Shown here: positions 1 through 64,000 of the stretch, piece by piece
Position numbering within the stretch: the stretch's first letter is position 1
Layout: each line of letters starts with the position of its first letter
Assembly: GCF_015356755.1 (NCBI RefSeq)
Contig: NZ_JADFCO010000062.1
Coordinates: 62,001-126,000, forward strand
Source: Nonlabens antarcticus
GTDB lineage: Bacteria; Bacteroidota; Bacteroidia; Flavobacteriales; Flavobacteriaceae
Direction: 5' to 3'
DNA: 64,000 bases
Made by a program: the position numbers and the translations under genes
Notes under the pieces: model-generated
What the model was told of the DNA's origin: nothing
Database searches by the model: none
The model's input: the letters and a program-made list of their open reading frames with translations, nothing else

Positions 1-943
1 CCACACCTTTTGATTTCACGTCCAGCTCGCGGATTAATTTCACGGCACGGCTGCAATATTTCATAGGATAATTGCGAACGGCGACCATCAATTCATTGAC
101 GAAAAAAGGGTTGATTCCTACCGTTTTGGCGACATTTCTAGGAGAGCGATCGTTTAGAGCATGTACCTTTAATAGCTGGATGAAAAAACTGTACAGCTGC
201 GCGGTGGTCAGAACAATAGGATTGTCTTTTGGGTTTTCTGCAAAGTAATTGATGATGCGATGAACATTCACCGTATCTCTTGCGCCCAGCGCCTTGCGTA
301 ATTCAAAATTATTAAAATCCTTTGAAAAGCCTATATTCTCCTCAATGACTAGCGGCGTTATGGGAACACTTTTATTATGAACAATAGCTAATTTTTCCAG
401 CTCATTACTCACTCTACTCAAATCATTTCCTATAAATTCCACCAGCATCTGGGTCGCTTTAGGTTCAATCGTAAACCCCTTATCCTTTAAATGACTCGTG
501 ATCCAGTTGGGCATTTGACTGTCATAAATTACCTTGCTTTCAAAAACGACTCCGTTTTTCTTGATATTTTTAAAAACCTTAGTCCGTCCGTCTGGTTTTT
601 TATATTTGTAATTAAAAACCAAGATCGTGCTCGCTGATGGATTTGCCATATAGCTTTCCATCAGGGACATTTTTGAGGCTAGATGCTGGGCTTCCTTAAT
701 AATAATGACTTGATGTTCTGCCATCATGGGAAATCTTTTAGCAGACTCTACTATTTCTTCCACCTTGACATCTTTTCCATACATAACCATCTGGTTAAAT
801 CCCTTTTCGGCTTCATCCAAGACATTTTCTTCAATATAATCACTGATCTGATCGATAAAATAGGGTTCGTCACCGTGTAAAAAATATACGGGTGCGTATT
901 TTTTGTTCTTAATGTCTGAAAGAATATTCTTGAGATCACTCAT
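1..943 (-). CDS. holA: DNA polymerase III delta subunit (partial, runs off left edge)
   Basis: The reading frame from the ATG at 941-943 stays open to the left edge of the window, giving about 314 residues without the C-terminus. The N-terminus has the HolA pattern: MSDLKNILSDIK, then YFLHGDEPYFIDQ, where the degenerate P-loop of the clamp-loader AAA+ fold sits. Further on are a P-loop-like second domain and a helical C-terminal part (FELRKALGARD...YSFFIQLLKVHAL) typical of the family. The delta subunit opens the beta sliding clamp in the clamp-loader complex. It is divergent from the gene at 977, with only 33 bp between the starts, so the promoters must overlap. Identification rests on sequence pattern and is fairly sure. 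Confidence 0.9.
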   Translation of the reverse strand, partial: MSDLKNILSDIKNKKYAPVYFLHGDEPYFIDQISDYIEENVLDEAEKGFNQMVMYGKDVKVEEIVESAKRFPMMAEHQVIIIKEAQHLASKMSLMESYMANPSASTILVFNYKYKKPDGRTKVFKNIKKNGVVFESKVIYDSQMPNWITSHLKDKGFTIEPKATQMLVEFIGNDLSRVSNELEKLAIVHNKSVPITPLVIEENIGFSKDFNNFELRKALGARDTVNVHRIINYFAENPKDNPIVLTTAQLYSFFIQLLKVHALNDRSPRNVAKTVGINPFFVNELMVAVRNYPMKYCSRAVKLIRELDVKSKGV

Positions 944-976
944 GAAGAGCCGTGCTGCTTTTTGTAATATTGTGGA

Positions 977-1423
977 ATGAAGGCATTGCGACTGCCGCCT
1001 GCAAATTTCAGGGTTAAAAGTACTGAAAAAGGGCGTTTCATTTTTGATCCTATCCGTAAAAAGTTTGTTTCCCTACAACCAGAAGAATGGGTACGTCAAC
1101 ACATCATTCACTGGCTCAGGGATTTCAAAAAATTTCCTATCAGTTTGATTAATGTTGAAAAACAACTGGTTGTTGCGGGAACTTCAAAACGGTACGATAT
1201 TATTGTTTTCAATCCTGATGGAAGCATTCATATAATTATTGAGTGTAAAGCGCCAGAAATCAGCATTAATCAAAACGCATTTGATCAGATCGCCAAATAT
1301 AACCTGGTTGCAAATGCAAGTTATTTGATGGTCAGCAATGGAATGGAACATTACTTTTGCACCATGGATTATAAGAACAAACGTTATGACTTCATAAAAG
1401 ACCTGCCAGAATATACCTTATGA
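977..1423 (+). CDS. Solitary HsdR_N-type nuclease-fold protein
   Basis: This 148-residue protein resembles the N-terminal domain of type I restriction R subunits, which in Bacteroidota often occurs as a free-standing protein. A PD-(D/E)xK-like core is visible: Asp74 in KRYDIIVF and then Glu89-Cys-Lys91 in IIIECKAP, followed by a Gln helix (NQNAFDQIAKYN). No helicase motor, HsdM or HsdS lies nearby, so it is probably not part of a working restriction system. A housekeeping or DNA-repair role is possible because of its position next to holA, but this is inference. Its stop overlaps the start of the glycosyltransferase (ATGA), suggesting translational coupling. Confidence 0.75.
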   Translation: MKALRLPPANFRVKSTEKGRFIFDPIRKKFVSLQPEEWVRQHIIHWLRDFKKFPISLINVEKQLVVAGTSKRYDIIVFNPDGSIHIIIECKAPEISINQNAFDQIAKYNLVANASYLMVSNGMEHYFCTMDYKNKRYDFIKDLPEYTL

Positions 1424-2424
1424 AATTAGGAATAATAATACTCAACTGGAATGGACTCGAGCTTTTGAAGAAGTTTGTACCATCGGTTATAGAATTTTCT
1501 AAGGGTCATACAATCTATATAGCAGACAATGCCTCTACCGATGAAAGTGTAAACTGGCTTCAAGAGACGTATCCCTCGATCAAAATACTACAGATTCCAG
1601 AAAATCGAGGCTATGCAGGCGGTTACAATTATGTAATCCCCATGGTGAGCGAGGACGTCTTGTGCTTATTAAATAGTGATATTGAAGTTAGCGCGGGCTG
1701 GTGCGACCCTATGTTGCACGCTTTTCAAAACAGTCCTAACCTGGGTGCAGCTCAGCCTAAAATTCTGGATTACAATAACAAGGATACTTTTGAGTATGCT
1801 GGAGCAGCCGGTGGTTTTCTAGACCAATTGGGGTATCCCTACTGTCGAGGTCGCATTTTTGATTATGTAGAAATGGATCATGGTCAATATGACCAAAGAA
1901 TTGATATAGACTGGGCTAGCGGTGCTGCTCTGTTTATAAGTAAGAGTGCCTTTGAGGATTGCAAGGGCTTTGATGCTGACTATTTTGCGCATCAAGAAGA
2001 AATTGATCTTTGCTGGCGCTTGCGGCAAATGGATTATTCTGTTCAAATCATTCCAGAATCTCAGGTGTATCACGTGGGTGGTGGAACTCTCCATAGCATC
2101 AACCCTCAAAAAACCTTTCTCAACTTTAGGAACAGTCTAATTACCGTTGTCAAAAATGACGCTCGATCTTACTGGTGGCTTATCATTTTTTTACGTCTTC
2201 TTCTTGACGGTCTGGCTGCTTTCAAATTTATGATAGGACTAAAATTCAAACACGTGCTGGCAATTTTAAAGGCACATTTGAATTTCTACAACGATTTTTT
2301 AAAGATTCTTAAAAAAAGAAATGAGGTTCAAAAAAGGTCGATAAAATCTGCTAAAAATAAAGGTGTAAAATCTGTGGTGGCTACATACTATATTATGGGT
2401 AGGAAACGTTTACACCAGCAATAA
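1420..2424 (+). CDS. Family 2 glycosyltransferase
   Basis: This 334-residue protein has the GT-A nucleotide-sugar fold of GT2 enzymes. It begins with KLGIIILNWNG, has DNASTDES near residue 38, the DxD-like LLNSDIEV near residue 85, and the acceptor-side motif AHQEEIDLCWRLR near residue 190 followed by HVGGGT. The C-terminal third carries a hydrophobic stretch (WWLIIFLRLLLDG) that probably associates with the inner membrane. It resembles rhamnosyltransferase-type enzymes that extend cell-surface glycans, but the sugar cannot be read from sequence. Its start overlaps the preceding stop by four bases. No other polysaccharide genes are adjacent. Confidence 0.88.
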   Translation: MKLGIIILNWNGLELLKKFVPSVIEFSKGHTIYIADNASTDESVNWLQETYPSIKILQIPENRGYAGGYNYVIPMVSEDVLCLLNSDIEVSAGWCDPMLHAFQNSPNLGAAQPKILDYNNKDTFEYAGAAGGFLDQLGYPYCRGRIFDYVEMDHGQYDQRIDIDWASGAALFISKSAFEDCKGFDADYFAHQEEIDLCWRLRQMDYSVQIIPESQVYHVGGGTLHSINPQKTFLNFRNSLITVVKNDARSYWWLIIFLRLLLDGLAAFKFMIGLKFKHVLAILKAHLNFYNDFLKILKKRNEVQKRSIKSAKNKGVKSVVATYYIMGRKRLHQQ

Positions 2425-2474
2425 TCCCTATGGTAAACCTATGTTAACAGTTCGATTAGGTTCCTGGAGATGTA

Positions 2475-2482
2475 TATTTTTG
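2475..2482 (+). promoter_or_regulatory. Bacteroidota-type -7 element (TATTTTTG)
   Basis: TATTTTTG matches the TAnnTTTG consensus of the Bacteroidota housekeeping sigma factor and lies about 30 bp before the OmpA-lipoprotein start. No convincing -33 TTTG was found at the right spacing. Assignment is by consensus only. Confidence 0.4.
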
Positions 2483-2512
2483 AATGTTAAAATTAACTCT
2501 AACACACTTTAA

Positions 2513-3385
2513 ATGAAAAAACTAGCCCTAGTTGCACTTACTGCTTTAATGGCCGTATCCTGTGCATCCAAAAAAGACCTAGAGTCCGCTCTAGAAAAAC
2601 AAAAACGCACACAAGAATTATTAGACACAGCTACTGTAGAATTGAACGCTTGTCTCTCTGACAAAAAAGTTTCTTATGCACAACTGGAAGCTATGCGCAG
2701 CCAGGTTGCAGATCTACGTGCAAACAACGAAGGTTTAATTAGCAACACGGGTGATCTTACCATGCTTTCAAAGAAGGGTGCTGATAATTTAGAAAAATCA
2801 TTGGAAAGTCTTCGTGAGAAGGATCTACAGATCCGTACTTTGAATGATGCGATTACTAGAAAAGATAGTGTAACTCTTGCTTTAGTTCAAAGTTTCAAAG
2901 GTGTACTAGGTAACTTAAATGACGAGGATATTAGCATTAATGTAGAAAAAGGTGTGGTGTACGTATCTATAAGCGATAAGCTTTTATTTGCTAGTGGTAG
3001 TGCTACCATCAATTCTGCAGCAAAATCAGTTTTAGGTAAAGTTGCCAAGGTTGTAAATGACAAGCCAGAAATCGAAATTATGGTAGAAGGTCATACAGAC
3101 AATCAATCAATCAACACACCACTTTTCAAAGATAACTGGGCGTTAAGTTCTGCACGTGCAGCTTCTGTAACAAGATTGCTACAAACAGACTTCAATGTAG
3201 ATCCTGCGCGCATGACAGCAGCTGGTAGAAGTTATTACATTCCAGTAGCTAGTAATGATACTGCAGCGGGTCGTGCTAAAAACAGACGTACAAGAATTAT
3301 TGTACTTCCTAAATTAGATCAATTCTTTGATATCGTAGAAAAAGGTATGGAAGAAGCTAAGGCAAAAGCTAAAGCTGGCGAGTAA
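2513..3385 (+). CDS. OmpA-family outer-membrane lipoprotein
   Basis: This 290-residue protein starts with a lipoprotein signal (MKKLALVALTALMAVSC), with Cys17 as the likely lipidation site. Residues 20-120 are predicted coiled coil (repeated KKDLESALEKQK, SLREKDLQIRTL). The C-terminal half is an OmpA/Pal peptidoglycan-binding domain: LLFASGSATIN, then VEGHTDNQ near residue 193 and an arginine pair, KNRRTRIIV. It probably anchors the outer membrane to peptidoglycan and is typical of abundant flavobacterial lipoproteins. It stands alone, with a promoter element upstream and a strong terminator downstream, so it is likely monocistronic and well expressed. Confidence 0.9.
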   Translation: MKKLALVALTALMAVSCASKKDLESALEKQKRTQELLDTATVELNACLSDKKVSYAQLEAMRSQVADLRANNEGLISNTGDLTMLSKKGADNLEKSLESLREKDLQIRTLNDAITRKDSVTLALVQSFKGVLGNLNDEDISINVEKGVVYVSISDKLLFASGSATINSAAKSVLGKVAKVVNDKPEIEIMVEGHTDNQSINTPLFKDNWALSSARAASVTRLLQTDFNVDPARMTAAGRSYYIPVASNDTAAGRAKNRRTRIIVLPKLDQFFDIVEKGMEEAKAKAKAGE

Positions 3386-3407
3386 TCTTTAAAGATTAAA
3401 ATTATTG

Positions 3408-3436
3408 AAACCTCCTTTTAAAAGGAGGTTTTTTTT
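3408..3436 (+). terminator. Rho-independent terminator after the OmpA lipoprotein gene
   Basis: A perfect stem (AACCTCCTTTT/AAAAGGAGGTT) is followed by a run of eight T residues just after the stop codon. Confidence 0.9.
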
Positions 3437-3973
3437 ATGCCCTAAAGCCAAGGGTGTAATTTCAAGATTTTATGTGAGCTGGGAAATTATTACTATCGTA
3501 TTAATCGCTAAGTATTATTGGGATGATGAGCTGGAGTTTTTTTTCTCAAAATATAGCTTCAAGAATTGGTTGTAGACCTCTATTTAATGGACAATCCTCC
3601 TTGATGTAATGTTGATGTAGGTATCGCTTTCGAGAGACTTTATTATTGATATGATATGTATGTTGCTATCGCTTTCGCGAAAATAGAATCCTTGAGAGCT
3701 TCTTAACTGGTAACGGATTAGTTAAAACTATTGGTTTTCTTGCAAGTTGGGATTCGGGATTTTAATAAAGACTCAAGCAATCTTTTCAGATTTAGTTATG
3801 ATAGGGTGGGGATTGTATTGTGATTGATCAAGTTGTTACCTTAAGTTCTACAGTTCAATTGCATAAATCGATAGATGCAGATTTCGCGAAAGCGGCAATA
3901 AGATGGAGAGAATAATAATGTATAATATCTTTTTGGTAGATCAATTATCCGAAATAAATAATCTCTTACCGTT
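3437..3973. other. Gene-free 537-bp region with eroded palindromes
   Basis: No convincing gene is visible on either strand. The region holds three partial copies of the CGCTTTCGCGAAAGCG palindrome: a damaged one near 3625-3633, GCTTTCGCGAAA at 3671-3682, and TTTCGCGAAAGCG at 3882-3894. A 64-codon frame crossing 3841-4035 on the minus strand overlaps the VTT gene and contains one of these repeats, so I do not treat it as a gene. Nothing else is recognisable. Confidence 0.6.
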
Positions 3974-4582
3974 TTACACCACAGAGAATATAGCAACGCC
4001 ATAGACGGCAAATCGTAAGAATCGCAACAATCCAATAATCACCCAGTTTTTGAAAGGGTATCGCAACATTCCCGCTACAAGGCTACCAACGGAAAAAGGG
4101 AGCGGTAATAAGGCACCCACGGCAATTAATATACCACCCCATTTTCTGGCCATAATAAGTTGTTTGGCCATTTTTACTTCTAGATAGTTATGGATGGCTG
4201 GAATTTTAAGAGACCACCTTCCTAAGAAATAAGAACACATCCCGCCTAGATAGGAGAGTAGTGCTATAAAAAAGAGATTAAGTGCAGGATCTGCAGTCTT
4301 ACCGGCCCAGGCGATAAATAGTTCTGGTGGTATCAAGCCTAAAATAGTTTCAGATACGAAGAAGAACGCTAGAACGCCATAATTGGGTAGTTCTGCGACT
4401 GCAAGATCTAAAGCCTCTGGTAATGGTAGTACAAAGAAATGAAAGAGGACCAGTAAGGCAACAACCAGTAAAACCGGTGGCATCGATTTTTTAATGCTCT
4501 CAACAACAAAGGAGTAGAATCCAGTAACCTGATAGTAACGGTGAGCGCGTTTAGGTTGAAACTTGTCTTTAAAAGAGGGCAT
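3974..4582 (-). CDS. VTT-domain (YqaA/DedA-like) membrane protein
   Basis: This 202-residue protein has a first membrane segment at about residues 35-55 (MPPVLLVVALLVLFHFFV) and then a VTT/SNARE-associated domain. The domain shows the family's re-entrant motifs: SETILGLIPPELF near residue 77 and GALLPLPFSVGSLVAG near residue 157. Members are inner-membrane proteins linked to lipid scrambling or flipping and membrane homeostasis, but the exact substrate here is unknown. The N-terminal 30 residues are positively charged and cytosolic by the positive-inside rule. It faces the helicase gene divergently over about 140 bp. Confidence 0.75.
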   Translation of the reverse strand: MPSFKDKFQPKRAHRYYQVTGFYSFVVESIKKSMPPVLLVVALLVLFHFFVLPLPEALDLAVAELPNYGVLAFFFVSETILGLIPPELFIAWAGKTADPALNLFFIALLSYLGGMCSYFLGRWSLKIPAIHNYLEVKMAKQLIMARKWGGILIAVGALLPLPFSVGSLVAGMLRYPFKNWVIIGLLRFLRFAVYGVAIFSVV

Positions 4583-4704
4583 TATGACTTTTTACGGAAC
4601 TGCAAAATTAGTGATATCATGAGCTGATTCTTGTTAAATTCTCGACAATAAAAGTTTTTGAACAAAGTCAGCAGCATCGCTCGTTTCAAAGGATTTAAAT
4701 TCGC

Positions 4705-4712
4705 TATTTTTG
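4705..4712 (+). promoter_or_regulatory. -7 element TATTTTTG of the helicase gene
   Basis: TATTTTTG fits TAnnTTTG and ends 12 bp before the ATG at 4725. This spacing makes a longer TTG-initiated reading from 4710 unlikely and decides the start. Confidence 0.5.
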
Positions 4713-4724
4713 CAAATCTCAAAA

Positions 4725-6257
4725 ATGAAAAACAAAGAATTTATGGCTCCAGATCCGCAAGTGAAAATCAAAACTCTTTACGATTATCAAAAACGTGATT
4801 TAAGTGAGATTTTTGATCGAATTGACGATAAGCCAGACGATTATAAATTATTGTACCAGCTGCCTACCGGCGGCGGTAAAACGGTGGTTTTTTCTGAAAT
4901 CGTGCGCCGTTATATCAAACAAAAAAACAAAAAGGTGGTCATCCTAACCCACCGTATTGAACTGTGCAAGCAGACTTCTAAGGTTTTAGACAGCTTTAAT
5001 GTTAAGAATAAGATTATCAACTCAAAGGTGAAAGAGCTTGATGATCAAAAGGATTTTGACTGTTTCGTTGCCATGGTGGAAACGCTTAACAATAGAATCC
5101 AAGACGATAAATTAAAGCTGGAAGATATAGGAATGGTGATTGTAGATGAGGCTCATTATAACAGCTTCCGCAAACTGTTCAAATATTTTGAACATTGTTT
5201 TATGTTGGGAGTTACTGCGACACCATTGAGTTCAAACTTTAAGTTGCCCATGAAGGACAACTATGACGAGCTTCTGGTAGGTGATAGCATCACGTCACTT
5301 GTAGAAAAAGGATTTCTTGCCCAGGCGGTAACGCATACTTACGATGTAGGTTTAAGCGGACTAACGATAGGGATGAATGGAGATTACACGGTTAAATCCA
5401 GTGAGAAACTGTACACAAACCACAGCATGCAGGACAAATTATTGCAGTCCTATTATGATACTTCTAACGGGAAGAAGACGCTTATTTTCAACAATGGAAT
5501 CCGCACCAGTATTGAGGTTGAGGATACCTTTAAAAGAGCTGGACTGGAAATAAGACATCTTGACAATACAAATTCACGGGAAGAACGTAAGGAGATCCTG
5601 CGCTGGTTCAAGAAAAAGCCAGATGCGATCTTGACGTCAGTTAGTATATTGACCACAGGGTTTGATGAGCCTTCCGTAGATTCAATTATCTTGAATCGTG
5701 CAACAAAATCTTTGACGCTCTATTACCAAATGATAGGTCGTGGGTCTCGTATTTTTAAAGATAAAGAAGAGTTTCAAATTATTGATTTAGGAAATAACGT
5801 GGCCAGATTTGGTTTATGGAATGAGCCAGTGGACTGGCAGCAAGTATTCCGTTCTCCAGACTTCTACGTAGAAAATATTGTTTCTGACGAGGAAATTGAG
5901 CGCAATTTTGTCTATAAATTACCAGAAGAAGTTAAATCTGAATTCCCTAAAACAAAAGATTTTGCTTTTGATGTACGTGGTGTTTATAAACGTATTACTA
6001 AGGAAAACCGCAAATCTAAAGAGGTTCTGGATGAATCCATTGCTCAACATGTTCAATGGTGCGTAGAGAATAGTGAGGATGTGTTTGACGCAAGGATTCT
6101 AGCTAAGCTTTTAAAAGAGGATATTAAAGACCGCATCAGACGTTACTCTTATTGTATTATTAATAATACAAACAATTACAAAGACTGGCTGGAAGAGGAC
6201 TATTACCGCAGGTTGCGTATGGCTTTACAGCAAGAATTTGCAGGAGTAGAAAGTTGA
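4725..6257 (+). CDS. Superfamily 2 DEAD/DEAH-box helicase
   Basis: This protein of about 510 residues is a two-RecA-domain SF2 helicase of the UvrB/RecQ/type III restriction branch. Visible motifs are the Q-like LYDYQKRDL, Walker A LPTGGGKT, motif II DEAH (VIVDEAHYNSF), motif III GVTATPL, motif V TTGFDEPSVD and motif VI YYQMIGRGSR. The last 150 residues are charged and of unknown function, with no nuclease or methylase domain and no restriction partner beside it. It probably unwinds or remodels nucleic acid, with substrate unknown. I chose the ATG at 4725 because a -7 element lies directly upstream. Confidence 0.85.
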   Translation: MKNKEFMAPDPQVKIKTLYDYQKRDLSEIFDRIDDKPDDYKLLYQLPTGGGKTVVFSEIVRRYIKQKNKKVVILTHRIELCKQTSKVLDSFNVKNKIINSKVKELDDQKDFDCFVAMVETLNNRIQDDKLKLEDIGMVIVDEAHYNSFRKLFKYFEHCFMLGVTATPLSSNFKLPMKDNYDELLVGDSITSLVEKGFLAQAVTHTYDVGLSGLTIGMNGDYTVKSSEKLYTNHSMQDKLLQSYYDTSNGKKTLIFNNGIRTSIEVEDTFKRAGLEIRHLDNTNSREERKEILRWFKKKPDAILTSVSILTTGFDEPSVDSIILNRATKSLTLYYQMIGRGSRIFKDKEEFQIIDLGNNVARFGLWNEPVDWQQVFRSPDFYVENIVSDEEIERNFVYKLPEEVKSEFPKTKDFAFDVRGVYKRITKENRKSKEVLDESIAQHVQWCVENSEDVFDARILAKLLKEDIKDRIRRYSYCIINNTNNYKDWLEEDYYRRLRMALQQEFAGVES

Positions 6258-6283
6258 AAATCAGCAGGGCAGTTTTAAAAATA

Positions 6284-6301
6284 CCGCTTTCGCGAAAGCG
6301 G
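6284..6301. repeat. Palindrome CGCTTTCGCGAAAGCG, intergenic copy
   Basis: A perfect 18-bp palindrome (the 16-bp unit flanked by C and G) lies between the convergent helicase and peptidase genes. No T-run follows it and a true terminator lies 70 bp further on, so it is not itself a terminator. Confidence 0.9.
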
Positions 6302-6370
6302 AACATTTATGTCGGAATCAATCCTATTTTGAAAACAGGAGCCTAGATAAGTCTTAATCACTGAAAACAA

Positions 6371-6400
6371 AAAACGCACCCTTTTGGGTGCGTTTTTTTT
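6371..6400. terminator. Bidirectional terminator
   Basis: The stem AAAACGCACCC/GGGTGCGTTTT has A and T runs on its two sides, so it can stop transcription of both convergent genes (helicase on plus, peptidase on minus). Confidence 0.88.
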
Positions 6401-6420
6401 AAATCCAATTTCTAATTTAC

Positions 6421-7500
6421 TTATTCGGTAACTTTTAAAGTAGGACGGTTAGCACCGTTTGCAAGATCCCATGCAGTTGCAAATATCAAATGTGTACGTT
6501 CCTTATAAAGTTCGTACTCGATTTTGTCCGGTGTATCAGATGCTTTGTGATAATCTGCATGAGTACCGTTGAAATAAAAGATAACAGGAACATTATTTTT
6601 AGCAAAATTGTAGTGGTCAGATCTGTAGTAGAATCGGTTAGGATCATCCGTTCCGTTGTAAGTGTAATCTAAGTCTAGGTTTACAGAATTTTTGTTTGCC
6701 TTTTCGCTAATTTCATGTAAATCCTGGCTTAACATATCACTACCGATGAGGTAGATATAGTTAGATTTCTTCTCTCTCTCAGGGTCGATGCGACCTATCA
6801 TGTCAATGTTAAGATCTGCAATTGTATTTGCGAGCGGATAAACAGGGTTGTCAGTGTAGTACTTACTCCCTTGTAATCCTATTTCTTCTGCAGTTACATG
6901 CAAGAAAAGAATGGATCTTTTAGGACCGTGGCCGTCTTCTTTGGCTTGTTGAAAAGCTTCAGCTATTTCTATTAAAGCGATAGTTCCACTTCCATCATCA
7001 TCTGCTCCATTGTAAATTTCACCTTTTTGAATTCCTACATGATCTAAGTGAGCAGATATTACTAGAATTTCCTCTGGCTTTTCTGAACCTTCAATAAAAG
7101 CCAAAACATTCTCTGAGGTAATTTTTCGTTTACCGAAAAACTCTTCTGGAATAGGCTGTAGGTACTCGCCGTTACCAGCACCGCCGGGAACGCCCATTTC
7201 CATATATTTTCCTTTTAAATACTCGACTGCTTTTCTCTGTCCTGGTGTTCCAGTCATGCGACCTTCCATATCGTCACCAGCATACACATAGAGTTGCTCC
7301 TTCAACTCTGCAGTTGTAATCGTATTCATATACTTCATCACTAAATCGCTATCAGCCATCATGGATGACTCTGGGTCTCCCATAGAAGATTCTGGCGGCG
7401 CTGGTGATTCAGTCGTGTCTGATGATTGATTTTTCATGCTATTGCAAGAAGCAAGAATAGCAACAGCCATAGAGGCTGTGAGAATTGTTTTACGTATCAT
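6421..7500 (-). CDS. M28-family zinc metallopeptidase lipoprotein
   Basis: This 359-residue protein begins with a lipoprotein signal (MIRKTILTASMAVAILASC). The peptidase domain shows the M28 dinuclear zinc site: SAHLDHVG and then NGADDDGSGT (His and bridging Asp), HVTAEEIGLQG (catalytic Glu followed by a Glu ligand), DLNIDMIGR (Asp) and THADYHKASDT (final His). It should cleave N-terminal residues from peptides at the cell surface or in the periplasm. A Ser/Pro/Met-rich linker follows the lipid anchor. It lies 10 bp upstream... in transcription order it follows the CarboxypepD_reg gene, with which it probably forms an operon. Confidence 0.9.
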   Translation of the reverse strand: MIRKTILTASMAVAILASCNSMKNQSSDTTESPAPPESSMGDPESSMMADSDLVMKYMNTITTAELKEQLYVYAGDDMEGRMTGTPGQRKAVEYLKGKYMEMGVPGGAGNGEYLQPIPEEFFGKRKITSENVLAFIEGSEKPEEILVISAHLDHVGIQKGEIYNGADDDGSGTIALIEIAEAFQQAKEDGHGPKRSILFLHVTAEEIGLQGSKYYTDNPVYPLANTIADLNIDMIGRIDPEREKKSNYIYLIGSDMLSQDLHEISEKANKNSVNLDLDYTYNGTDDPNRFYYRSDHYNFAKNNVPVIFYFNGTHADYHKASDTPDKIEYELYKERTHLIFATAWDLANGANRPTLKVTE

Positions 7501-7510
7501 AAGTTATTAA

Positions 7511-8311
7511 TTAATCTTTTTTGAGCACCTTATATTCTTCATAACACTCACTAATAGCATCAAGAATTTGAAGGTCGTTTGCTCCAGTTATAAATTCTTT
7601 TGAATACTGGCAATTTCTTAAAATGGCATCGATACTTACCTTATCCATTTGTAATAGGTTTACTAATGTCTCGCGATCATATTTAGATTGCAACAGATTG
7701 CGGATCTCATCTTGTTCTTTAATTCTTCTAACCTTGCGCAGGGATTTTCCTTCTTTACCAAAGGTGTTGAACAAGAAGTCTGCGGGATTAAAGATGGAGC
7801 TTAATACTTTATTTACTGCGGCTGGTCCAGATCCTCCAGCTTCATAAGACTCTGGTAAACCACTAATGCTAAATTTTCTACTCGCATATATAGGAGCGCG
7901 CTTTGCATCAATTTCCAGATAACCAGTCAAACCGCTATTCTTCACAATAACATCTTCTAAGGCAATTCCTTTCTCTGTCATAGAAATCGTAACATCTCCA
8001 TATTTCAACCAGTCTTCAGTAACACGCACGTTAATGGTTTGAAAACCGATGTAGGAGAAATATAGAGTATCATTTACGGCAGCTCTTATCTCAAACGTAC
8101 CATCACCTTTTGTAATCGTACCGATCACTTTGTTGAGGTTTACAATGTTTACATCTTGTAAAATGCTGTCGTCTTTAGCATTTAAGACCTTTCCCTTCAC
8201 GATGCCGGTGGTCTCTGAGGGTTCAGTGCTAGAGCTATTTTTAATTTGAGCATTTCCAACAAATATGGAAGCTACAAATAATATTAAAAAGACGAGATTA
8301 TTAGATTTCAT
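7511..8311 (-). CDS. CarboxypepD_reg-like secreted protein
   Basis: This 266-residue protein has a cleavable signal (MKSNNLVFLILFVASIFVGNAQ). A CarboxypepD_reg/DUF4480 beta-sandwich follows at about residues 35-110 (GIVKGKVLNAKDDSILQDVNIV, DTLYFSYIGFQT), the same module that leads TonB-dependent receptors. No barrel follows. The C-terminal half is helical and of unknown function. Such proteins are common secreted or periplasmic proteins in Flavobacteriia. It precedes the M28 peptidase by 10 bp on the same strand. Confidence 0.75.
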   Translation of the reverse strand: MKSNNLVFLILFVASIFVGNAQIKNSSSTEPSETTGIVKGKVLNAKDDSILQDVNIVNLNKVIGTITKGDGTFEIRAAVNDTLYFSYIGFQTINVRVTEDWLKYGDVTISMTEKGIALEDVIVKNSGLTGYLEIDAKRAPIYASRKFSISGLPESYEAGGSGPAAVNKVLSSIFNPADFLFNTFGKEGKSLRKVRRIKEQDEIRNLLQSKYDRETLVNLLQMDKVSIDAILRNCQYSKEFITGANDLQILDAISECYEEYKVLKKD

Positions 8312-8352
8312 AGGAAGGGACTAAAATACGATAACTGCATTGTTAAAGAAAA

Positions 8353-8940
8353 TTATTTACTAAAATTAGTGGCCGATAAAAAAGCAATCATTTTTTTGAA
8401 AGCCTTGCCTCTATGACTTATGGAAGCCTTTTCGCCAAGCTCCATTTGAGCAAAACTTTGTTCAAAACCAGCTGGTTGAAAAATAGGGTCGTATCCAAAA
8501 CCTTTTGCTCCAGAACGTTCCCTTAAAATTTCTCCATCACAGCGACCTTCAAAAGTATGTTGCTCACCATTTAAATAAAGAGATATCACAGTTAGAAAAT
8601 AGGCAGAGCGATCTTTTTCATCACTTAAGCGTTCCATCAATAAATTCATATTATCATCAGAATCACAATTTAACCCAGCATATCTAGCAGATTTCACACC
8701 AGGTTCTCCATTCAACGCTGGTACAATGAGTCCAGTGTCGTCTGCAAAAACGGGTAAGTCAAACAGGTCTCTTACGTAATCTGTTTTCAGAATGGCGTTT
8801 TCTTTAATAGTGTCTGCTGTTTCAGGAATCTCATCATGCATTTTGACATCTTCAAGACTCAAAAGTTTAATAGAATCAGGCATCATAGCCTGAATCTCCT
8901 TGAGTTTGTTATTGTTATGGGTGGCAAATATGAGTTCCAT
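8353..8940 (-). CDS. rdgB: XTP/dITP diphosphatase (RdgB/HAM1)
   Basis: This 195-residue enzyme removes non-canonical purine nucleotides (dITP, XTP) from the nucleotide pool. It shows the family signature: N-terminal MELIFATHNNNKLKEI, the metal-binding DDTGLIVPALNGEPG near residue 67, SARYAG, GFGYDPIF near residue 148 and the C-terminal SHRGKAF. Length is normal. Its start is 5 bp downstream of the esterase stop on the same strand, suggesting one transcript. Confidence 0.95.
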   Translation of the reverse strand: MELIFATHNNNKLKEIQAMMPDSIKLLSLEDVKMHDEIPETADTIKENAILKTDYVRDLFDLPVFADDTGLIVPALNGEPGVKSARYAGLNCDSDDNMNLLMERLSDEKDRSAYFLTVISLYLNGEQHTFEGRCDGEILRERSGAKGFGYDPIFQPAGFEQSFAQMELGEKASISHRGKAFKKMIAFLSATNFSK

Positions 8941-8945
8941 AAAAT

Positions 8946-9590
8946 TTATAGGGTTTTAGAAATTTGAAGAAGTAAATCGGTATCCACCTCATGTTTAATT
9001 TCCGGACGATGTAATTCACAATCTGTACCAAAAAGCAATTTGATCTTCTTTTCCTCCCGTTCGATCAATTCATCGGTAAGATATTCATCCTTAGTCCCGG
9101 CTATATGGATAAACCTATTAGTTAGGGATTGAAAAACAGTTCCATCCGCAGCATCCAATTCTGCTGGTATACTGCCACTGTGCATGATTAATGCTTTAAT
9201 AGGTTTTTCGTAATCTTTTAGAAATCTAGTAGCAATAGAAACGCCTTGAGAATAACCCATAATCACTAATCGCGGATCGTCATATATATGTTCTTGGCGT
9301 AGTAATGCTTTCAAATAATATAGATTATTCTGCATCTCCCGTTCCGTATCTACTCGTGTGAGCCAGCTAGCTCCTACATGTTTAAACTTTTTATCGAGAT
9401 AAAATTTTGAAGGTGCCTGAGGGACAATTACTGCATTTAACTCAGGGTCTAGTTTAGAAAAATATCGTTTGAAAAACGTCGATAGGTATCCTAAACCGTG
9501 TAGGCAAATCCATATATTTTCAGTGGTTGATTTAATGGGGTAAAGAATTTCATAACTGTTGGAAGTTGTATAGGAGACTGTTTTAATCAT
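8946..9590 (-). CDS. Alpha/beta-hydrolase, predicted serine esterase
   Basis: This 214-residue protein has an alpha/beta-hydrolase fold of the carboxylesterase/phospholipase type. The oxyanion region is ICLHGLGYLS, the nucleophile elbow is GYSQGVS (Ser near residue 112), an Asp candidate sits in HIAGTKDEYLTD near residue 170, and the catalytic His is in IKHEVDTD near the C-terminus. Substrate is unknown. It is divergent from the menaquinone-pathway thioesterase over 35 bp. Confidence 0.8.
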   Translation of the reverse strand: MIKTVSYTTSNSYEILYPIKSTTENIWICLHGLGYLSTFFKRYFSKLDPELNAVIVPQAPSKFYLDKKFKHVGASWLTRVDTEREMQNNLYYLKALLRQEHIYDDPRLVIMGYSQGVSIATRFLKDYEKPIKALIMHSGSIPAELDAADGTVFQSLTNRFIHIAGTKDEYLTDELIEREEKKIKLLFGTDCELHRPEIKHEVDTDLLLQISKTL

Positions 9591-9609
9591 AGAACTGCGT
9601 TTGATGCCG

Positions 9610-9617
9610 TATTTTTG
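9610..9617 (+). promoter_or_regulatory. -7 element TATTTTTG of the menaquinone genes
   Basis: TATTTTTG ends 8 bp before the ATG at 9626, implying a nearly leaderless transcript. No clear -33 element was found. Confidence 0.45.
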
Positions 9618-9625
9618 ATAAAGAT

Positions 9626-10045
9626 ATGGACAAAGAAATCATCCTTGAACGTTGCAACGCGATTTGCAAAAACACATTAATGGAAACACTCGACATCACA
9701 TTTGTAGATGTAGGAGATGATTTTCTGACCGCAAAAATGCCGATAAATTCTAGGGTACATCAGCCCGATGGAGTGCTGCATGGAGGAGCTAGCGTTGCTC
9801 TTGCAGAGTCGGTTGGGAGTGCTGCCAGTTACCTGTTTTTAGATACCGATTCCTTTGCGATTCGCGGGCTAGAAATAAGTGCAAATCATACCCGTTCAAA
9901 GGTCGATGGCTACGTACTCGCTACCGCTAGATTCCTACACAAAGGTCGCACGACTCAACTCTGGGAAATCAGGATCACGGACGAGGAAAATAGACTAATT
10001 TCCATTTGCAAATTAACCACCATCGCTCTTAAAAAAGAGTCTTAA
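9626..10045 (+). CDS. Hotdog-fold thioesterase, probable DHNA-CoA thioesterase
   Basis: This 139-residue protein is a PaaI/MenI-type hotdog thioesterase: HQPDGVLHGGASVALAESVGS carries the catalytic Glu on the central helix, and RGLEISANHTRS forms the strand after it. The position directly before isochorismate synthase and MenD supports hydrolysis of 1,4-dihydroxy-2-naphthoyl-CoA in menaquinone synthesis. The context argument is inference; a generic phenylacetyl-CoA-type thioesterase is the alternative. Confidence 0.8.
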   Translation: MDKEIILERCNAICKNTLMETLDITFVDVGDDFLTAKMPINSRVHQPDGVLHGGASVALAESVGSAASYLFLDTDSFAIRGLEISANHTRSKVDGYVLATARFLHKGRTTQLWEIRITDEENRLISICKLTTIALKKES

Positions 10046-10056
10046 AACCTGCTCGC

Positions 10057-11100
10057 TTGCGCGAAAATCTACTCACATATATATCAGAACTTCTTACCGC
10101 AGACCTGCCATTTTTACTTTTACGTAAAAAAGGAGGCACCAGCGTTGATGTGCTTCATCAGAATTCCCGAAAGCTTCATAAAACAGTGCCTGACAAAATG
10201 ACTTGTGGTGTTTTTTCAAAATTTCAAAAATCGGAAAACCAGATATTTATATGGGGTGAAATGATTAAAAAGTTTACTTGGGACCATGCTGTCACCTCAA
10301 GCAGTACTTCAGCTGTTGAAATCCATAATGAAGGACAAATGCATCATGAAAAACTAGTAGATAACGCTGTAAAATCAATTAAAAATACCGAATTAAAGAA
10401 AGTAGTACTGTCTAAAAAGCAGACGTTGAAAAGAACAAATCCGGACCTTGATATCCTAAAGAATTTGCTGGATATGTACCCTAATGCAAACTGTTATTTC
10501 TTTTACCATCCTGTCGTCGGTAAATGGATGGGAGCTACGCCAGAAACTCTTCTTTCCTACAAAAATAACAAGTTGCAAACCATGTCTCTGGCCGGTACAC
10601 AACCAGCTCAAAATACCAGCGAAATTACTTGGGGAAATAAGGAAAAAGAGGAGCAGAAATTAGTCACTGATTTTATAGTAAGAGCACTAGAATCATCAGC
10701 AGTAAAGGAGATTAAAGTAGGCGAAGTAGAAACGGCAAGTGCGGGAAATCTGCTGCATCTTAAAACTGAAATTACAGCAATAACTCATTTTGAAAATTTA
10801 CAGAAATGTATTTCAGAATTGCATCCAACTCCAGCAGTTTGTGGTTTGCCCAGAAAACAAGCTTTAGAATACATTCTGACCCATGAAAATTATGACCGTA
10901 GTTTTTATACCGGTTATTTAGGATGGAATGATCCCGTAAATGAAACGGCAGATTATTATGTGAATTTGCGTTGTATGGAACTATTTGATGATCACATAAA
11001 TGTTTACGCGGGTGGTGGTATTACCTCCTTGAGTGATCCACATGCAGAATTTCAAGAGGTTCAAAACAAGTTGATGACCATGGCCACAGTTTTAGTCTAA
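10057..11100 (+). CDS. menF: Isochorismate synthase (TTG start)
   Basis: This protein of about 347 residues converts chorismate to isochorismate, the first step of menaquinone synthesis. The chorismate-binding domain shows KKVVLSKKQ, FFYHPVVGKWMGATPE, MSLAGTQPA, LHPTPAVCGLPR and the C-terminal YAGGGITSLSDPHAEF. No in-frame ATG exists between the upstream in-frame stop near 10030 and Met48 (ATG at 10198), which would cut into the fold, so TTG at 10057 is the best start. That TTG lies within a diverged copy of the genome's palindrome (10054-10068). It follows the thioesterase by 11 bp. Confidence 0.88.
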   Translation: MRENLLTYISELLTADLPFLLLRKKGGTSVDVLHQNSRKLHKTVPDKMTCGVFSKFQKSENQIFIWGEMIKKFTWDHAVTSSSTSAVEIHNEGQMHHEKLVDNAVKSIKNTELKKVVLSKKQTLKRTNPDLDILKNLLDMYPNANCYFFYHPVVGKWMGATPETLLSYKNNKLQTMSLAGTQPAQNTSEITWGNKEKEEQKLVTDFIVRALESSAVKEIKVGEVETASAGNLLHLKTEITAITHFENLQKCISELHPTPAVCGLPRKQALEYILTHENYDRSFYTGYLGWNDPVNETADYYVNLRCMELFDDHINVYAGGGITSLSDPHAEFQEVQNKLMTMATVLV

Positions 11101-11136
11101 ATGCTAGCTTCAAATCTTAAAGATGCTGTTAATCCA

Positions 11137-11168
11137 TTGCCTACAATAAGCATTGAATCTTACCTTTG
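11137..11168 (+). promoter_or_regulatory. menD promoter (TTG -33, TACCTTTG -7)
   Basis: TTG at 11137-11139 and TACCTTTG at 11161-11168 are separated by 21 bp, within the usual spacing of Bacteroidota promoters. The -7 element ends 4 bp before the menD ATG, so the message would be leaderless or nearly so. Confidence 0.55.
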
Positions 11169-11172
11169 AGTT

Positions 11173-12843
11173 ATGACTACAGCAATTCTTCATGCCCAGC
11201 AAATTATTCTTCTTTTTAAGAAAAGAGGCGTTAAGGATATTATTATTTCGCCAGGCTCTCGCAATGCACCATTAACCATTGGTTTTACGTCAGATCCATA
11301 TTTTAATTGTTACAGCATAGTAGATGAACGTTGCGCTGGACATTTTGCCATGGGAATTGCGCAACAATTGCAAAAGCCTGCTGCATTATTATGCACCAGT
11401 GGAAGTGCATTGTTAAATTATTACCCAGCGGTAACAGAGGCTTTTTATAGTGAGATCCCGCTAATTATTTTGAGCGCAGACCGGCCGCCACATAAGATTG
11501 ATATAGGGGACGGTCAGACCATTAGGCAACAGCATGTATATGCAAACCATATTTTATTTGATGCACAACTGCAGATGATAGCAAATACTTCTCAAAAAGA
11601 GTATCTGGTAACTAATGAACGGGCGATTAACAAAGCGATCAATACGGCCATTTCTAAACACGGTCCGGTACACTTGAATATTCCTTTTGAAGAGCCACTC
11701 TATAATAAAGTGGATCACTCGCTTTTGGAAGTCAGGGTGATGGATGTTTTAAAAGATGAAACTACGATCATCCCTCAAGAATTTTTTAATCAGTGGAATG
11801 CAGCTTCAAGAAAGCTCGTTATTCTTTCCACATTGAATCCGCCGGTTTTTGAAAAAGAAGATCTAGACCAGTTGACTTCAGATCCTAGTGTTCTAGTTAT
11901 GAGTGAGGTGAGTTCTAATGTAGTTCATGATAAAATAGTATGGGGAATCGACACTTTAATTGCGCCCATTGAGTTTGATGATGAGCAAATCGCTGCCTTG
12001 CAACCCGATTTAGTTGTTACCATAGGTGGTATGATTGTCTCTAAAAAGATCAAACAATATTTACGCAGATTTGAAACCAAAACACATTATCACATAGGCA
12101 AACGTCGGGCTTACGATACGTTTTTTAAATTAACAGCCCATATAAAAATGCCACCCACAAAATGGTTGAGTCACCTTTCTAATGACTTTGTTTCCAGTGA
12201 TTATCAGGAGCACTGGTTAGCTCATTTTCAAAATTATCTAGAAAAACGACCTGCTTATTTCGAACAGATTCCATGGAGTGACATGAGGGTCTTTCAAAGG
12301 GTATTTGATCAATTGCCTGACAATATTTTGTTACAGTTGGGAAATAGCAGCACGATCAGATACGCACAGTTGTTCCAAATGAATCCTACACATCGCGTGT
12401 ACTCAAACCGCGGTACCAGCGGTATTGATGGTTGCACCAGCACAGCTATAGGGGCTGCGGTGGGTAGCAATCAACAGACGATTCTTATAACGGGTGACAT
12501 TAGCTTTTTCTACGACTCCAACGGATTGTGGAATAATTATATACCTAGTAACTTCAAGATAATCCTAGTTAATAATAGTGGTGGCGGTATATTTAGAATT
12601 CTTCCTGGTGAAAAGGATGAAGACTATTTTGCTACTTATTTTGAAACAAAGCACGAGCTCAACGCCAGCGATTTGTGTCACATGCACAAAATAGAATATC
12701 AAAATATTGATAATGAGTCCGCTTTCGCGAAAGCGTGGGAAACATTCATCAACAATAACAATAAACCACAATTGCTAGAGATTTTCACACCACGGGAAAT
12801 CAACGATCAGATATTGCTGGACTACTTCAAATACTTGAAATAA
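11173..12843 (+). CDS. menD: SEPHCHC synthase (MenD)
   Basis: This 556-residue thiamine-diphosphate enzyme joins isochorismate and 2-oxoglutarate in menaquinone synthesis. The N-terminal domain carries IISPGSRNAPL, DERCAGHFAMG with the ThDP-activating Glu region, and TSGSALLNYYPAVTEA. The C-terminal ThDP/Mg site is GDISFFYDSNGL...NNSGGGIF. Length and order match the family. It has its own promoter element although it lies 72 bp after menF. A perfect palindrome copy at 12720-12735 encodes Ser-AFAKA in a surface helix near residue 518. Confidence 0.96.
   Translation: MTTAILHAQQIILLFKKRGVKDIIISPGSRNAPLTIGFTSDPYFNCYSIVDERCAGHFAMGIAQQLQKPAALLCTSGSALLNYYPAVTEAFYSEIPLIILSADRPPHKIDIGDGQTIRQQHVYANHILFDAQLQMIANTSQKEYLVTNERAINKAINTAISKHGPVHLNIPFEEPLYNKVDHSLLEVRVMDVLKDETTIIPQEFFNQWNAASRKLVILSTLNPPVFEKEDLDQLTSDPSVLVMSEVSSNVVHDKIVWGIDTLIAPIEFDDEQIAALQPDLVVTIGGMIVSKKIKQYLRRFETKTHYHIGKRRAYDTFFKLTAHIKMPPTKWLSHLSNDFVSSDYQEHWLAHFQNYLEKRPAYFEQIPWSDMRVFQRVFDQLPDNILLQLGNSSTIRYAQLFQMNPTHRVYSNRGTSGIDGCTSTAIGAAVGSNQQTILITGDISFFYDSNGLWNNYIPSNFKIILVNNSGGGIFRILPGEKDEDYFATYFETKHELNASDLCHMHKIEYQNIDNESAFAKAWETFINNNNKPQLLEIFTPREINDQILLDYFKYLK
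12720..12735. repeat. Palindrome CGCTTTCGCGAAAGCG within menD
   Basis: Perfect 16-bp copy, read in frame as AFAKA near the C-terminus of MenD. The surrounding helix and strand keep their expected length, so it replaced rather than interrupted sequence. Confidence 0.9.
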
Positions 12844-12906
12844 AACTTTTTAACGCATTAATTTTTCATTAGATTTAAGGACAACTAATTTAAACCTGAT
12901 AAAACT

Positions 12907-13242
12907 ATGAGTAAATTTGATGAAAAGCTGGAAAAATATGTTGCATCCCATAAGGAGCATGTAGGAGGGAAGCTGGATGAGGCTCTGTTGAGCAAGGTTA
13001 CAAAAGGATTGGGGCCATCTATTTACAATCGTGACGCAGAAACGGTAAGCGCTGAAAAAGCAGAGATGCAGCGAGTTGTGGATAATTATTTGACTAAAAA
13101 ACTGGGGTTGTCAGGAGATAACCTAATGGCTTCCGTAGAAGCTGTGATGGAAAAATATGGTAAGAGCAACCGCTCTAAATATCGTGCGGTAATTTATTAT
13201 ATGCTGTGCGAACACCACAAAAAACAAGCGGTTTATAACTAA
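12907..13242 (+). CDS. DUF2853 family protein
   Basis: This 111-residue helical protein (KFDEKLEKYVASHKEHV at the N-terminus and SKYRAVIYYMLCEHHKK at the C-terminus) looks like DUF2853, a small cytosolic family of unknown function. No signal peptide or membrane segment is seen. It follows menD by 63 bp and ends at a strong terminator, so it may be transcribed with the men genes, but no functional link is known to me. Confidence 0.7.
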   Translation: MSKFDEKLEKYVASHKEHVGGKLDEALLSKVTKGLGPSIYNRDAETVSAEKAEMQRVVDNYLTKKLGLSGDNLMASVEAVMEKYGKSNRSKYRAVIYYMLCEHHKKQAVYN

Positions 13243-13270
13243 ACCAAAATTAATTAATTGCTTTCAAAAA

Positions 13271-13300
13271 AAATCCCCAGGCCTAGGCTTGGGGATTTTT
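13271..13300. terminator. Terminator between DUF2853 and cytochrome c genes
   Basis: The stem AAATCCCCA/TGGGGATTT with inner GCCTAGGC is flanked by A-run and T-run. It can serve both convergent genes. Confidence 0.85.
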
Positions 13301-13320
13301 GGCTTGCGATATGCGCTCAA

Positions 13321-13761
13321 CTATTCTGATACAGCGGCTACCTCTTCAACAGTTACCATTTCTCCCTTATTCCAGGTTTGGATGGTATAGTTCATTACAT
13401 CTGCCACTTCTTGATCGTCTAGACCTAAAGGCATCATGATACTATTGTAAGGCTGGCCGTTCACCACTATTTCTCCTTTAAGTCCGTATTTGACCGCATG
13501 GATGCTTTCTGTGCGTCGATCCGTCAACCAGTCAGAAGGATTGAGTGGTGGAAACGCTCCTGGCGCACCCTTGCCGCTAGGAAGATGACAGGTAATGCAC
13601 AACTCGCCATAAATCTCTTTACCGCGTTTTACACTCAATGTTAAGGGATCTTGCGACACTTCTTTTTCAACGTTAGTGCTACCGATCTCCGATTGATATT
13701 CGGTTTCATTTTTACAGCTTGAAAAAAGAAATATTATGAGAAGCAGGGATAAGTATTTCAT
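13321..13761 (-). CDS. Cytochrome c lipoprotein
   Basis: From the ATG at 13759-13761 this protein of about 146 residues starts with a lipoprotein signal (MKYLSLLLIIFLFSSC). A single class I cytochrome c domain follows with a CxxCH haem site (LCITCHLPSGKGAPG) and a distal axial Met in SIMMPLGLDDQEVADV. It should be a membrane-anchored periplasmic electron carrier. The neighbouring sugar dehydrogenase of the PQQ type (14030-15229, same strand, upstream) may pass electrons to it; this is inference from neighbourhood. A start seven codons further upstream (13782) is possible but would lie in a heptamer array and lengthen the signal oddly. Confidence 0.85.
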   Translation of the reverse strand: MKYLSLLLIIFLFSSCKNETEYQSEIGSTNVEKEVSQDPLTLSVKRGKEIYGELCITCHLPSGKGAPGAFPPLNPSDWLTDRRTESIHAVKYGLKGEIVVNGQPYNSIMMPLGLDDQEVADVMNYTIQTWNKGEMVTVEEVAAVSE

Positions 13762-13824
13762 AGTTTGGAGTTTAGGGTTCAAAGTTTAAAAGTTAAGCGT
13801 ATTAAGTATTACGTATTAAGAAGT
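13762..13824. repeat. Degenerate heptamer array
   Basis: Nine consecutive 7-bp units can be laid out: agtttgg, agtttag, ggttcaa, agtttaa, aagttaa, gcgtatt, aagtatt, acgtatt and aagaagt. The first five share the pattern RGTTYRR and the next three share NNGTATT. It lies directly upstream of the cytochrome c start. Confidence 0.55.
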
Positions 13825-14029
13825 AGTAAATAGTTTAAATGCTAGTTGTTGTAAATAGATATTAAGGCGTTTCGCTTTCTTAAAACTGAAACTGAAATTT
13901 AAAGGAGTCCAAAACAGAAAAAGAAGCTCAAATTAAACTTTAATCACAATCACAATAAGGTACAGCGTTAAAAAAATAGCTAGTATTACCCAACTTTTTT
14001 TCTTCAGATTTCGCTATGCTAATCTAAAG

Positions 14030-15229
14030 TTATTTTGTGATTCTATATATTCCTTTTCCTTCCACGCCTATGTAAATTTTGCCATCTGGGCCAGTCTGCA
14101 CATTGCGCAACCTACCGATGCCGTCTGCTATTTTTTCTCGCTTAGTGACTTTATTTCCATTCATATAGAGCATTTCTAAATACTGGAATTTTAAGCTACC
14201 TACTAATAAACTACCATTCCAGTCGCCATATGATTCATCATTGATTACTGCAAAACCACTGGGGGCGATGCTGGGAACCCAATAATAGATGGGTTGTGCC
14301 ATTCCCTCCTTAGCAGTTATTTCAGTGAAGGAGCTACCGCTATAATTGATACCGTAACTTATTACAGGCCAGCCATAATTCACGCCTGGTTTGATGATGT
14401 TAATTTCATCACCACCGCGCGGGCCGTGTTCATTTGCCATTATCTCACCGGTAACTGGATGGCGCAACAACCCTTGCGGATTCCTATTTCCATAAGTGTA
14501 AGCAGCTGTTTTAGCATCTAGAATTCCCACGAATGGATTATCCTCAGGAATGCTGCCATCATCGTTAATTCTGTAAATTTTACCTCCATCTCGAGTTAGA
14601 TCTTGCGGATTCACATCACGTTCACCACGCTCACCTATGGAAAAGAATAACTTGCCATCTGTTCCCCAGGCAAACCTGCTGCCAAAATGCTGCCCTTTCT
14701 TAGTATCAGGTGATGCTTTATAAAGTACTTTTAAGTTAGTTAACGCATCCTCAACTAATACGGCACTTGCAATTGTAGTATTCCCGCCATCTCCAGAATT
14801 AGAACTAGCGTAAGATATGTAAATGATATTAGTAGCATTAAAATCTGGATGAACAGTAACATCCATCAGTCCACCTTGTCCTCGAATATAAACGTCAGGA
14901 ACATTTTTAATTTCTGTAGATTTTGTACCGTCGTAGCGGTAAAGTTTCCCTTCTTTTTCTGTATAAATCAAATCACCGTTAGGTAACCAGTTCATTCCCC
15001 ATGGATTTGTTAACCCTTCTACTACTGGAGTTATGGTATAGTTTTTTTGATCTTCAATTAAAGGTATGTTTTCTACTTCTGGAATATCCTGATTTACTGA
15101 AACAGGTAAAATAGTGGTGTTGTCAGAAATAGAATCTGGCAATACTTCAAGAGTTCTGTTTTCACTGAATTCCTTTTTACAAGAAAATAAAAGTACAGAC
15201 ATACAGAATAGCAGCAGAGAATTTTTCAT
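14030..15229 (-). CDS. PQQ-dependent soluble sugar dehydrogenase-like lipoprotein
   Basis: From the ATG at 15227-15229 this protein of about 399 residues starts with a lipoprotein signal (MKNSLLLFCMSVLLFSC). A six-bladed propeller of the glucose/sorbosone dehydrogenase (GSDH) family follows: GLTNPWGMNWLPNGDLIYTEK, GGLMDVTVHPDF, GQHFGSRFAWGTDGKLFFSIGER, YTYGNRNPQGL, NEHGPRGGDEINI, NYGWPVISYG. Members oxidise aldoses in the periplasm using PQQ. No PQQ synthesis genes are seen here, so the cofactor may be imported. An upstream in-frame ATG at 15286 is unlikely because it would bury the lipoprotein signal and overlap a terminator stem. Confidence 0.88.
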   Translation of the reverse strand: MKNSLLLFCMSVLLFSCKKEFSENRTLEVLPDSISDNTTILPVSVNQDIPEVENIPLIEDQKNYTITPVVEGLTNPWGMNWLPNGDLIYTEKEGKLYRYDGTKSTEIKNVPDVYIRGQGGLMDVTVHPDFNATNIIYISYASSNSGDGGNTTIASAVLVEDALTNLKVLYKASPDTKKGQHFGSRFAWGTDGKLFFSIGERGERDVNPQDLTRDGGKIYRINDDGSIPEDNPFVGILDAKTAAYTYGNRNPQGLLRHPVTGEIMANEHGPRGGDEINIIKPGVNYGWPVISYGINYSGSSFTEITAKEGMAQPIYYWVPSIAPSGFAVINDESYGDWNGSLLVGSLKFQYLEMLYMNGNKVTKREKIADGIGRLRNVQTGPDGKIYIGVEGKGIYRITK

Positions 15230-15285
15230 AACAAGATATTTCTTTAAAAATACTTTGAACCATTGGATAATACAGACTTGTGGCA

Positions 15286-15321
15286 TAAAAAAATCCTTAA
15301 ATGTATTAGTTTAAGGATTTT
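15286..15321 (-). terminator. Terminator of the small gene at 15368-15481
   Basis: Read on the minus strand, AAAATCCTTAA and TTAAGGATTTT form an 11-bp stem with a 10-nt loop, followed by a T-run. It sits directly after the small ORF and before the dehydrogenase gene. Confidence 0.75.
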
Positions 15322-15367
15322 GGATCGTAAAATAAGAAAACGAAGCTAGCCGACAAGCACGTGTGCA

Positions 15368-15481
15368 TTAAGCCAACTTATATCTTCTTCTGGTATTCCA
15401 GGACTCAGAGAAACCTCTCTCTGGGCGGAATCTTTTGTTGATCAATTCTTTGGTCGTGTTAAAGGTGTTTGAAGCTTTCAT
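15368..15481 (-). CDS. Possible 37-residue basic small protein
   Basis: The frame encodes a 37-residue protein rich in Arg and Lys: MKASNTFNTTKELINKRF at the start, RPERGFSESWNTRRRYK in the second half. I recognise no family. Support for a real gene is that it fills an otherwise empty gap, has an intrinsic terminator 47 bp after its stop on the same strand, and is preceded by an AT-rich leader with an AATAATTTG element resembling a -7 box. A DNA- or RNA-binding role is conceivable from charge only. Confidence 0.4.
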   Translation of the reverse strand: MKASNTFNTTKELINKRFRPERGFSESWNTRRRYKLA

Positions 15482-15605
15482 AATACTATTGTTTTAAGGT
15501 TATACTTAATAGACGCTCAAATTATTAATATGTTACAGTACTATGCAAAACAAAGTAGTATTATTATTTATTAAGCTGAAAGTTAGATAGTTTATTTATG
15601 AAATA

Positions 15606-15630
15606 AAACCTGAGCTTGCGGCTCAGGTTT
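15606..15630. terminator. Terminator after the secreted protein gene 15699-16274
   Basis: The perfect stem AAACCTGAGC/GCTCAGGTTT with loop TTGCG is followed on the minus strand by TTTTATTT. It ends the BlaI-BlaR1 operon. Confidence 0.8.
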
Positions 15631-15698
15631 AAATTTTAAATGGTGAAAGACTCTACTTGTTCTTCAGATATTCATAAGGAAAGAGTGTGTATCTCTTT

Positions 15699-16274
15699 TC
15701 AATTTTTTGTCTTTGCTACCATTTTGTAAGTAGTTTTCGCATCATCATTTTCAGACAACTCCACCTTATGAAACTTTTCTCCAGTAGCTAGAACCCAACC
15801 TTTTATATACGCTAGGAATTCAGATCCATTCATTTGCTGATTTTCACTCTGATTTGTTTTGATGAACAAATAGCGATCATTCGGCAGTTCCATAACTTGT
15901 AACGAAAGAGTACCGTTATCATTTTCAAATCTGGTAGCTCCATTGATGAGTATGTTTCTGATTGATGCTATGTATAATTCATACTCATCACCAGTCATGC
16001 TGTTATCATTGCGCACCATAAACTCATCTGGAAACTCTTTGCTAATTCTCAAAACCAGTTCTTTTGCTTCTGTTGAAATACCGCTGTATATATCTTGTTG
16101 CCCAAATTGAAAACCATCGAGTACCTTTTCATTTTCAATGTTTTGTAACACCGAAGATTCAGTACTTAATTTTTGAGCAGTAATTGTATTGATGGATATT
16201 CCAGCAATCAATAGCATCAAGATGAATATTAGGTTGTGCATTTGAGATTTTGAATTGGTGAATACTTGATTCAT
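15699..16274 (-). CDS. Secreted protein paralogous to the BlaR1 periplasmic linker
   Basis: This 191-residue protein has a signal peptide (HNLIFILMLLIAGISINT...AQ); the ATG 11 codons downstream (16241) would give a more usual signal length. The mature part has no named domain that I recognise, but it resembles the middle of the adjacent BlaR1-like protein: GQQDIYSGI...RISKEFP here against GQKDFYKGV...NISKEMP there, followed in both by a YxxY-type helix, a three-strand segment and a final FLAYIKG/YLTFIAE helix. It is probably a duplicated periplasmic sensing or interaction module co-transcribed with blaI-blaR1. Confidence 0.65.
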   Translation of the reverse strand: MNQVFTNSKSQMHNLIFILMLLIAGISINTITAQKLSTESSVLQNIENEKVLDGFQFGQQDIYSGISTEAKELVLRISKEFPDEFMVRNDNSMTGDEYELYIASIRNILINGATRFENDNGTLSLQVMELPNDRYLFIKTNQSENQQMNGSEFLAYIKGWVLATGEKFHKVELSENDDAKTTYKMVAKTKN

Positions 16275-16308
16275 AGTGTTTAAAATTTAAAAAACTAAGA
16301 TAGAGTAA

Positions 16309-18057
16309 TTACTGCACTTCAAAAATTATAGGCAGTCCGTATATTACTCCTACTTCTTTACCTCGTTGCATTCCAGGTTTCATTTTAGGTAACATATTAA
16401 TTACACGGGCAGCTTCTGTCTGTAATTCAGGTGCTTTAGCTCTGGATTGAACACCAGTAATTAAACCATTCTTGTCAATCTTAAATTGAACAGCTATAGT
16501 TTGTTTACCCGTTAAACTTAAGTCGTTAGCCAGTCCCGTATTGAAATTTTTATTTACGAACCTGGTTATGTTTTCCTGCATACATTTCTTTTTCTCAGCA
16601 TTATTTCCTGTGCAACCTGGATAAGTAGGAACCTCTTCAATTATGGCAAATGGAACATCACCATTTTGTATTATTAGGTTTGTATCATTGTTGCTTGGAG
16701 CACTTAAGTTTTCTTCGATTGTTTCCGTTTGCACTATTTCTTCATATCCATTATTTTCACCTTGGTTCTCGTATTTCGCTTTTTGCTCTGCAATAAAAGT
16801 TAGATACTCTTCTTTAGACATTCTTGCTTGATCAATAGGTCCAGTTCCAGAGAAACTAGGTGTTCCTTTGGGAGTTTCATGAATGGTTAAAATGTAATTA
16901 TTATTTTCTGTATCACGAACCACGGTATTTCCATTTCTACTAATTTTTTGACTTATGGCTCGGTATTCCGCATAAGCAGGATCTGTCAAGAATTTTTGCA
17001 TGGATTTGTAAAGATCTTTCTTATCATTCTCAAAATTTAATGGCATTTCTTTAGAAATGTTCTCGAGCTTAGATCTTTCTTTGTCAGTTACTCCTTTATA
17101 GAAATCCTTTTGACCATACACATGATCTTGTAATGTGGGTAAATCAGTTAATTCTATTGTCTTTGCAGTAATTTCTTCATCCGGTTCCTGTTCCGTAGTA
17201 CAAGCCGTATAAGTCAAACTTGCAAAAAGTACGGGTAACATCCAGAGCAGTTTGCGCACTGGGAATCGGGAGATTTGGTTTTTTTGTGTCATGGCTATTC
17301 GGGTTTTAATGGTTTTATATTTGAAAAATGGGTTTGAAAATGAGAAGTCAGGACAGTCCAGAACTTGCTTTAAAAGGTTCTCGTAATAGGATTTTTTACC
17401 GTGTACAGCAATGGTTTTCTCGTCTGCGATATGCTCGTGAATCATTTTGAGCTCTTTTTGGGCCAGGTAAGAAATAGGGTGGAACCAGAAAACAATGCGC
17501 AATGCTTCATAGAATAAAAGATCCCAGCTGTGGCGTTCTATTACGTGAGTTTTTTCGTGTAATAATATCTGATCATATTCTGCTTTCGCGAAAGCGTCGT
17601 TGATATAAATATGGTTTAAAAATGAAAATGCGGTAGGCAACTTATGTACCGTCGTTATATAGAAACCATCTATATATCTGGTCTGGCCTTCCTCTTTCCA
17701 TTGATAAATACGCGCGAGTTTGTACAGGAATAGGAGTAGGGCAGCGGCAGTTCCTATACCATAAAGTGTCCACAAACTGGTTGTCAGATCAAATTGTGAT
17801 GGCTGGACGGTTGTAAAGGCAGCATTATTAAGACTCATCATTACCTCTGGAGCAGCGGCGGTATCCTGCATCACAATGGCATCCTGAATGATAAAATTAT
17901 CAACTGGGATCACCAGCAACGGCAATAAAAATGAAACAAAAGGTATTGCAAGCAGATATATGCGATGGGTTTGAAAGCCTTGAGTTCCTTTAAAGAAAAA
18001 GTAGTATAACAAGTAGAAAACGAGCGCCAGTACACAGCTATGTAGTAAGTGTATCAT
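16309..18057 (-). CDS. BlaR1-type M56 metallopeptidase with C-terminal TonB domain
   Basis: This 582-residue protein has an N-terminal M56 domain with membrane helices at about 1-25, 32-52 and 90-112, the zinc-protease motif HEKTH near residue 168, and a second helix group (FWFHPISYLAQKELKMIHEH). A membrane segment follows near residue 270 (LLWMLPVLFASLTYTAC), then a periplasmic linker of about 170 residues and a TonB C-terminal domain (residues 490-582, ending GVIYGLPIIFEVQ). It probably senses an envelope signal and cleaves the BlaI repressor; the TonB end may contact outer-membrane receptors. It overlaps blaI by four bases. A palindrome copy at 17582-17595 encodes AFAKA on the minus strand. 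Confidence 0.88.
   Translation of the reverse strand: MIHLLHSCVLALVFYLLYYFFFKGTQGFQTHRIYLLAIPFVSFLLPLLVIPVDNFIIQDAIVMQDTAAAPEVMMSLNNAAFTTVQPSQFDLTTSLWTLYGIGTAAALLLFLYKLARIYQWKEEGQTRYIDGFYITTVHKLPTAFSFLNHIYINDAFAKAEYDQILLHEKTHVIERHSWDLLFYEALRIVFWFHPISYLAQKELKMIHEHIADEKTIAVHGKKSYYENLLKQVLDCPDFSFSNPFFKYKTIKTRIAMTQKNQISRFPVRKLLWMLPVLFASLTYTACTTEQEPDEEITAKTIELTDLPTLQDHVYGQKDFYKGVTDKERSKLENISKEMPLNFENDKKDLYKSMQKFLTDPAYAEYRAISQKISRNGNTVVRDTENNNYILTIHETPKGTPSFSGTGPIDQARMSKEEYLTFIAEQKAKYENQGENNGYEEIVQTETIEENLSAPSNNDTNLIIQNGDVPFAIIEEVPTYPGCTGNNAEKKKCMQENITRFVNKNFNTGLANDLSLTGKQTIAVQFKIDKNGLITGVQSRAKAPELQTEAARVINMLPKMKPGMQRGKEVGVIYGLPIIFEVQ
17582..17595. repeat. Palindrome core within the blaR1-like gene
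   Basis: Perfect 14-bp core GCTTTCGCGAAAGC, read on the minus strand as Asp-AFAKA in the M56 domain close to the HExxH motif. Confidence 0.9.
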
Positions 18058-18419
18058 GAATTCGGTTTTTTATTGATTTCTTCAAGAATTTCTTCTAAAT
18101 CTTTAACGCTCAGTTTTTCCTGCTCCATAAAGAAGGAAACCATACTCTTGTAAGATCCTTTAAAATAATTACTTGCAAGTTTCCCGGCAGTAGCTCTAGA
18201 GTAGGAATCCCGATCTACCATAGGAAAGTAGATGTGCCCGCGACCTTCCTTGCGGTAATACACAAACCCTTTACTTTCTAGAATTCTTATAATGGTAGAA
18301 ACCGTATTGTAAGCCGGTTTAGGCTCTGGCATCTGCTCTATAACGGCAGCAACATTTGCTTCTTGCAGGTGCCATAAGATCTGCATGATCTCCTCTTCGG
18401 CCTGAGTTAGTGTTTTCAT
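18054..18419 (-). CDS. BlaI/MecI/CopY-family repressor
   Basis: This 121-residue winged-helix regulator starts LTQAEEEIMQILWHLQEA and has the recognition helix in YNTVSTIIRILESKGFVY, with wing residues RKEGRGHIYFPMV. The C-terminal dimerisation helix contains FMEQEKLSVKDLEEILEEI. In the family, the partner protease cleaves the repressor to release an operator. The downstream blaR1-like gene overlaps its stop by four bases, so the two are translated together. Confidence 0.92.
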   Translation of the reverse strand: MKTLTQAEEEIMQILWHLQEANVAAVIEQMPEPKPAYNTVSTIIRILESKGFVYYRKEGRGHIYFPMVDRDSYSRATAGKLASNYFKGSYKSMVSFFMEQEKLSVKDLEEILEEINKKPNS

Positions 18420-18430
18420 GAACTGGAAGT

Positions 18431-18477
18431 TTAGTTCAAATATAAACTAACTTTCTAGTTAAACTAATATTTTAGTT
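18431..18477. promoter_or_regulatory. Probable BlaI operator region
   Basis: Two inverted pairs of TTAGTT/AACTAA lie just upstream of blaI: TTAGTT at 18431-18436 with AACTAA at 18445-18450 (8-bp spacer), and AACTAA at 18462-18467 with TTAGTT at 18472-18477 (4-bp spacer). Dyads upstream of the repressor's own gene suggest autoregulation, as usual in the BlaI family. Confidence 0.6.
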
Positions 18478-18499
18478 GAATATTTCAAATAAAAAGAGA

Positions 18500-18901
18500 T
18501 CATTTGATCTCTTCCCAAAGTTTTTCTGAAGTTAGGCGGTAGGTTCCCAGAAAATCCCAGCGGCATTCCTGCGGTGAAATAACCGATAAAAACACAACAT
18601 CTTTACCTTGATAAAGGTGATAGGTTTCTCCCACGATAGGTTCAAAGGAAAATTTAGCGCCGTAAACCAACTGATTATCATCAAATTTTTTCACCATCGC
18701 ATCATACTCGGCCTTGAGCTGGTCAAATTGCGATTTAATCTCGTGATTGACCTTATTAATATTGTTTTGTTTCCATGAGGTGATGTCTGGAGTCGTAATT
18801 CTGGGAGCGCCCACACCACTGGCATAAGGTAATAACGCAGCATTATAAGTGCCGCTTTCTGAATCGTACACTACTGAATCTGGTTTTTTATTTTCACTCA
18901 T
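18500..18901 (-). CDS. DUF2452 family protein
   Basis: This 133-residue soluble protein matches the DUF2452 pattern: YNAALLPYASGVGAPRI near residue 20, a central coiled-coil helix (NHEIKSQFDQLKAEYD), and a C-terminal beta region (YHLYQGKD, WDFLGTYRL). Function is unknown. It is transcribed separately from the BlaI operon, which starts just downstream. Confidence 0.7.
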   Translation of the reverse strand: MSENKKPDSVVYDSESGTYNAALLPYASGVGAPRITTPDITSWKQNNINKVNHEIKSQFDQLKAEYDAMVKKFDDNQLVYGAKFSFEPIVGETYHLYQGKDVVFLSVISPQECRWDFLGTYRLTSEKLWEEIK

Positions 18902-19052
18902 ACCACAAATTTAAGGGATAGTCGGCAGGTTCTTGAAGTCCTAACGGGATTTTGTGAATCGGCTGATATCTAGCTGGCATTTCTGTTTTTGCCTATTGAT
19001 TAGAAATTATGGGAATGCTTTTGTATTCTATCCAGGGGAGAATCTGGTTGTA

Positions 19053-19074
19053 GTTCGCTTTCGCGAAAGCGAAC
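19053..19074. repeat. Extended palindrome, intergenic copy
   Basis: The longest copy in the window: a perfect 22-bp palindrome containing CGCTTTCGCGAAAGCG with GTT/AAC extensions on the two sides, in the gap between divergent genes. Confidence 0.92.
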
Positions 19075-19117
19075 AAAATAAGGTGTAACAAAGCAGACTC
19101 CCTGACAACTTATAAGC

Positions 19118-19393
19118 ATGACGACAACCATCAATTACATCGATTTTGAACCTCAAGTACTGGAAAAATCTTTTTGGGGAATCCATTCTTATGAGAACAT
19201 TAGGGCAACACTAGATCGTGCAAACGAATGGATGCATAGGAACTACAGCAAGGAAATTATCAACGTGGAAACCGTGGTGCTGCCTAATATTTATAAGAAA
19301 TCTGAAGCTATAACAGATCAAACCACCCAATTTTATACCGGTGGACAATCTGTACAGAATTTCCAGATCATTAGAATATGGTTTAAAGGATAG
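19118..19393 (+). CDS. Hypothetical protein, 91 residues
   Basis: A short soluble protein with no signal peptide or family that I recognise. It contains an aromatic-rich N-terminal half (INYIDFEP, FWGIHSYENI) and a C-terminal strand pattern (QNFQIIRIWF). It immediately precedes menB, whose promoter element overlaps its end. The gene is supported by codon use and by filling the gap, not by homology. Confidence 0.55.
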   Translation: MTTTINYIDFEPQVLEKSFWGIHSYENIRATLDRANEWMHRNYSKEIINVETVVLPNIYKKSEAITDQTTQFYTGGQSVQNFQIIRIWFKG

Positions 19394-19400
19394 GAGGTTT

Positions 19401-19408
19401 TACCTTTG
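19401..19408 (+). promoter_or_regulatory. -7 element TACCTTTG of menB
   Basis: TACCTTTG, the same octamer as in front of menD, lies 18 bp before the menB ATG at 19427. It argues against a longer TTG-initiated reading from 19406. Confidence 0.5.
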
Positions 19409-19426
19409 AATATAATACTGAAAACT

Positions 19427-20269
19427 ATGAGCAGCATCAACTGGAAAACCGCCAAGGAATACAAAGACCTCACCTACAAAAAAGCCAACGGCGTTGCAAG
19501 AATTGCCTTCAACCGGCCAGAAGTGCGCAATGCCTTTAGACCACAAACGGTAAGTGAGTTGATCGATGCCTTTTATGACGCTCAGGAAGATCTTTCTATA
19601 GGAGTTGTGGTATTAACTGGTGAGGGACCTAGTTCTAAAGATGGTGGCTGGGCTTTTTGTAGCGGTGGCGATCAGAATGCTCGTGGAAAAGACGGCTATA
19701 AAGACAGTTCTGGAACCGGAAGACTCAACATTTTAGAAGTACAGCGCATGATAAGATTCATGCCTAAGGTTGTTATTTGTGCCGTACCAGGATGGGCGGT
19801 AGGCGGTGGTCACAGTTTGCATGTGGTTTGCGATATGACGATTGCCAGTAAAGAACACGCCATCTTCAAGCAAACAGATCTAGACGTGGCCAGTGTGGAT
19901 GCGGGTTATGGAAGTGCTTATCTGGCCAAAATGGTAGGTCAGAAAAAAGCACGCGAAATTTTCTTTTTGGGACGTAACTATAATGCCCAAGAAGCGATGG
20001 ACATGGGAATGGTGAATGCCGTTGTCCCGCATGAAGAGCTGGATCAAACTGCTTATGATTGGGCTCAAGAAATTATGGAAAAATCTCCTACCGCGATCAA
20101 AATGGCAAAATTTGCACTGAATGCTACTGATGATGGGATGGTAGGGCAGCAAGTTTTTGCTGGTGAAATGACTAGACTGATTTACATGACAGACGAAGCC
20201 AAAGAAGGACGGGATGCATTTCTTGAAAAGCGGAAACCAGACTTTGGAAAGGACCGCTGGATACCCTAA
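19427..20269 (+). CDS. menB: 1,4-dihydroxy-2-naphthoyl-CoA synthase (MenB)
   Basis: This crotonase-fold enzyme of about 280 residues closes the second ring of menaquinone. It shows ARIAFNRPEVRNAFR, CSGGDQNARGKDGY, the oxyanion-hole WAVGGGHSLHVVCD, the Asp-containing DAGYGSAYLAK and the C-terminal RDAFLEKRKPDF. It lies 6.6 kb from menD with its own promoter octamer. I start at the ATG at 19427, which gives MSSINWKT, the usual beginning of flavobacterial MenB. Confidence 0.95.
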   Translation: MSSINWKTAKEYKDLTYKKANGVARIAFNRPEVRNAFRPQTVSELIDAFYDAQEDLSIGVVVLTGEGPSSKDGGWAFCSGGDQNARGKDGYKDSSGTGRLNILEVQRMIRFMPKVVICAVPGWAVGGGHSLHVVCDMTIASKEHAIFKQTDLDVASVDAGYGSAYLAKMVGQKKAREIFFLGRNYNAQEAMDMGMVNAVVPHEELDQTAYDWAQEIMEKSPTAIKMAKFALNATDDGMVGQQVFAGEMTRLIYMTDEAKEGRDAFLEKRKPDFGKDRWIP

Positions 20270-20355
20270 TCCAATTGTCTTTCAAACCTTTTGATGGAGT
20301 GCCGGTTAAATTCGGGATTATTACTTTGAGATGTTGACATATAACCTATGAAAAA

Positions 20356-21213
20356 ATGAAGAATAAACTGACTATTATTGCCGCCTTTCTAGTCGTACAA
20401 TTGAGCCATGCTCAAACCGTTCAAAATGCTTTATTGTGGAAATTAGAAGGTAAAGATATTGAGACCAGTTATATACTAGGAACCATGCATGTTTTGTGTG
20501 ACGCAAGCCTTACGCCTAATGTTGAAAAAGCGCTCTATGCAACAGATGTAGTCGTTTTAGAAATAGATATGGACAGCCCAACACTGCAAACAGAAATGAT
20601 GCAAGGTATCATGCTTCCAGAGGGGGAATCCATTTCCAAATACCTCACAGTGGAAGAATCAAAAACTCTAGATGAATATTTGAATACTCAGATAAAGATG
20701 CAACTCTCTATGGTTGATAAAATGGTGCCTCTTATGGTAGAGAGTCTGCTCATTCCTTCCATGCTTGACTGTCCAATGCAATCCATAGAAAATAATTTGA
20801 TGGCACATGCTCAAAGAGAAGAGGAAGAGGTAATGGGACTTGAAGCAGTCCAAGATCAATTCAATGCTTTTAATGAGATTCCTTTGAAGGAACAAGTATT
20901 GTCGTTATTAAAAAAAGCATATGATAATGGGAAACTGGATAAAGCAGTGTTTAAGAGGATGCAAGACGCATATATGAAACACGATTTAAATGCACTTATG
21001 CTTATTATGAAAGAGGAGAGCAGTAATTTTATGGAGAACAGCAACGCTTTACTCGATAACAGAAATCAAAAATGGATACCGCGGATTCTTTCCATAGCAC
21101 AAAAACAGTCTGCTTTTTATGGTGTAGGAGCAGCCCATCTGGCTGGTGAACGCGGAGTGATTAATTTGTTGCGAACACAAGGCTATGTGTTGACACCTAT
21201 ACTGGCTGATTAA
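20356..21213 (+). CDS. TraB/GumN family secreted protein
   Basis: This 285-residue protein has a signal peptide ending SHAQ. The TraB/GumN (Tiki-like) domain shows SYILGTMHVLCD near residue 40, VVVLEIDMDSP near residue 70 and the C-terminal FYGVGAAHLAGERGV near residue 257. The GxxH and ExD-type residues form a putative metal site in this clan, which includes the Tiki proteases. Activity in bacteria is uncertain. It is monocistronic, with 274 bp to the next gene. Confidence 0.82.
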   Translation: MKNKLTIIAAFLVVQLSHAQTVQNALLWKLEGKDIETSYILGTMHVLCDASLTPNVEKALYATDVVVLEIDMDSPTLQTEMMQGIMLPEGESISKYLTVEESKTLDEYLNTQIKMQLSMVDKMVPLMVESLLIPSMLDCPMQSIENNLMAHAQREEEEVMGLEAVQDQFNAFNEIPLKEQVLSLLKKAYDNGKLDKAVFKRMQDAYMKHDLNALMLIMKEESSNFMENSNALLDNRNQKWIPRILSIAQKQSAFYGVGAAHLAGERGVINLLRTQGYVLTPILAD

Positions 21214-21487
21214 GCGAGAAGATTAAAAAGGAACTTGGAGGATTATGTTTAATGCTTCAAAATTTTTAAAGATTCTGATGCCTCAGCTTAATTCTTATTC
21301 TTGTTTCATCCTTTCATTTGAGACATGTTTTATCTTGGTCTGCATTTCTCATTCTATAATTGAGATAAAAATTAGGCAAAACTTCACAAAAGATGTAGTT
21401 CAAAGGTTCTATTAGCACATTTTTAAGTAAAATCTTTAGAAATATTTATAAATTAACTCCACGGTGATGTAATAAATAAATATTGAT

Positions 21488-23692
21488 ATGGTTGATGACT
21501 TAAAAAAAAGCGAGTTCCCCTATCAAGAAATGATGACTCATACTTGTGTTATTTGTTGGGTAGTGGATGATAATGCCAAATTATTACAAGCTAATACAGA
21601 ATTTTTTGAAGCAGTAGGTCGCCAAGAATCTTTTTTTGATGATCATACTATTTATGATATTCTAGCTCGAGAAGATGAATGGCCAGAATGCAATGACGAT
21701 GAAAAAAAGTGCGTATCAAAATCATCCAAAACTCTTAAATTTTTTAAGGAAAACGGACAGCCGGTTTATCTCAAATGCAACATAGGAGTTCATGGTGATA
21801 GAATCTATGTTGCAGGCATAAATATTACAGAGGATGTTGTAGCTCATACTGATTCTAAAACCATCTCTGCTATTGCAGAAATAGGTGGCTGGTCCTATAT
21901 TCCTTCAGAGGGTCGTATGCATTACACGGAATATTTTTACAATCTTTTAGGAATTCCTAAAGATCGAAAGATAGGTAAAGAAGCTGCCATGAATTTTGTG
22001 CATCCAGATAGTCGCGCGTTAATGGTTGAATCAATCAAGAATATTTTTGAGTCGCATCTTCCTTTTGACATCGAAATTAAACTTATCACTACTGCTAATA
22101 AAATTATATGGGTTCGTTCTGTAGCTACATTAGAAGTATATAAAGGTGAGGTGACTTTTGTCCAGGGAATCAGCCAGAACATAACTAAATATAAAGAGCA
22201 AACAATAGATTTAGAAGAAACTAGGGCTAACATGCAACTAGCCTTAAGGGCAATGAACTCTGGTTATTTTACGCACGACCTTATAAATGATGAGATCGAG
22301 TATAGCGATTCCTTTACAGATAAAATGAATTTCCCGAATAAACTATCTCAAGAAGAATTTATCAATCATTTGCATCCTGAAGATAGAAAGGAATCACAAT
22401 TGCAACATAATAGAGAAATCGCAACTAGTGATGTTTTCTATATAAATGCATTCCGGGTACAATCTCAGAATGATACTTTCAGACATTTTGAAGTACATGG
22501 ATTTAAAGTGTTCGATTCAAATGGAGATCCTATTAAATTAGTGGCAAATTTAATTGATGTTGAAGATAAATACCGCTTAACTAAAATGCAGGATAAGCAT
22601 AGGTATCACATGAAAACCTTATTAGAAAACACCTTTGTACGCAGTATTTTGCTGGACAAGGAAGGGGTTATCACAGGGTTGGATGGAAATACGCGCTCAT
22701 TACTTCAAGAAAAACTAGGTTACAATCCTATTCTCAAAAAAGTTTTATTTAAAGAGATTCTAAGTGATCATGATCTGCTTAAGTTTAATATCATTGAACG
22801 CGTTTTAAATCAAGGTCAGGAGTATAGAAAAGAGGTTTATTTAGATCTTTTTGATGAAAACCGCAACTGTTACGAAGGTTTGTTCAAACCTATACTGGAT
22901 TATTCCAATCGTATAGATGGTTTTGTATTCTACCTTTTTGACTTGACAGATCAGGTAAGGATGCAAGAAGATCTGAAATCTTTTCAAGACAAATTGAAAA
23001 CAGTACATCATTTTAAAAACAACGTTCTCTCACAAATAGAAAAGGATGCACAAACGCCTTTTCATGAGCTGATTGAATCCACTAAAAATATTTTTAAGAA
23101 ACAAAGTATAGCTGATCAGGAGGATCAATTAATAGCGGCTCAAATAGAAGGAGCAGACCAATTGATGCATGCTTTTGACAGCATGATAAATAATCCATCA
23201 TACGAGAAGAACTTTTACTTCATACAAGAACCTATCGATTTGTCACTTTTTCTACATAATATGCGTTCAGGAACAATGCATCGTGCAGATCTTTATAATC
23301 TTGATTTTTCATTTAAGAATTTTGAGATGCCTACTTCAATTACCGCAGATCCCATATTTTTAAAACAAGCTTTTGAAAACCTATTAGACTATTCTTTTAA
23401 AGTTTCTAAGGGAAGCGATCTTTCTATATCTACCTATCGAAAGGATAACCATGCTGTCATCAATGTAAAAATATCAGGTCCTCAATTAGTTTCCACGCAA
23501 CTTGACGCTGTTTTTCAATCGCATGAACAAGATGCTACTAAAAACACACTTGTGTTTCAAAAGTTAGGTCTAGGAATTGCCTTTGCTATGAAATATTTGG
23601 AAGGAATAGGAGGATATATTCACGTAACAAAAGATTCCTATAAAATTACCAATTTTATAGTAGCACTACCTTTAGATAAAACATTTATATAA
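21488..23692 (+). CDS. Multi-PAS protein with degenerate histidine-kinase domain
   Basis: This 734-residue cytosolic protein has several PAS modules (about 15-115, 120-240, 250-370, 380-500; for example the FVHPDSR and HLHPEDRKES caps). A HATPase-like domain follows at the C-terminus (GLGIAFAMKYLEGIGGYIHV). The kinase hallmarks are eroded: the H-box region reads AQTPFHELIES rather than SHELRTP, the N-box reads FENLLDYSFKVS without the usual Asn, and no DxGxG is seen (ISGPQL). It is probably a sensory scaffold or pseudokinase. It converges on the SDR gene with an 8-bp tail overlap. Confidence 0.8.
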   Translation: MVDDLKKSEFPYQEMMTHTCVICWVVDDNAKLLQANTEFFEAVGRQESFFDDHTIYDILAREDEWPECNDDEKKCVSKSSKTLKFFKENGQPVYLKCNIGVHGDRIYVAGINITEDVVAHTDSKTISAIAEIGGWSYIPSEGRMHYTEYFYNLLGIPKDRKIGKEAAMNFVHPDSRALMVESIKNIFESHLPFDIEIKLITTANKIIWVRSVATLEVYKGEVTFVQGISQNITKYKEQTIDLEETRANMQLALRAMNSGYFTHDLINDEIEYSDSFTDKMNFPNKLSQEEFINHLHPEDRKESQLQHNREIATSDVFYINAFRVQSQNDTFRHFEVHGFKVFDSNGDPIKLVANLIDVEDKYRLTKMQDKHRYHMKTLLENTFVRSILLDKEGVITGLDGNTRSLLQEKLGYNPILKKVLFKEILSDHDLLKFNIIERVLNQGQEYRKEVYLDLFDENRNCYEGLFKPILDYSNRIDGFVFYLFDLTDQVRMQEDLKSFQDKLKTVHHFKNNVLSQIEKDAQTPFHELIESTKNIFKKQSIADQEDQLIAAQIEGADQLMHAFDSMINNPSYEKNFYFIQEPIDLSLFLHNMRSGTMHRADLYNLDFSFKNFEMPTSITADPIFLKQAFENLLDYSFKVSKGSDLSISTYRKDNHAVINVKISGPQLVSTQLDAVFQSHEQDATKNTLVFQKLGLGIAFAMKYLEGIGGYIHVTKDSYKITNFIVALPLDKTFI

Positions 23693-24497
23693 CAGTTCTA
23701 TTTATCACTTCCTCAATAGTAAGTTGTAAATGTTTAGGTAAAATGTTGTCTTTAGGGAGCACAGAAAGCTGTCTATCTTCATTAGAATCGAAAACATTTT
23801 TAAACAATGGTGGTTGTTCCGTTAGTTTCTTGCAGATATCTTGAATAAGATCGCTGTGATGAATCAAATCCTTACTCCCTAAATGAAATATTCCTCTACG
23901 TCTTCTATTAATTAAATAATGAATCTGTTGTGCCAGTTTGTCTATGTGTGTAGCATTTATAACCACATTAGGAAATACTTCAATAGAATTTCCAGCGGAT
24001 ATTTGCTTCTTTAATTCCTGAACTCGCGGACTCTTCGCACCGAATATCATTGGAACTCTGCAAATTAAATATTTATTATTAGGCAGTCTTAACAGCCCAT
24101 TTTCAATTTTTATTTTGAATCTACCGTAAATGCTTTCTGAAAATGTCTTGTCATACTCATAACTAGGAAAGTTCGTAAAGCGATCAAAAACATTAGCGCT
24201 AGAAAGAAATATAATGCGAGAATCATTTTTCAGGACCCATTCGATTATTTTATAATGCAAATGAATTTGGCCATTTACATTACCTCGCAGAGCGCTAACG
24301 ATAAATTGAGGTTTTAACTGATCCAGAAGGATAGAGACCTCTTCCGTTTCCATATCAAATTGATGGAAATGCCGATTTTTTTCCAACATTTTATTGTCGG
24401 TAAAATAGGTCGCGTGAACGGAATAATAAGGCGCCAGTTCTTTATAGATCGCGTTGCCCACAAAACCACTACCGCCTATTATTAAAATATTCTTCAA
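23685..24497 (-). CDS. NAD(P)-dependent epimerase/reductase (extended SDR, RmlD-like)
   Basis: This 270-residue protein has a Rossmann start (NILIIGGSGFVGNAIY), an SDR Ser in IIFLSSANVF near residue 100 and a YxxxK-like YGRFKIKIE near residue 143. It resembles dTDP-4-dehydrorhamnose reductase-like proteins but is not clearly RmlD. No sugar-nucleotide genes are nearby, so substrate is open. It follows gcvT by 6 bp on the same strand. Confidence 0.75.
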   Translation of the reverse strand: MKNILIIGGSGFVGNAIYKELAPYYSVHATYFTDNKMLEKNRHFHQFDMETEEVSILLDQLKPQFIVSALRGNVNGQIHLHYKIIEWVLKNDSRIIFLSSANVFDRFTNFPSYEYDKTFSESIYGRFKIKIENGLLRLPNNKYLICRVPMIFGAKSPRVQELKKQISAGNSIEVFPNVVINATHIDKLAQQIHYLINRRRRGIFHLGSKDLIHHSDLIQDICKKLTEQPPLFKNVFDSNEDRQLSVLPKDNILPKHLQLTIEEVINRTVI

Positions 24498-24503
24498 ATA
24501 AAT

Positions 24504-25589
24504 TTAAGCTTTATAGAAAGGTAACTTGACTATTGTTGCAGGAACTAATTTTTTACGAATTTGTATAAATATTTTAGTGTCAGGAACTCCCATGGAAGAA
24601 GGAACATAGCCCATTCCTATGCCCACATTCATAGAAGGGCTCATAGTACCACTAGTTACAATTCCTAGTTCGTTGCCATCAACATCTGCAATTACATAAC
24701 CTCCACGTGGTATGGCGCGTTCTTCCATCGTAAAGCCTATGAGTTTGCGGTTAACTCCGCTTTCTTTTTGTTTTGCAATGGCTTCTGAGTTAACAAAATC
24801 CTTAGTAAACTTTGTTACCCATCCTAAACCTGCTTCCAGTGGGCTTGTAGTATCATCAATATCGTTGCCGTAAAGACAGAAACCCATTTCTAGTCGCAAG
24901 GTATCTCTTGCCGCAAGGCCAATAGGCTTTATTCCAAAACCTGCTCCAGCTTCCAGCACTTTGCTCCAGACTTGTTCCACTTCACTGTTTTTACAGTAAA
25001 TCTCAAAACCGCCACTACCTGTATAACCTGTTGCGCTGATAATCACATCATCAATTCCAGCAAAAGTTGCAACTTCAAAGTTGTAAAACTTGATAGCAGA
25101 CAAATCTACACTAGAAAGCGACTGCATGGCCTCCACCGCTTTAGGACCTTGAATTGCCAGCAGTGAATACTCCTCGCTTAGATCTTTCAAATCAGCTTTA
25201 ATGCTCTCGTTAAATTTTGAAATATGATCCCAGTCTTTTTCAATATTAGAGGCATTCACCACTAATAAATACTGCTCTTCCTTCAATTTATAAACTAACA
25301 AATCATCAACAATCCCTCCCGTTTCATTAGGTAGATAGGAATATTGTGCACGTCCTACAGTGAGTTTTGAAACATCATTTGAACATACTTTTTGTAAAAG
25401 ATCCAGAGCATTTGGTCCCTCCACAAGGAACTCTCCCATGTGAGAAACATCAAAAACACCTACATCTTTACGTACGGTTATATGTTCAGCAGTTACTCCT
25501 TCATATTGAACAGGCATGTTATAACCCGCAAATGGAACCATTTTGGCACCTAGAGATTCATGAACTTTGGACAGAGCGGTATTCTTCAT
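24504..25589 (-). CDS. gcvT: Glycine cleavage T protein (aminomethyltransferase)
   Basis: This 361-residue enzyme moves the methylene group from the lipoyl-bound intermediate to tetrahydrofolate in the glycine cleavage system. It shows MVPFAGYNMPVQY, GVFDVSHMGEFLV (catalytic Asp region), YSLLAIQGPKAVE, TGYTGSGGFEIYC and the C-terminal GTMSPSMNVGIGMGYV. Length is typical. It probably leads an operon with the SDR gene. Confidence 0.96.
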   Translation of the reverse strand: MKNTALSKVHESLGAKMVPFAGYNMPVQYEGVTAEHITVRKDVGVFDVSHMGEFLVEGPNALDLLQKVCSNDVSKLTVGRAQYSYLPNETGGIVDDLLVYKLKEEQYLLVVNASNIEKDWDHISKFNESIKADLKDLSEEYSLLAIQGPKAVEAMQSLSSVDLSAIKFYNFEVATFAGIDDVIISATGYTGSGGFEIYCKNSEVEQVWSKVLEAGAGFGIKPIGLAARDTLRLEMGFCLYGNDIDDTTSPLEAGLGWVTKFTKDFVNSEAIAKQKESGVNRKLIGFTMEERAIPRGGYVIADVDGNELGIVTSGTMSPSMNVGIGMGYVPSSMGVPDTKIFIQIRKKLVPATIVKLPFYKA

Positions 25590-25721
25590 TCTTATTTAAT
25601 TTATGGTAAACAAAGGTATCAAATTATGATGGTAATACAGAAGATTTCATAGAAGCTCACACGTTATGTATCGTGGTTTTTTTGACAACTATGTGGTAAC
25701 TTGCTTATTTAAAATAGGCCT

Positions 25722-27272
25722 ATGAAATTATTAACAGCCCAACAGCTGGCTCGTGCAGATCGTGCCACCTTGAAGAATCAACACCTCACTAGTGATGAAT
25801 TAATGGAACGCGTTTCTATTCTAGTTTTCAATAAGATTCACGAGCGGCTGGGTGGAGCAATCGTGCCTATAAAAGTATTTTGTGGTATAGGAAATAATGG
25901 TGGTGATGGTCTTGCCATTGCTAGACATATGATCCAGCACGGTTATCAAGTTGAGGTTTTCGTTACGAATTGTAGTAAGCATAGATCAAAGGATTTCCTT
26001 TATAATTATGACCTGATTAAGGGCGTGACAAATGACTGGCCCACATTGCTGGATTGTACCGATGATATTCCCGAGATAAAAAGCGGTGACATAGTTATAG
26101 ATGCGATTTTTGGGATAGGCTTAAATAAAGCTATTGAAGGCTGGATGGCAGATCTCGTGACGCAGATCAATGTCTCAAAGGCCTTTATAATTAGTATAGA
26201 TATGCCTAGTGGGCTGTTTGCAGAAAAGGCATACTCTAAAAATGCTGCAATTATAAAGGCTAATCATACTTTCACTTTCAATAACCCTAAGCTTACCTTT
26301 TTTCTACCGCAGACGGGTAATTTTGCGGGCAGCTTTGAAGTCATCGATATAGGTTTAGACCCAGAATATATACAAGGTTTAGAACCACTTGCGACCTTAA
26401 TTACTCCACAAGCAGCTAAGCATATTTATAAGCCTAGAGAAAAATTTACATACAAGGGAGACTATGGCCATGTGCTTGTTATGGCTGGTAGTAAAGGAAA
26501 GATGGGAGCTGCAGTACTTTCTTCAACAGCTGCAATAAATGCGGGTGCTGGAAAAGTAACGGCTTATGTACCGGCATCCGGTAGTGATATTTTACAATCT
26601 GCTATAGTTGAGGTGATGACAATTTCTGATAGTGGTCAGGATCATCTTGCCGGTTTCAATCCCAACTTGCAGGATTATAATTTATGTGTAGGTCCTGGAA
26701 TCGGTCTTGAAGATGGAGTGGTTTCCGCTTTCGCGAAAGCGATTAAACAACAGTCATCGCCCATCGTCATCGATGCTGATGCATTGAACATCCTGGCTCA
26801 ACATAAGGAACTGATGGAGTTCGTTCCGGCATCTTCAATATTGACTCCGCATGATGGAGAATTAAAAAGATTGCTCGGATCCTGGAAAAACGATATTGAT
26901 CGTTTGAAAAAAGCTTCTAAATTTTCAAAGAAGCACGATGTGATTTTAGTGCTGAAAGGATCACACACGATAACCGTTTTAGGAGATCATCTTTACATCA
27001 ACGACAGTGGGAATCCCGGTATGGCAACCGCTGGAAGTGGTGACGTTTTAACTGGAATCATCGCCGCTTTTATTGCGCAGAAGTATGAGCCATTGATGGC
27101 AGCCGTTTTTGGCGTCTATATTCATGGGGCTGCGGGAGATGTTGCATCAATAACCTATGCACATGAAGGCTTGCGAGCTGGAATCATATCTAATTTTATA
27201 GGGCCTGCTATACTACAGTTATTTCGCAGAGAAGAACCAGTTGCATCCCAAATAAAAGAGGAAAATTATTAA
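25722..27272 (+). CDS. nnrD: Bifunctional NAD(P)H-hydrate epimerase/dehydratase
   Basis: This 516-residue protein repairs hydrated NAD(P)H. The N-terminal YjeF epimerase domain (about 1-210) has VFCGIGNNGGDGLAIARH and VDAIFGIGL-like motifs with SIDMPSG; the C-terminal ribokinase-fold dehydratase domain has HVLVMAGSKGKMGAAVLS, GPGIGL, VIDADALN, LTPHDGE and GNPGMATAGSGDVLTG. A palindrome copy at 26726-26741 encodes Ser-AFAKA between GPGIGLED and the IDADALN strand. Its stop overlaps the convergent gene at 27269. Confidence 0.94.
   Translation: MKLLTAQQLARADRATLKNQHLTSDELMERVSILVFNKIHERLGGAIVPIKVFCGIGNNGGDGLAIARHMIQHGYQVEVFVTNCSKHRSKDFLYNYDLIKGVTNDWPTLLDCTDDIPEIKSGDIVIDAIFGIGLNKAIEGWMADLVTQINVSKAFIISIDMPSGLFAEKAYSKNAAIIKANHTFTFNNPKLTFFLPQTGNFAGSFEVIDIGLDPEYIQGLEPLATLITPQAAKHIYKPREKFTYKGDYGHVLVMAGSKGKMGAAVLSSTAAINAGAGKVTAYVPASGSDILQSAIVEVMTISDSGQDHLAGFNPNLQDYNLCVGPGIGLEDGVVSAFAKAIKQQSSPIVIDADALNILAQHKELMEFVPASSILTPHDGELKRLLGSWKNDIDRLKKASKFSKKHDVILVLKGSHTITVLGDHLYINDSGNPGMATAGSGDVLTGIIAAFIAQKYEPLMAAVFGVYIHGAAGDVASITYAHEGLRAGIISNFIGPAILQLFRREEPVASQIKEENY
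26726..26741. repeat. Palindrome CGCTTTCGCGAAAGCG within the nnr gene
   Basis: Perfect copy, in frame as AFAKA on a surface helix of the dehydratase domain. Confidence 0.9.
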
Positions 27273-27649
27273 GGAGTGCTGCTCAGAAAGGATTTGACCC
27301 ACTCGATAGCGTCATCCAGTGAATGGAAAGTTTGAAAGTATTCTTTATTAAAAAACTTTGATTCTATAGCCGCCATAGGCTTTATCCCATTGGGGTCCAC
27401 TAATGCGAAACACTTTAAATCTAAGAACTCTCGATTGATGTGGTGAACCATGGGATCGATACTGTAATTAAAAGTACGATTGCTAATATATCCAAAAGGT
27501 GTGTTTCCAGGAAAATTAGATCTTATTAGATCTAATATCAATTGATTCTTGTCTTTGTCGATGTGTACTCCAGGGTACATTTCACCTATAATCATGTTAG
27601 GATAAATCTGAAAAGATCCGAAATCTAATTTTTGAATTGTCATGTACAC
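27269..27649 (-). CDS. Hypothetical protein, possibly SpoIIAA-like
   Basis: This 126-residue soluble protein has no signal or membrane segment. Its alternation of strands and helices (FGYISNRTFNYSID, CFALVDPNG, FFNKEYFQTFHSLDDAIEWVKS) resembles the STAS/SpoIIAA-like small proteins common in Flavobacteriia, which end in a similar DAIEW helix. Function is unknown. A second ATG two codons in is an equally good start. Confidence 0.6.
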   Translation of the reverse strand: MYMTIQKLDFGSFQIYPNMIIGEMYPGVHIDKDKNQLILDLIRSNFPGNTPFGYISNRTFNYSIDPMVHHINREFLDLKCFALVDPNGIKPMAAIESKFFNKEYFQTFHSLDDAIEWVKSFLSSTP

Positions 27650-27790
27650 TTAAAAAGGGGACAAAAGTAGTCGGTAAATGCTGAAACAATGTAAAATTAA
27701 ACAATAAACGGATTGCGGTCTATCATGCTAAAGAAGTCCAACTTTAGCCTCAAACAGTATCCAATAAAAGATATCGTAAAATCGACATAT

Positions 27791-27820
27791 AAAAAAAGCC
27801 TTAGAATTTTTCTAAGGCTT
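27791..27820 (-). terminator. clpC terminator
   Basis: On the minus strand the stem AAGCCTTAGAA/TTCTAAGGCTT is followed by a run of seven T residues, 24 bp after the clpC stop. Confidence 0.88.
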
Positions 27821-27843
27821 GATAACTGAAAATTATAACTATT

Positions 27844-30399
27844 TTATTCCGTTGATTCTTTCGCTTTTTCAATTTTGACAGTCAATTCATTAGATTCCTT
27901 ATCTAGATCCATAAAAATAGAATCACCTTCCACTAATTGTGAATTAACAATTTCTTCTGCAAGAGTATCTTCAATATATTTCTGGATCGCTCTTTTTAAG
28001 GGTCTAGCTCCATATTGTTTATCAAAACCTTTATCGGCTATGTAATCCTTAGCGGTATCACTTAAAATTAAATGATATCCTAGGTCATCGATTCGTGCAA
28101 ATAGCTTAGCCAGTTCAATATCAATGATTTTATGGATATCTTCTCTCTCTAGCGGGTTGAATATGATCACATCATCTATTCTGTTTAAGAATTCTGGTGC
28201 AAAGGTCTTTTTCAAGGCACCTTCAATAACACTACGAGCGTTATCCATTTCTGCATCCTTACGCGCAGCAGTTCCAAATCCAACTCCAGATCCAAAGTCT
28301 TTCAGTTTACGAGCTCCTATATTAGAAGTCATAATTATGATCGTGTTTCTAAAATCAATTTTACGTCCCAGACTATCCGTTAAAAATCCGTCGTCCAGTA
28401 CTTGTAGTAACATATTGAATACATCAGGATGTGCTTTCTCGATTTCATCTAACAAGATAACCGAATATGGTTTTCTACGAACTTTCTCAGTCAGTTGTCC
28501 ACCTTCTTCATAACCTACATATCCCGGAGGTGCGCCTATCAAACGAGATATGGCAAATTTCTCCATATACTCACTCATATCAACACGGATCAAGGAATTT
28601 TCAGAATCAAAAATCTCCTTTGCAAGAACTTTTGCAAGTTGCGTTTTTCCAACTCCCGTCTGACCTAAGAATATGAAAGAACCTATGGGTTTGTTAGGAT
28701 CTTTTAATCCAGCGCGATTACGTTGGATCGCCTTAACCACCTGTTTAACCGCTTTATCCTGTCCTATTACTAGATCTGTAATAGAGTGATTCAAGTTGCT
28801 CAACTTCTTCATTTCCTTAGTGGCGATACGATTGACGGGTATTCCAGTCATCATGCTCACGACCTCAGCAACATTTTCTTCAGACACGGTGTCGCGCTGG
28901 AGCTTAGAAGCTTCATGCCATTCTTCTTGAGCTTCTGAGAGTGCTTTTTCTAGCTTTTTCTCATCATCTCTTAGTTTAGCAGCTTGCTCGTACTTTTGTT
29001 TTTTGACAACACTATTCTTCTCTTGTTTGACTTCTTCTAACTGCTTTTCAAGGTCAAGAATTTGCTGCGGCACTTCAATATTGGCTATATGAATCCGTGA
29101 TCCTGCTTCATCCAGTGCGTCAATAGCCTTGTCGGGAAGAAAACGATCTGTCATGTATCGACTCGTTAACTTTACACAAGCCTCAATAGCTTTGTCTGTA
29201 TAAGTTACATTGTGATGATCCTCATACTTGTCCTTAATATTATTAAGGATTTCAATAGTTTCTTCTACCGTTGTAGGTTCCACCATTACTTTCTGGAACC
29301 TGCGTTCTAGTGCACCATCTTTTTCAATACTATTGCGGTATTCATCAAGGGTAGTAGCTCCTACACATTGAATTTCTCCACGCGCTAATGCAGGTTTGAA
29401 CATATTGCTCGCGTCTAGGGAACCTGCCGCACCTCCAGCACCAACAATGGTATGGATTTCATCAATAAACAGTATGATGTCCTCATTCTTCTCCAACTCG
29501 TTCATCACCGCTTTCATACGCTCTTCAAACTGACCACGATACTTGGTTCCAGCAACAAGGCTCGCAAGGTCCAGAGTGATTACACGCTTATCGTATAAAA
29601 TTCTAGAAACCTTTCGCTGCACTATGCGCAAGGCTAGGCCTTCGGCAATGGCACTTTTACCTACACCAGGTTCTCCTATTAATAGAGGGTTGTTTTTCTT
29701 ACGACGGCTTAAAATTTGGGAAACACGTTGTATTTCCTCATTTCTTCCTACAACCGGATCTAATTTATCCTCTTCTGCCATCTTAGTAAGATCGCGACCG
29801 AAGTTGTCCAGTACCGGAGTTTTTGATTTTTTATTACCCTTTTTATCGCCACCAGTAGGGGAGAAAAGGTTTTCCTTACCGTCATCGTCTTTCATGTCCT
29901 CAGGATCATCGCTGAAGGATTGCGCCAGTGGGTCTTCAAAAGAACCATCATCCTGTGATAGCATTAATTTGAATTCTTCTTTAACGCTGTCATAATCTAC
30001 CCGTAGCTTATTTAAAAGCTTTGTAGTGGGATCGTTTTCATTACGCAATATGCATAATAATAAATGAGCTGTATTTATGGAAGTGCTTTGAAAAAGTTTT
30101 GCTTCCAGAAAAGTCGTTTTCAATGCACGCTCTGCCTGACGGGTAAGGTGCAAATTCTTCTTTTCATTGATTGCTGCGCCAGTCCCAGGATTGGGAGGGC
30201 TCAGTATTTCTACCTTGCGACGCAGGTGATCTAGGTCAACAGACAGATTGTTTAAAATCTCTATCGCCTTACCATCTCCATCGCGCAATAATCCTAACAT
30301 TAAATGTTCAGTTCCTATAAAATCGTGTCCTAGCCTCAGTGCTTCTTCCTTACTGTAGGCGATCACGTCCTTAACTCTTGGTGAAAAATTGTCGTCCAT
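27844..30399 (-). CDS. clpC: ATP-dependent Clp protease ATPase ClpC
   Basis: This 851-residue AAA+ unfoldase feeds substrates to ClpP. Domains in order: two Clp_N repeats (SPRVKDVIAYSKEEAL and after), AAA-1 with GEPGVGKSAIAEG near residue 245 and DEIHTIVGAGG, a middle region with a UVR motif (KYEQAAKLRDDEKK), AAA-2 with GQTGVGKTQLAK near residue 580 and LLDEIEKAHPDVF, and the ClpB-D2-small C-terminal domain. The UVR motif and middle-domain length point to ClpC rather than ClpA or ClpB. It is divergent from gyrA over 268 bp. Confidence 0.95.
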   Translation of the reverse strand: MDDNFSPRVKDVIAYSKEEALRLGHDFIGTEHLMLGLLRDGDGKAIEILNNLSVDLDHLRRKVEILSPPNPGTGAAINEKKNLHLTRQAERALKTTFLEAKLFQSTSINTAHLLLCILRNENDPTTKLLNKLRVDYDSVKEEFKLMLSQDDGSFEDPLAQSFSDDPEDMKDDDGKENLFSPTGGDKKGNKKSKTPVLDNFGRDLTKMAEEDKLDPVVGRNEEIQRVSQILSRRKKNNPLLIGEPGVGKSAIAEGLALRIVQRKVSRILYDKRVITLDLASLVAGTKYRGQFEERMKAVMNELEKNEDIILFIDEIHTIVGAGGAAGSLDASNMFKPALARGEIQCVGATTLDEYRNSIEKDGALERRFQKVMVEPTTVEETIEILNNIKDKYEDHHNVTYTDKAIEACVKLTSRYMTDRFLPDKAIDALDEAGSRIHIANIEVPQQILDLEKQLEEVKQEKNSVVKKQKYEQAAKLRDDEKKLEKALSEAQEEWHEASKLQRDTVSEENVAEVVSMMTGIPVNRIATKEMKKLSNLNHSITDLVIGQDKAVKQVVKAIQRNRAGLKDPNKPIGSFIFLGQTGVGKTQLAKVLAKEIFDSENSLIRVDMSEYMEKFAISRLIGAPPGYVGYEEGGQLTEKVRRKPYSVILLDEIEKAHPDVFNMLLQVLDDGFLTDSLGRKIDFRNTIIIMTSNIGARKLKDFGSGVGFGTAARKDAEMDNARSVIEGALKKTFAPEFLNRIDDVIIFNPLEREDIHKIIDIELAKLFARIDDLGYHLILSDTAKDYIADKGFDKQYGARPLKRAIQKYIEDTLAEEIVNSQLVEGDSIFMDLDKESNELTVKIEKAKESTE

Positions 30400-30479
30400 T
30401 TCGCTTCTTTGTCTAAATGTAATTAAAGATATGTTTCAAAAAGCATTCCGAACTATAATAATGGGTTAAAGGGTAATTG

Positions 30480-30495
30480 CGCTTTCGCGAAAGCG
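30480..30495. repeat. Palindrome CGCTTTCGCGAAAGCG between clpC and gyrA
   Basis: Perfect copy in the 268-bp divergent promoter region, about 80 bp from the clpC start. Confidence 0.9.
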
Positions 30496-30667
30496 TTCCT
30501 AACATCATCCATACAGCGCGATTTAAGCTATAAAGTAACTTATCCACACCATTGACCTGTAAGTGTTAATAAAAACACGCTTAGAACGCTTCTAGAGCCT
30601 TATCGTTACTGTCATTTTGCTTAAATTGCTCGTTGTTAAAATTATAAGCTTTAAAATAGATTTTTAA

Positions 30668-33220
30668 ATGGCAGATGGAGAAAAGTTAATCCCGATCAAT
30701 ATTGAGGATGAAATGAAGTCAGCTTACATCGATTATTCGATGTCAGTCATAGTGTCACGGGCACTGCCAGATGTGAGAGATGGTTTGAAACCGGTTCACA
30801 GAAGGGTACTTTTTGGAATGTATGAGTTGGGAGTTCTATCAAACCGCAGTTATAAAAAAAGTGCGAGAATTGTAGGAGAGGTTCTCGGTAAATATCACCC
30901 ACACGGTGATACCTCCGTTTACGACACCATGGTACGTATGGCCCAGGAATGGTCATTGCGCTACATGCTTGTGGATGGACAAGGAAACTTTGGTAGTGTG
31001 GATGGTGATCCTCCAGCAGCAATGCGATACACAGAGGCTCGCATGCGCAAGATTTCTGAAGAGTTGCTTGCAGACATAGATAAGGAGACGGTAGACACGC
31101 AGCTTAACTTTGACGACACTTTGTCTGAGCCTACAGTTTTACCTACTAAAGTGCCTAACCTATTAGTAAACGGTGCCAGTGGTATCGCGGTAGGAATGGC
31201 TACAAACATGCCTCCTCATAACCTGACTGAAGTCGTGGATGGTATTGTTGCTTACATTGACAATCACGATATTACGATTGATGAACTTATACAATTCATT
31301 AAAGCTCCAGACTTTCCGACGGGAGGAATCATCTATGGTTATGATGGCGTTAAGGAAGCCATGCATACCGGTAGAGGACGCGTTAAAATACGTGGACGGG
31401 TTAGAATTGACGAAGTAAAAGGTCGCGAATGTATTATCGTGGACGAGCTGCCATACCAGGTCAACAAAGCCGACATGATAAAGAAAACGGCAGATCTTAT
31501 AAATGATAAAAAATTAGAAGGGATTTCTTCTATTCGCGATGAGTCGGATAGAAATGGAATGCGCATCGTTTACGTTTTGAAACGTGATGCGATTCCTAAC
31601 ATTGTGGTTAATACCTTATATAAGCATACGGCGTTGCAGTCCTCCTTTAGTGTGAACAATATCGCACTAGTTAAAGGACGACCACAAATGTTGAATGTGA
31701 AGGACATGATTCACCATTTTGTGGAGCACCGTCATGATGTTGTCGTGCGTCGTACCACTTATGAATTACGTAAAGCAGAGGAACGAGCACACATTCTAGA
31801 AGGATTGATCATTGCGAGTGATAATATTGATGAGGTGATCAAAATTATCCGGGCCAGTCAGAATGGGGAGGAAGCTAGAGAAAACCTGATCAAAAGGTTC
31901 GAGCTTTCTGAAATTCAGGCACGTGCTATTGTAGAGATGCGTTTACGTCAGTTAACAGGTCTTGAACAAGACAAATTACGTACAGAATATAACGACCTAC
32001 TCTTAACTATTGCTGACTTAAAAGATATTCTAGCTCATAAAGAGCGTAGAATGATCATTATTAAGGAAGAGCTTGCGATGATTCGTGAAAAATACGGTGA
32101 TGATCGTCGTTCACAAATCGAATATGCTGGTGGCGATTTGAGTATGGAAGATATGATTCCAGATGAGCAAGTTGTTATTACTATATCTCATGCGGGATAT
32201 ATTAAAAGAACAAGCTTGAATGAATACAAAACTCAAAATCGTGGTGGAGTAGGGCAGAAAGCAAGTACAACCAGAGATGAAGATTTCCTAGAAGATATAT
32301 TTGTGGGAACAAACCACCAGTATATGTTATTTTTTACCGAGAAGGGGAAATGTTTCTGGATGCGGGTTTTTGAGATTCCAGAAGGAAGCCGCACCTCAAA
32401 AGGTAGAGCGATTCAGAACTTGATCAATATCGAGCAGGATGATAACGTGAAAGCGGTGATCTGTACTCAAGATATCAAGGACGAGGAATATATCAATAGT
32501 CACTATGTGATTATGTGTACTAAGAAAGGTGTCGTCAAGAAAACTTCTCTTGAGCAATACTCTAGACCACGTTCTAATGGTATCAATGCCATAACCGTTC
32601 GCGATGGTGATATGTTGTTAGAAGCAAAATTAACTACTGGAGATAGCCATGTATTATTAGGCTTGAAGAGTGGAAAAGCGATCCGATTTGATGAGAAGAA
32701 AACCAGAGCTATGGGTAGAAATGCCAGTGGTGTTAGAGGTATTCGTCTTGCAAATGATGAAGATGAGGTGATAGGAATGGTAGCGGTGAATGAAATGGAT
32801 TCTAACATCCTAGTGGTTTCAGAAAAGGGATACGGGAAACGCTCTAGTCTTGAAGATTATCGCGAAACAAACCGCGGTGGTAAAGGAGTCAAAACAATAT
32901 CGGTTACTGAAAAAACGGGTGGACTTGTCGCTCTTAAAAATGTAACGGATGAAGATGGTTTGATGATTATCAATAAATCTGGAGTCGCCATTAGAATTGA
33001 TGTTGCTGATCTTAGAGTAATGGGTCGCGCAACTCAGGGAGTTCGTTTGATTAACCTTAAAGGGAATGATAGCATTGCCGCTGTCGCGAAAGTTGCCAAG
33101 GAAGAAGATGCACCGGAAGAAACTGAGGAGTCAGATTTAGATGATAGTGTTTCTACGGAAGGGTCAGAAGAAGAATCTGAAAATGGCACAACCCTTGCAA
33201 ATGATGATAGTGAAGAATAA
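30668..33220 (+). CDS. gyrA: DNA gyrase subunit A
   Basis: This 850-residue subunit cuts and reseals DNA. The catalytic Tyr is Tyr121 (AAMRYTEAR). The quinolone region reads [17 protein letters not shown], with Thr82 at the position of E. coli Ser83 and Asp86 at that of Asp87. The C-terminal beta-pinwheel has the GyrA box-like NRGGKGVKT and [10 protein letters not shown] repeats, distinguishing it from ParC. The tail is acidic, ending about 35 residues dominated by Glu, Asp and Ser. A TPR-protein gene follows after 17 bp. A partly matching palindrome (33079-33094, 13 of 16 bases) lies just before the tail. Confidence 0.97.
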
Positions 33221-33237
33221 AAATTAAACTAAAAACT

Positions 33238-34425
33238 ATGAAAAAGATAATTATTGCTGTAGCTCTTGCTGTCTCTACTATAGGACTTGCTCAAAAAAGA
33301 GAGCTTAGAAAGGTTGAGAAAGCAATCGAAAATCAAGATATCAAAGAAGCTACTGAGGAATTCAATGGAATAAATGAATCTGAAGTAGAGGATAAGTACA
33401 TGGCTGAGTATAAATTTTATAAGGCAGTGATCCTTTTAGGAAAAGCAGATGCTCCTACAGCTAAAAAAACGCAATTGCGAGACATCATCACGATGTTAGA
33501 TGATTCTGAAAAGTCTGGATATGATGAGAAGGATAATCTTGCCTATTATCGCAAGTCAGCTGCGGATGCTATTTTTAAAGAAGCACAAACTGATTTAGAA
33601 GCGGGTAATCAAAAAGCTGCTTTAGAATCTGTTTTGTATCTACTAGAAGTCTATCCTGAGAACGATAAGATGAGAGAAAATGCAGCAAACCTAGCTTATG
33701 GAAATCAAGACTTTAAATCTGCACAGGAGAATTATGAGAAACTTATTGCTAAGGGTTACACCGGCTCAGAGGAAAGCATAATTGCGACCGAGGTAAAAAC
33801 AGGCATAGTGTCTGTGTTTCCTAATCAACAATCAGCTAAAATGGCTGTATTGTCAGGAGCATATAAGGATGTCAAAACTGAATCCACCGCTTCTCAATTG
33901 GGATCTATGGTTACTAATCTAGCCTGGATTTATAAAAAGAATGATGAAATGGACAAAGCAAACAGTCTCATAATGGATTCTCTAAAGAAATATCCAGAGG
34001 ATATTAGTTTGAAAGCTTCCACTCCAGATTTGTATTTGATGCTAGGAATGAAGGATAAGTATGAGGTAGCAGTTAAAGAATTAAACACAGAGATTACCGA
34101 CCCTCAAGTATTCGAAAACTTAGGAGTAGCTGCTTCTGAAAAGGAAAATTGGGATCAAGCGATTACTTATTACACTAAGAGCTTGGAAATTAAATCTGAT
34201 AATTATGTAGGTCAAAATAATATTGCAGTAGCGTACATTAATAAAGGAAACTTAGAAGAAACTACTGTAGAAGATCAAGCTAAGTTTTACACAGCAGCTA
34301 CCACTCATCTAGAAAAGGTTATCGAGCTTAAGCCAGAATTAGATAGTGCAAAGCAAACTTTGCTAGGTCTCTATAAATTCCTAGATATGAGTGACAAAGC
34401 AACGGCGCTAGAAGCGAAAATGTAA
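33238..34425 (+). CDS. Periplasmic tetratricopeptide-repeat protein
   Basis: This 395-residue protein has a signal peptide (MKKIIIAVALAVSTIGLAQ). Helical pairs throughout match TPR spacing, clearest at QVFENLGVAASEKENWDQA and YYTKSLEIKSDNYVGQNN. It is probably an exported scaffold or carrier for envelope assembly; no enzymatic domain is seen. It sits 17 bp after gyrA and ends at a strong terminator, so both are likely co-transcribed. Confidence 0.82.
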   Translation: MKKIIIAVALAVSTIGLAQKRELRKVEKAIENQDIKEATEEFNGINESEVEDKYMAEYKFYKAVILLGKADAPTAKKTQLRDIITMLDDSEKSGYDEKDNLAYYRKSAADAIFKEAQTDLEAGNQKAALESVLYLLEVYPENDKMRENAANLAYGNQDFKSAQENYEKLIAKGYTGSEESIIATEVKTGIVSVFPNQQSAKMAVLSGAYKDVKTESTASQLGSMVTNLAWIYKKNDEMDKANSLIMDSLKKYPEDISLKASTPDLYLMLGMKDKYEVAVKELNTEITDPQVFENLGVAASEKENWDQAITYYTKSLEIKSDNYVGQNNIAVAYINKGNLEETTVEDQAKFYTAATTHLEKVIELKPELDSAKQTLLGLYKFLDMSDKATALEAKM

Positions 34426-34446
34426 TAGCATTTTAAAGATAAAAAT

Positions 34447-34477
34447 AAAAAGTCCTGCATTGCGCAGGACTTTTTTT
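34447..34477. terminator. Terminator between TPR and NlpC/P60 genes
   Basis: The stem AGTCCTGC/GCAGGACT has A and T runs on both sides and can end transcription of both convergent genes. Confidence 0.9.
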
Positions 34478-34500
34478 ATACAATATGATTTAGTATTTAT

Positions 34501-35262
34501 TCAGAGAATCTGTTTGATCATTCTAAGCTTGTGTGTATGAGTAGAGGTTTCTACGTTAAATATTCCAGTTTGATCAATACGATCTATACGCACTTTCCCA
34601 TGAGCATGAATGATGTGATTATCTTTCATTATAATTCCTACATGGGTAATCAGTCCATCTGCATTATCAAAAAAAGCTAGATCTCCTGGATCTGATTCTT
34701 CTATAAAACTTAATACCTGACCTTGTGAAGCTTGCTGACTGGCATCCCGCAAAAGTCTATATCCATTTAACCTATATATCAATTGAGTAAAACCACTACA
34801 ATCGATACCCATACAATTTCTACCACCCCATAAATACGGCGCATTTAAAAGTAACAAAGCGTTATCAATGATGTTAGATTTAGAGTGCGTTTGCTTTTCA
34901 GTTACCGCGACTCCTTTCTGAAACTCATCACCTAAGAAATCGCCCGATGACACTTGTGAGCCCATTACGATCGCACTTAGAGTTCCGTCTTTATGTGTGG
35001 TGATCGATATAGGTTCTTTCGCGAAAGCGATATCTTTTTGCTCTGCTTGATGGTGGTAATCTTCACTAGAAATTTCCAGAAATTGTTTATTATCTAACCA
35101 GCCCTCATAAGAATCGTTATGCAATCGCACACGCGACCACTTTTTGCGCTGTTCTATGACTTTAAATAACTCTCCATATAGTACCTGCGATACCATCTCA
35201 CTCTGATCTCGAGCTTCTAATCGCAGGGGGATTATTGAAATGGGGCAAATACCGTACTTCAT
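34501..35262 (-). CDS. C40-family (NlpC/P60) cell-wall peptidase
   Basis: This protein of about 253 residues has N-terminal SH3-like domains (QVLYGELFKVIEQRKKWSRVRL) and a C-terminal NlpC/P60 papain-like domain. The catalytic Cys lies in NCMGIDCSGFTQLIY, the His in LITHVGIIM, and a third polar residue (His) in IIHAHGKV. It should cut peptidoglycan stem peptides. There is no obvious signal peptide. I start at the ATG at 35260-35262 (MKYGICPIS); the upstream ATG at 35280 would overlap the thiolase gene. A partial palindrome encodes AFAKE at 35016-35030. Confidence 0.87.
   Translation of the reverse strand: MKYGICPISIIPLRLEARDQSEMVSQVLYGELFKVIEQRKKWSRVRLHNDSYEGWLDNKQFLEISSEDYHHQAEQKDIAFAKEPISITTHKDGTLSAIVMGSQVSSGDFLGDEFQKGVAVTEKQTHSKSNIIDNALLLLNAPYLWGGRNCMGIDCSGFTQLIYRLNGYRLLRDASQQASQGQVLSFIEESDPGDLAFFDNADGLITHVGIIMKDNHIIHAHGKVRIDRIDQTGIFNVETSTHTHKLRMIKQIL
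35016..35030. repeat. Partial palindrome within the NlpC/P60 gene
   Basis: CTTTCGCGAAAG (12-bp core) with an intact right arm (CGA) but a diverged left arm, in frame as IAFAKE on the minus strand. Confidence 0.7.
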
Positions 35263-35263
35263 C

Positions 35264-36442
35264 TTATTTATGAGCCTCAATTATAATTGCAGTAGCACCG
35301 CCACCACCATTACATATACCTGCTGCGCCTATACTCCCACCTTCATTAATTAGCGTGCTTAATAAGGTAGTAACGATTCTAGCGCCACTACAACCTAGCG
35401 GGTGGCCTAATGAAACGGCACCTCCATAAACATTGACATTTTTATCGTCCAGACCTAATATTTTGATATTAGCAAGACCTACCACAGCAAAAGCCTCATT
35501 GAGCTCTATAAAATCTACATCTTTTAAGGTCAATCCTGCTTTATCCAGCGCCTTAGGTATTGCTTTTGAAGGTGCTGTGGTAAAATGAATAGGCTCAAGT
35601 GATGCATCTGCATAACTTAAGATGGTGGCAAGTGGTTTGATGCCCAGTTCTTTTGCTTTTTCTTCACTCATTAAAACTACCGCTGCTGCTCCATCATTGA
35701 TAGTACTCGCGTTAGCTGCGGTTACGGTTCCATCTTTACTGAATGCTGCTCTAAGTTGAGGGATTTTATCAAGTTTAACGTTAGTAAACTCTTCATCGCG
35801 ATCAACGATAATATCATCACCTCTGCGCTGTTTTACAGATACAGGAACTACTTCATTCTTGAACTTCCCAGCATCCCAGGCTGCAGCAGATCGCTTATAA
35901 GATTGAATGGCATAGTTATCTTGATCTTCACGGGAAAATCCATTTTCGCTGGCACATAAATCTGCACAGACTCCCATCGCGTTTTGATCATAAGCGTCAA
36001 CAAGTCCGTCGCGCTGCATTCCATCAATTAATGTTGAAGATCCAAATTTCTGCGGAGTTCTCAAATAAGCGTAATGAGGAATCATACTCATATTCTCCAT
36101 ACCACCTGCAACAACGACATCCTGGTCACCGAGCATGATAGATTGTGCGGCCATGCTGATACTTTTCATTCCACTAGCACAAACTTTATTAATAGTAGTT
36201 GCTGGAGTTTCCATAGGTAATCCTGCGCCTATTGCCGCCTGTCTTGCTGGAGCTTGTCCTGTATTAGATTGAACCACATGCCCCATATATACTTCTTGTA
36301 CATGTTTAGGATCTAATTTTATTTTATCAAGCGCTCCTTTAATTGCAATCGAGCCCAGCTCGGTCGCAGGAACAGTGCTTAATGCTCCCATAAAACTACC
36401 TATAGGCGTGCGTGCGTAAGAAACTATAACTACCTTTTTCAT
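35264..36442 (-). CDS. Acetyl-CoA C-acetyltransferase (thiolase)
   Basis: This protein of about 392 residues is a type II thiolase. The nucleophilic Cys is in NKVCASGMKSI near residue 88, the His in NEAFAVVGL and GHPLGCSGARI, and the second Cys in GICNGGGGATA. It condenses or cleaves acyl-CoA in beta-oxidation or acetoacetyl-CoA formation. I start at the ATG at 36440-36442 (KKVVIVSYARTPIG) because the thiolase fold begins there; two upstream in-frame ATGs would only add a few unlike residues. The C40 peptidase start lies 1 bp after its stop. Confidence 0.94.
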   Translation of the reverse strand: MKKVVIVSYARTPIGSFMGALSTVPATELGSIAIKGALDKIKLDPKHVQEVYMGHVVQSNTGQAPARQAAIGAGLPMETPATTINKVCASGMKSISMAAQSIMLGDQDVVVAGGMENMSMIPHYAYLRTPQKFGSSTLIDGMQRDGLVDAYDQNAMGVCADLCASENGFSREDQDNYAIQSYKRSAAAWDAGKFKNEVVPVSVKQRRGDDIIVDRDEEFTNVKLDKIPQLRAAFSKDGTVTAANASTINDGAAAVVLMSEEKAKELGIKPLATILSYADASLEPIHFTTAPSKAIPKALDKAGLTLKDVDFIELNEAFAVVGLANIKILGLDDKNVNVYGGAVSLGHPLGCSGARIVTTLLSTLINEGGSIGAAGICNGGGGATAIIIEAHK

Positions 36443-36561
36443 AATCTTCATTTTATGCGAAAATAACAATTATACCACCCAATTTTTGTCAATTCTATCT
36501 CAAAACATAAGCTATCACGATTTCTAAACGGTAATTGATAGCTATGTTGTTATTTTGCACT

Positions 36562-38604
36562 ATGAATTCTTCTAAAAACAAGTTGTACCGTCACCAGGAT
36601 ATTATAGTTAAAATCCTATTGATAACATTTTGTACGGCCGTTACAGTTTATTTCTTTCCTAAAAGTGACCGGTTTAAATATGATTATGCTCAAGGAGAAC
36701 CCTGGGAATATGAAACCTTATACGCGCCATTTTCATTTGCTATTCTCAAAGGAGAAAAAGAGTTAGAAAGTGAGAAGTTACAAGCTATTGAACAAACACC
36801 ACGTCATTTTTATAGCAAGGACCTAAATAGCAAAGAGCTTCTCAGAAATTTTGATGAAAGTGTAAAATCAGCTATTTCTGACAGTTTGTATAAGGCTAGT
36901 TCTCGCAAATATATGATCGCCGCAAAATCATATTTGCAACAGCTTTACACCAGTGGATACTTAGAAGATCTTCAAAACCTGAAAGACACTCATCCTATTG
37001 TTCTCAAGAAAGGAGATGAGTTGACACAGCTTACTTATGGTGAATTAATTCTTCCTACAGAATTACAACAAGACCTCCGTAAGGTCTTTGCTGATTCCCC
37101 TCGAGAACTCAGGCCTATTCTTATCAGGAGATTGTTGGTTCTGATGCAGCCTAATATTTTTTACGATCAACAGCTCACTGATTTAAATATTCAGAGCGAG
37201 ATGGATAAAATATTGCCTACTCGTGGTCTAATTGCTCAAAATGCTAGGATTATCGCTCAAGGCGAAATTGTGGAAGGAGACAAATTACAGATACTAAATA
37301 CATTAAATAATACCTATGAATCCCAGACATGGTCTGATTCTCAATACAACTGGAAGTTAACGGGTTACCTCGTTCTTGTAGGTATGGCTTTGACAATGTT
37401 GATGCTTTTTATCTATAAGTACAGGTATGAAGTTTACAACAGCAATAAAAAGTTACTGTTTATATACTTTAACCTCTGCCTTTTTGTAGTGCTCACGGCA
37501 ACGGTTGTAAAGTTAGATGCAGATTTTGTATACATCGTTCCCGTTTGTATGGTGCCATTAATTATTAAAGCATTTTTTGATGCGAGACTAGGGCTTTTTA
37601 CACATGTCATTATTATTTTCATTTTAAGCTTTGTGGTTCCTTACAGCAATGAGTATTTGTTCTTGCAAATGATGGCTGGTATCGTGACGATACTTTCTGG
37701 TAAGGAAATTTACAAGAGAGCCAATTTATTTATTACCGTAGGACAGATTGTTACCGTTTACTTCATATCATATTTCGCTTTTTATGCTGTATATCAAGGT
37801 GGAGTGATAGGATGGGAATGGAATAGGGTTATCTACTTTATCTTGTGTGGTCTTGCTATGTTATTTGTTTGGCCATTGATTTATGTTTTTGAGAAAGTGT
37901 TTAATATGGTAAGTGACGTTTCGTTATTAGAGCTATCTGACACGAATTCTAAACTATTGAAAGAACTGTCTAATAAAGCACCTGGTACATTTCATCATTC
38001 CCTCAATGTTGCAAATATTGCCGAAACTGCAGCAAATGAAATCGGTGCAAATTCTATGCTAGTCAGGGTAGGAGCATTGTATCATGACATCGGAAAAATG
38101 GCAAATCCGACTTACTTTACAGAAAATCAGGGAAACGGTATTAATCCTCACGATGATCTGGACCCAGAAGAAAGCGCGCAAATAATTATCGATCATATTA
38201 TTAATGGGATTGAAACCGCTAAAAAGTACAACCTACCAGATCGTATCATCGACTTTATAAGAACACACCACGGCGACAGCTTGGTCTATTATTTTTACAA
38301 AAAAGCACAGGAGGAGAATCAAGAAGTGGATGAATCCCTTTTTAGATATCCTGGCCCCAGACCTTACAGTCCTGAAACTGCGATTCTTATGATCGCAGAC
38401 AGCGTGGAAGCAGCCTCTAAGAGTTTGAAAGCTCCTAGCAGTGTCGCCATTGATAAACTGGTTGAAAGCATCATAAATTCACAAATGGCAGCGGGTCAAT
38501 TCTTAAATGCTGATATTACTTTCAAACAGCTGGAGTCCATCAAAACGGTGATTAAAAAGAAGTTAGCCAGTATGTATCATTTGAGGATTGAATATCCAGA
38601 ATAG
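36562..38604 (+). CDS. 7TM-HD family phosphohydrolase (PgpH-like)
   Basis: This protein of about 680 residues has an N-terminal membrane helix (DIIVKILLITFCTAVTVYFF), an extracellular 7TMR-HDED domain, a bundle of seven helices (about 270-480) and a cytosolic HD domain. The HD domain shows FHHSLNVANIAE, GALYHDIGKM and IRTHHGDS, with the metal-binding His and HD pair. Related PgpH enzymes hydrolyse cyclic di-AMP; that activity is known for the family and inferred here. TATTTTGCACTATG directly before the ATG at 36562 favours this start over earlier in-frame codons at 36535 and 36544. Confidence 0.88.
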   Translation: MNSSKNKLYRHQDIIVKILLITFCTAVTVYFFPKSDRFKYDYAQGEPWEYETLYAPFSFAILKGEKELESEKLQAIEQTPRHFYSKDLNSKELLRNFDESVKSAISDSLYKASSRKYMIAAKSYLQQLYTSGYLEDLQNLKDTHPIVLKKGDELTQLTYGELILPTELQQDLRKVFADSPRELRPILIRRLLVLMQPNIFYDQQLTDLNIQSEMDKILPTRGLIAQNARIIAQGEIVEGDKLQILNTLNNTYESQTWSDSQYNWKLTGYLVLVGMALTMLMLFIYKYRYEVYNSNKKLLFIYFNLCLFVVLTATVVKLDADFVYIVPVCMVPLIIKAFFDARLGLFTHVIIIFILSFVVPYSNEYLFLQMMAGIVTILSGKEIYKRANLFITVGQIVTVYFISYFAFYAVYQGGVIGWEWNRVIYFILCGLAMLFVWPLIYVFEKVFNMVSDVSLLELSDTNSKLLKELSNKAPGTFHHSLNVANIAETAANEIGANSMLVRVGALYHDIGKMANPTYFTENQGNGINPHDDLDPEESAQIIIDHIINGIETAKKYNLPDRIIDFIRTHHGDSLVYYFYKKAQEENQEVDESLFRYPGPRPYSPETAILMIADSVEAASKSLKAPSSVAIDKLVESIINSQMAAGQFLNADITFKQLESIKTVIKKKLASMYHLRIEYPE

Positions 38605-38699
38605 AATGCATAAAAAAAGCGCATTTATGTTTTGGCAAGTATGAAACATAGATTACATTTGCATCCGCTTTCAGAAACGAAGGCAGTTCTTTAGAATTA

Positions 38700-38783
38700 G
38701 GAGAGGTGCCAGAGTGGTAATGGAGCAGATTGCTAATCTGTCGACGGGCAACCGTCGCCAGGGTTCGAGTCCCTGTCTCTCCG
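38700..38783 (+). tRNA. tRNA-Ser (anticodon GCT)
   Basis: The acceptor stem GGAGAGG pairs with TCTCTCC, the anticodon stem-loop is CAGATTGCTAATCTG with GCT at 38732-38734, a long variable arm (TCGACGGGCAACCGTCG) identifies a serine tRNA, and GGGTTCGAGTCCC forms the T-arm. CCA is not encoded. Confidence 0.97.
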
Positions 38784-38825
38784 CAATCAGATAATGTCAG
38801 AACCGAAACTGACACAAATTAAAAT

Positions 38826-38900
38826 CGGGGTGTAGCGTAGCCCGGTCATCGCGCCTGCTTTGGGAGCAGGAGGTCGCAGGTTCGAATCCTGCCACCCCGA
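38826..38900 (+). tRNA. tRNA-Pro (anticodon TGG)
   Basis: The acceptor stem CGGGGTG pairs with CACCCCG, the anticodon arm CCTGCTTTGGGAGCAGG has TGG in the loop, and the T-arm is GCAGGTTCGAATCCTGC. Discriminator A; CCA is not encoded. It lies 42 bp after tRNA-Ser and probably shares its transcript. Confidence 0.97.
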
Positions 38901-38924
38901 CTACAATCGGTAACGATTGAAACT

Positions 38925-38959
38925 AAAAGCCTGTTAAACTTATGTTTAACAGGCTTTTT
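38925..38959 (+). terminator. Terminator of the tRNA transcript
   Basis: A 15-bp perfect stem (AAAAGCCTGTTAAAC/GTTTAACAGGCTTTT) with loop TTAT is followed by T residues. Confidence 0.92.
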
Positions 38960-38960
38960 A

Positions 38961-40053
38961 CATTCCCGGCCGCCGCGTTTTGATGGTTTGAATATCAATT
39001 AAAACTAAACTAAAAGGGCTTCTGTGGTTTCTAAGAAGGTCACTAAAAATTAGCAACCTTTTCTATTGGATAATAGCTAATTTGACATCTTTTTGAATCT
39101 ACTTGGTCTAAATCCATGATAACATCAATATAAAAAGCTTTTTATTGAATTATGACATCTAGGACATTAGTGGATCTTTAGTCTATTAATGCGGTGAATA
39201 GATAATCCCACCATTACTATTATCCTAATTTTAATGTTTTTAAAGTCGGTTTTTTATGGAATAAACTAATTACAGTTAAAAGCTATTCTTAGCAGCCACC
39301 TTTGTTCTATTAGGTACAAGGTCTGTTATAGTAGTTCTTCCCACACTGCAGTATTGAAGCTTAACGATAATTGATAAACTGCTTTACTTTAAAAGGATAA
39401 GGGTTCATTTATCTGGGAACATTGGAAATCACCCAGTCCTTTTCTCATTATTATAGATGTCTTTTTCACAATTTCGCCAGAAAGTTTCTCGATTATCATA
39501 AGCAATGTTGCCAGACCTACTTATTGCCTATACGGTAACACGTAATTGTTTATCCGTCATTAAATCTGTTTCCATAATCACGATTTGATTAAGCTCGTTC
39601 AATAGTTCAGAACGCATGCCATTGCTAACGTCGTTCTCGCTAAACCACATTTCTCATCTGGTATTACTAATTGGCAGTTATGTCACGGATGTATAGTTTC
39701 AGCCTAAATCTTTCGGGATCTAAAATCTTTGTAATCCCATCAGGTGCACAAAATGACTGTATCAAAATCCCACTTCCTATCAGTTGCTAAAAAGGTACCT
39801 TTGCTTAAGACTCTACAAGTTATATTTATTCATGAAAGACGAATAGAAATATTGTATTTATCTCTTTAACATGGCCACTTTGACTTTCATGTTTGACATA
39901 TCTAAGCATTATATAAACAATAGAACCATTTAAATTATCACTCGGTATTTTAGTGATTTTACAATCTTTCACAATCTATAATATCGATTCTGGCAAATGG
40001 CGTGATAAATTTCTATTCCGTTTGAAGTCCTTATCATTTAATTACAAGGAATA
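38961..40053. other. 1.1-kb gene-poor region after the tRNAs
   Basis: No intact gene is visible on either strand. The middle contains apparently decayed coding sequence on the minus strand (see 39429-39787). The rest is AT-rich with scattered stops. Neither the tRNA 3' ends nor a clear direct repeat could be found at its other end. Confidence 0.55.
39429..39787 (-). pseudogene. Decayed coding remnant (family not recognised)
   Basis: Read on the minus strand, protein-like stretches are broken by stops. The first (about 39780-39667) includes SFCAPDGITKILDPERFRLK and ends in a stop. The second (39650-39528) is an open frame of 40 codons including ELLNELNQIVIMETDLMTD. After its stop, a third in-frame stretch contains NIAYDNRETFWRNCEKDI before another stop at 39429. 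The amphipathic, protein-like composition suggests an old gene now inactivated, but chance cannot be excluded. Confidence 0.3.
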
Positions 40054-41142
40054 ATGAAGCAAGAGTCCAATAATATCTTCAATTCAGAAGAAATTCTATC
40101 GCAATTTTTTAATCTCTCACAAGATTATTTATGCATCGCAGGATATGATGGTTTTTTTAGAAAAGTAAATCCTGCATTCATTAATCTACTAGGGTTTACC
40201 GAAGAGGAATTATTTTCTAGGCCAATTAGAGATTTCGTTCATGAATTAGATCGCGTAAAAACAGCAGAGACAAGAGAATTCCTTACGGAAGGTACGCCAT
40301 TATTAAATTTTGATAATAGATATGTGACTAAATCTGGAGAAATTGTGTGGCTAAGCTGGACCTCAATTCCAGGACAAGACAATGATCTCATTTATGCAAT
40401 TGCAAAGAATATCACGCATCTAAAAAAAAATGAAGAAGAACGAAATAATATCATCACAGACCTTACTAATTTAAATAAGGAACTAAAACAAATTTCCTAT
40501 ACAGCAACGCATGACCTCAAATCACCGGTTAACAATCTCATTGCCTTATTTAGTCTTTTAGATTTAGAAGAAATAAAGGATGAAGATAACCTGATTTATA
40601 TGAATCTATTAAAGCAATCGTCTGAAAGCTTGAGAGATATCTTAAATGAATACATTGATAAAATACGAGAGAAAAACACTTCGCTGATAAAAAAAGATCA
40701 AATTAATTTAATGGAGGTGCTGGAGTCAACATTGGTTCCCATCAAGTATCTCATACAAAATACGGGAGCACGTTTTGAATTGAATTTTGATGAGGTGCAA
40801 TATCTTAATTTTAATTCATTTTACTTGCGCAGTATTTTTTTAAACTTGATTTCAAACTCGATTAAGTATGCTCAAACTGGTATCTCTCCAATAATTTCTA
40901 TCTCATCTAAGAAAATTGCCAACAATGTTCACATCACTTTTAAAGACAATGGAGTGGGATTTGATATGGAAAAGGTAGGATCAAAAATATTTGGCTTGAA
41001 CGAAACCTTTCATGGTCATTCAGAAAGTAAAGGTGTTGGACTTTACTTGATCAATAATTACATGAAAAGTCTAGGAGGAAGTGTTGAAGTGGCAAGTGAG
41101 GTGAATGTAGGCACGAGTTTCACACTCATTTTTGCGGAATAA
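40054..41142 (+). CDS. PAS-domain sensor histidine kinase
   Basis: This 362-residue cytosolic kinase has one PAS domain (about 15-125, DYLCIAGYDGFFRKVNPAF...GFTEEEL). The H-box is ATHDLKSPVNN near residue 150 with the phospho-accepting His, the N-box FLNLISNSIKYA, G1 FKDNGVGFD and G2 SKGVGLYLI. All catalytic motifs are present, unlike in the PAS protein at 21488. No response regulator is adjacent, so it is an orphan kinase. It lies directly upstream of the copper island, but no metal-sensing domain is seen and a link is speculative. Confidence 0.9.
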   Translation: MKQESNNIFNSEEILSQFFNLSQDYLCIAGYDGFFRKVNPAFINLLGFTEEELFSRPIRDFVHELDRVKTAETREFLTEGTPLLNFDNRYVTKSGEIVWLSWTSIPGQDNDLIYAIAKNITHLKKNEEERNNIITDLTNLNKELKQISYTATHDLKSPVNNLIALFSLLDLEEIKDEDNLIYMNLLKQSSESLRDILNEYIDKIREKNTSLIKKDQINLMEVLESTLVPIKYLIQNTGARFELNFDEVQYLNFNSFYLRSIFLNLISNSIKYAQTGISPIISISSKKIANNVHITFKDNGVGFDMEKVGSKIFGLNETFHGHSESKGVGLYLINNYMKSLGGSVEVASEVNVGTSFTLIFAE

Positions 41143-41268
41143 GATGAGCTTTAAATAATCTTTAATTCATTGATCCATCTTACCGGAATCCTTCCCCAAT
41201 AGTTGTATAATTTAAATTGTTTGTAAATAAGGCCGAGTTTTAAAATAAGTATGGTAATTTTATCGCCG

Positions 41269-41688
41269 ATGAAGAAAATCATTCACAAATCAATGTCTTT
41301 ATTCATGGCGTCGGTAGTCCTTATGGCTACGATGTCATTTACAATGGACATGCATTTTTGTGGAGATACGTTTGTAGATTACTCTTTTTCACAGTCGGCA
41401 GATACTTGCGGGATGGAATTATCTTCCACGACTACTAATTGTGAAAACAACATGTTATCACAAAAATCCTGCTGCAACGATACTCAGTTGATCAAGCAGG
41501 GGAATGATGATTTAAAGATTTCCTTTAGTCAGCTTAGTCACGAACAGCAGCTCTTTGTTGCGACTTTTACTTATTCTTATCTTAACCTGTTGGATGGAAC
41601 TACTTCACAAGAGACTCCATTTTTTGATTACGCACCGCCTTTTATTGAACAGGATGTGCAGATCCTGCACCAGACATTCTTAATTTGA
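41269..41688 (+). CDS. HYC_CC_PP family Cys-rich exported protein
   Basis: From the ATG at 41269 this protein of about 139 residues starts with a signal peptide (KKIIHKSMSLFMASVVLMATMS). Cysteines and His (MHFCGD, DTCGME, NCENN, SCCNDT) and the near-terminal YAPPF match the HYC_CC_PP family, which in Bacteroidota stands just before CusA-type efflux genes. A periplasmic metal-binding or chaperone role is likely from context. An earlier ATG at 41251 adds six residues only. Confidence 0.75.
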   Translation: MKKIIHKSMSLFMASVVLMATMSFTMDMHFCGDTFVDYSFSQSADTCGMELSSTTTNCENNMLSQKSCCNDTQLIKQGNDDLKISFSQLSHEQQLFVATFTYSYLNLLDGTTSQETPFFDYAPPFIEQDVQILHQTFLI

Positions 41689-41700
41689 TTAATTAGATAG

Positions 41701-41772
41701 TCTCGATCCATACTACTGTTGGGTCGAGAATTGAGCCCAACGATAGATTCGTTAGGGCTCGTTTTGTTGTTT
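41701..41772 (+). promoter_or_regulatory. Structured leader before cusA with alternative hairpins
   Basis: Segment A (41701-41709) pairs with B (41721-41729) as a 9-bp stem with one G-U pair. Segment C (41733-41743, GAGCCCAACGA) pairs with D (41749-41760, TCGTTAGGGCTC, one bulge), followed by GTTTTGTTGTTT. B's neighbour GTTGGG (41718-41723) can instead pair with CCCAAC inside C, excluding both. This is the architecture of an attenuator or of tandem hairpins after the HYC_CC_PP gene. Confidence 0.45.
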
Positions 41773-41829
41773 CCAGATTCTTTAGGATCCAATTCAAACA
41801 CTATTTCAACTATCTAATATTCAGATGAT

Positions 41830-44800
41830 ATGCTTAATAAAGCAATTAAATTTCTAATCGAGAACAAGCTCATCGCCGTCTTACTTCTCGCTCTATTTGT
41901 CGGTTGGGGTGTCGTAAACGCTCCTTTTAATTGGGAGACAGGTTTTTTACCTACTGATCCAGTAGCCGTTGATGCCATTCCGGACATCGGTGAGAACCAG
42001 CAAATCGTATTTACTAAATGGCAGGGGCGTTCTCCACAGGATATTGAGGATCAAATTACCTACCCGTTAACGACTTCATTACTGGGTATTCCCGGTGTGA
42101 AGACGATCCGTAGTTCTTCTATGTTTGGTTTTTCCAGTATCTATGTCATTTTTGATGAAGATGTCGAGTTCTACTGGTCGCGCAGTCGAATTCTTGAAAA
42201 ACTGAATTCGCTTCCTGCGAACTTACTGCCGGAAGGTATCAACCCAGCTTTGGGTCCAGATGCAACTGGATTGGGGCAGATATTCTGGTACACGTTGGAA
42301 GGTCGCGATAAAGAAGGCAATGTTACCGGTGGTTGGGATTTGCAGGAATTGCGCAGCATTCAGGATTATTATGTGAAGTATGGATTATCCTCAGCTAGCG
42401 GTGTTTCAGAGGTGGCCTCCATTGGTGGTTATGTTCAAGAATATCAGATCGATGTGGATCCTGAAAAAATGCGTCAGTACAACATCGGTTTAGGAGCGGT
42501 AGTTACAGCGGTAAAGGAAAGCAACCAAGATATAGGAGCACAAACCCTGGAAATCAACCAAGCCGAATATCTAGTGCGTGGTCTGGGATATGTAAAATCT
42601 GTGGCAGATATTGAAAATGCCGTGGTCACTTCAGAAAACTTTACTTCGATCCGTATTAAAGACATTGCTAATGTTCATCTGGGTCCTCAAGCGAGACGTG
42701 GAATATTAGATAAAGAAGGTGCCGAAGTTGTGGGCGGTGTAGTCGTCGCAAGATATGGAGCAAACCCGCTGGAAGTGATCAACAATGTAAAGGAGCAGAT
42801 GGCCGAGCTTTCCACAGGACTTCCCACAAAAGTTCTGGCAGACGGCCGCACCTCTCAAGTGACCATCGTTCCCTTTTATGACCGTACTGAATTAATCCAG
42901 GAAACCCTAAGCACGCTCAATGAAGCGCTTACCCTAGAGATCCTGATTACGATTCTGGTCATTATTGTAATGGTGCTCAACCTGCGTGCCTCCATTCTTA
43001 TTTCAGGATTATTACCAGTTGCCGTATTGATGGTCTTTATTGCGATGAAGCTCTTCGATGTCGACGCAAATATTGTAGCACTTTCGGGTATTGCCATCGC
43101 CATTGGAACCATGGTGGACGTGGGTGTAATTCTTGCCGAAAACATGATTAGGCATTTGGAAGATGAGAAATTACGCTTTCGCGAAAGCGGAATAGAATAC
43201 ACCACCAACGAAATAATCTATAACGCAACTGCTGAAGTCTCTGGTGCAATTTTGACCGCCGTTCTCACCACAATTATCAGTTTTATACCGGTATTTACAA
43301 TGATAGGCGCTGAGGGAAAACTTTTCCGACCGCTGGCATTTACGAAGACTATGGCGTTGACCGCGTCGCTGGTGATCGCACTTTTCCTGATCCCACCGTT
43401 TGCGGCGTATCTCTTTAGAAAAACGAGTCTTAAAAAACGCTCCAAACTTCTTTTTAACGGTCTACTGATTTTATTAGGCATGGCAGCCGTGATCTACGGC
43501 TATTGGTCAGGACTAATCTTAGTGGCTTTTGGAGTAAACGGATTGTTCTTTTCGCTTAAAGCGAAAGAAAACTACCAGCTAGCATTCTACAAATTTCAAT
43601 TCTCCATCACGCAAAATGTGATTAACATTATCATTTCTGTGGTGGCTATCGTATTCCTGCTGGCAGATTATTGGCGACCGCTAGGTTTTGATCGCAGTAT
43701 TATTTTGAACTTAATTTTTGTAGCCATAATTTGTTTTGGATTGCTGGGAGTTTTCTCCATTTTTCAAAGATTCTATGACAATATATTGCGATGGGCTCTT
43801 CAAAACCGAATCCTATTTTTAATTATTCCCACCACGGTATTGATTCTGGGGGCGCTAATCATGCGCAATACGGGTAAGGAATTTATGCCCGCATTAAATG
43901 AAGGTTCCTTCTTATTGATGCCCACGTCTTTACCGCATGCCGGTGTGGAAGAAAACAAGCGTGTTTTACAGCAGTTGGATATGGCAGTTGCCAGTATCCC
44001 AGAAATAGAAACGGTGGTTGGAAAATCTGGTAGGACTGAATCTGCGCTGGATCCCGCGCCGCTGTCGATGTATGAAAATATGATTCAGTACAAATCTGAA
44101 TACATGCGCAATGAGGATGGTGATCGACAACGCTACCGTGTCAATGATGATGGCCTTTTTGTTTTGAAAAATGGAAAATTTATCATCAACCCAAATAATG
44201 AGATTGATGAGGATGCAAATTATGAAGCTTCCCAACTCAAAACCAATGCGAATAATCACGACCTCGTTGCTGATGACAGCGGCGAATATTACCGCAACTG
44301 GCGACCATCCATCAACAGTCCCGATGATATCTGGAATGAGATTGTAGATGCGACAAGGTTGCCAGGTGTGACATCTGCACCTAAGTTACAGCCTATAGAA
44401 ACTCGCCTGGTCATGCTTCAAACGGGAATGCGTGCGCCTATGGGAATCAAGGTGAAAGGTCCAGATTTGAAATCTATTGAGACCTTTGGATTGCAATTGG
44501 AAGAAATACTCAAAAAAGCCGAAGGGGTAAAAGAGCAAGCCGTTTTTGCAGACCGCATCGTCGGGAAACCCTATTTGCTGATAGACATCAAGCGAGAGCA
44601 ATTAGCTCGTTATGGGATTTCCATTATGGATGTTCAAGATGTTTTACAGGTGGCGATAGGAGGAATGCCGCTCACACAAACCGTGGAGGGACGTGAACGT
44701 TATGGTGTTCGAGTACGTTATCCACGAGAGTTACGGGAAAACCCAGAAGACCTAAAAAGTATCTATGTTCCCGTTGAAAAAGGAAGTCCAGTTCCGCTGG

Positions 44801-45630
44801 GCGACTTGGTGGACATTAGATATGAGCAAGGACCACAGGTTATAAAAAGTGAAGACACGTTCTTGATAGGTTATGTACTTTTTGATAAACTCGATGGCTT
44901 TGCAGAGGTTGACGTGGTGGAAAATGCTCAGGCACTGATTCAGCAGAATATAGACAGTGGAGAACTAATCGTACCTCAGGGAATCAGTTACCGTTTTACG
45001 GGAACTTATGAAAATCAGCTGCGGGCAGAAAAAACACTTTCTGTAGTGGTTCCTTTAGCTTTAGCTATCATCTTCTTGATTTTGTATTTCCAGTTCAAAT
45101 CGGTTTCAACATCGCTCATGGTGTTTACAGGAATTGCGGTAGCCTTTGCGGGTGGATTTATTATGATCTGGTTGTATGGACAGGATTGGTTTTTCAACTT
45201 TAGCTTGTTCGGCGAGAATATGCGAGATCTCTTTAATATGAAGACCATCAATCTGAGTGTGGCGGTCTGGGTAGGGTTTATTGCGTTATTCGGGATCGCG
45301 ACAGATGATGGAGTTGTTATGGCGACTTATCTCACACAGACGTTTGACAGGGAAACGCCAACAGACAAAAAAGGAATTAGAATGGCAACGCTTGAGGCTG
45401 CAGGAAAGCGCATCCGTCCTTGTTTGATGACCACGGTGACTACTATACTTGCGCTACTGCCCATTCTCACATCAACCGGAAAAGGTAGCGATATCATGAT
45501 CCCAATGGCGATCCCCATTTTTGGAGGGATGATCATTGATATTACTTCATATTTCTTAGTGCCGGTGCTTTATAGCTGGAAGAAGGAGTATCAGTTGAAG
45601 AAAAAAGAGAGACTGGAAATTGGAAACTAG
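41830..45630 (+). CDS. cusA: CusA/CzcA-family heavy-metal RND exporter
   Basis: This 1266-residue inner-membrane pump expels metal ions with proton drive. RND motifs are visible: an N-terminal transmembrane helix, GVKTIRSSSMFGFSSIYV, the TM4 charged GTMVDVGVILAEN, and FGIATDDGVVMATYL near residue 1160. The Met in RLVMLQTGMRAPMG occupies a position where copper/silver-type CusA pumps have Met. It is longer than enterobacterial CusA, with an extra segment near residues 760-840 and a third TM block near 540-660. A palindrome at 43174-43189 encodes RFRES. The C-terminus (ERLEIGN, stop) is encoded by a heptamer array. Confidence 0.94.
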   Translation: MLNKAIKFLIENKLIAVLLLALFVGWGVVNAPFNWETGFLPTDPVAVDAIPDIGENQQIVFTKWQGRSPQDIEDQITYPLTTSLLGIPGVKTIRSSSMFGFSSIYVIFDEDVEFYWSRSRILEKLNSLPANLLPEGINPALGPDATGLGQIFWYTLEGRDKEGNVTGGWDLQELRSIQDYYVKYGLSSASGVSEVASIGGYVQEYQIDVDPEKMRQYNIGLGAVVTAVKESNQDIGAQTLEINQAEYLVRGLGYVKSVADIENAVVTSENFTSIRIKDIANVHLGPQARRGILDKEGAEVVGGVVVARYGANPLEVINNVKEQMAELSTGLPTKVLADGRTSQVTIVPFYDRTELIQETLSTLNEALTLEILITILVIIVMVLNLRASILISGLLPVAVLMVFIAMKLFDVDANIVALSGIAIAIGTMVDVGVILAENMIRHLEDEKLRFRESGIEYTTNEIIYNATAEVSGAILTAVLTTIISFIPVFTMIGAEGKLFRPLAFTKTMALTASLVIALFLIPPFAAYLFRKTSLKKRSKLLFNGLLILLGMAAVIYGYWSGLILVAFGVNGLFFSLKAKENYQLAFYKFQFSITQNVINIIISVVAIVFLLADYWRPLGFDRSIILNLIFVAIICFGLLGVFSIFQRFYDNILRWALQNRILFLIIPTTVLILGALIMRNTGKEFMPALNEGSFLLMPTSLPHAGVEENKRVLQQLDMAVASIPEIETVVGKSGRTESALDPAPLSMYENMIQYKSEYMRNEDGDRQRYRVNDDGLFVLKNGKFIINPNNEIDEDANYEASQLKTNANNHDLVADDSGEYYRNWRPSINSPDDIWNEIVDATRLPGVTSAPKLQPIETRLVMLQTGMRAPMGIKVKGPDLKSIETFGLQLEEILKKAEGVKEQAVFADRIVGKPYLLIDIKREQLARYGISIMDVQDVLQVAIGGMPLTQTVEGRERYGVRVRYPRELRENPEDLKSIYVPVEKGSPVPLGDLVDIRYEQGPQVIKSEDTFLIGYVLFDKLDGFAEVDVVENAQALIQQNIDSGELIVPQGISYRFTGTYENQLRAEKTLSVVVPLALAIIFLILYFQFKSVSTSLMVFTGIAVAFAGGFIMIWLYGQDWFFNFSLFGENMRDLFNMKTINLSVAVWVGFIALFGIATDDGVVMATYLTQTFDRETPTDKKGIRMATLEAAGKRIRPCLMTTVTTILALLPILTSTGKGSDIMIPMAIPIFGGMIIDITSYFLVPVLYSWKKEYQLKKKERLEIGN
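43174..43189. repeat. Palindrome CGCTTTCGCGAAAGCG within cusA
   Basis: Perfect copy read as RFRES, one of only two copies in this frame. Confidence 0.9.
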
Positions 45631-45759
45631 AAACTGGAAGTTGGATGTTGGAAGATGGAAGATGGAAATTGGAAGCTGGAAGCTGGAAGCTGGAAGCTGG
45701 ATGTTGAAAGCTGGAAACTGGAAGTTGGAAACTGGATGTTGGATGTTGGATGTTGGATG
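45613..45759 (+). repeat. 21-unit heptamer array, consensus YTGGAAR
   Basis: Exactly 21 consecutive 7-bp units fill these 147 bp, such as CTGGAAA, TTGGAAG and CTGGAAG, and the last ones TTGGATG. The array begins inside the cusA coding sequence and includes its stop codon. It ends 20 bp before the start of the four-helix-bundle gene. An inverted, shorter array follows on the other side of that gene. Confidence 0.92.
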
Positions 45760-45779
45760 TGAAATTTAAAAATACTGGA

Positions 45780-46148
45780 ATGATACAGTCCTATAAAGAT
45801 TTAGAAGTACATAAAAAGTCATTTGCTCTGGCTATGGATATTTTTTGGATTACTAGAAAATTTCCCAAAGAGGAGGTTTATTCATTGACTTCACAAATAG
45901 TTCAATCGTCTCGATCTGTGAGTGCAAATAATAGTGAAGGCTGGGCAAAGCGGGTTTATGAAGGTGTTTTTAAACAACATCTAATTCATTCGTTGGGATC
46001 CAATTCTGAAACTGATGATTGGTTGAACTACGCCTCTGAGTGCGGATATCTTCCCAAAGAAACATTTACGGACTTAGTGGAGAAAAATAACTCTATTGGA
46101 AGAATGCTGACAAAACTTCATCAAAACTGGAAGAATTATGAAAAATAA
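45780..46148 (+). CDS. Four-helix-bundle protein (23S rRNA intervening-sequence family)
   Basis: From the ATG at 45780 this is a 122-residue protein of the family of 23S rRNA intervening-sequence and Avd-like four-helix bundles. The signature includes SYKDLEVHKKSFALAMDI, KFPKEEVYSLTSQIVQSS, RSVSANNSEGWAKR and a GYLPKETFTDL turn between helices 3 and 4. Members are basic and often near mobile DNA. It has no evident role in copper handling and splits cusA from its outer-membrane partner. Heptamer arrays in opposite orientation flank it, so it looks like a cassette. A TTG start at 45750 would lie inside the array and is unlikely. Confidence 0.85.
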   Translation: MIQSYKDLEVHKKSFALAMDIFWITRKFPKEEVYSLTSQIVQSSRSVSANNSEGWAKRVYEGVFKQHLIHSLGSNSETDDWLNYASECGYLPKETFTDLVEKNNSIGRMLTKLHQNWKNYEK

Positions 46149-47433
46149 AATATCAAATACAGAAACAATAATGAGATGGACGCTAGCAAAAATCCAGCTT
46201 CCAACTTCTAGCTTCCAGTTTCTAACAGCCCTTGCGATAGCTTTAATTACCCAAAATTTCGCATCAGCACAATCTCTGGAATCATACATCAACGAAGCCC
46301 AAACCAACAGTCCAGAAATCCAGGCTTTCAACCTGCGCTACAACATCGCAGAGGAGAAAGTAAATGAGGCCAACTGGTTGCCGAATACTGAATTCAGCGC
46401 TGGATATTTTGTAAGTGAACCAGAAACACGGGTGGGAGCGCAGCGCGCACGCGTTGGTTTCAAGCAAATGTTGCCCTGGTTCGGAACGATAACGGCTCGG
46501 GAGAATTATGCATCCTCTATGGCAGATGCGGAGTTTGTGGAAATCACGATTGCTAAAAGGAAACTGGCATTATCCGTTGCTGAAATGTATTACAAGCTCT
46601 ATGAAATCCGTTCTAAACAGGCCGTATTAGAGGAAAATATCCAGCTTTTAGAAACTTATGAGCGGCTGGCGCTGACCTCTGTGGAAGTTGGCAAGGCATC
46701 TGCGGTAGATGTGTTGCGTCTACAGATCAGACAGAACGAGCTGGTTCAAGAAAAAAAGGTTTTGGCACAACAGGAATTGGGCATACAGGCGGGATTTAAT
46801 AAATTACTCAATCGCAAGTATGATATAGCGGTAGAAACGGTTTCTGATTTACCGCTGCCCGAGAGTGAGATGGCTTTCAGTTTTGATGGATTGTCCCTTA
46901 ATCCAGAGTTGCTCAAGTACGATAAACTTTACGAGTCAGTGACACAATCTGAACTGCTCAACCAGCGGGATGCATCACCCATGATAGGATTTGGTGTGGA
47001 TTACATCCCGGTAAGTGGCCGGACAGATATGATGCCTATTGACAACGGTAAGGATATCTTGATGCCCATGGTTTCGGTTTCCATTCCCATCTTCAATAAT
47101 AGATATAAGTCTATTACCAAGCAGAATGAACTGCGCCAGCGTGAGATTGAGAGCCAGAAAAGTCAACGGTTAAATGTGCTGGAGTCTGCTTTCGCGAAAG
47201 CGAACTCCCAACGTAATCAAGCACGCATCAAATTTGATACACAAACTCAAAACCTGAAACAGGCTAAAGATGCCGAAGAAATTCTGATTAAAAACTATGA
47301 AACGGGAACCATAAATTTTAATGATGTACTAGACATTCAGGAACTGCAACTGAAATTTCAAATGAACCAGATTCAATCTGTACAGGAGTTTTATGTGCAA
47401 CAATCTCTCATTAATTACCTAACCAAAAACTAA
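46138..47433 (+). CDS. TolC-family outer-membrane efflux protein (CusC-like)
   Basis: This protein of about 431 residues has a signal region and two outer-membrane-factor repeats: LESYINEAQTNSPEIQAFNLRY, GFKQMLPWFGTITARE, LRLQIRQNELVQEKK and a C-terminal coiled region ending LQLKFQMNQIQSVQEFYVQ. It should form the outer-membrane channel for CusAB. The signal peptide contains residues IQLPTSSFQFLTA encoded by a heptamer array, unlike a normal leader. The start overlaps the four-helix gene by 11 bp; the ATG at 46171 would also give a plausible signal. A palindrome at 47188-47201 encodes Ser-AFAKA. Confidence 0.88.
   Translation: MKNKISNTETIMRWTLAKIQLPTSSFQFLTALAIALITQNFASAQSLESYINEAQTNSPEIQAFNLRYNIAEEKVNEANWLPNTEFSAGYFVSEPETRVGAQRARVGFKQMLPWFGTITARENYASSMADAEFVEITIAKRKLALSVAEMYYKLYEIRSKQAVLEENIQLLETYERLALTSVEVGKASAVDVLRLQIRQNELVQEKKVLAQQELGIQAGFNKLLNRKYDIAVETVSDLPLPESEMAFSFDGLSLNPELLKYDKLYESVTQSELLNQRDASPMIGFGVDYIPVSGRTDMMPIDNGKDILMPMVSVSIPIFNNRYKSITKQNELRQREIESQKSQRLNVLESAFAKANSQRNQARIKFDTQTQNLKQAKDAEEILIKNYETGTINFNDVLDIQELQLKFQMNQIQSVQEFYVQQSLINYLTKN
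46193..46226 (-). repeat. Inverted heptamer array (about five units)
   Basis: Read on the minus strand, the units TTAGAAA, CTGGAAG, CTAGAAG, TTGGAAG and a partial CTGGA match the array at 45613-45759. It lies inside the outer-membrane factor's signal-peptide coding sequence. Confidence 0.85.
47188..47201. repeat. Palindrome core within the TolC-like gene
   Basis: Perfect 14-bp core, in frame as Ser-AFAKA on the coiled-coil helix of the second repeat. Confidence 0.9.
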
Positions 47434-47999
47434 TGATCAAAGATTTCTACATAAAAAATATGGTATGTGATCGCTGCATCAAGGTGCTCAAAAATGAGAT
47501 TGAGGCGCAGGAAATTATTTTGCTGGAAATCGAGCTGGGACTTGTAGTGCTTGATATTAAAGATGATAGAGAACTTGAAATTTTAAAATCGGTAGTAGAA
47601 AGTAATTGTTTTGAAATTATTGATTCAACTGAGGATAAAATAACGGAACAAGTAAAGGTGAACCTAATCAAGATCGTGGGAAATTTGCCGATCGATCTAA
47701 ACGAAAAACTATCTACACATCTCGCAGAAAAGATGCATCAGGATTACTCTAAAATCAGCAAGGTATTTTCCTTTACAGAAGGTATTACGATTGAAAAATA
47801 TTACATCAAACTCAAGATTGAAAAGGTCAAGGAAATGATACAGGCACAAGAGAAAAACTTTACAGAGATCAGTCAACTGCTGGACTATAACCATATCAAC
47901 CACTTGAGCCGCCAGTTCAAAACTGAAACAGGATTGAGTCTGTCCCAGTACAAAACGGAACATAAAAATTTTAGAAATCCGTTGGACCAAATTATGTAG
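47433..47999 (+). CDS. HMA-AraC fusion regulator
   Basis: This 188-residue protein joins an N-terminal HMA-like domain (about 1-65) having the metal-binding CxxC (NMVCDRCIKVL) to an AraC-type two-HTH domain (about 85-180: HLAEKMHQDYSKISKVFSF, EKNFTEISQLLDYNHINH, LSRQFKTETGLSLSQYK). The simplest reading is a copper-responsive transcription factor for this island: metal binding on the HMA part would alter DNA binding. Both domains are clear; the regulatory role is inference from fusion and context. Its ATG overlaps the efflux-protein stop (TAATG), so they are co-translated. Confidence 0.85.
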   Translation: MIKDFYIKNMVCDRCIKVLKNEIEAQEIILLEIELGLVVLDIKDDRELEILKSVVESNCFEIIDSTEDKITEQVKVNLIKIVGNLPIDLNEKLSTHLAEKMHQDYSKISKVFSFTEGITIEKYYIKLKIEKVKEMIQAQEKNFTEISQLLDYNHINHLSRQFKTETGLSLSQYKTEHKNFRNPLDQIM

Positions 48000-48076
48000 A
48001 TATGAACCATAATTATGACACAACTTGCTGACTTACAGTGTTATTTTTATAATTAAAATATCCTAATACTAAACCT

Positions 48077-50575
48077 ATGAAAATGAGAATATTATTTGCA
48101 TTAGTGCTATTTGCTTCCCTAGGAGCTACCGCACAAGTGACAGCAAATAAACCGGAGGGGAATGTGGACAATTTGCCGGTACATGAATATACCTTAACGC
48201 TGAGGGAAGAGATGGTGAACAAGGCAGGAAAAGAAGTGATGGGAATGACCGTAAACGGAAGTATTCCAGGTCCTACCATTGAATTTACCGAAGGTGAATA
48301 CGCGGTCATTTACGTTAAAAATGAAATGAGTGTGGAAACATCTGTGCACTGGCACGGACTATTATTACCTAATTTTTATGACGGAGTACCGTATTTAAAT
48401 ACGCCTCCCATTAAATCAGGTACAACTTTTAAGTATGAATTTGCCCTGAACCAATCTGGTACCTATTGGTATCACTCCCATACCATGTTGCAAGAGCAAA
48501 GTGGGGTTTTTGGTTCTATAGTCATTAATCCAAAAGAGAAAACGATGGATTATGATAAGGATTTAGTCTTGATGTTGTCCGACTGGACCAATGAAAAACC
48601 GATCAATGTATTGCGTAACCTAAAACGAGGTAATGAATGGTATCAAATGAAAAAAGGTACCTCAACGCCATTAAATAAAGTAATTGCTCGTGGTGCCTTT
48701 GGCGCACAACTTGATTTCTGGAGACAACGGATGGGTGGAGCTGATATAGCGGATATCTATTATCCTGCATTTTTAATTAACGGCGAAGAATCTATAGAGT
48801 ATCCAGAATATACTCCTGGTGAAAAGGTTCGATTGCGAATCATTAACGGTTCTGCATCTTCACAATTCTGGATGACCTTTGGTGGTGAGACCCCCATGCT
48901 TGTCGCTGCTGATGGGAATGACGTTGTTCCAGTTGCCCATAATAAAACATTTATAGGCGTCGCTGAGACCTACGATTTTATCGTTACCGTTCCCCAAAAT
49001 GGCAAAATAGAATTTAGAGCAATGGCCCAGGACGGTTCTGGAACTGCTACTGCGTTTATAGGAAATGGAGCTGTACTTCCTGCAGAAGTTGTAGCGAAAC
49101 CAGATAAGATCAAAATGATGCAGCAAATGGCTAAAATGGATATGAAAATGGGAGCACATGCTTTAAAATTCCAGCCTAAGAAAGATGAGCGTTATGAGAT
49201 GAACGACGAGTACGGTATGCAGATGGACGGAATGAAAATGGAGGATATGAAAGGGATGAAGATGGACCATTCAAAAATGAATATGAATGATGGTAACATG
49301 AATATGAAAATGCCGAAGGATTCCATGAGGAATGATGAGATGGACCATTCAAAAATGGATCACTCTAAAATGGAGATGAAGGATGGAAAAATGAAAATGA
49401 AGATGCCGAAGGATTCCATGATGGGTAAGAAAATGGATCATACCAAAATGAATATGAAGATGCCGAAGGATTCCATGATGGATCACTCAAAAATGGACAT
49501 GAAAGAGGATAAAATGAAAATGAATGAGGACACGATGCAGATGGACGGAATGAATATGTTTTCTGAATACAATTATGATTTTCTAAAATCGCCAGTAAAA
49601 ACGACCTATGATGAAAACCTTCCCGTAAAGGAAATACTACTGAATCTTACCGGGAATATGCAACGCTACATCTGGAGTATGAACGGCGTTCCTTTAAGTG
49701 AGGCAGATAACATCAGTATCAAGAGTGGTGAAGTGACCAGAATGACCTTCAACAACCTGACGATGATGCATCATCCTATGCACCTGCACGGTCACTTTTT
49801 TAGGGTTATTAATGAAAACGGAGAATACTCGCCCCTTAAACACACTGTTAACGTGCCGCCCATGCAGCAGGTAACGATTGAATTTAGTGGTAACAATGGC
49901 GATGAATATGGCGACTGGTTCTTCCATTGCCACATTTTATATCATATGATGAGTGGTATGGCGCGTATCGTGAGTTATGAAACGCCTCGCGATCCACGAT
50001 TGGAAAAATATCCAGTTAAAAACCTAATTAATGAGGCAGACCAATATTACACGTGGGCCATGGTGGATGCAGCCTCACACATGACAGAGTTTAACTTTGT
50101 ATCCTCAAACATTAGAAACCAATTTAATGTCACTGCAGAATACGGCTGGAACAAAAACCTGGAAGCCGAGGTGACCTACGAGCGCTATTTACACGATTAT
50201 TTACGTGTTTTTGGTGGGGTGAATGTTGAAAATGAAATAGACGATAGTTTGGACGAAATCACAACCACTGCTATTGCTGGAGTTCGGTTTTTGACGCCCT
50301 ACTTATTTAACCTTGATGTGCGTGTCGATAGCAAGCTGCGCCCACAAATAAGCCTGAGCCGCGAAATCCTGATTTTCCCAAGAACAGCCATTTTTGGAAT
50401 GTATGAATATCAAGCCGATTTTGGTTGGGTGGATGACCTTGCTGTTGGAGACAATTTTAATAAAGAAGTGACCTGGAATGCAGGGTTGGAATACTTTTTA
50501 TCTAGGAATTTTTCACTGATGGGAAGTTATGACAACCGTTTCGGTGCCGGTGGTGGACTTTCTTGGAGATTTTAA
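48077..50575 (+). CDS. Multicopper oxidase fused to a CopB-like C-terminus
   Basis: This 832-residue exported protein (signal KMRILFALVLFASLGATAQ) has three cupredoxin domains with complete copper sites: HWHGLLLP and WYHSHTM in the N-terminal half, then HHPMHLHGHFF near residue 565 and HCHILYHMMSGM near residue 617. Between them, residues about 380-494 are a linker of repeated Met-Lys-Met and DHSKM motifs, rich in Met and His. After residue about 680 the sequence resembles the beta-barrel part of CopB (NVTAEYGWNKNLEAEVTYER). It oxidises Cu(I) in the periplasm. The C-terminal barrel may tie it to the outer membrane. Confidence 0.92.
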   Translation: MKMRILFALVLFASLGATAQVTANKPEGNVDNLPVHEYTLTLREEMVNKAGKEVMGMTVNGSIPGPTIEFTEGEYAVIYVKNEMSVETSVHWHGLLLPNFYDGVPYLNTPPIKSGTTFKYEFALNQSGTYWYHSHTMLQEQSGVFGSIVINPKEKTMDYDKDLVLMLSDWTNEKPINVLRNLKRGNEWYQMKKGTSTPLNKVIARGAFGAQLDFWRQRMGGADIADIYYPAFLINGEESIEYPEYTPGEKVRLRIINGSASSQFWMTFGGETPMLVAADGNDVVPVAHNKTFIGVAETYDFIVTVPQNGKIEFRAMAQDGSGTATAFIGNGAVLPAEVVAKPDKIKMMQQMAKMDMKMGAHALKFQPKKDERYEMNDEYGMQMDGMKMEDMKGMKMDHSKMNMNDGNMNMKMPKDSMRNDEMDHSKMDHSKMEMKDGKMKMKMPKDSMMGKKMDHTKMNMKMPKDSMMDHSKMDMKEDKMKMNEDTMQMDGMNMFSEYNYDFLKSPVKTTYDENLPVKEILLNLTGNMQRYIWSMNGVPLSEADNISIKSGEVTRMTFNNLTMMHHPMHLHGHFFRVINENGEYSPLKHTVNVPPMQQVTIEFSGNNGDEYGDWFFHCHILYHMMSGMARIVSYETPRDPRLEKYPVKNLINEADQYYTWAMVDAASHMTEFNFVSSNIRNQFNVTAEYGWNKNLEAEVTYERYLHDYLRVFGGVNVENEIDDSLDEITTTAIAGVRFLTPYLFNLDVRVDSKLRPQISLSREILIFPRTAIFGMYEYQADFGWVDDLAVGDNFNKEVTWNAGLEYFLSRNFSLMGSYDNRFGAGGGLSWRF

Positions 50576-50608
50576 AAAAAATAAATATTAATCGATAAAT
50601 TTTAAATT

Positions 50609-50929
50609 ATGAAAAATCAAACATTGATTGACGCATTAAACAATTGTATCACGCATTGTAACTACTGTTCAGACGCTTGCCTAGATTCTGACAACATCAA
50701 AATGATGGTAGATTGCATTAGAACAGATAGAGCTTGTGCAGAAGTTTGTGCTACGACCGTAAAATTACTGGCGATGGATTCCGCTTTCGCGAAAGCGATG
50801 GTAGAAAAATGCCACGAGATCTGTAAACAATGTGCTAAAGAGTGCAGCAAGCACGACCACCAGCACTGCAAAGATTGCGCTGAAGCTTGTAACGCCTGTG
50901 CAGATGCTTGTGAAGCATATCTAGCCTAA
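50609..50929 (+). CDS. Cys-rich four-helix-bundle copper-storage-like protein (Csp)
   Basis: This 106-residue cytosolic protein is a DUF326/Csp-type four-helix bundle with 16 Cys residues in helical CxxC and CxxxC spacing (THCNYCSDACLDS, CHEICKQCAKECSKH, CKDCAEACNACADACEAY) plus three near-terminal His. Csp3-type proteins bind many Cu(I) ions through Cys in the bundle core, so copper buffering is likely. No signal peptide is seen. A palindrome copy encodes Ser-AFAKA near residue 59 on helix 2, aligned to a helix position without disturbing the Cys spacing. Confidence 0.87.
   Translation: MKNQTLIDALNNCITHCNYCSDACLDSDNIKMMVDCIRTDRACAEVCATTVKLLAMDSAFAKAMVEKCHEICKQCAKECSKHDHQHCKDCAEACNACADACEAYLA
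50782..50797. repeat. Palindrome CGCTTTCGCGAAAGCG within the csp gene
   Basis: Perfect copy, read as AFAKA. Confidence 0.9.
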
Positions 50930-50997
50930 ACAAATTACCACCTGTTGTAGGATGGGGAACTTTAAAAAATAAATAACAACAATTAAAATTTAAAATT

Positions 50998-51585
50998 ATG
51001 ATTACAATGAAAAAAACAATCGGAACAATAGCACTAGCTACAACGCTAATTTTCAACGTGTCCTGTAAAGACGTAAATAAGGAGGAGTCAATGACAGAAA
51101 GCAGCGATATGCAACAAGAAGCCATGAATGATGGTGGAGATATGGCGATGAATGATAACCAAACGGCAAATGCAAAAATCGTTTTGAATGATTATTTCAA
51201 TTTGAAAGATGCCTTAGTAGGGGATGACAATGCCAAAGCCAAAGAGCTGGGAGCTACATTGATGAATTCCTTAAAGTCATTTGATGCCTCAAGCTATTCT
51301 GATAGCCAGCAAACAGAATTGAAAGACATCATGGTGGATGCGGTCGAGCATGCGGAGCATATATCAGAAAGCCCGATAGAGCACCAGCGCGAGCATTTCA
51401 AAATATTGAGTAAGGATGTTACTGACATGGTTGCCATTACAGGAACAGACATGAAGCTGTACGAGCAGTTTTGTCCTATGTATGATGGAGGTAGTGCATG
51501 GTTGAGTATGAACGAAGAGGTTCGCAATCCTTATTACGGTAGCTCTATGTTGAAATGTGGTAAAGTGCAGAGAGAGATCAACTAA
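50998..51585 (+). CDS. DUF3347 lipoprotein
   Basis: This 195-residue protein starts with a lipoprotein signal (KKTIGTIALATTLIFNVSC); the ATG three codons in (51007) may be the true start. After a Met/Asp-rich linker, a DUF3347 domain spans about 60-190, with its conserved C-terminal YEQFCPMYDGGSAWLS and EVRNPYYGSSMLKCG. The same domain ends the CusB-like protein at 58388. It probably binds copper in the periplasm through the Cys and Met pairs; that is inference from context and the paired Cys. Confidence 0.82.
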   Translation: MITMKKTIGTIALATTLIFNVSCKDVNKEESMTESSDMQQEAMNDGGDMAMNDNQTANAKIVLNDYFNLKDALVGDDNAKAKELGATLMNSLKSFDASSYSDSQQTELKDIMVDAVEHAEHISESPIEHQREHFKILSKDVTDMVAITGTDMKLYEQFCPMYDGGSAWLSMNEEVRNPYYGSSMLKCGKVQREIN

Positions 51586-51635
51586 TTATCAGAGATTAGA
51601 AAATAATGAATCGAGTGCATCCTTAAATTTCTAAA

Positions 51636-52088
51636 ATGAAAATATTTAAAATAATAGCATGGGTTGCGCTTGGTTCATTTATAGTGATTCAGTTTTTTCC
51701 AGTAGATTATAACAGTAGTGAAACCGTACCAAAAACAGATTTCATGCTGGTTAACAAAGTACCTGCAACGATAGAAAAAACGCTGCAGGTTTCTTGTTAC
51801 GATTGCCACAGTAATAACACAGAATATCCATGGTACAATAAAGTACAGCCAGTGGCATGGTACTTAGAAGATCACGTCAAACAAGGGAAGTCTGAACTTA
51901 ACTTTAATGAATGGGACAGCTATTCCGATCGACGTAAAAACAGTAAATTAAGATCAATGATCAAGCAGATCGAAAGTGGTGAAATGCCCATGGAGAGTTA
52001 CACGCTTATTCATAGAGATGCCATTATGGATTCATTGAAACAAAATACGGTTATCAATTTCCTAAAAGAATTGAAATCGAAAAATTAA
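51636..52088 (+). CDS. Haem-binding domain protein with CxxCH
   Basis: This 150-residue protein has one N-terminal membrane anchor (FKIIAWVALGSFIVIQFF) and a periplasmic haem-binding domain with CYDCHSNNTEYPWYN near residue 60 and a downstream SGEMPMESY that may give the distal Met ligand. The family is frequent beside DUF3347 and metal-export genes in Bacteroidota. The haem is covalently attached by the CxxCH motif; redox partner is unknown. Confidence 0.82.
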   Translation: MKIFKIIAWVALGSFIVIQFFPVDYNSSETVPKTDFMLVNKVPATIEKTLQVSCYDCHSNNTEYPWYNKVQPVAWYLEDHVKQGKSELNFNEWDSYSDRRKNSKLRSMIKQIESGEMPMESYTLIHRDAIMDSLKQNTVINFLKELKSKN

Positions 52089-52165
52089 GTCCTGATTAAA
52101 GAAAGGGAATTTTTATTGGTTGGTTTATTGAACCCTTTCTCTTTTTTAGGCGAAATAATTACGTT

Positions 52166-52375
52166 ATGATACAAACATATAATCTAAAAGGAATGACTTG
52201 CGGTGGATGTAAAGCATCTGTAGAAAAATATTTGGATCAAGTAGATAACATCATCAATGTCGAAGCAAATGTTCAGACGGCTGAAGTTGAAGTGACCATG
52301 ATTAGTCACATTGATACAGAAATTTTAAAAAGAGCTTTGCCTGATAAGTTTACTCTTTCTGAAAAAGTGTTGTAA
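52166..52375 (+). CDS. CopZ-like HMA copper chaperone
   Basis: This 69-residue protein is one HMA domain with GMTCGGCKASVEKYL (Cu-binding CxxC). It shares a family-specific SHIDTEILKRAL tail with the duplicated HMA domains of CopA (SHIPIETFQDAL). It likely carries Cu(I) in the cytoplasm to CopA or the Csp protein. Confidence 0.88.
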   Translation: MIQTYNLKGMTCGGCKASVEKYLDQVDNIINVEANVQTAEVEVTMISHIDTEILKRALPDKFTLSEKVL

Positions 52376-52410
52376 AAAATATTAGTAAGAAATTAAAAAA
52401 AACAGATCAA

Positions 52411-53244
52411 ATGAAAAACATATTAGTACCAACAGACTTTTCAAGAAACTGCGAAACAGCAGCAAAACTGGCTATTGATATGGCAAAACTTTTTAATTCT
52501 GAAATCCATTTTTTGCATCTATTGAATACTCCTGTAGATTGGGTGAAACTAGATAAAATAGACGAACGTAACTACCCTGAAACACTTGCAAAAATAGGTT
52601 CTGCCAAAAATAAATTAAGAGATTTAGATATAGAAGCAGGACATAATGGTGTAAAGTCTAGAACGTTTTTAGAGTTTGTTTTAGATGATGAAGCAATTGT
52701 GGCACATTCTAAAAACTTTGATCATGATTTTATTATAACGGGAAGCAAAGGCATACAAAAAGGTTTTTTGAAACAGGTGCTAGGAAGTAATGCGCAAAAA
52801 ATCATCCGTAATGCACGAGTGCCTATTTTGGTGATAAAAGAAGAAACGGTAAGGTTTCCTTTCGAAAATATCGCATTTGTATCTGATTTCAAGGAAGATA
52901 TTTCTACTGCATTCGAAGTGGTTGAAAGGATAGCCCAAAAATGCAATGCTAAAATCCACTTGTTGAATATCAACACTACATCAGATTCTAATAGTATTGA
53001 GAATGGATTGCAACCCATCAAGGATTTTTTAAAGCACTTCCCAAAATTAGAAAACTATGCCATGCACGTTTATAATGAACCTAACGTCTTACGTGGCATT
53101 GAAAAGTTTCAAGATTCTAATGATGTCGACTTAATAGTAATGTACACCCATAGCAGAAAAGGATTATCGAGTATGTTTTCAAATAGCATTGCCGAAAGTG
53201 TGACGAATCATTCAAATAAACCCGTGATGACAATTCACCTTTAA
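52411..53244 (+). CDS. Tandem universal stress protein
   Basis: This 277-residue protein has two Usp domains. The first starts KNILVPTDFSRNCETAAKLAI and contains an ATP-site-like IITGSKGIQKGFLKQVLGSNAQ; the second (about 145-277) ends VDLIVMYTHSRKGLSSMFSNSIAE. Usp proteins act in stress survival, often by binding ATP. It begins a trio with the small protein and permease that follow, with only 1-2 bp gaps, inside the copper island. Confidence 0.88.
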   Translation: MKNILVPTDFSRNCETAAKLAIDMAKLFNSEIHFLHLLNTPVDWVKLDKIDERNYPETLAKIGSAKNKLRDLDIEAGHNGVKSRTFLEFVLDDEAIVAHSKNFDHDFIITGSKGIQKGFLKQVLGSNAQKIIRNARVPILVIKEETVRFPFENIAFVSDFKEDISTAFEVVERIAQKCNAKIHLLNINTTSDSNSIENGLQPIKDFLKHFPKLENYAMHVYNEPNVLRGIEKFQDSNDVDLIVMYTHSRKGLSSMFSNSIAESVTNHSNKPVMTIHL

Positions 53245-53245
53245 T

Positions 53246-53539
53246 ATGGAAAATTACGATACACTTTCGACCACAATGGCGCAATTACAAGAGCAGGGTT
53301 ATACCTGTGATTTTAATCTATGTTCCGGACATATAGAATGCAATTCACTCAAACTGAAATTACATCCAGAAGATTTTGATGTTGACCAGACGTTTCGGTT
53401 TGAAGGGATGAGCAGTACGGACGATAATAGTATTCTATATGCTATATCTTCAAAAAAAGGAATTAAAGGTTTATTGGTAGATGCCTATGGTGTATATGCA
53501 GAAAACATCACTGAAACAATGAGACAAAAATTAAGATAA
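53246..53539 (+). CDS. Small conserved protein (often named phosphoribosylpyrophosphate synthetase)
   Basis: This 97-residue soluble protein matches a Bacteroidota family with the patterns CDFNLCSGHIEC, LKLHPEDFDVD, FRFEGMSSTDDNSILYAI and KGLLVDAYGVYAEN. Database entries for it are often labelled phosphoribosylpyrophosphate synthetase, but it is far too short for that and shows no PRPP loop. True function is unknown. It sits 1 bp after the stress protein and 2 bp before the permease. Confidence 0.65.
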   Translation: MENYDTLSTTMAQLQEQGYTCDFNLCSGHIECNSLKLKLHPEDFDVDQTFRFEGMSSTDDNSILYAISSKKGIKGLLVDAYGVYAENITETMRQKLR

Positions 53540-53541
53540 AA

Positions 53542-54897
53542 ATGAAGCCGTTAAACATAAGTAACCAAAAGCTTTCTTTATTGGGCTCTGTATCTTTAGG
53601 TACAGGCGTGATGATAGGTGCTGGTATTTTTGTTTTAATGGGACAGATAGCCGAGTTGGTCGGAGATTTATTTCCTATCGTCTTTGTGGCTGGAGCTATT
53701 GTTATAGGATTTAGTTCCTATTCGTATATTAAATTTTCAAACGCTTACCCATCTTCTGGTGGTGTGGCTAAATTTTTGACCAAAGCCTATAAGCCAGGCA
53801 CTCTTGCGGGATCATACTCGTTATTAATGTATGTGTCGATGGTGGTCGCAGAGAGTTTAGTAGCTGGTACTTTTGGCGCTTATGCGTTGCGGTTATTTCC
53901 AGAGGAGTACGCGGGTAATGCATCTTTATTGGGGGTTGTTCTTATTGCAACCGCATATATCATAAATATCTCTGGTAATAAAGTTATCGAAGCAACTGCC
54001 ACCTATACCGCAATTATAAAGGTTGCAGGTATTGCCTTATTAGCTGTTGCTGGTTTGGTGATTTCGGGATTGCCTACTGTAACTGGCAATTATGTGGCTT
54101 CTAACAGCCAGTCTTTTCCTGAAGGTTTTGGATTTATTGCGGCATTAGCGTTATCAGTTCTTGCATTTAAGGGATTTACAACCATCACAAATCAAGGAGG
54201 TGATATTAAAAACCCTCATAAAAAGGTGGGACGTTCTATTATAATTTCAATCGCCGTTTGTACCATTATTTATGTTGCCTTAGCGTTATCTGTCGCCGGT
54301 GGATTGAGTATAGAAGAAATTATTGTAGCTAAGGATTATGCATTGGCCGCTGCTGCAAAACCCATATTTGGGGAATGGGGTTCTACATTGACCATTTTAC
54401 TTGCTATCGTTGCAACGGTTTCTGGTGTTATAGCCAGCGTTTATTCTGCCTCAAGAATGTTAGGCATGTTGAGTAGTATGAAACAAGTGCCAAACTTGAA
54501 TGCCATCAAAAAACTTAAAAATCCTGCACTAATCTTTACCGTTTCTCTAGCCATAGTGTTAACTATATTGTTTGATTTAACGAGGATAGCTTCCATAGGT
54601 GCTATTTTCTATTTGATAATGGATATTGCTATCCACTGGGGACTTTTCAGACATTTAAAAAAAGAAGTAAAATTTAATCCGGTAATTCCAATAATAGCCA
54701 TAGTAATGGATGTTGTCATTTTATCAGCATTCATTTATTTAAAATATGTGAACGACCCATTTGTGCTTATAGTTGCTGCAATTGGAATCGCGCTCATTTT
54801 TCTCACACAATTTATATTTATGAAATCGCATACTGATAACGATGGGAATATGAATATGGGAATGGAAAGCAGCGGAGAAGAAACAATGAAAATGTAA
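53542..54897 (+). CDS. APC-superfamily permease
   Basis: This 451-residue membrane protein has about 12 predicted helices and the APC N-terminal signature GTGVMIGAGIFVLMGQ, then AYPSSGGVAKFLTKAY near residue 70 and FKGFTTITNQGGDIKNP near residue 210. The C-terminal tail has Met/Gly-rich MNMGMES residues. It should import an amino acid or amine; no substrate is readable. Its place with a stress protein inside a copper operon is unusual. Confidence 0.87.
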   Translation: MKPLNISNQKLSLLGSVSLGTGVMIGAGIFVLMGQIAELVGDLFPIVFVAGAIVIGFSSYSYIKFSNAYPSSGGVAKFLTKAYKPGTLAGSYSLLMYVSMVVAESLVAGTFGAYALRLFPEEYAGNASLLGVVLIATAYIINISGNKVIEATATYTAIIKVAGIALLAVAGLVISGLPTVTGNYVASNSQSFPEGFGFIAALALSVLAFKGFTTITNQGGDIKNPHKKVGRSIIISIAVCTIIYVALALSVAGGLSIEEIIVAKDYALAAAAKPIFGEWGSTLTILLAIVATVSGVIASVYSASRMLGMLSSMKQVPNLNAIKKLKNPALIFTVSLAIVLTILFDLTRIASIGAIFYLIMDIAIHWGLFRHLKKEVKFNPVIPIIAIVMDVVILSAFIYLKYVNDPFVLIVAAIGIALIFLTQFIFMKSHTDNDGNMNMGMESSGEETMKM

Positions 54898-54908
54898 TAA
54901 TAAATAAT

Positions 54909-57644
54909 ATGAAACACACCTATCACATACAAGGTATGACCTGCAACGGTTGCCGCAGTCACGTAGAGCAGACACTTTCTAAAGTGAATGGTGTTAAAAG
55001 CGCTACTGTTGATTTAGAAAAAGTAGAAGCAATCATTGAAATGAATTCTCACATTCCCATCGAGACATTTCAAGATGCATTATCAAAGGATGGCGGGAGC
55101 TACAGCATACATATGCCAAAAGAAAACGGAACAATGAAGCACACTTATCACATACACGGAATGACCTGCAATGGTTGCCGCAGTAACGTGGAGCAGACAC
55201 TTTCTAAAGTGGATGGTGTTTCTAATGCAACCGTCAATCTGGAAAAAGCCGAAGCTACCATTGAAATGGAATCACATATTCCTATCGAAACTTTTCAAAA
55301 AGCACTTCAAGATGATGGAGGTAGTTATTCCATTCATAAACTCGGTGATAAACCGGCTGACATTGATAAACCAAATGAGGTTCCCGCCTCTGCGGGAACT
55401 TCAGGAACGGGAACCTTTTACTGCCCCATGCATTGCGAGGGCGACAAGACGTATGGCAAACCAGGCGATTGTCCCGTTTGTGGAATGGATCTGGTAGAAG
55501 AAGTCAATCTATCTGCAACCACCACAGAACAATGGACTTGCCCCATGCATCCAGAAATCATCAAGGATGAATCCGGAGCCTGTCCCATTTGCGGGATGGA
55601 TCTAGTTCCCATGAAAGCAGACAGTTCTGCCGAGGAAAAGACGTATAAGAAACTACTCAAGAAATTCTGGGTTGCGGTCGCCTTTACACTTCCCATTTTT
55701 CTAATGGCTATGAGTGAGATGATTCCCAGCAATCCACTATATGATTTAATGGAACAGAAGTGGTGGAACTGGATTCAGTTTGGCTTATCCATTCCGGTGG
55801 TGTTCTATGCGACCTGGATGTTTTTTGAACGCGCTTATCGCAGTATTATCACCTGGAAGCTCAATATGTTCACACTTATAGGCATCGGTGCTGGTGTGGC
55901 GTGGTTATTTAGTGTTTTCGGAATGCTGTTTCCAGACTTTTTTCCAGACCAATTCAAGACTGAATCTGGTGCTGTACACGTCTATTTTGAAGCGGCAACA
56001 GTGATTCTCACGTTGGTGTTGATGGGACAGGTTTTGGAAGCTCGTGCGCACAGTAAAACAAATTCTGCCGTCAAGGAATTGCTCAAACTGGCTCCTAATA
56101 AAGCTACCCGAGTAGTAGATGGAAACGAGGAAGAAGTTTCTATTGATAAAATTGAAAAAGGAGATATCCTGAGGGTTAAACCTGGCGATAAAATTCCTGT
56201 GGATGGTATTATTACAGAGGGAAACACCACGGTTGACGAATCGATGATCTCTGGAGAACCCATTCCTATTGATAAAGCTGAGAATGATCAAGTAAGCAGC
56301 GGTACCATTAATGGTAATCAATCATTCTTGATGAAAGCCGAAAAAGTAGGCAGCGATACCTTGCTATCCCAAATAGTGCAAATGGTCAACGACGCGAGCC
56401 GCAGCCGCGCGCCCATCCAGAAGTTGGCCGATACGGTTTCCGGGTATTTTGTACCCGTTGTCGTTGCGATTTCCATAATTACGTTTATGGTTTGGGCAAT
56501 CTGGGGACCAGAACCCGCTTACGTTTATGCCCTGGTTAATGCCATTGCGGTATTGATTATTGCCTGTCCTTGTGCGTTGGGACTTGCGACTCCCATGTCC
56601 ATTATGGTAGGCGTGGGTAAAGGTGCTCAAAACGGTGTGCTCATTAAAAATGCAGAAGCCCTTGAAAAGCTCGATAAAGTAGACACGCTCATCGTTGATA
56701 AAACAGGAACGATTACAGAAGGTAAACCAACCGTTGAAAAAATAGGCGTTTTTGGAGACCGCTTTCGCGAAAGCGAAATACTTAAAATGATTGCTTCCTT
56801 GAACAGCTCTAGTGAACACCCGTTGGCAGAGGCTACCGTGAAATACGGAAAAGAACAAAAAGTCGAAATCCTAAAAACCGAAAACTTTAGCGCAGTTACT
56901 GGAAAAGGAGTAGAAGGAACTGTTAATGGTAAAAAGCTCGATCTGGGAAATGCAAAAATGATGGAGTACGCAAAAGCCAGCATCTCCTCAGAAATGGAAG
57001 CAGAAGCGCAATCCTTTCAGAAGAAGGGAAAAACCGTCTCCTATCTAGCCGTAGACGGTGAAGTATCAGGTTATGTGGTCATAGGCGATAAAATTAAAGA
57101 AACCAGTGCGCAGGCCATCAAAGAACTGCAAGACAAAGGCATTGCCGTCATTATGTTGACCGGCGATAACCACGATACCGCGCAATCTGTAGCCAGCGAC
57201 CTAAACCTAGCCGATTTTAAAGCGGGAATGCTGCCAGAAGACAAACTCAAAGAAGTAACTAGATTACAAGAAGAAGGAAAAATAGTGGCAATGGCTGGAG
57301 ACGGTATCAACGATGCACCGGCACTGGCCAAAAGTGATGTAGGAATCGCCATGGGAACAGGAACTGATGTTGCCATAGAAAGTGCTATGATCACTTTGGT
57401 TAAAGGGGATTTACACGGCATTGTTAAAGCGAAAAATTTGAGCCATGCCGTAATGAGAAATATCAAGCAAAACCTGTTTTTTGCTTTGATCTATAACGTT
57501 CTAGGCGTTCCAATTGCCGCTGGATTGCTCTTCCCGTTTTTCGGAATATTATTATCACCCATGATTGCAGCACTAGCGATGAGCTTCAGCTCGGTTTCCG
57601 TGATTGCAAATGCATTGAGGCTCAAATCAAAATCAATTAACTAA
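54909..57644 (+). CDS. copA: Copper-exporting P1B-type ATPase CopA
   Basis: This 911-residue pump exports Cu(I). Two nearly identical HMA domains open it (GMTCNGCRSHVEQTL and GMTCNGCRSNVEQTL), then two heavy-metal-binding CPMH...CPxCGMDL modules at about 172-198 and 208-236. The P-type core follows with the ion-site CPC (IACPCALGLATP near residue 555), phosphorylation site DKTGT near 597, TGDN near 751 and GDGINDAPAL near 798. CPC marks Cu/Ag specificity. The HMA duplication is recent at DNA level. A palindrome at 56760-56775 encodes RFRES near the SEHPLA motif. Confidence 0.95.
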   Translation: MKHTYHIQGMTCNGCRSHVEQTLSKVNGVKSATVDLEKVEAIIEMNSHIPIETFQDALSKDGGSYSIHMPKENGTMKHTYHIHGMTCNGCRSNVEQTLSKVDGVSNATVNLEKAEATIEMESHIPIETFQKALQDDGGSYSIHKLGDKPADIDKPNEVPASAGTSGTGTFYCPMHCEGDKTYGKPGDCPVCGMDLVEEVNLSATTTEQWTCPMHPEIIKDESGACPICGMDLVPMKADSSAEEKTYKKLLKKFWVAVAFTLPIFLMAMSEMIPSNPLYDLMEQKWWNWIQFGLSIPVVFYATWMFFERAYRSIITWKLNMFTLIGIGAGVAWLFSVFGMLFPDFFPDQFKTESGAVHVYFEAATVILTLVLMGQVLEARAHSKTNSAVKELLKLAPNKATRVVDGNEEEVSIDKIEKGDILRVKPGDKIPVDGIITEGNTTVDESMISGEPIPIDKAENDQVSSGTINGNQSFLMKAEKVGSDTLLSQIVQMVNDASRSRAPIQKLADTVSGYFVPVVVAISIITFMVWAIWGPEPAYVYALVNAIAVLIIACPCALGLATPMSIMVGVGKGAQNGVLIKNAEALEKLDKVDTLIVDKTGTITEGKPTVEKIGVFGDRFRESEILKMIASLNSSSEHPLAEATVKYGKEQKVEILKTENFSAVTGKGVEGTVNGKKLDLGNAKMMEYAKASISSEMEAEAQSFQKKGKTVSYLAVDGEVSGYVVIGDKIKETSAQAIKELQDKGIAVIMLTGDNHDTAQSVASDLNLADFKAGMLPEDKLKEVTRLQEEGKIVAMAGDGINDAPALAKSDVGIAMGTGTDVAIESAMITLVKGDLHGIVKAKNLSHAVMRNIKQNLFFALIYNVLGVPIAAGLLFPFFGILLSPMIAALAMSFSSVSVIANALRLKSKSIN
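56760..56775. repeat. Palindrome CGCTTTCGCGAAAGCG within copA
   Basis: Perfect copy read as RFRES in the nucleotide-binding domain, ahead of SEHPLA. Confidence 0.9.
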
Positions 57645-57661
57645 TTTCTAAATCAAACAAC

Positions 57662-58153
57662 ATGCAAAACGACATCAAAATGAATCATGATTCCATGAAA
57701 AAAAACCAATACACAAAATTTGTGGCCATGCTCGCCGCCTCGTTTGTGGCTATGTACATCACGATGTACTTGAACACGTATTCCATCGATCATGTATATT
57801 TTAGCCTAACCCGTTTTTATATGAGCTGTCTTGGTATTTCTGCCATGGCGATTATTATGTATGTGGCGATGCGCGGGATGTACAAGAATAAAAAGAAGAA
57901 TTTCGCCATTATTTTTGTAAGCATCAGTTTGTTTATTGGAGCACTGAGTTTAGTGCGTGATCAAAAAACTACCGTGGGCGATGTTTTGTGGATGAAAGCG
58001 ATGATTCCGCATCACTCCATTGCTATTTTGACGAGTGAACGTGCTGATATAAAGGATCCAGAAGTAAGACAATTAGCTGATGATATTATCAAGGCCCAAC
58101 GTAAGGAAATAGGTGAGATGAAAGCTATGATAAAAAGGTTAGAAGGGAAATAA
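57662..58153 (+). CDS. DUF305 membrane protein
   Basis: This 163-residue protein has three predicted membrane helices (about 20-40, 55-70 and 80-97) followed by a DUF305-type helical tail with the conserved AMIPHHSIAI motif and a C-terminal amphipathic helix (RKEIGEMKAMIKRLEGK). DUF305 proteins occur beside copper resistance genes and the MxPHHxxAI residues are thought to bind metal, but function is not established. It lies 17 bp after copA. Confidence 0.8.
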   Translation: MQNDIKMNHDSMKKNQYTKFVAMLAASFVAMYITMYLNTYSIDHVYFSLTRFYMSCLGISAMAIIMYVAMRGMYKNKKKNFAIIFVSISLFIGALSLVRDQKTTVGDVLWMKAMIPHHSIAILTSERADIKDPEVRQLADDIIKAQRKEIGEMKAMIKRLEGK

Positions 58154-58171
58154 TACTTATGATTTTTTTTT

Positions 58172-58254
58172 GGGCGCTCGAGCGGGCTATTCGCTACAAT
58201 CTTTTTAATGCCTATCGGCATTTAAAAAGGATTTCCACTTCTATCCCTAGCGCA
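58172..58254. repeat. Structured intergenic element
   Basis: A hairpin CTTTTTAATGCC/GGCATTTAAAAAG (58201-58229) is enclosed by GGGCGCT at 58172-58178 and CTAGCGC at 58248-58254. From memory, similar elements with a CGGGCT..TTCGCTACAATCTTTTT start and an AAGGATTTCCACTTCTATCC end recur in many Bacteroidota intergenic regions. I cannot tell whether it is an RNA, a terminator or a mobile repeat. Confidence 0.45.
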
Positions 58255-58260
58255 AAACAA

Positions 58261-58315
58261 AAAACCTTGTAGGAACAAACCTAATAGGTTTTCAATACCT
58301 GTTAGGTTTCGTAAG
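58261..58315. repeat. Hairpin pair after the structured element
   Basis: AAACCTAATAGGT (58277-58289) and ACCTGTTAGGTTT (58296-58308) are inverted repeats with one mismatch, enclosed by AACCTT/AAGGT. It may end the upstream transcript or be part of the element before it. Confidence 0.45.
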
Positions 58316-58387
58316 GTAATAAAGAGGGTTTTTAAAAAACTGTTGGATTAAAATCACAGGTAAGGGTTTCAATAAGAAATAGAAATT

Positions 58388-60127
58388 ATGAAAAAGAACA
58401 TTTTATATATAGGCATTGCGGTAATCGTTGGGTTACTTGCTGGCTGGCTCATCTTTGGGAACGGCAATGATGAATCGATGAACGTAAAGAACGTTTCTGA
58501 TATGTCAGACAATCACGGTCATGATGGTGAAACGGCGGCTCAAATGTGGACTTGCTCGATGCATCCACAAATAATGCAACCAGAATCTGGCGATTGTCCT
58601 ATTTGTGGAATGGATCTTATTCCTGCGGCATCCAGCGCTGAAGGTCTTGCCATGAACGAGATTAAAATGACCGAGAATGCCATCGCACTGGCTAATATCC
58701 AAACGACCATTGTAGGTAGTGGGACAGCATCTGATGAGGATGGTATGATCTCCTTATCAGGGAAAATTGCTACTAACGAAGAAAACAACTCGGTTCAGGC
58801 AAGTTATTTTGATGGACGTATTGAACGATTGAATGTAAATTATGAAGGTCAAAAAGTTAATCGCGGGCAGCTGCTGGCTACCATTTATGCGCCTACTCTC
58901 GTCGCTGCACAGCAGGAATTGCTAACAACAGCTTCGCTAAAAGAATCACAACCGGCACTTTATAAGGCAGTTCGCAATAAACTAAAAAACTGGAAGCTTT
59001 CTGACGGGCAGATCAATGCTATTGAATCCTCAGGAAAAGTGCGGGATAATTTCCCCATTTATGCCACCGTATCTGGAACGGTTGCCGAGGTAGTGGCACG
59101 CGAAGGCGATTACGTCAAACAAGGGCAACCCATCCTTAAGGTCAGTAACTTGAATTCGGTTTGGGCAGAATTTGATGGATATGAGAATCAGATCTCAAAC
59201 CTGAAGGAAGGTCAAAACATTAAAGTCGTGACGAATGCCTATCCCAATAAAGAATTTGACGCAACGATATCCTTTATAAACCCTATGCTGGATAATGCGA
59301 CTCGCACCGTGACGGTAAGAGCAACGCTTAAAAACACCGATAACCTTTTCAAGCCAGGAATGTTTGTTACCGGTAAACTTAAAGGCGCAACAAAAATGAC
59401 TGGAGAAACACTGACCGTACCCGCAACTGCCGTCATGTGGACCGGAGAACGATCCCTAGTTTATATCAAAACAAACCCCAACGAGCCTATTTTTGAAATG
59501 CGCGAAGTAACTCTGGGGAACCGGAATGGTGATAATTACTCAATTGCAAATGGTCTTTTAAATGGTGATGAAATCGTTACTAATGGGACTTTTACCGTGG
59601 ATGCGGCGGCTCAACTTCAAGGTAAAAAATCTATGATGAATCAAGGAAAGCCGGATATGACCGAAATGCCTATTTCTCAAATGAAAATGGAGTTTCCAAA
59701 GAGTTTCCAGCTGAATTTTAAAAAGGTACTGAAACCATATTTACAAATGAAAGATGCCTTCGTGAGTAGTGATGCTGGTAAGGTTTCAGCTTTCGCGAAA
59801 GCGACATCGACCTCTTTAAAATCTGTAAGTATAGGTAGCTTAGGAAAAATGGAACAAGCGCATATCAAAAAAAGTATCGAGATGCTTGACGCTATTGCGA
59901 CCAATGATATTCTTGAAAATCAGCGCGCGCACTATGTGATCTTGAATGAAAACATGGTTCCCATTGCAATGAATATCGGGAGTATAGACCCCACGCTTTA
60001 TGTTCAGAAATGCCCTATGGCTAACAATAACAAGGGCGCAGTCTGGTTGAGTACAGAACAAGATATACGCAACCCTTACTATGGCGAACAAATGATGACT
60101 TGCGGGAGTGTGATCGAGGAGATCTAA
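58388..60127 (+). CDS. cusB: CusB-type efflux adaptor with C-terminal DUF3347
   Basis: This 579-residue periplasmic adaptor has an N-terminal anchor (LYIGIAVIVGLLAGWLIF), a heavy-metal-binding WTCSMHP...CPICGMDLIP module at about 54-80, and HlyD-like lipoyl, hairpin and barrel domains (IERLNVNYEGQKVNRGQLL, APTLVAAQQELL, VSNLNSVWAEF, FKPGMFVTGKL). A DUF3347 domain closes the protein from about residue 450 (YLQMKDAFVSS, CPMANNNKGAVWLS, IRNPYYGEQMMTCG). It would join CusA to the outer-membrane factor, though it lies almost 13 kb from cusA. A palindrome at 59789-59802 encodes Ser-AFAKA in the DUF3347 part. Confidence 0.92.
   Translation: MKKNILYIGIAVIVGLLAGWLIFGNGNDESMNVKNVSDMSDNHGHDGETAAQMWTCSMHPQIMQPESGDCPICGMDLIPAASSAEGLAMNEIKMTENAIALANIQTTIVGSGTASDEDGMISLSGKIATNEENNSVQASYFDGRIERLNVNYEGQKVNRGQLLATIYAPTLVAAQQELLTTASLKESQPALYKAVRNKLKNWKLSDGQINAIESSGKVRDNFPIYATVSGTVAEVVAREGDYVKQGQPILKVSNLNSVWAEFDGYENQISNLKEGQNIKVVTNAYPNKEFDATISFINPMLDNATRTVTVRATLKNTDNLFKPGMFVTGKLKGATKMTGETLTVPATAVMWTGERSLVYIKTNPNEPIFEMREVTLGNRNGDNYSIANGLLNGDEIVTNGTFTVDAAAQLQGKKSMMNQGKPDMTEMPISQMKMEFPKSFQLNFKKVLKPYLQMKDAFVSSDAGKVSAFAKATSTSLKSVSIGSLGKMEQAHIKKSIEMLDAIATNDILENQRAHYVILNENMVPIAMNIGSIDPTLYVQKCPMANNNKGAVWLSTEQDIRNPYYGEQMMTCGSVIEEI
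59789..59802. repeat. Palindrome core within cusB
   Basis: Perfect 14-bp core, read as Ser-AFAKA. The homologous position of the lone DUF3347 gene (51007-51585) has a normal helix of the same length without it. Confidence 0.9.
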
Positions 60128-60418
60128 TAGGCAAGAATGGAAGTAACCGTTAAAGTTTTCGCCCTATGTTAATTCAGATAAATTTGATTTCCTAGACGGA
60201 TTAACTTCTGGAAGCTAGGTATTTTAACTCTTATTATCACAATAGAAAAATGAGTGGCACATAGTATTGAGGTGCTCGATTGAAGACTGCATGCTTTTAA
60301 TATAGCTTTATCTCCGCAACCTTAATAGATTGATATCACCATCTCACCTTATGTAAAACCTTTGTTTAGGGCTGTGAAATCTGTCTTCAAATCCTTAAAT
60401 TGCATTCAAACGTTTGCA

Positions 60419-61063
60419 ATGGAAAAAGACCTTCAAGATTCACGCAAATCCTATGACAAGGATGCGCTATTAGAGTCAAATCTTAATAGAAATCCTTTTG
60501 AAACCTTTGGAGAATGGTTCCAGCAAGCAGAAAATGACGATGCGGTGGAAGAACCTAATGCAATGAGTGTTTCTACCATAGGAGGTGATGGATTTCCTAA
60601 AACCAGAATTGTTCTTCTTAAAGAAATCGCAAACGACACGTTCTTATTTTATACGAATTATACTTCTGAAAAGGCTGTCGCTATTGAAGCGCATCCTCAA
60701 ATTTGCATTCATTTTTTCTGGCCTAGTCTAGAGCGACAAGTAATTATCAAGGCAAATGTGAAAAAGGTACCTGCTGAAAAGTCTGCTGCTTACTTCAACA
60801 GTCGTCCCAGAGGTAGTCAATTGGGCGCATGGGCTAGTCATCAGAGTGATGTAATAATTTCTAGAGAAGAGTTAGATGATCAATTAAAAGCAATAGAAAA
60901 ACAATTTGAGGGCAAAGATGTTCCATTACCAGAGTTTTGGGGAGGTTATAGTTGCTCACCAGTGTCTTTTGAGTTTTGGCAAGGCCGTCCTAATCGAATG
61001 CATGATCGTATTTTGTACCTCCAGAATAATAACTCCTGGGAATTTAAAAGATTACAACCTTAA
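60419..61063 (+). CDS. pdxH: Pyridoxamine 5'-phosphate oxidase
   Basis: From the ATG at 60419 this FMN enzyme of 214 residues makes pyridoxal phosphate. It has NAMSVSTIGGDGFPKTRIVLLK, FLFYTNYTSEKAVAI, FFWPSLERQVIIKA, YFNSRPRGSQLGAWAS and the C-terminal SFEFWQGRPNRMHDRI. Length at this start equals the family norm, and a reading from a TTG at 60362 would add 19 unlike residues. The leader carries AACGTTTG as a -7-like element. Its stop overlaps the next start (TAATG). Confidence 0.95.
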   Translation: MEKDLQDSRKSYDKDALLESNLNRNPFETFGEWFQQAENDDAVEEPNAMSVSTIGGDGFPKTRIVLLKEIANDTFLFYTNYTSEKAVAIEAHPQICIHFFWPSLERQVIIKANVKKVPAEKSAAYFNSRPRGSQLGAWASHQSDVIISREELDDQLKAIEKQFEGKDVPLPEFWGGYSCSPVSFEFWQGRPNRMHDRILYLQNNNSWEFKRLQP

Positions 61064-61548
61064 TGAAAAAGCAACTTATCTTAGTACGCCACGGGAAGTC
61101 TAGCTGGGAATTTGATGTTCGCGACCATGATCGACCCCTAATTTTTAAAGGAATTCAAGATGCTCATATCATTGGGCAATCGCTTCAAGAATTTCCTAAG
61201 CATCCCGGTTTAATCTGGTCAAGCACAGCTGCACGAGCGCTACAGACGGCTACCATACTTACCGAATATATAGATTACGATCTCAAGAATTTACAACTTA
61301 AAAGAGAGCTGTATACTTTTGATTCAAGCGAACTCTTAAAAATGGTACATACGATTCCAGATAATATGGAAAGCTGTATGATCGTATCGCATAATCATGG
61401 TTTGACAGAACTCGCTAACCAGCTAGGTGATACACATTTTTCAAACGTTCCTACCACAGGCGTTGTGATTATTGAGTTTGAAGCTTCCAGCTGGAGAAGT
61501 ATTTCTAAAGGGACTACAACCTTTCATCTTTTTCCAAAAAACCTTTAA
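61063..61548 (+). CDS. SixA-like histidine phosphatase
   Basis: This 161-residue protein is a histidine-phosphatase-superfamily member of the SixA type: LILVRHGKSSW carries the phospho-accepting His near residue 9 in the RHG motif, STAARALQTA follows and VSHNHGLTELANQLG carries the second His. Family members dephosphorylate phosphohistidine or small phosphoesters; the substrate here is unknown. Start and stop overlap both neighbours by one base, so the four genes from pdxH to ppx form one tight operon. Confidence 0.87.
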   Translation: MKKQLILVRHGKSSWEFDVRDHDRPLIFKGIQDAHIIGQSLQEFPKHPGLIWSSTAARALQTATILTEYIDYDLKNLQLKRELYTFDSSELLKMVHTIPDNMESCMIVSHNHGLTELANQLGDTHFSNVPTTGVVIIEFEASSWRSISKGTTTFHLFPKNL

Positions 61549-63596
61549 TGATACCACGCTATTTTAATAGAGAGCTATCATGGCTTAAATTCAACGCACG
61601 CGTGCTGCAAGAGGCTAACGACCCTACTGTACCGCTCATCGAGAGGCTTAGGTTTTTAGGGATTTTCTCTAACAATCTTGACGAATTTTTCAAAGTACGT
61701 TATGCTGCTATTCAACGTATTTATCGTGCAGGAAAAAATGCTACTAAATCCCTAGGAGGTATCTCCGCTGCTGACTTGTTGAATGAGATCAACTTGACGG
61801 TAATGGAAGATCAGATGCTTAGTTTTCAAATTCTCAATGACCTTGAAAATGAGCTCGCTAAGGAACACATTATCATTGTTGATGAGAACGAAGTTTTAAA
61901 AGAACATGAGGATTATTTACGTAAATACTTCAATGAAAAAATAAGCCCTGCGTTAGGAGTTATCATGATTGATGGTAAGGCTGCATTCCCACCTTTACAG
62001 GATGGAATGGGGTATCTCGCGGTTCGAATGACTTTCAAAGATGGCGAGGTGCGACATGCTCTGATCGAGAAGCCTAAACATTTGAACAGATTTGTTGTAC
62101 TTCCAGATCTAAAAGACGGTAAGCAATATGTCTTGCTGATAGATGATTTGATACGTCACAGAATGCATTATCTATTCAGCATTTTTGAATATGAAAGCAT
62201 TGAGGCACATATGATAAAAGTAACACTAGATGCCCAGCTTGATATTGACTTAGACCTTAAAAAAAGTCTACTAGAAAAAATCAGAGATAGTGTATATGAT
62301 CGTAAAGATGGGGATCCAGTTCGGTTCGTTTTTGATAGAGAAATCAATAAGGAAACGATTGATTTGATAATGAGTAAACTGGAGATAGATGATACCGACT
62401 CTATCATTCCCAGCGGTAGGTATCACAACAGGCGTGATTATTTAAAGTTCCCCAGTTTAGGTCGTAAAGACTTATTATATGAACCACTCACACCTTTACC
62501 TATTAAAAATCTTGTTATTAAAGGTTCTCTATTGATGCACATTGCAAGGAAGGATATTCTGCAATACGCGCCGTATCATACATTTGCAAATACTACAAAA
62601 TTCTTAAGAGAAGCTGCGCTGGACCCTAATGTTGAGGATATAAAGATTACAATATATAGACTGGCAGAAGTTTCCCAGATTGCAGGATCTCTTATTAATG
62701 CCGCCAAAAACGGAAAGTCGGTTACGGTATCTATTGAGTTACAGGCACGGTTTGATGAACAAGCAAATATCAATTATGCAGAGTTGATGCAGGAGGAGGG
62801 GATTCAGATGATTTTCGGTGTTCCAGGCTTAAAAGTGCACTGCAAAGCTTGTCTCATAACTCGCCGACAGGAAGGTAAATTGAAACGGTATGGTTTTATC
62901 TCTACTGGGAACTTCAACGAGGCGACTGCAGGAATTTACACAGATTATACTTTATTCACAGCAGATAAGAAGATATTAAAAGAGGTGGAACGTGTTTTTG
63001 AATTTTTTGAAGTCAATTACAAACAGCACAGGTATAAGCATTTACTTGTGAGTCCTACTTTTTTGAGATCTCGTATTGAGCAGATGGTTAGACGTGAAAT
63101 CGCTTTCGCGAAAGCGGGAAAAAAGGCATTGATACGGTTGAAACTTAATTCGTTCTCAGACTATAAAATGATTGATTTATTCTATCAAGCGTCCAATGCA
63201 GGTGTTCAAATTGAGCTAATCATACGTGGCATATGTTGTCTGATTCCAGGTGTTAAGGGAATGAGTGATAACATTAAAGCGATTAGTATTGTCGATCGTT
63301 ATCTAGAGCATCCACGCGTTTATTATTTTCACAATGGCGGTGATACCTCGTTATACATTTCTAGCGCAGATTTTATGCAACGCAACCTAGATAATCGTGT
63401 AGAAATCGCTTGTCCCATCTACGATGAGGATATTAAAAAAGAGATTTTAGAAACGCTGGATATTTGCTGGAATGACAATGTGAAGGCAAGAATAATTGAT
63501 GAGGATCAGTCAAATTCCTACGTAAGGAATGAAATGCCAGAAATCAGGTCGCAATACGCTACCTATGCTTATTATCAACAAAATATAGATGTTTAA
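61548..63596 (+). CDS. ppk1: Polyphosphate kinase 1
   Basis: This 682-residue enzyme makes polyphosphate from ATP reversibly. It begins RYFNRELSWLKFNARVLQEA with the N-terminal helical domain (NNLDEFFKVR), has the head domain (PAFPPLQD region), and then the two PLD-like catalytic domains with KVHCKACLITRR (His near residue 430) and STGNFNEATAGIYTDYTLF. A palindrome at 63101-63116 encodes AFAKA in ARREIAFAKAGKKALIR-like helix. It overlaps both neighbours, so ppk1 and ppx are balanced on one message. Confidence 0.95.
   Translation: MIPRYFNRELSWLKFNARVLQEANDPTVPLIERLRFLGIFSNNLDEFFKVRYAAIQRIYRAGKNATKSLGGISAADLLNEINLTVMEDQMLSFQILNDLENELAKEHIIIVDENEVLKEHEDYLRKYFNEKISPALGVIMIDGKAAFPPLQDGMGYLAVRMTFKDGEVRHALIEKPKHLNRFVVLPDLKDGKQYVLLIDDLIRHRMHYLFSIFEYESIEAHMIKVTLDAQLDIDLDLKKSLLEKIRDSVYDRKDGDPVRFVFDREINKETIDLIMSKLEIDDTDSIIPSGRYHNRRDYLKFPSLGRKDLLYEPLTPLPIKNLVIKGSLLMHIARKDILQYAPYHTFANTTKFLREAALDPNVEDIKITIYRLAEVSQIAGSLINAAKNGKSVTVSIELQARFDEQANINYAELMQEEGIQMIFGVPGLKVHCKACLITRRQEGKLKRYGFISTGNFNEATAGIYTDYTLFTADKKILKEVERVFEFFEVNYKQHRYKHLLVSPTFLRSRIEQMVRREIAFAKAGKKALIRLKLNSFSDYKMIDLFYQASNAGVQIELIIRGICCLIPGVKGMSDNIKAISIVDRYLEHPRVYYFHNGGDTSLYISSADFMQRNLDNRVEIACPIYDEDIKKEILETLDICWNDNVKARIIDEDQSNSYVRNEMPEIRSQYATYAYYQQNIDV
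63101..63116. repeat. Palindrome CGCTTTCGCGAAAGCG within ppk1
   Basis: Perfect copy read as Ile-AFAKA-Gly. Confidence 0.9.
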
Positions 63597-64000
63597 TGGG
63601 ATTTAATACAGAGAAATACGGAGCTATTGATATAGGATCTAACGCAATACGTTTATTAATTGCGACGGTCAATACCTTTGACAACCTGTCCCCTGTATTT
63701 AAAAAAACCAGTCTGATACGTGTTCCTGTTCGACTGGGCGAGGAAGTTTTTATGGATGGAAATATCTCGGAATATAACATTGAAAGGATGGTCAAAACTA
63801 TGAAATCCTATAAAAACTTAATGGAAGTTCATGAGGTTCTTGATTATAAGGCTTATGCTACCAGTGCGATGCGTGATGCCTCTAATGGTAAAGATGTGGT
63901 GAAGATTATAAAGAAGCAATCGGGAATTGATATTGAAATCATTGATGGAACACATGAAGCTGCTATGATTGCCATGACAGACCTGCGCGATTTGATCGAT
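63596..64000 (+). CDS. Ppx/GppA-family phosphatase (partial, runs off right edge)
   Basis: The first 135 residues show the ASKHA-fold start of exopolyphosphatase/guanosine pentaphosphatase: YGAIDIGSNAIRLLIA, VPVRLGEEVF, YKAYATSAMRDASNG and IEIIDGTHEAAMIA. It would degrade polyphosphate made by the upstream kinase, or pppGpp. Its ATG overlaps the ppk1 stop by one base. Confidence 0.92.
   Translation, partial: MGFNTEKYGAIDIGSNAIRLLIATVNTFDNLSPVFKKTSLIRVPVRLGEEVFMDGNISEYNIERMVKTMKSYKNLMEVHEVLDYKAYATSAMRDASNGKDVVKIIKKQSGIDIEIIDGTHEAAMIAMTDLRDLID

Follow-up and report, generated by a model that had tools for sequence, protein, structure and literature searches.

A long palindrome iterated across the genomes of three Flavobacteriaceae genera, with a putative DNA-binding protein as its possible reader

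The stretch of Nonlabens antarcticus DNA analysed here, 64,000 nucleotides in all and referred to as the window, raises the question of why one 14-bp palindrome, GCTTTCGCGAAAGC, should recur along it, both within and between genes. A word scan returns exactly the 12 perfect copies listed in a preliminary description of this DNA, at the same starts and with the same split of nine within open reading frames (ORFs) and three between them. The assertion that the word lies far above chance is also borne out, with 16 copies carrying at most two mismatches compared to a mean of 0.12 and a maximum of 1 among 100 dinucleotide shuffles scored in the same way. These copies are:

6286–6299, perfect palindrome, intergenic
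12721–12734, perfect palindrome, in a TPP-enzyme gene (11173–12843), frame 0 (A-F-A-K-A)
17582–17595, perfect palindrome, in a gene with M56 peptidase and TonB_C domains (16309–18057, minus strand), frame 0
19057–19070, perfect palindrome, intergenic
26727–26740, perfect palindrome, in an NAD(P)H-hydrate dehydratase / YjeF_N gene (25722–27272), frame 0
30481–30494, perfect palindrome, intergenic
43175–43188, perfect palindrome, in a 1266-aa ORF (41830–45630) adjoining copper genes, frame 1
47188–47201, perfect palindrome, in an outer-membrane efflux gene (46138–47433), frame 0
50783–50796, perfect palindrome, in a DUF326 gene (50609–50929), frame 0
56761–56774, perfect palindrome, in a heavy-metal P-type ATPase gene (54909–57644), frame 1
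59789–59802, perfect palindrome, in a CusB/HlyD-type gene (58388–60127), frame 0
63102–63115, perfect palindrome, in the polyphosphate kinase gene (61548–63596), frame 0
3671–3684, copy with two mismatches
3880–3893, copy with one mismatch
33080–33093, copy with two mismatches
35015–35028, copy with one mismatch, at the outer G only

The eroded copies proposed earlier are thus recovered at 3671, 3880, 33080 and 35015, but the one near 10054 has three mismatches and is weak. The 16-mer that headed the preliminary description is complete at nine of the 12 perfect copies. Genomes G259, G131, G122 and G145 carry the motif at the same place in the efflux gene as the copy at 47188, as judged by alignment offset.

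The palindrome is not confined to this island. The source genome (G000, 3.27 Mb) contains 611 copies, compared to none of the reversed word, which is itself a palindrome, and a 464-kb sample of it contains 88 where Markov models of order 1–5 predict 0.0009–0.28; the inner 12-mer is present 647 times. Each of 23 Nonlabens genomes has 288–857 copies, each of 18 genomes in a second genus (g225) has 369–905, and one genome of a third genus (g209) has 408, so that the counts sought by the preliminary description, in this genome and in related Flavobacteriaceae, come to hundreds of copies in every one of these 42 genomes. Copy number does not scale with genome size, a 5.5-Mb genome having 903 copies and a 3.3-Mb one 905. 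Outside the three carrier genera the motif is rare, with 13–19 copies genome-wide in G120 and G188, and neither a perfect nor a one-mismatch copy in 1.9 Mb of loci from beyond them. No spaced, CG-rich palindrome that might be an iterated word of other genera was seen in 19 sampled stretches drawn from 18 genomes, G120 and G188 included; each stretch was 20 kb, a length at which power is low. In agreement with the earlier remark that the motif has no published name, the literature searched contains neither the 12-mer nor the 14-mer as a string, and its coverage of uptake sequences or palindromes in flavobacteria yielded nothing on this motif.

Mobile DNA presents a varied picture. The motif is absent from two isolated Nonlabens phages, which also lack TCGCGA (0 compared to about 3 expected in each), and at least 120 stretches of viral contigs matched, many of the 80 viewed with their flanks being GC-rich single copies that are seemingly unrelated. 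Within a 53-kb motif-free gap in G000, the 20 kb sampled is a conjugative BREX/Gabija island without a perfect copy; this defence island encodes an Eco57I-type PglX. A copper island that other genera also possess has five copies in 19.2 kb.

The manner in which the word varies is informative about its form. One-mismatch copies, counted by half position, distribute as 10, 4, 0, 0, 8, 1, 0 (n = 23), 11, 3, 0, 1, 6, 1, 0 (n = 22) and 2, 0, 0, 0, 1, 1, 0 (n = 4); mismatches thus fall almost wholly at the outer G (10 of 23 and 11 of 22 in the two larger sets), the adjacent C, and base 4 of CTTTCG (8 and 6), a tolerance profile that looks like recognition by a protein. Preferences in the flanks reach to about 20 bp and differ among species. 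In the G000 sample, 176 of the 214 GCGAAAGC half-sites lie inside perfect palindromes, and 38 lie outside compared to 6.7 expected for permuted words, of which up to 23 can be halves of one-mismatch copies. An amino-acid repeat is rejected as the cause, because the sites fall in each of the three reading frames and, in G000, 25 of 88 are intergenic. A Chi-like reading also fits poorly; Chi has a similar density, with about one site every 4.6 kb in E. coli, but is short, oriented and non-palindromic, unlike a motif whose half-sites are so largely paired.

Sites occur on average once per 3.6–7.3 kb, within and between genes. The even spacing that the preliminary description looked for is found: in G000 the coefficient of variation is 0.63 compared to 0.96 by chance, with two gaps shorter than 1 kb where 14.7 are expected, and in G022 it is 0.46 compared to 0.87, with no such gap where 16.1 are expected; sites in G234, G767 and G004 are likewise more even than chance. 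Simply keeping neighboring sites at least 1.5 kb apart would explain the G000 spacing (P 0.23), and a true period is therefore not implied. ORFs contain 63 of 88 sites in G000 and 54 of 90 in G022, and intergenic DNA is enriched in sites 2.4-fold in the former, where it makes up 11.6% of the sequence and carries 25 of the 88, and 4.7-fold in the latter, where 8.5% of the sequence carries 36 of the 90. Viewed as 20 stretches around the genome, taken without reference to origin or terminus, G022 has 1–7 sites in each, with no depleted region or trend by eye.

Conservation between relatives, also named beforehand as support, is strong. Of the 35 sites that could be aligned between species at 71–76% identity, 33 are the same letter for letter, compared to 1.9–3.8% of all 14-mers. 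The polyphosphate kinase copy (63102) is identical in 17 of 19 species, and in this protein, PPK1, the motif's Phe codon stands at the place of an Asn in 70 of 78 relatives; at the level of sequence, the motif overrides a conserved protein residue at this one site. At column 13538 a new site is a gap-free, in-place replacement in five species. None of the alignable sites, which are few in number, is common to different genera, and each genus may therefore have populated its genome separately, once a putative reader had spread or arisen.

The explanation that we favor, tentatively and with the case standing close to balanced, is that a putative, probably dimeric, sequence-specific DNA-binding protein docks at this palindrome throughout the genome and has a role in chromosome organization rather than in DNA uptake. 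Such a protein would read roughly T-N-CGCTTTCGCGAAAGCG-N-A on double-stranded DNA, with partial tolerance at base 4 of the CTTTCG half-site and at the outermost G of the 14-mer. It would act intracellularly along the whole chromosome, anchoring its architecture or maintenance, and would require one site per few kilobases and no more. In its favor are the hundreds of copies in all 42 carrier genomes against none of the reversed word, the tolerance profile, the reach of the flank preferences, the pairing of half-sites in perfect palindromes, the even spacing, the positional conservation, the overridden residue in PPK1, and the lack of a methyltransferase common to the carriers among three families. 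No reader protein emerged from the analysis, and this, the sufficiency of a minimum distance for the G000 spacing, the excess of stray half-sites, the species-variable flanks, and the independence of copy number from genome size count against this model.

The motif may be a nucleoid or segregation-protein site, one of the readings raised at the outset. The sites of Noc, SlmA and MatP are also palindromic, are 12–16 bp in size, and are regionally patterned; the motif outnumbers Noc sites about tenfold and, unlike all three, shows no regional pattern in G022, which is a further point against the protein model, and is accompanied by no carrier-wide ParB paralogue. An ordinary ParB is encoded once in each of 21 genomes, and extra ParB_N matches are found in two of nine carriers and three of 12 non-carriers. 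The ParB recognition helix is GKSRSA in Nonlabens and GK[KN]RST in the others, with carriers G234 and G250 having GKNRST like non-carriers. We thus rejected ParB or a Noc-like paralogue as the reader, there being neither a paralogue nor a ParB change common to carriers. A parS consensus, uninformative for this purpose, gave no match in carrier stretches and one match with two mismatches in a non-carrier.

The main rival to the docking-site model, possible but on balance unlikely, is a palindromic DNA-uptake signal, in which a putative surface or periplasmic receptor favors the word, and biased uptake and recombination build it up and maintain it by molecular drive. Even spacing, strong conservation and absence from one apparently new island, together with lineage-specific flanks, match uptake sequences as PMC2397512 and PMC7811141 describe them, and the first three weigh to that extent against the protein model; natural transformation is moreover reported for Riemerella, which is called a member of the same family. 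The motif resembles the DUS and USS of Neisseria and Pasteurellaceae in its hundreds of copies, spacing, orthologous conservation, extended flanks and lineage differences. However, known uptake sequences are non-palindromic (PMC1939737), and the motif is a perfect palindrome rather than an oriented word. It is also conserved at greater divergence and overrides a conserved residue in PPK1, whereas DUS occupy permissive places according to PMC2397512. In that source, 71% of neisserial DUS are unchanged throughout the six genomes compared, whose aligned sequences average about 85% identity; the pairwise conservation of our sites looks stronger, although the measures differ.

Functionless drive, in which a bias in mutation repair or in gene conversion would create and preserve the word although the cell gains nothing from it, is improbable. 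The dispersal of sites over all frames and the gap-free replacement at column 13538 would suit it, but it is disfavored because a distance-blind process would not give even spacing, and because the lack of perfect and one-mismatch copies outside the carrier genera leaves no pool of near misses as a start.

HIP1 of cyanobacteria was reportedly first described in 1995, and the role of HIP1-like palindromes has been hard to pin down, largely since methylation, repair and chromosome structure are inseparable there. The preliminary description likened the present motif to HIP1 in behavior but not in sequence, and we concur: like HIP1 and alternate HIPs it is an over-represented palindrome dispersed and evenly spaced in coding and non-coding DNA, conserved, with few near misses and with deviations partly at the outer bases. 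According to Elhai (2015), HIPs are 6–10 nt long, generally have a specific methyltransferase (exceptions being noted), and deviate by one nucleotide preferentially at the first or last base; HIP1 itself has one copy per about 1 kb (PMC4390886). The motif differs in its length of 14–20 bp, its lower density, its phylum and its unrelated sequence. An orphan methyltransferase that modifies TCGCGA or a longer core, with mismatch repair or another reader using the mark along the lines suggested for HIP1, would explain a methylation-linked HIP, and we give it very little credence. The core does include TCGCGA as a possible target, its absence from the two phages could reflect restriction of that hexamer, and cyanobacterial HIPs track methyltransferases (PMC4390886). 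Methylation, another early suggestion, is nonetheless disfavored, because none of the three Pfam families surveyed over 21 genomes is common to the nine carriers, with PF01555 in six, PF02086 in three and PF00145 in five, and because G010, a single contig that is 99% complete with 563 copies, has no methyltransferase of these three families. Transcription terminators or other RNA hairpins are scarcely credible, for although the extended palindrome is able to form a hairpin (computed, −9.1 kcal/mol) and intergenic DNA is enriched, most sites lie in ORFs, and the 59 intergenic sites show no convergent excess (convergent 7, 0.52 per kb; tandem 36, 0.57; divergent 16, 0.70).

Returning to the putative docking protein, three genera of Flavobacteriaceae may possess a methylation-independent addressing system, in which a dimeric protein would read a 20-bp palindrome every few kilobases, each genus perhaps having filled its own genome and rewritten protein-coding sequence in doing so; we put this fuller account forward as plausible but rather less than probable. 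We know of no earlier chromosome-wide addressing system of such a kind in Bacteroidota. The motif is long, conserved, evenly spaced and not linked to three common methyltransferase families, and some of its marine hosts are cultured, which would make a reader accessible by DNA bait. If the uptake reading is true, this would be the first palindromic DNA-uptake signal known to us; if the protein reading is true, the reader would be a new chromosome-organizing protein in a phylum where few such factors are known to us.

The preliminary description had placed twelve perfect copies of the palindrome GCTTTCGCGAAAGC in the window, nine inside open reading frames (ORFs) and three between genes, and all are found where it put them; copies with two or fewer mismatches number 16, compared with a mean of 0.12 in shuffled windows. 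The hundreds of copies that it named as support are present in the whole source genome (G000; 3,270,668 bases, 66 contigs), which has 611, and a reversed-letter control word, also a palindrome, is absent throughout that genome. In a 464-kb sample of G000 there are 88 copies, against 0.0009 to 0.28 expected under Markov models of order 1–5. With a crude ORF caller, 63/88 sites in G000 and 54/90 in another genome, G022, lie inside ORFs and use all three frames, with intergenic enrichments of about 2.4-fold and 4.7-fold, respectively.

The counts in related Flavobacteriaceae are high throughout Nonlabens (288–857 copies per genome, 23/23 genomes) and in two further genera, those of G250 (369–905 copies, 18/18 genomes) and G234 (408 in one genome); copy number in the G250 genus is unrelated to genome size, with 903 copies in 5.5 Mb and 905 in 3.3 Mb. 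Of 36 relatives outside Nonlabens that were searched, 35 have none and one has 6. A family-wide search with the 12-mer inner core matched 94 of 349 genomes, the rich ones being three Nonlabens, G250 (917) and G234 (445), with 21 or fewer in each of the other 344. Four genomes (G095, G120, G188 and G330) have 13–21 copies of the 12-mer, intermediate between carriers and non-carriers, and these could be imports with mobile islands, or remnants. Phylum-wide, 22/395 genomes gave a match, with a maximum of 6 apart from G000, and neither perfect nor one-mismatch copies occur in 78 named loci outside Nonlabens (1.51 Mb) or in 381 kb of further loci outside the carrier genera. The claim that the motif has no published name holds within the literature searched, which excluded most subscription papers and all preprints: no paper contained the 12-mer or the 14-mer in its text, and none dealt with this motif under flavobacterial uptake sequences or overrepresented palindromes, or under palindromes or repeats in Nonlabens and Dokdonia.

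Even spacing, also named beforehand as a supporting sign, is seen in six genomes. The coefficients of variation are 0.63 in G000 (84 gaps; 0.96 random), 0.46 in G022 (70 gaps; 0.87 random) and 0.43 in G250 (18 gaps; 0.93 random), and in each case all 3000 simulations were less even than the real spacing. For G234 the evenness is non-significant with twelve gaps (P 0.07) and significant with 99 gaps from listed positions (0.68 versus 0.98), and spacing is likewise significantly even in G767 (99 gaps) and G004 (60 gaps). The G000 spacing can be accounted for by a strict lower limit of 1.5 kb between sites (P 0.23), but not by one of 1.0 kb (P 0.017). Twenty stretches round G022 have 1–7 sites each and no clear trend by eye. 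Spacing and conservation of HIP1, the highly iterated palindrome of cyanobacteria, were reportedly the subject of a 2018 study.

In G000, 611 of 647 12-mers extend to the full 14-mer, and the palindrome continues into the flanks (going outwards, C/G, a variable base and T/A) and reaches ~20 bp, with an outermost preference that depends on species (TTCGC... in G000, TTACGC... in G022). When the halves of one-mismatch copies are folded (n=23), changes number 10, 4, 0, 0, 8, 1 and 0 per half position; nearly all sit at three places, namely the outermost G, the C beside it and position four of CTTTCG. Counting both strands of the G000 sample, 176/214 occurrences of GCGAAAGC are within perfect palindromes; the remaining 38 are more than the 6.7 that permuted words predict, and up to 23 can be halves of one-mismatch copies. 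From sequence, this looks like symmetric contact by a predicted protein.

Conservation between relatives, likewise anticipated as support, was compared across 19 species in a syntenic region of 11 kb, and in longer alignments. The site at window 63102, within the polyphosphate kinase gene (PPK1, window 61548–63596), is identical in 17/19 species, third codon positions included, with two mismatches in G003 and eight in G006; further sites in the region are common to subsets of species, and at alignment column 13538 five species have a site as a gap-free in-place replacement. At column 8060 (window-numbered 66700) of loci L188–L206 the palindrome is shifted between Nonlabens species, or replaced by a different one, TCCCGATAGCTATCGGGA, with similar flanks. 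Of 78 other loci, 70 have Asn and one has Phe at the PPK1 residue that the motif codes as Phe in Nonlabens, and the motif-free G006, read by eye, also has Asn; judged from these alignments, the motif is dominant over protein sequence here. Positions 1–160 kb of C66 align over 32–36% of their length to G019, G020 and G022 (80 kb of G022 used) at 76, 74 and 71% identity. Within aligned blocks, whose seeds may favour conserved words, 12/13, 12/12 and 9/10 G000 sites are identical, compared with 3.8, 2.8 and 1.9% for 14-mers in general; in reverse, G000 has the identical word at 12/18, 12/18 and 9/14 sites, and of the 17 others 12 are one or two mismatches off. Between genera, in a small sample, 4/4 alignable carrier-genus sites are absent from the Nonlabens counterpart, and no Nonlabens site falls within alignable blocks.

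Two segments differ in their content of sites.

Window 41269–60130 (right part): copper-resistance island with multicopper oxidase, metal ATPase and efflux parts
G000 contig 58, 56001–76000 (L400): mobile/defence element, a 20-kb sample of a gap of 53 kb without the motif

In some Nonlabens genomes (e.g. G019 and G015) the copper island has matches at several places, and G000 has a second one. Motif-cluster stretches in six genomes of other genera (194 kb) align to it at about 67–78% identity to the window and contain 25 perfect and 9 one-mismatch copies, and by alignment offset four have the motif at the place of window 47188. L400 encodes a conjugation coupling protein, a BREX cluster (PglX, PglZ, BrxL) and Gabija (GajA, GajB), and its 20 kb contain no perfect or one-mismatch copy; one of its genes fuses an ADP-ribosyltransferase domain with an ADP-ribose glycohydrolase domain. 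The isolated Nonlabens phages P12024S and P12024L, which lack an integrase annotation and which we take to be lytic, contain no motif in 71 kb together, versus about 13 copies at host density, and no TCGCGA, versus about 3 expected each. Each phage (L294 and L295) has one annotated DNA methyltransferase, which with the missing hexamer may hint at its restriction by the host. Some AT-rich viral contigs carry the motif, one of them, with a phage transposase and baseplate gene, having four 12-mers in 27.6 kb examined; a group of ~50-kb GC-rich viral contigs (L048, L057, L060 and similar) has a single copy embedded in CCACGACGGCTTTCGCGAAAGCCGCGATCG, which seems to have no relation to the motif of flavobacteria.

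An intracellular role in chromosome maintenance is the most likely explanation, if a tentative one. A palindromic DNA-uptake signal ranks second, as the less likely of the two: uptake drive predicts an even distribution (PMC7811141) and DNA uptake sequences are reported to be missing from new DNA (PMC2397512), but uptake sequences known so far are non-palindromic (PMC1939737). For the neisserial sequences, PMC2397512 gives 71% as exactly conserved across six genomes whose average identity is about 85%, and conservation of the palindrome looks stronger, the two measures not being the same. The suggested methylation target, a mark like that of HIP1 (compared here as described in PMC4390886), is disfavoured, as no methyltransferase of families PF01555 (six of nine carriers surveyed), PF02086 (three) or PF00145 (five) is common to the nine, and all three families are missing from G010, a 99% complete single-contig genome with 563 copies. 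One ordinary ParB is present in 21/21 genomes, with additional ParB_N hits in two carriers and three others; its recognition helix reads GKSRSA only in Nonlabens, and because G234 and G250, also carriers, read GKNRST as non-carriers do, no ParB change is common to carriers. Transcription terminators are unlikely since site density is alike between convergent, tandem and divergent genes. We prefer a role in chromosome maintenance because the site is a perfect palindrome, because its conservation looks stronger than that reported for the neisserial sequences, and because the motif overrides a conserved enzyme residue; the remaining candidate would be a protein that recognises double-stranded DNA symmetrically and requires one site per few kilobases.
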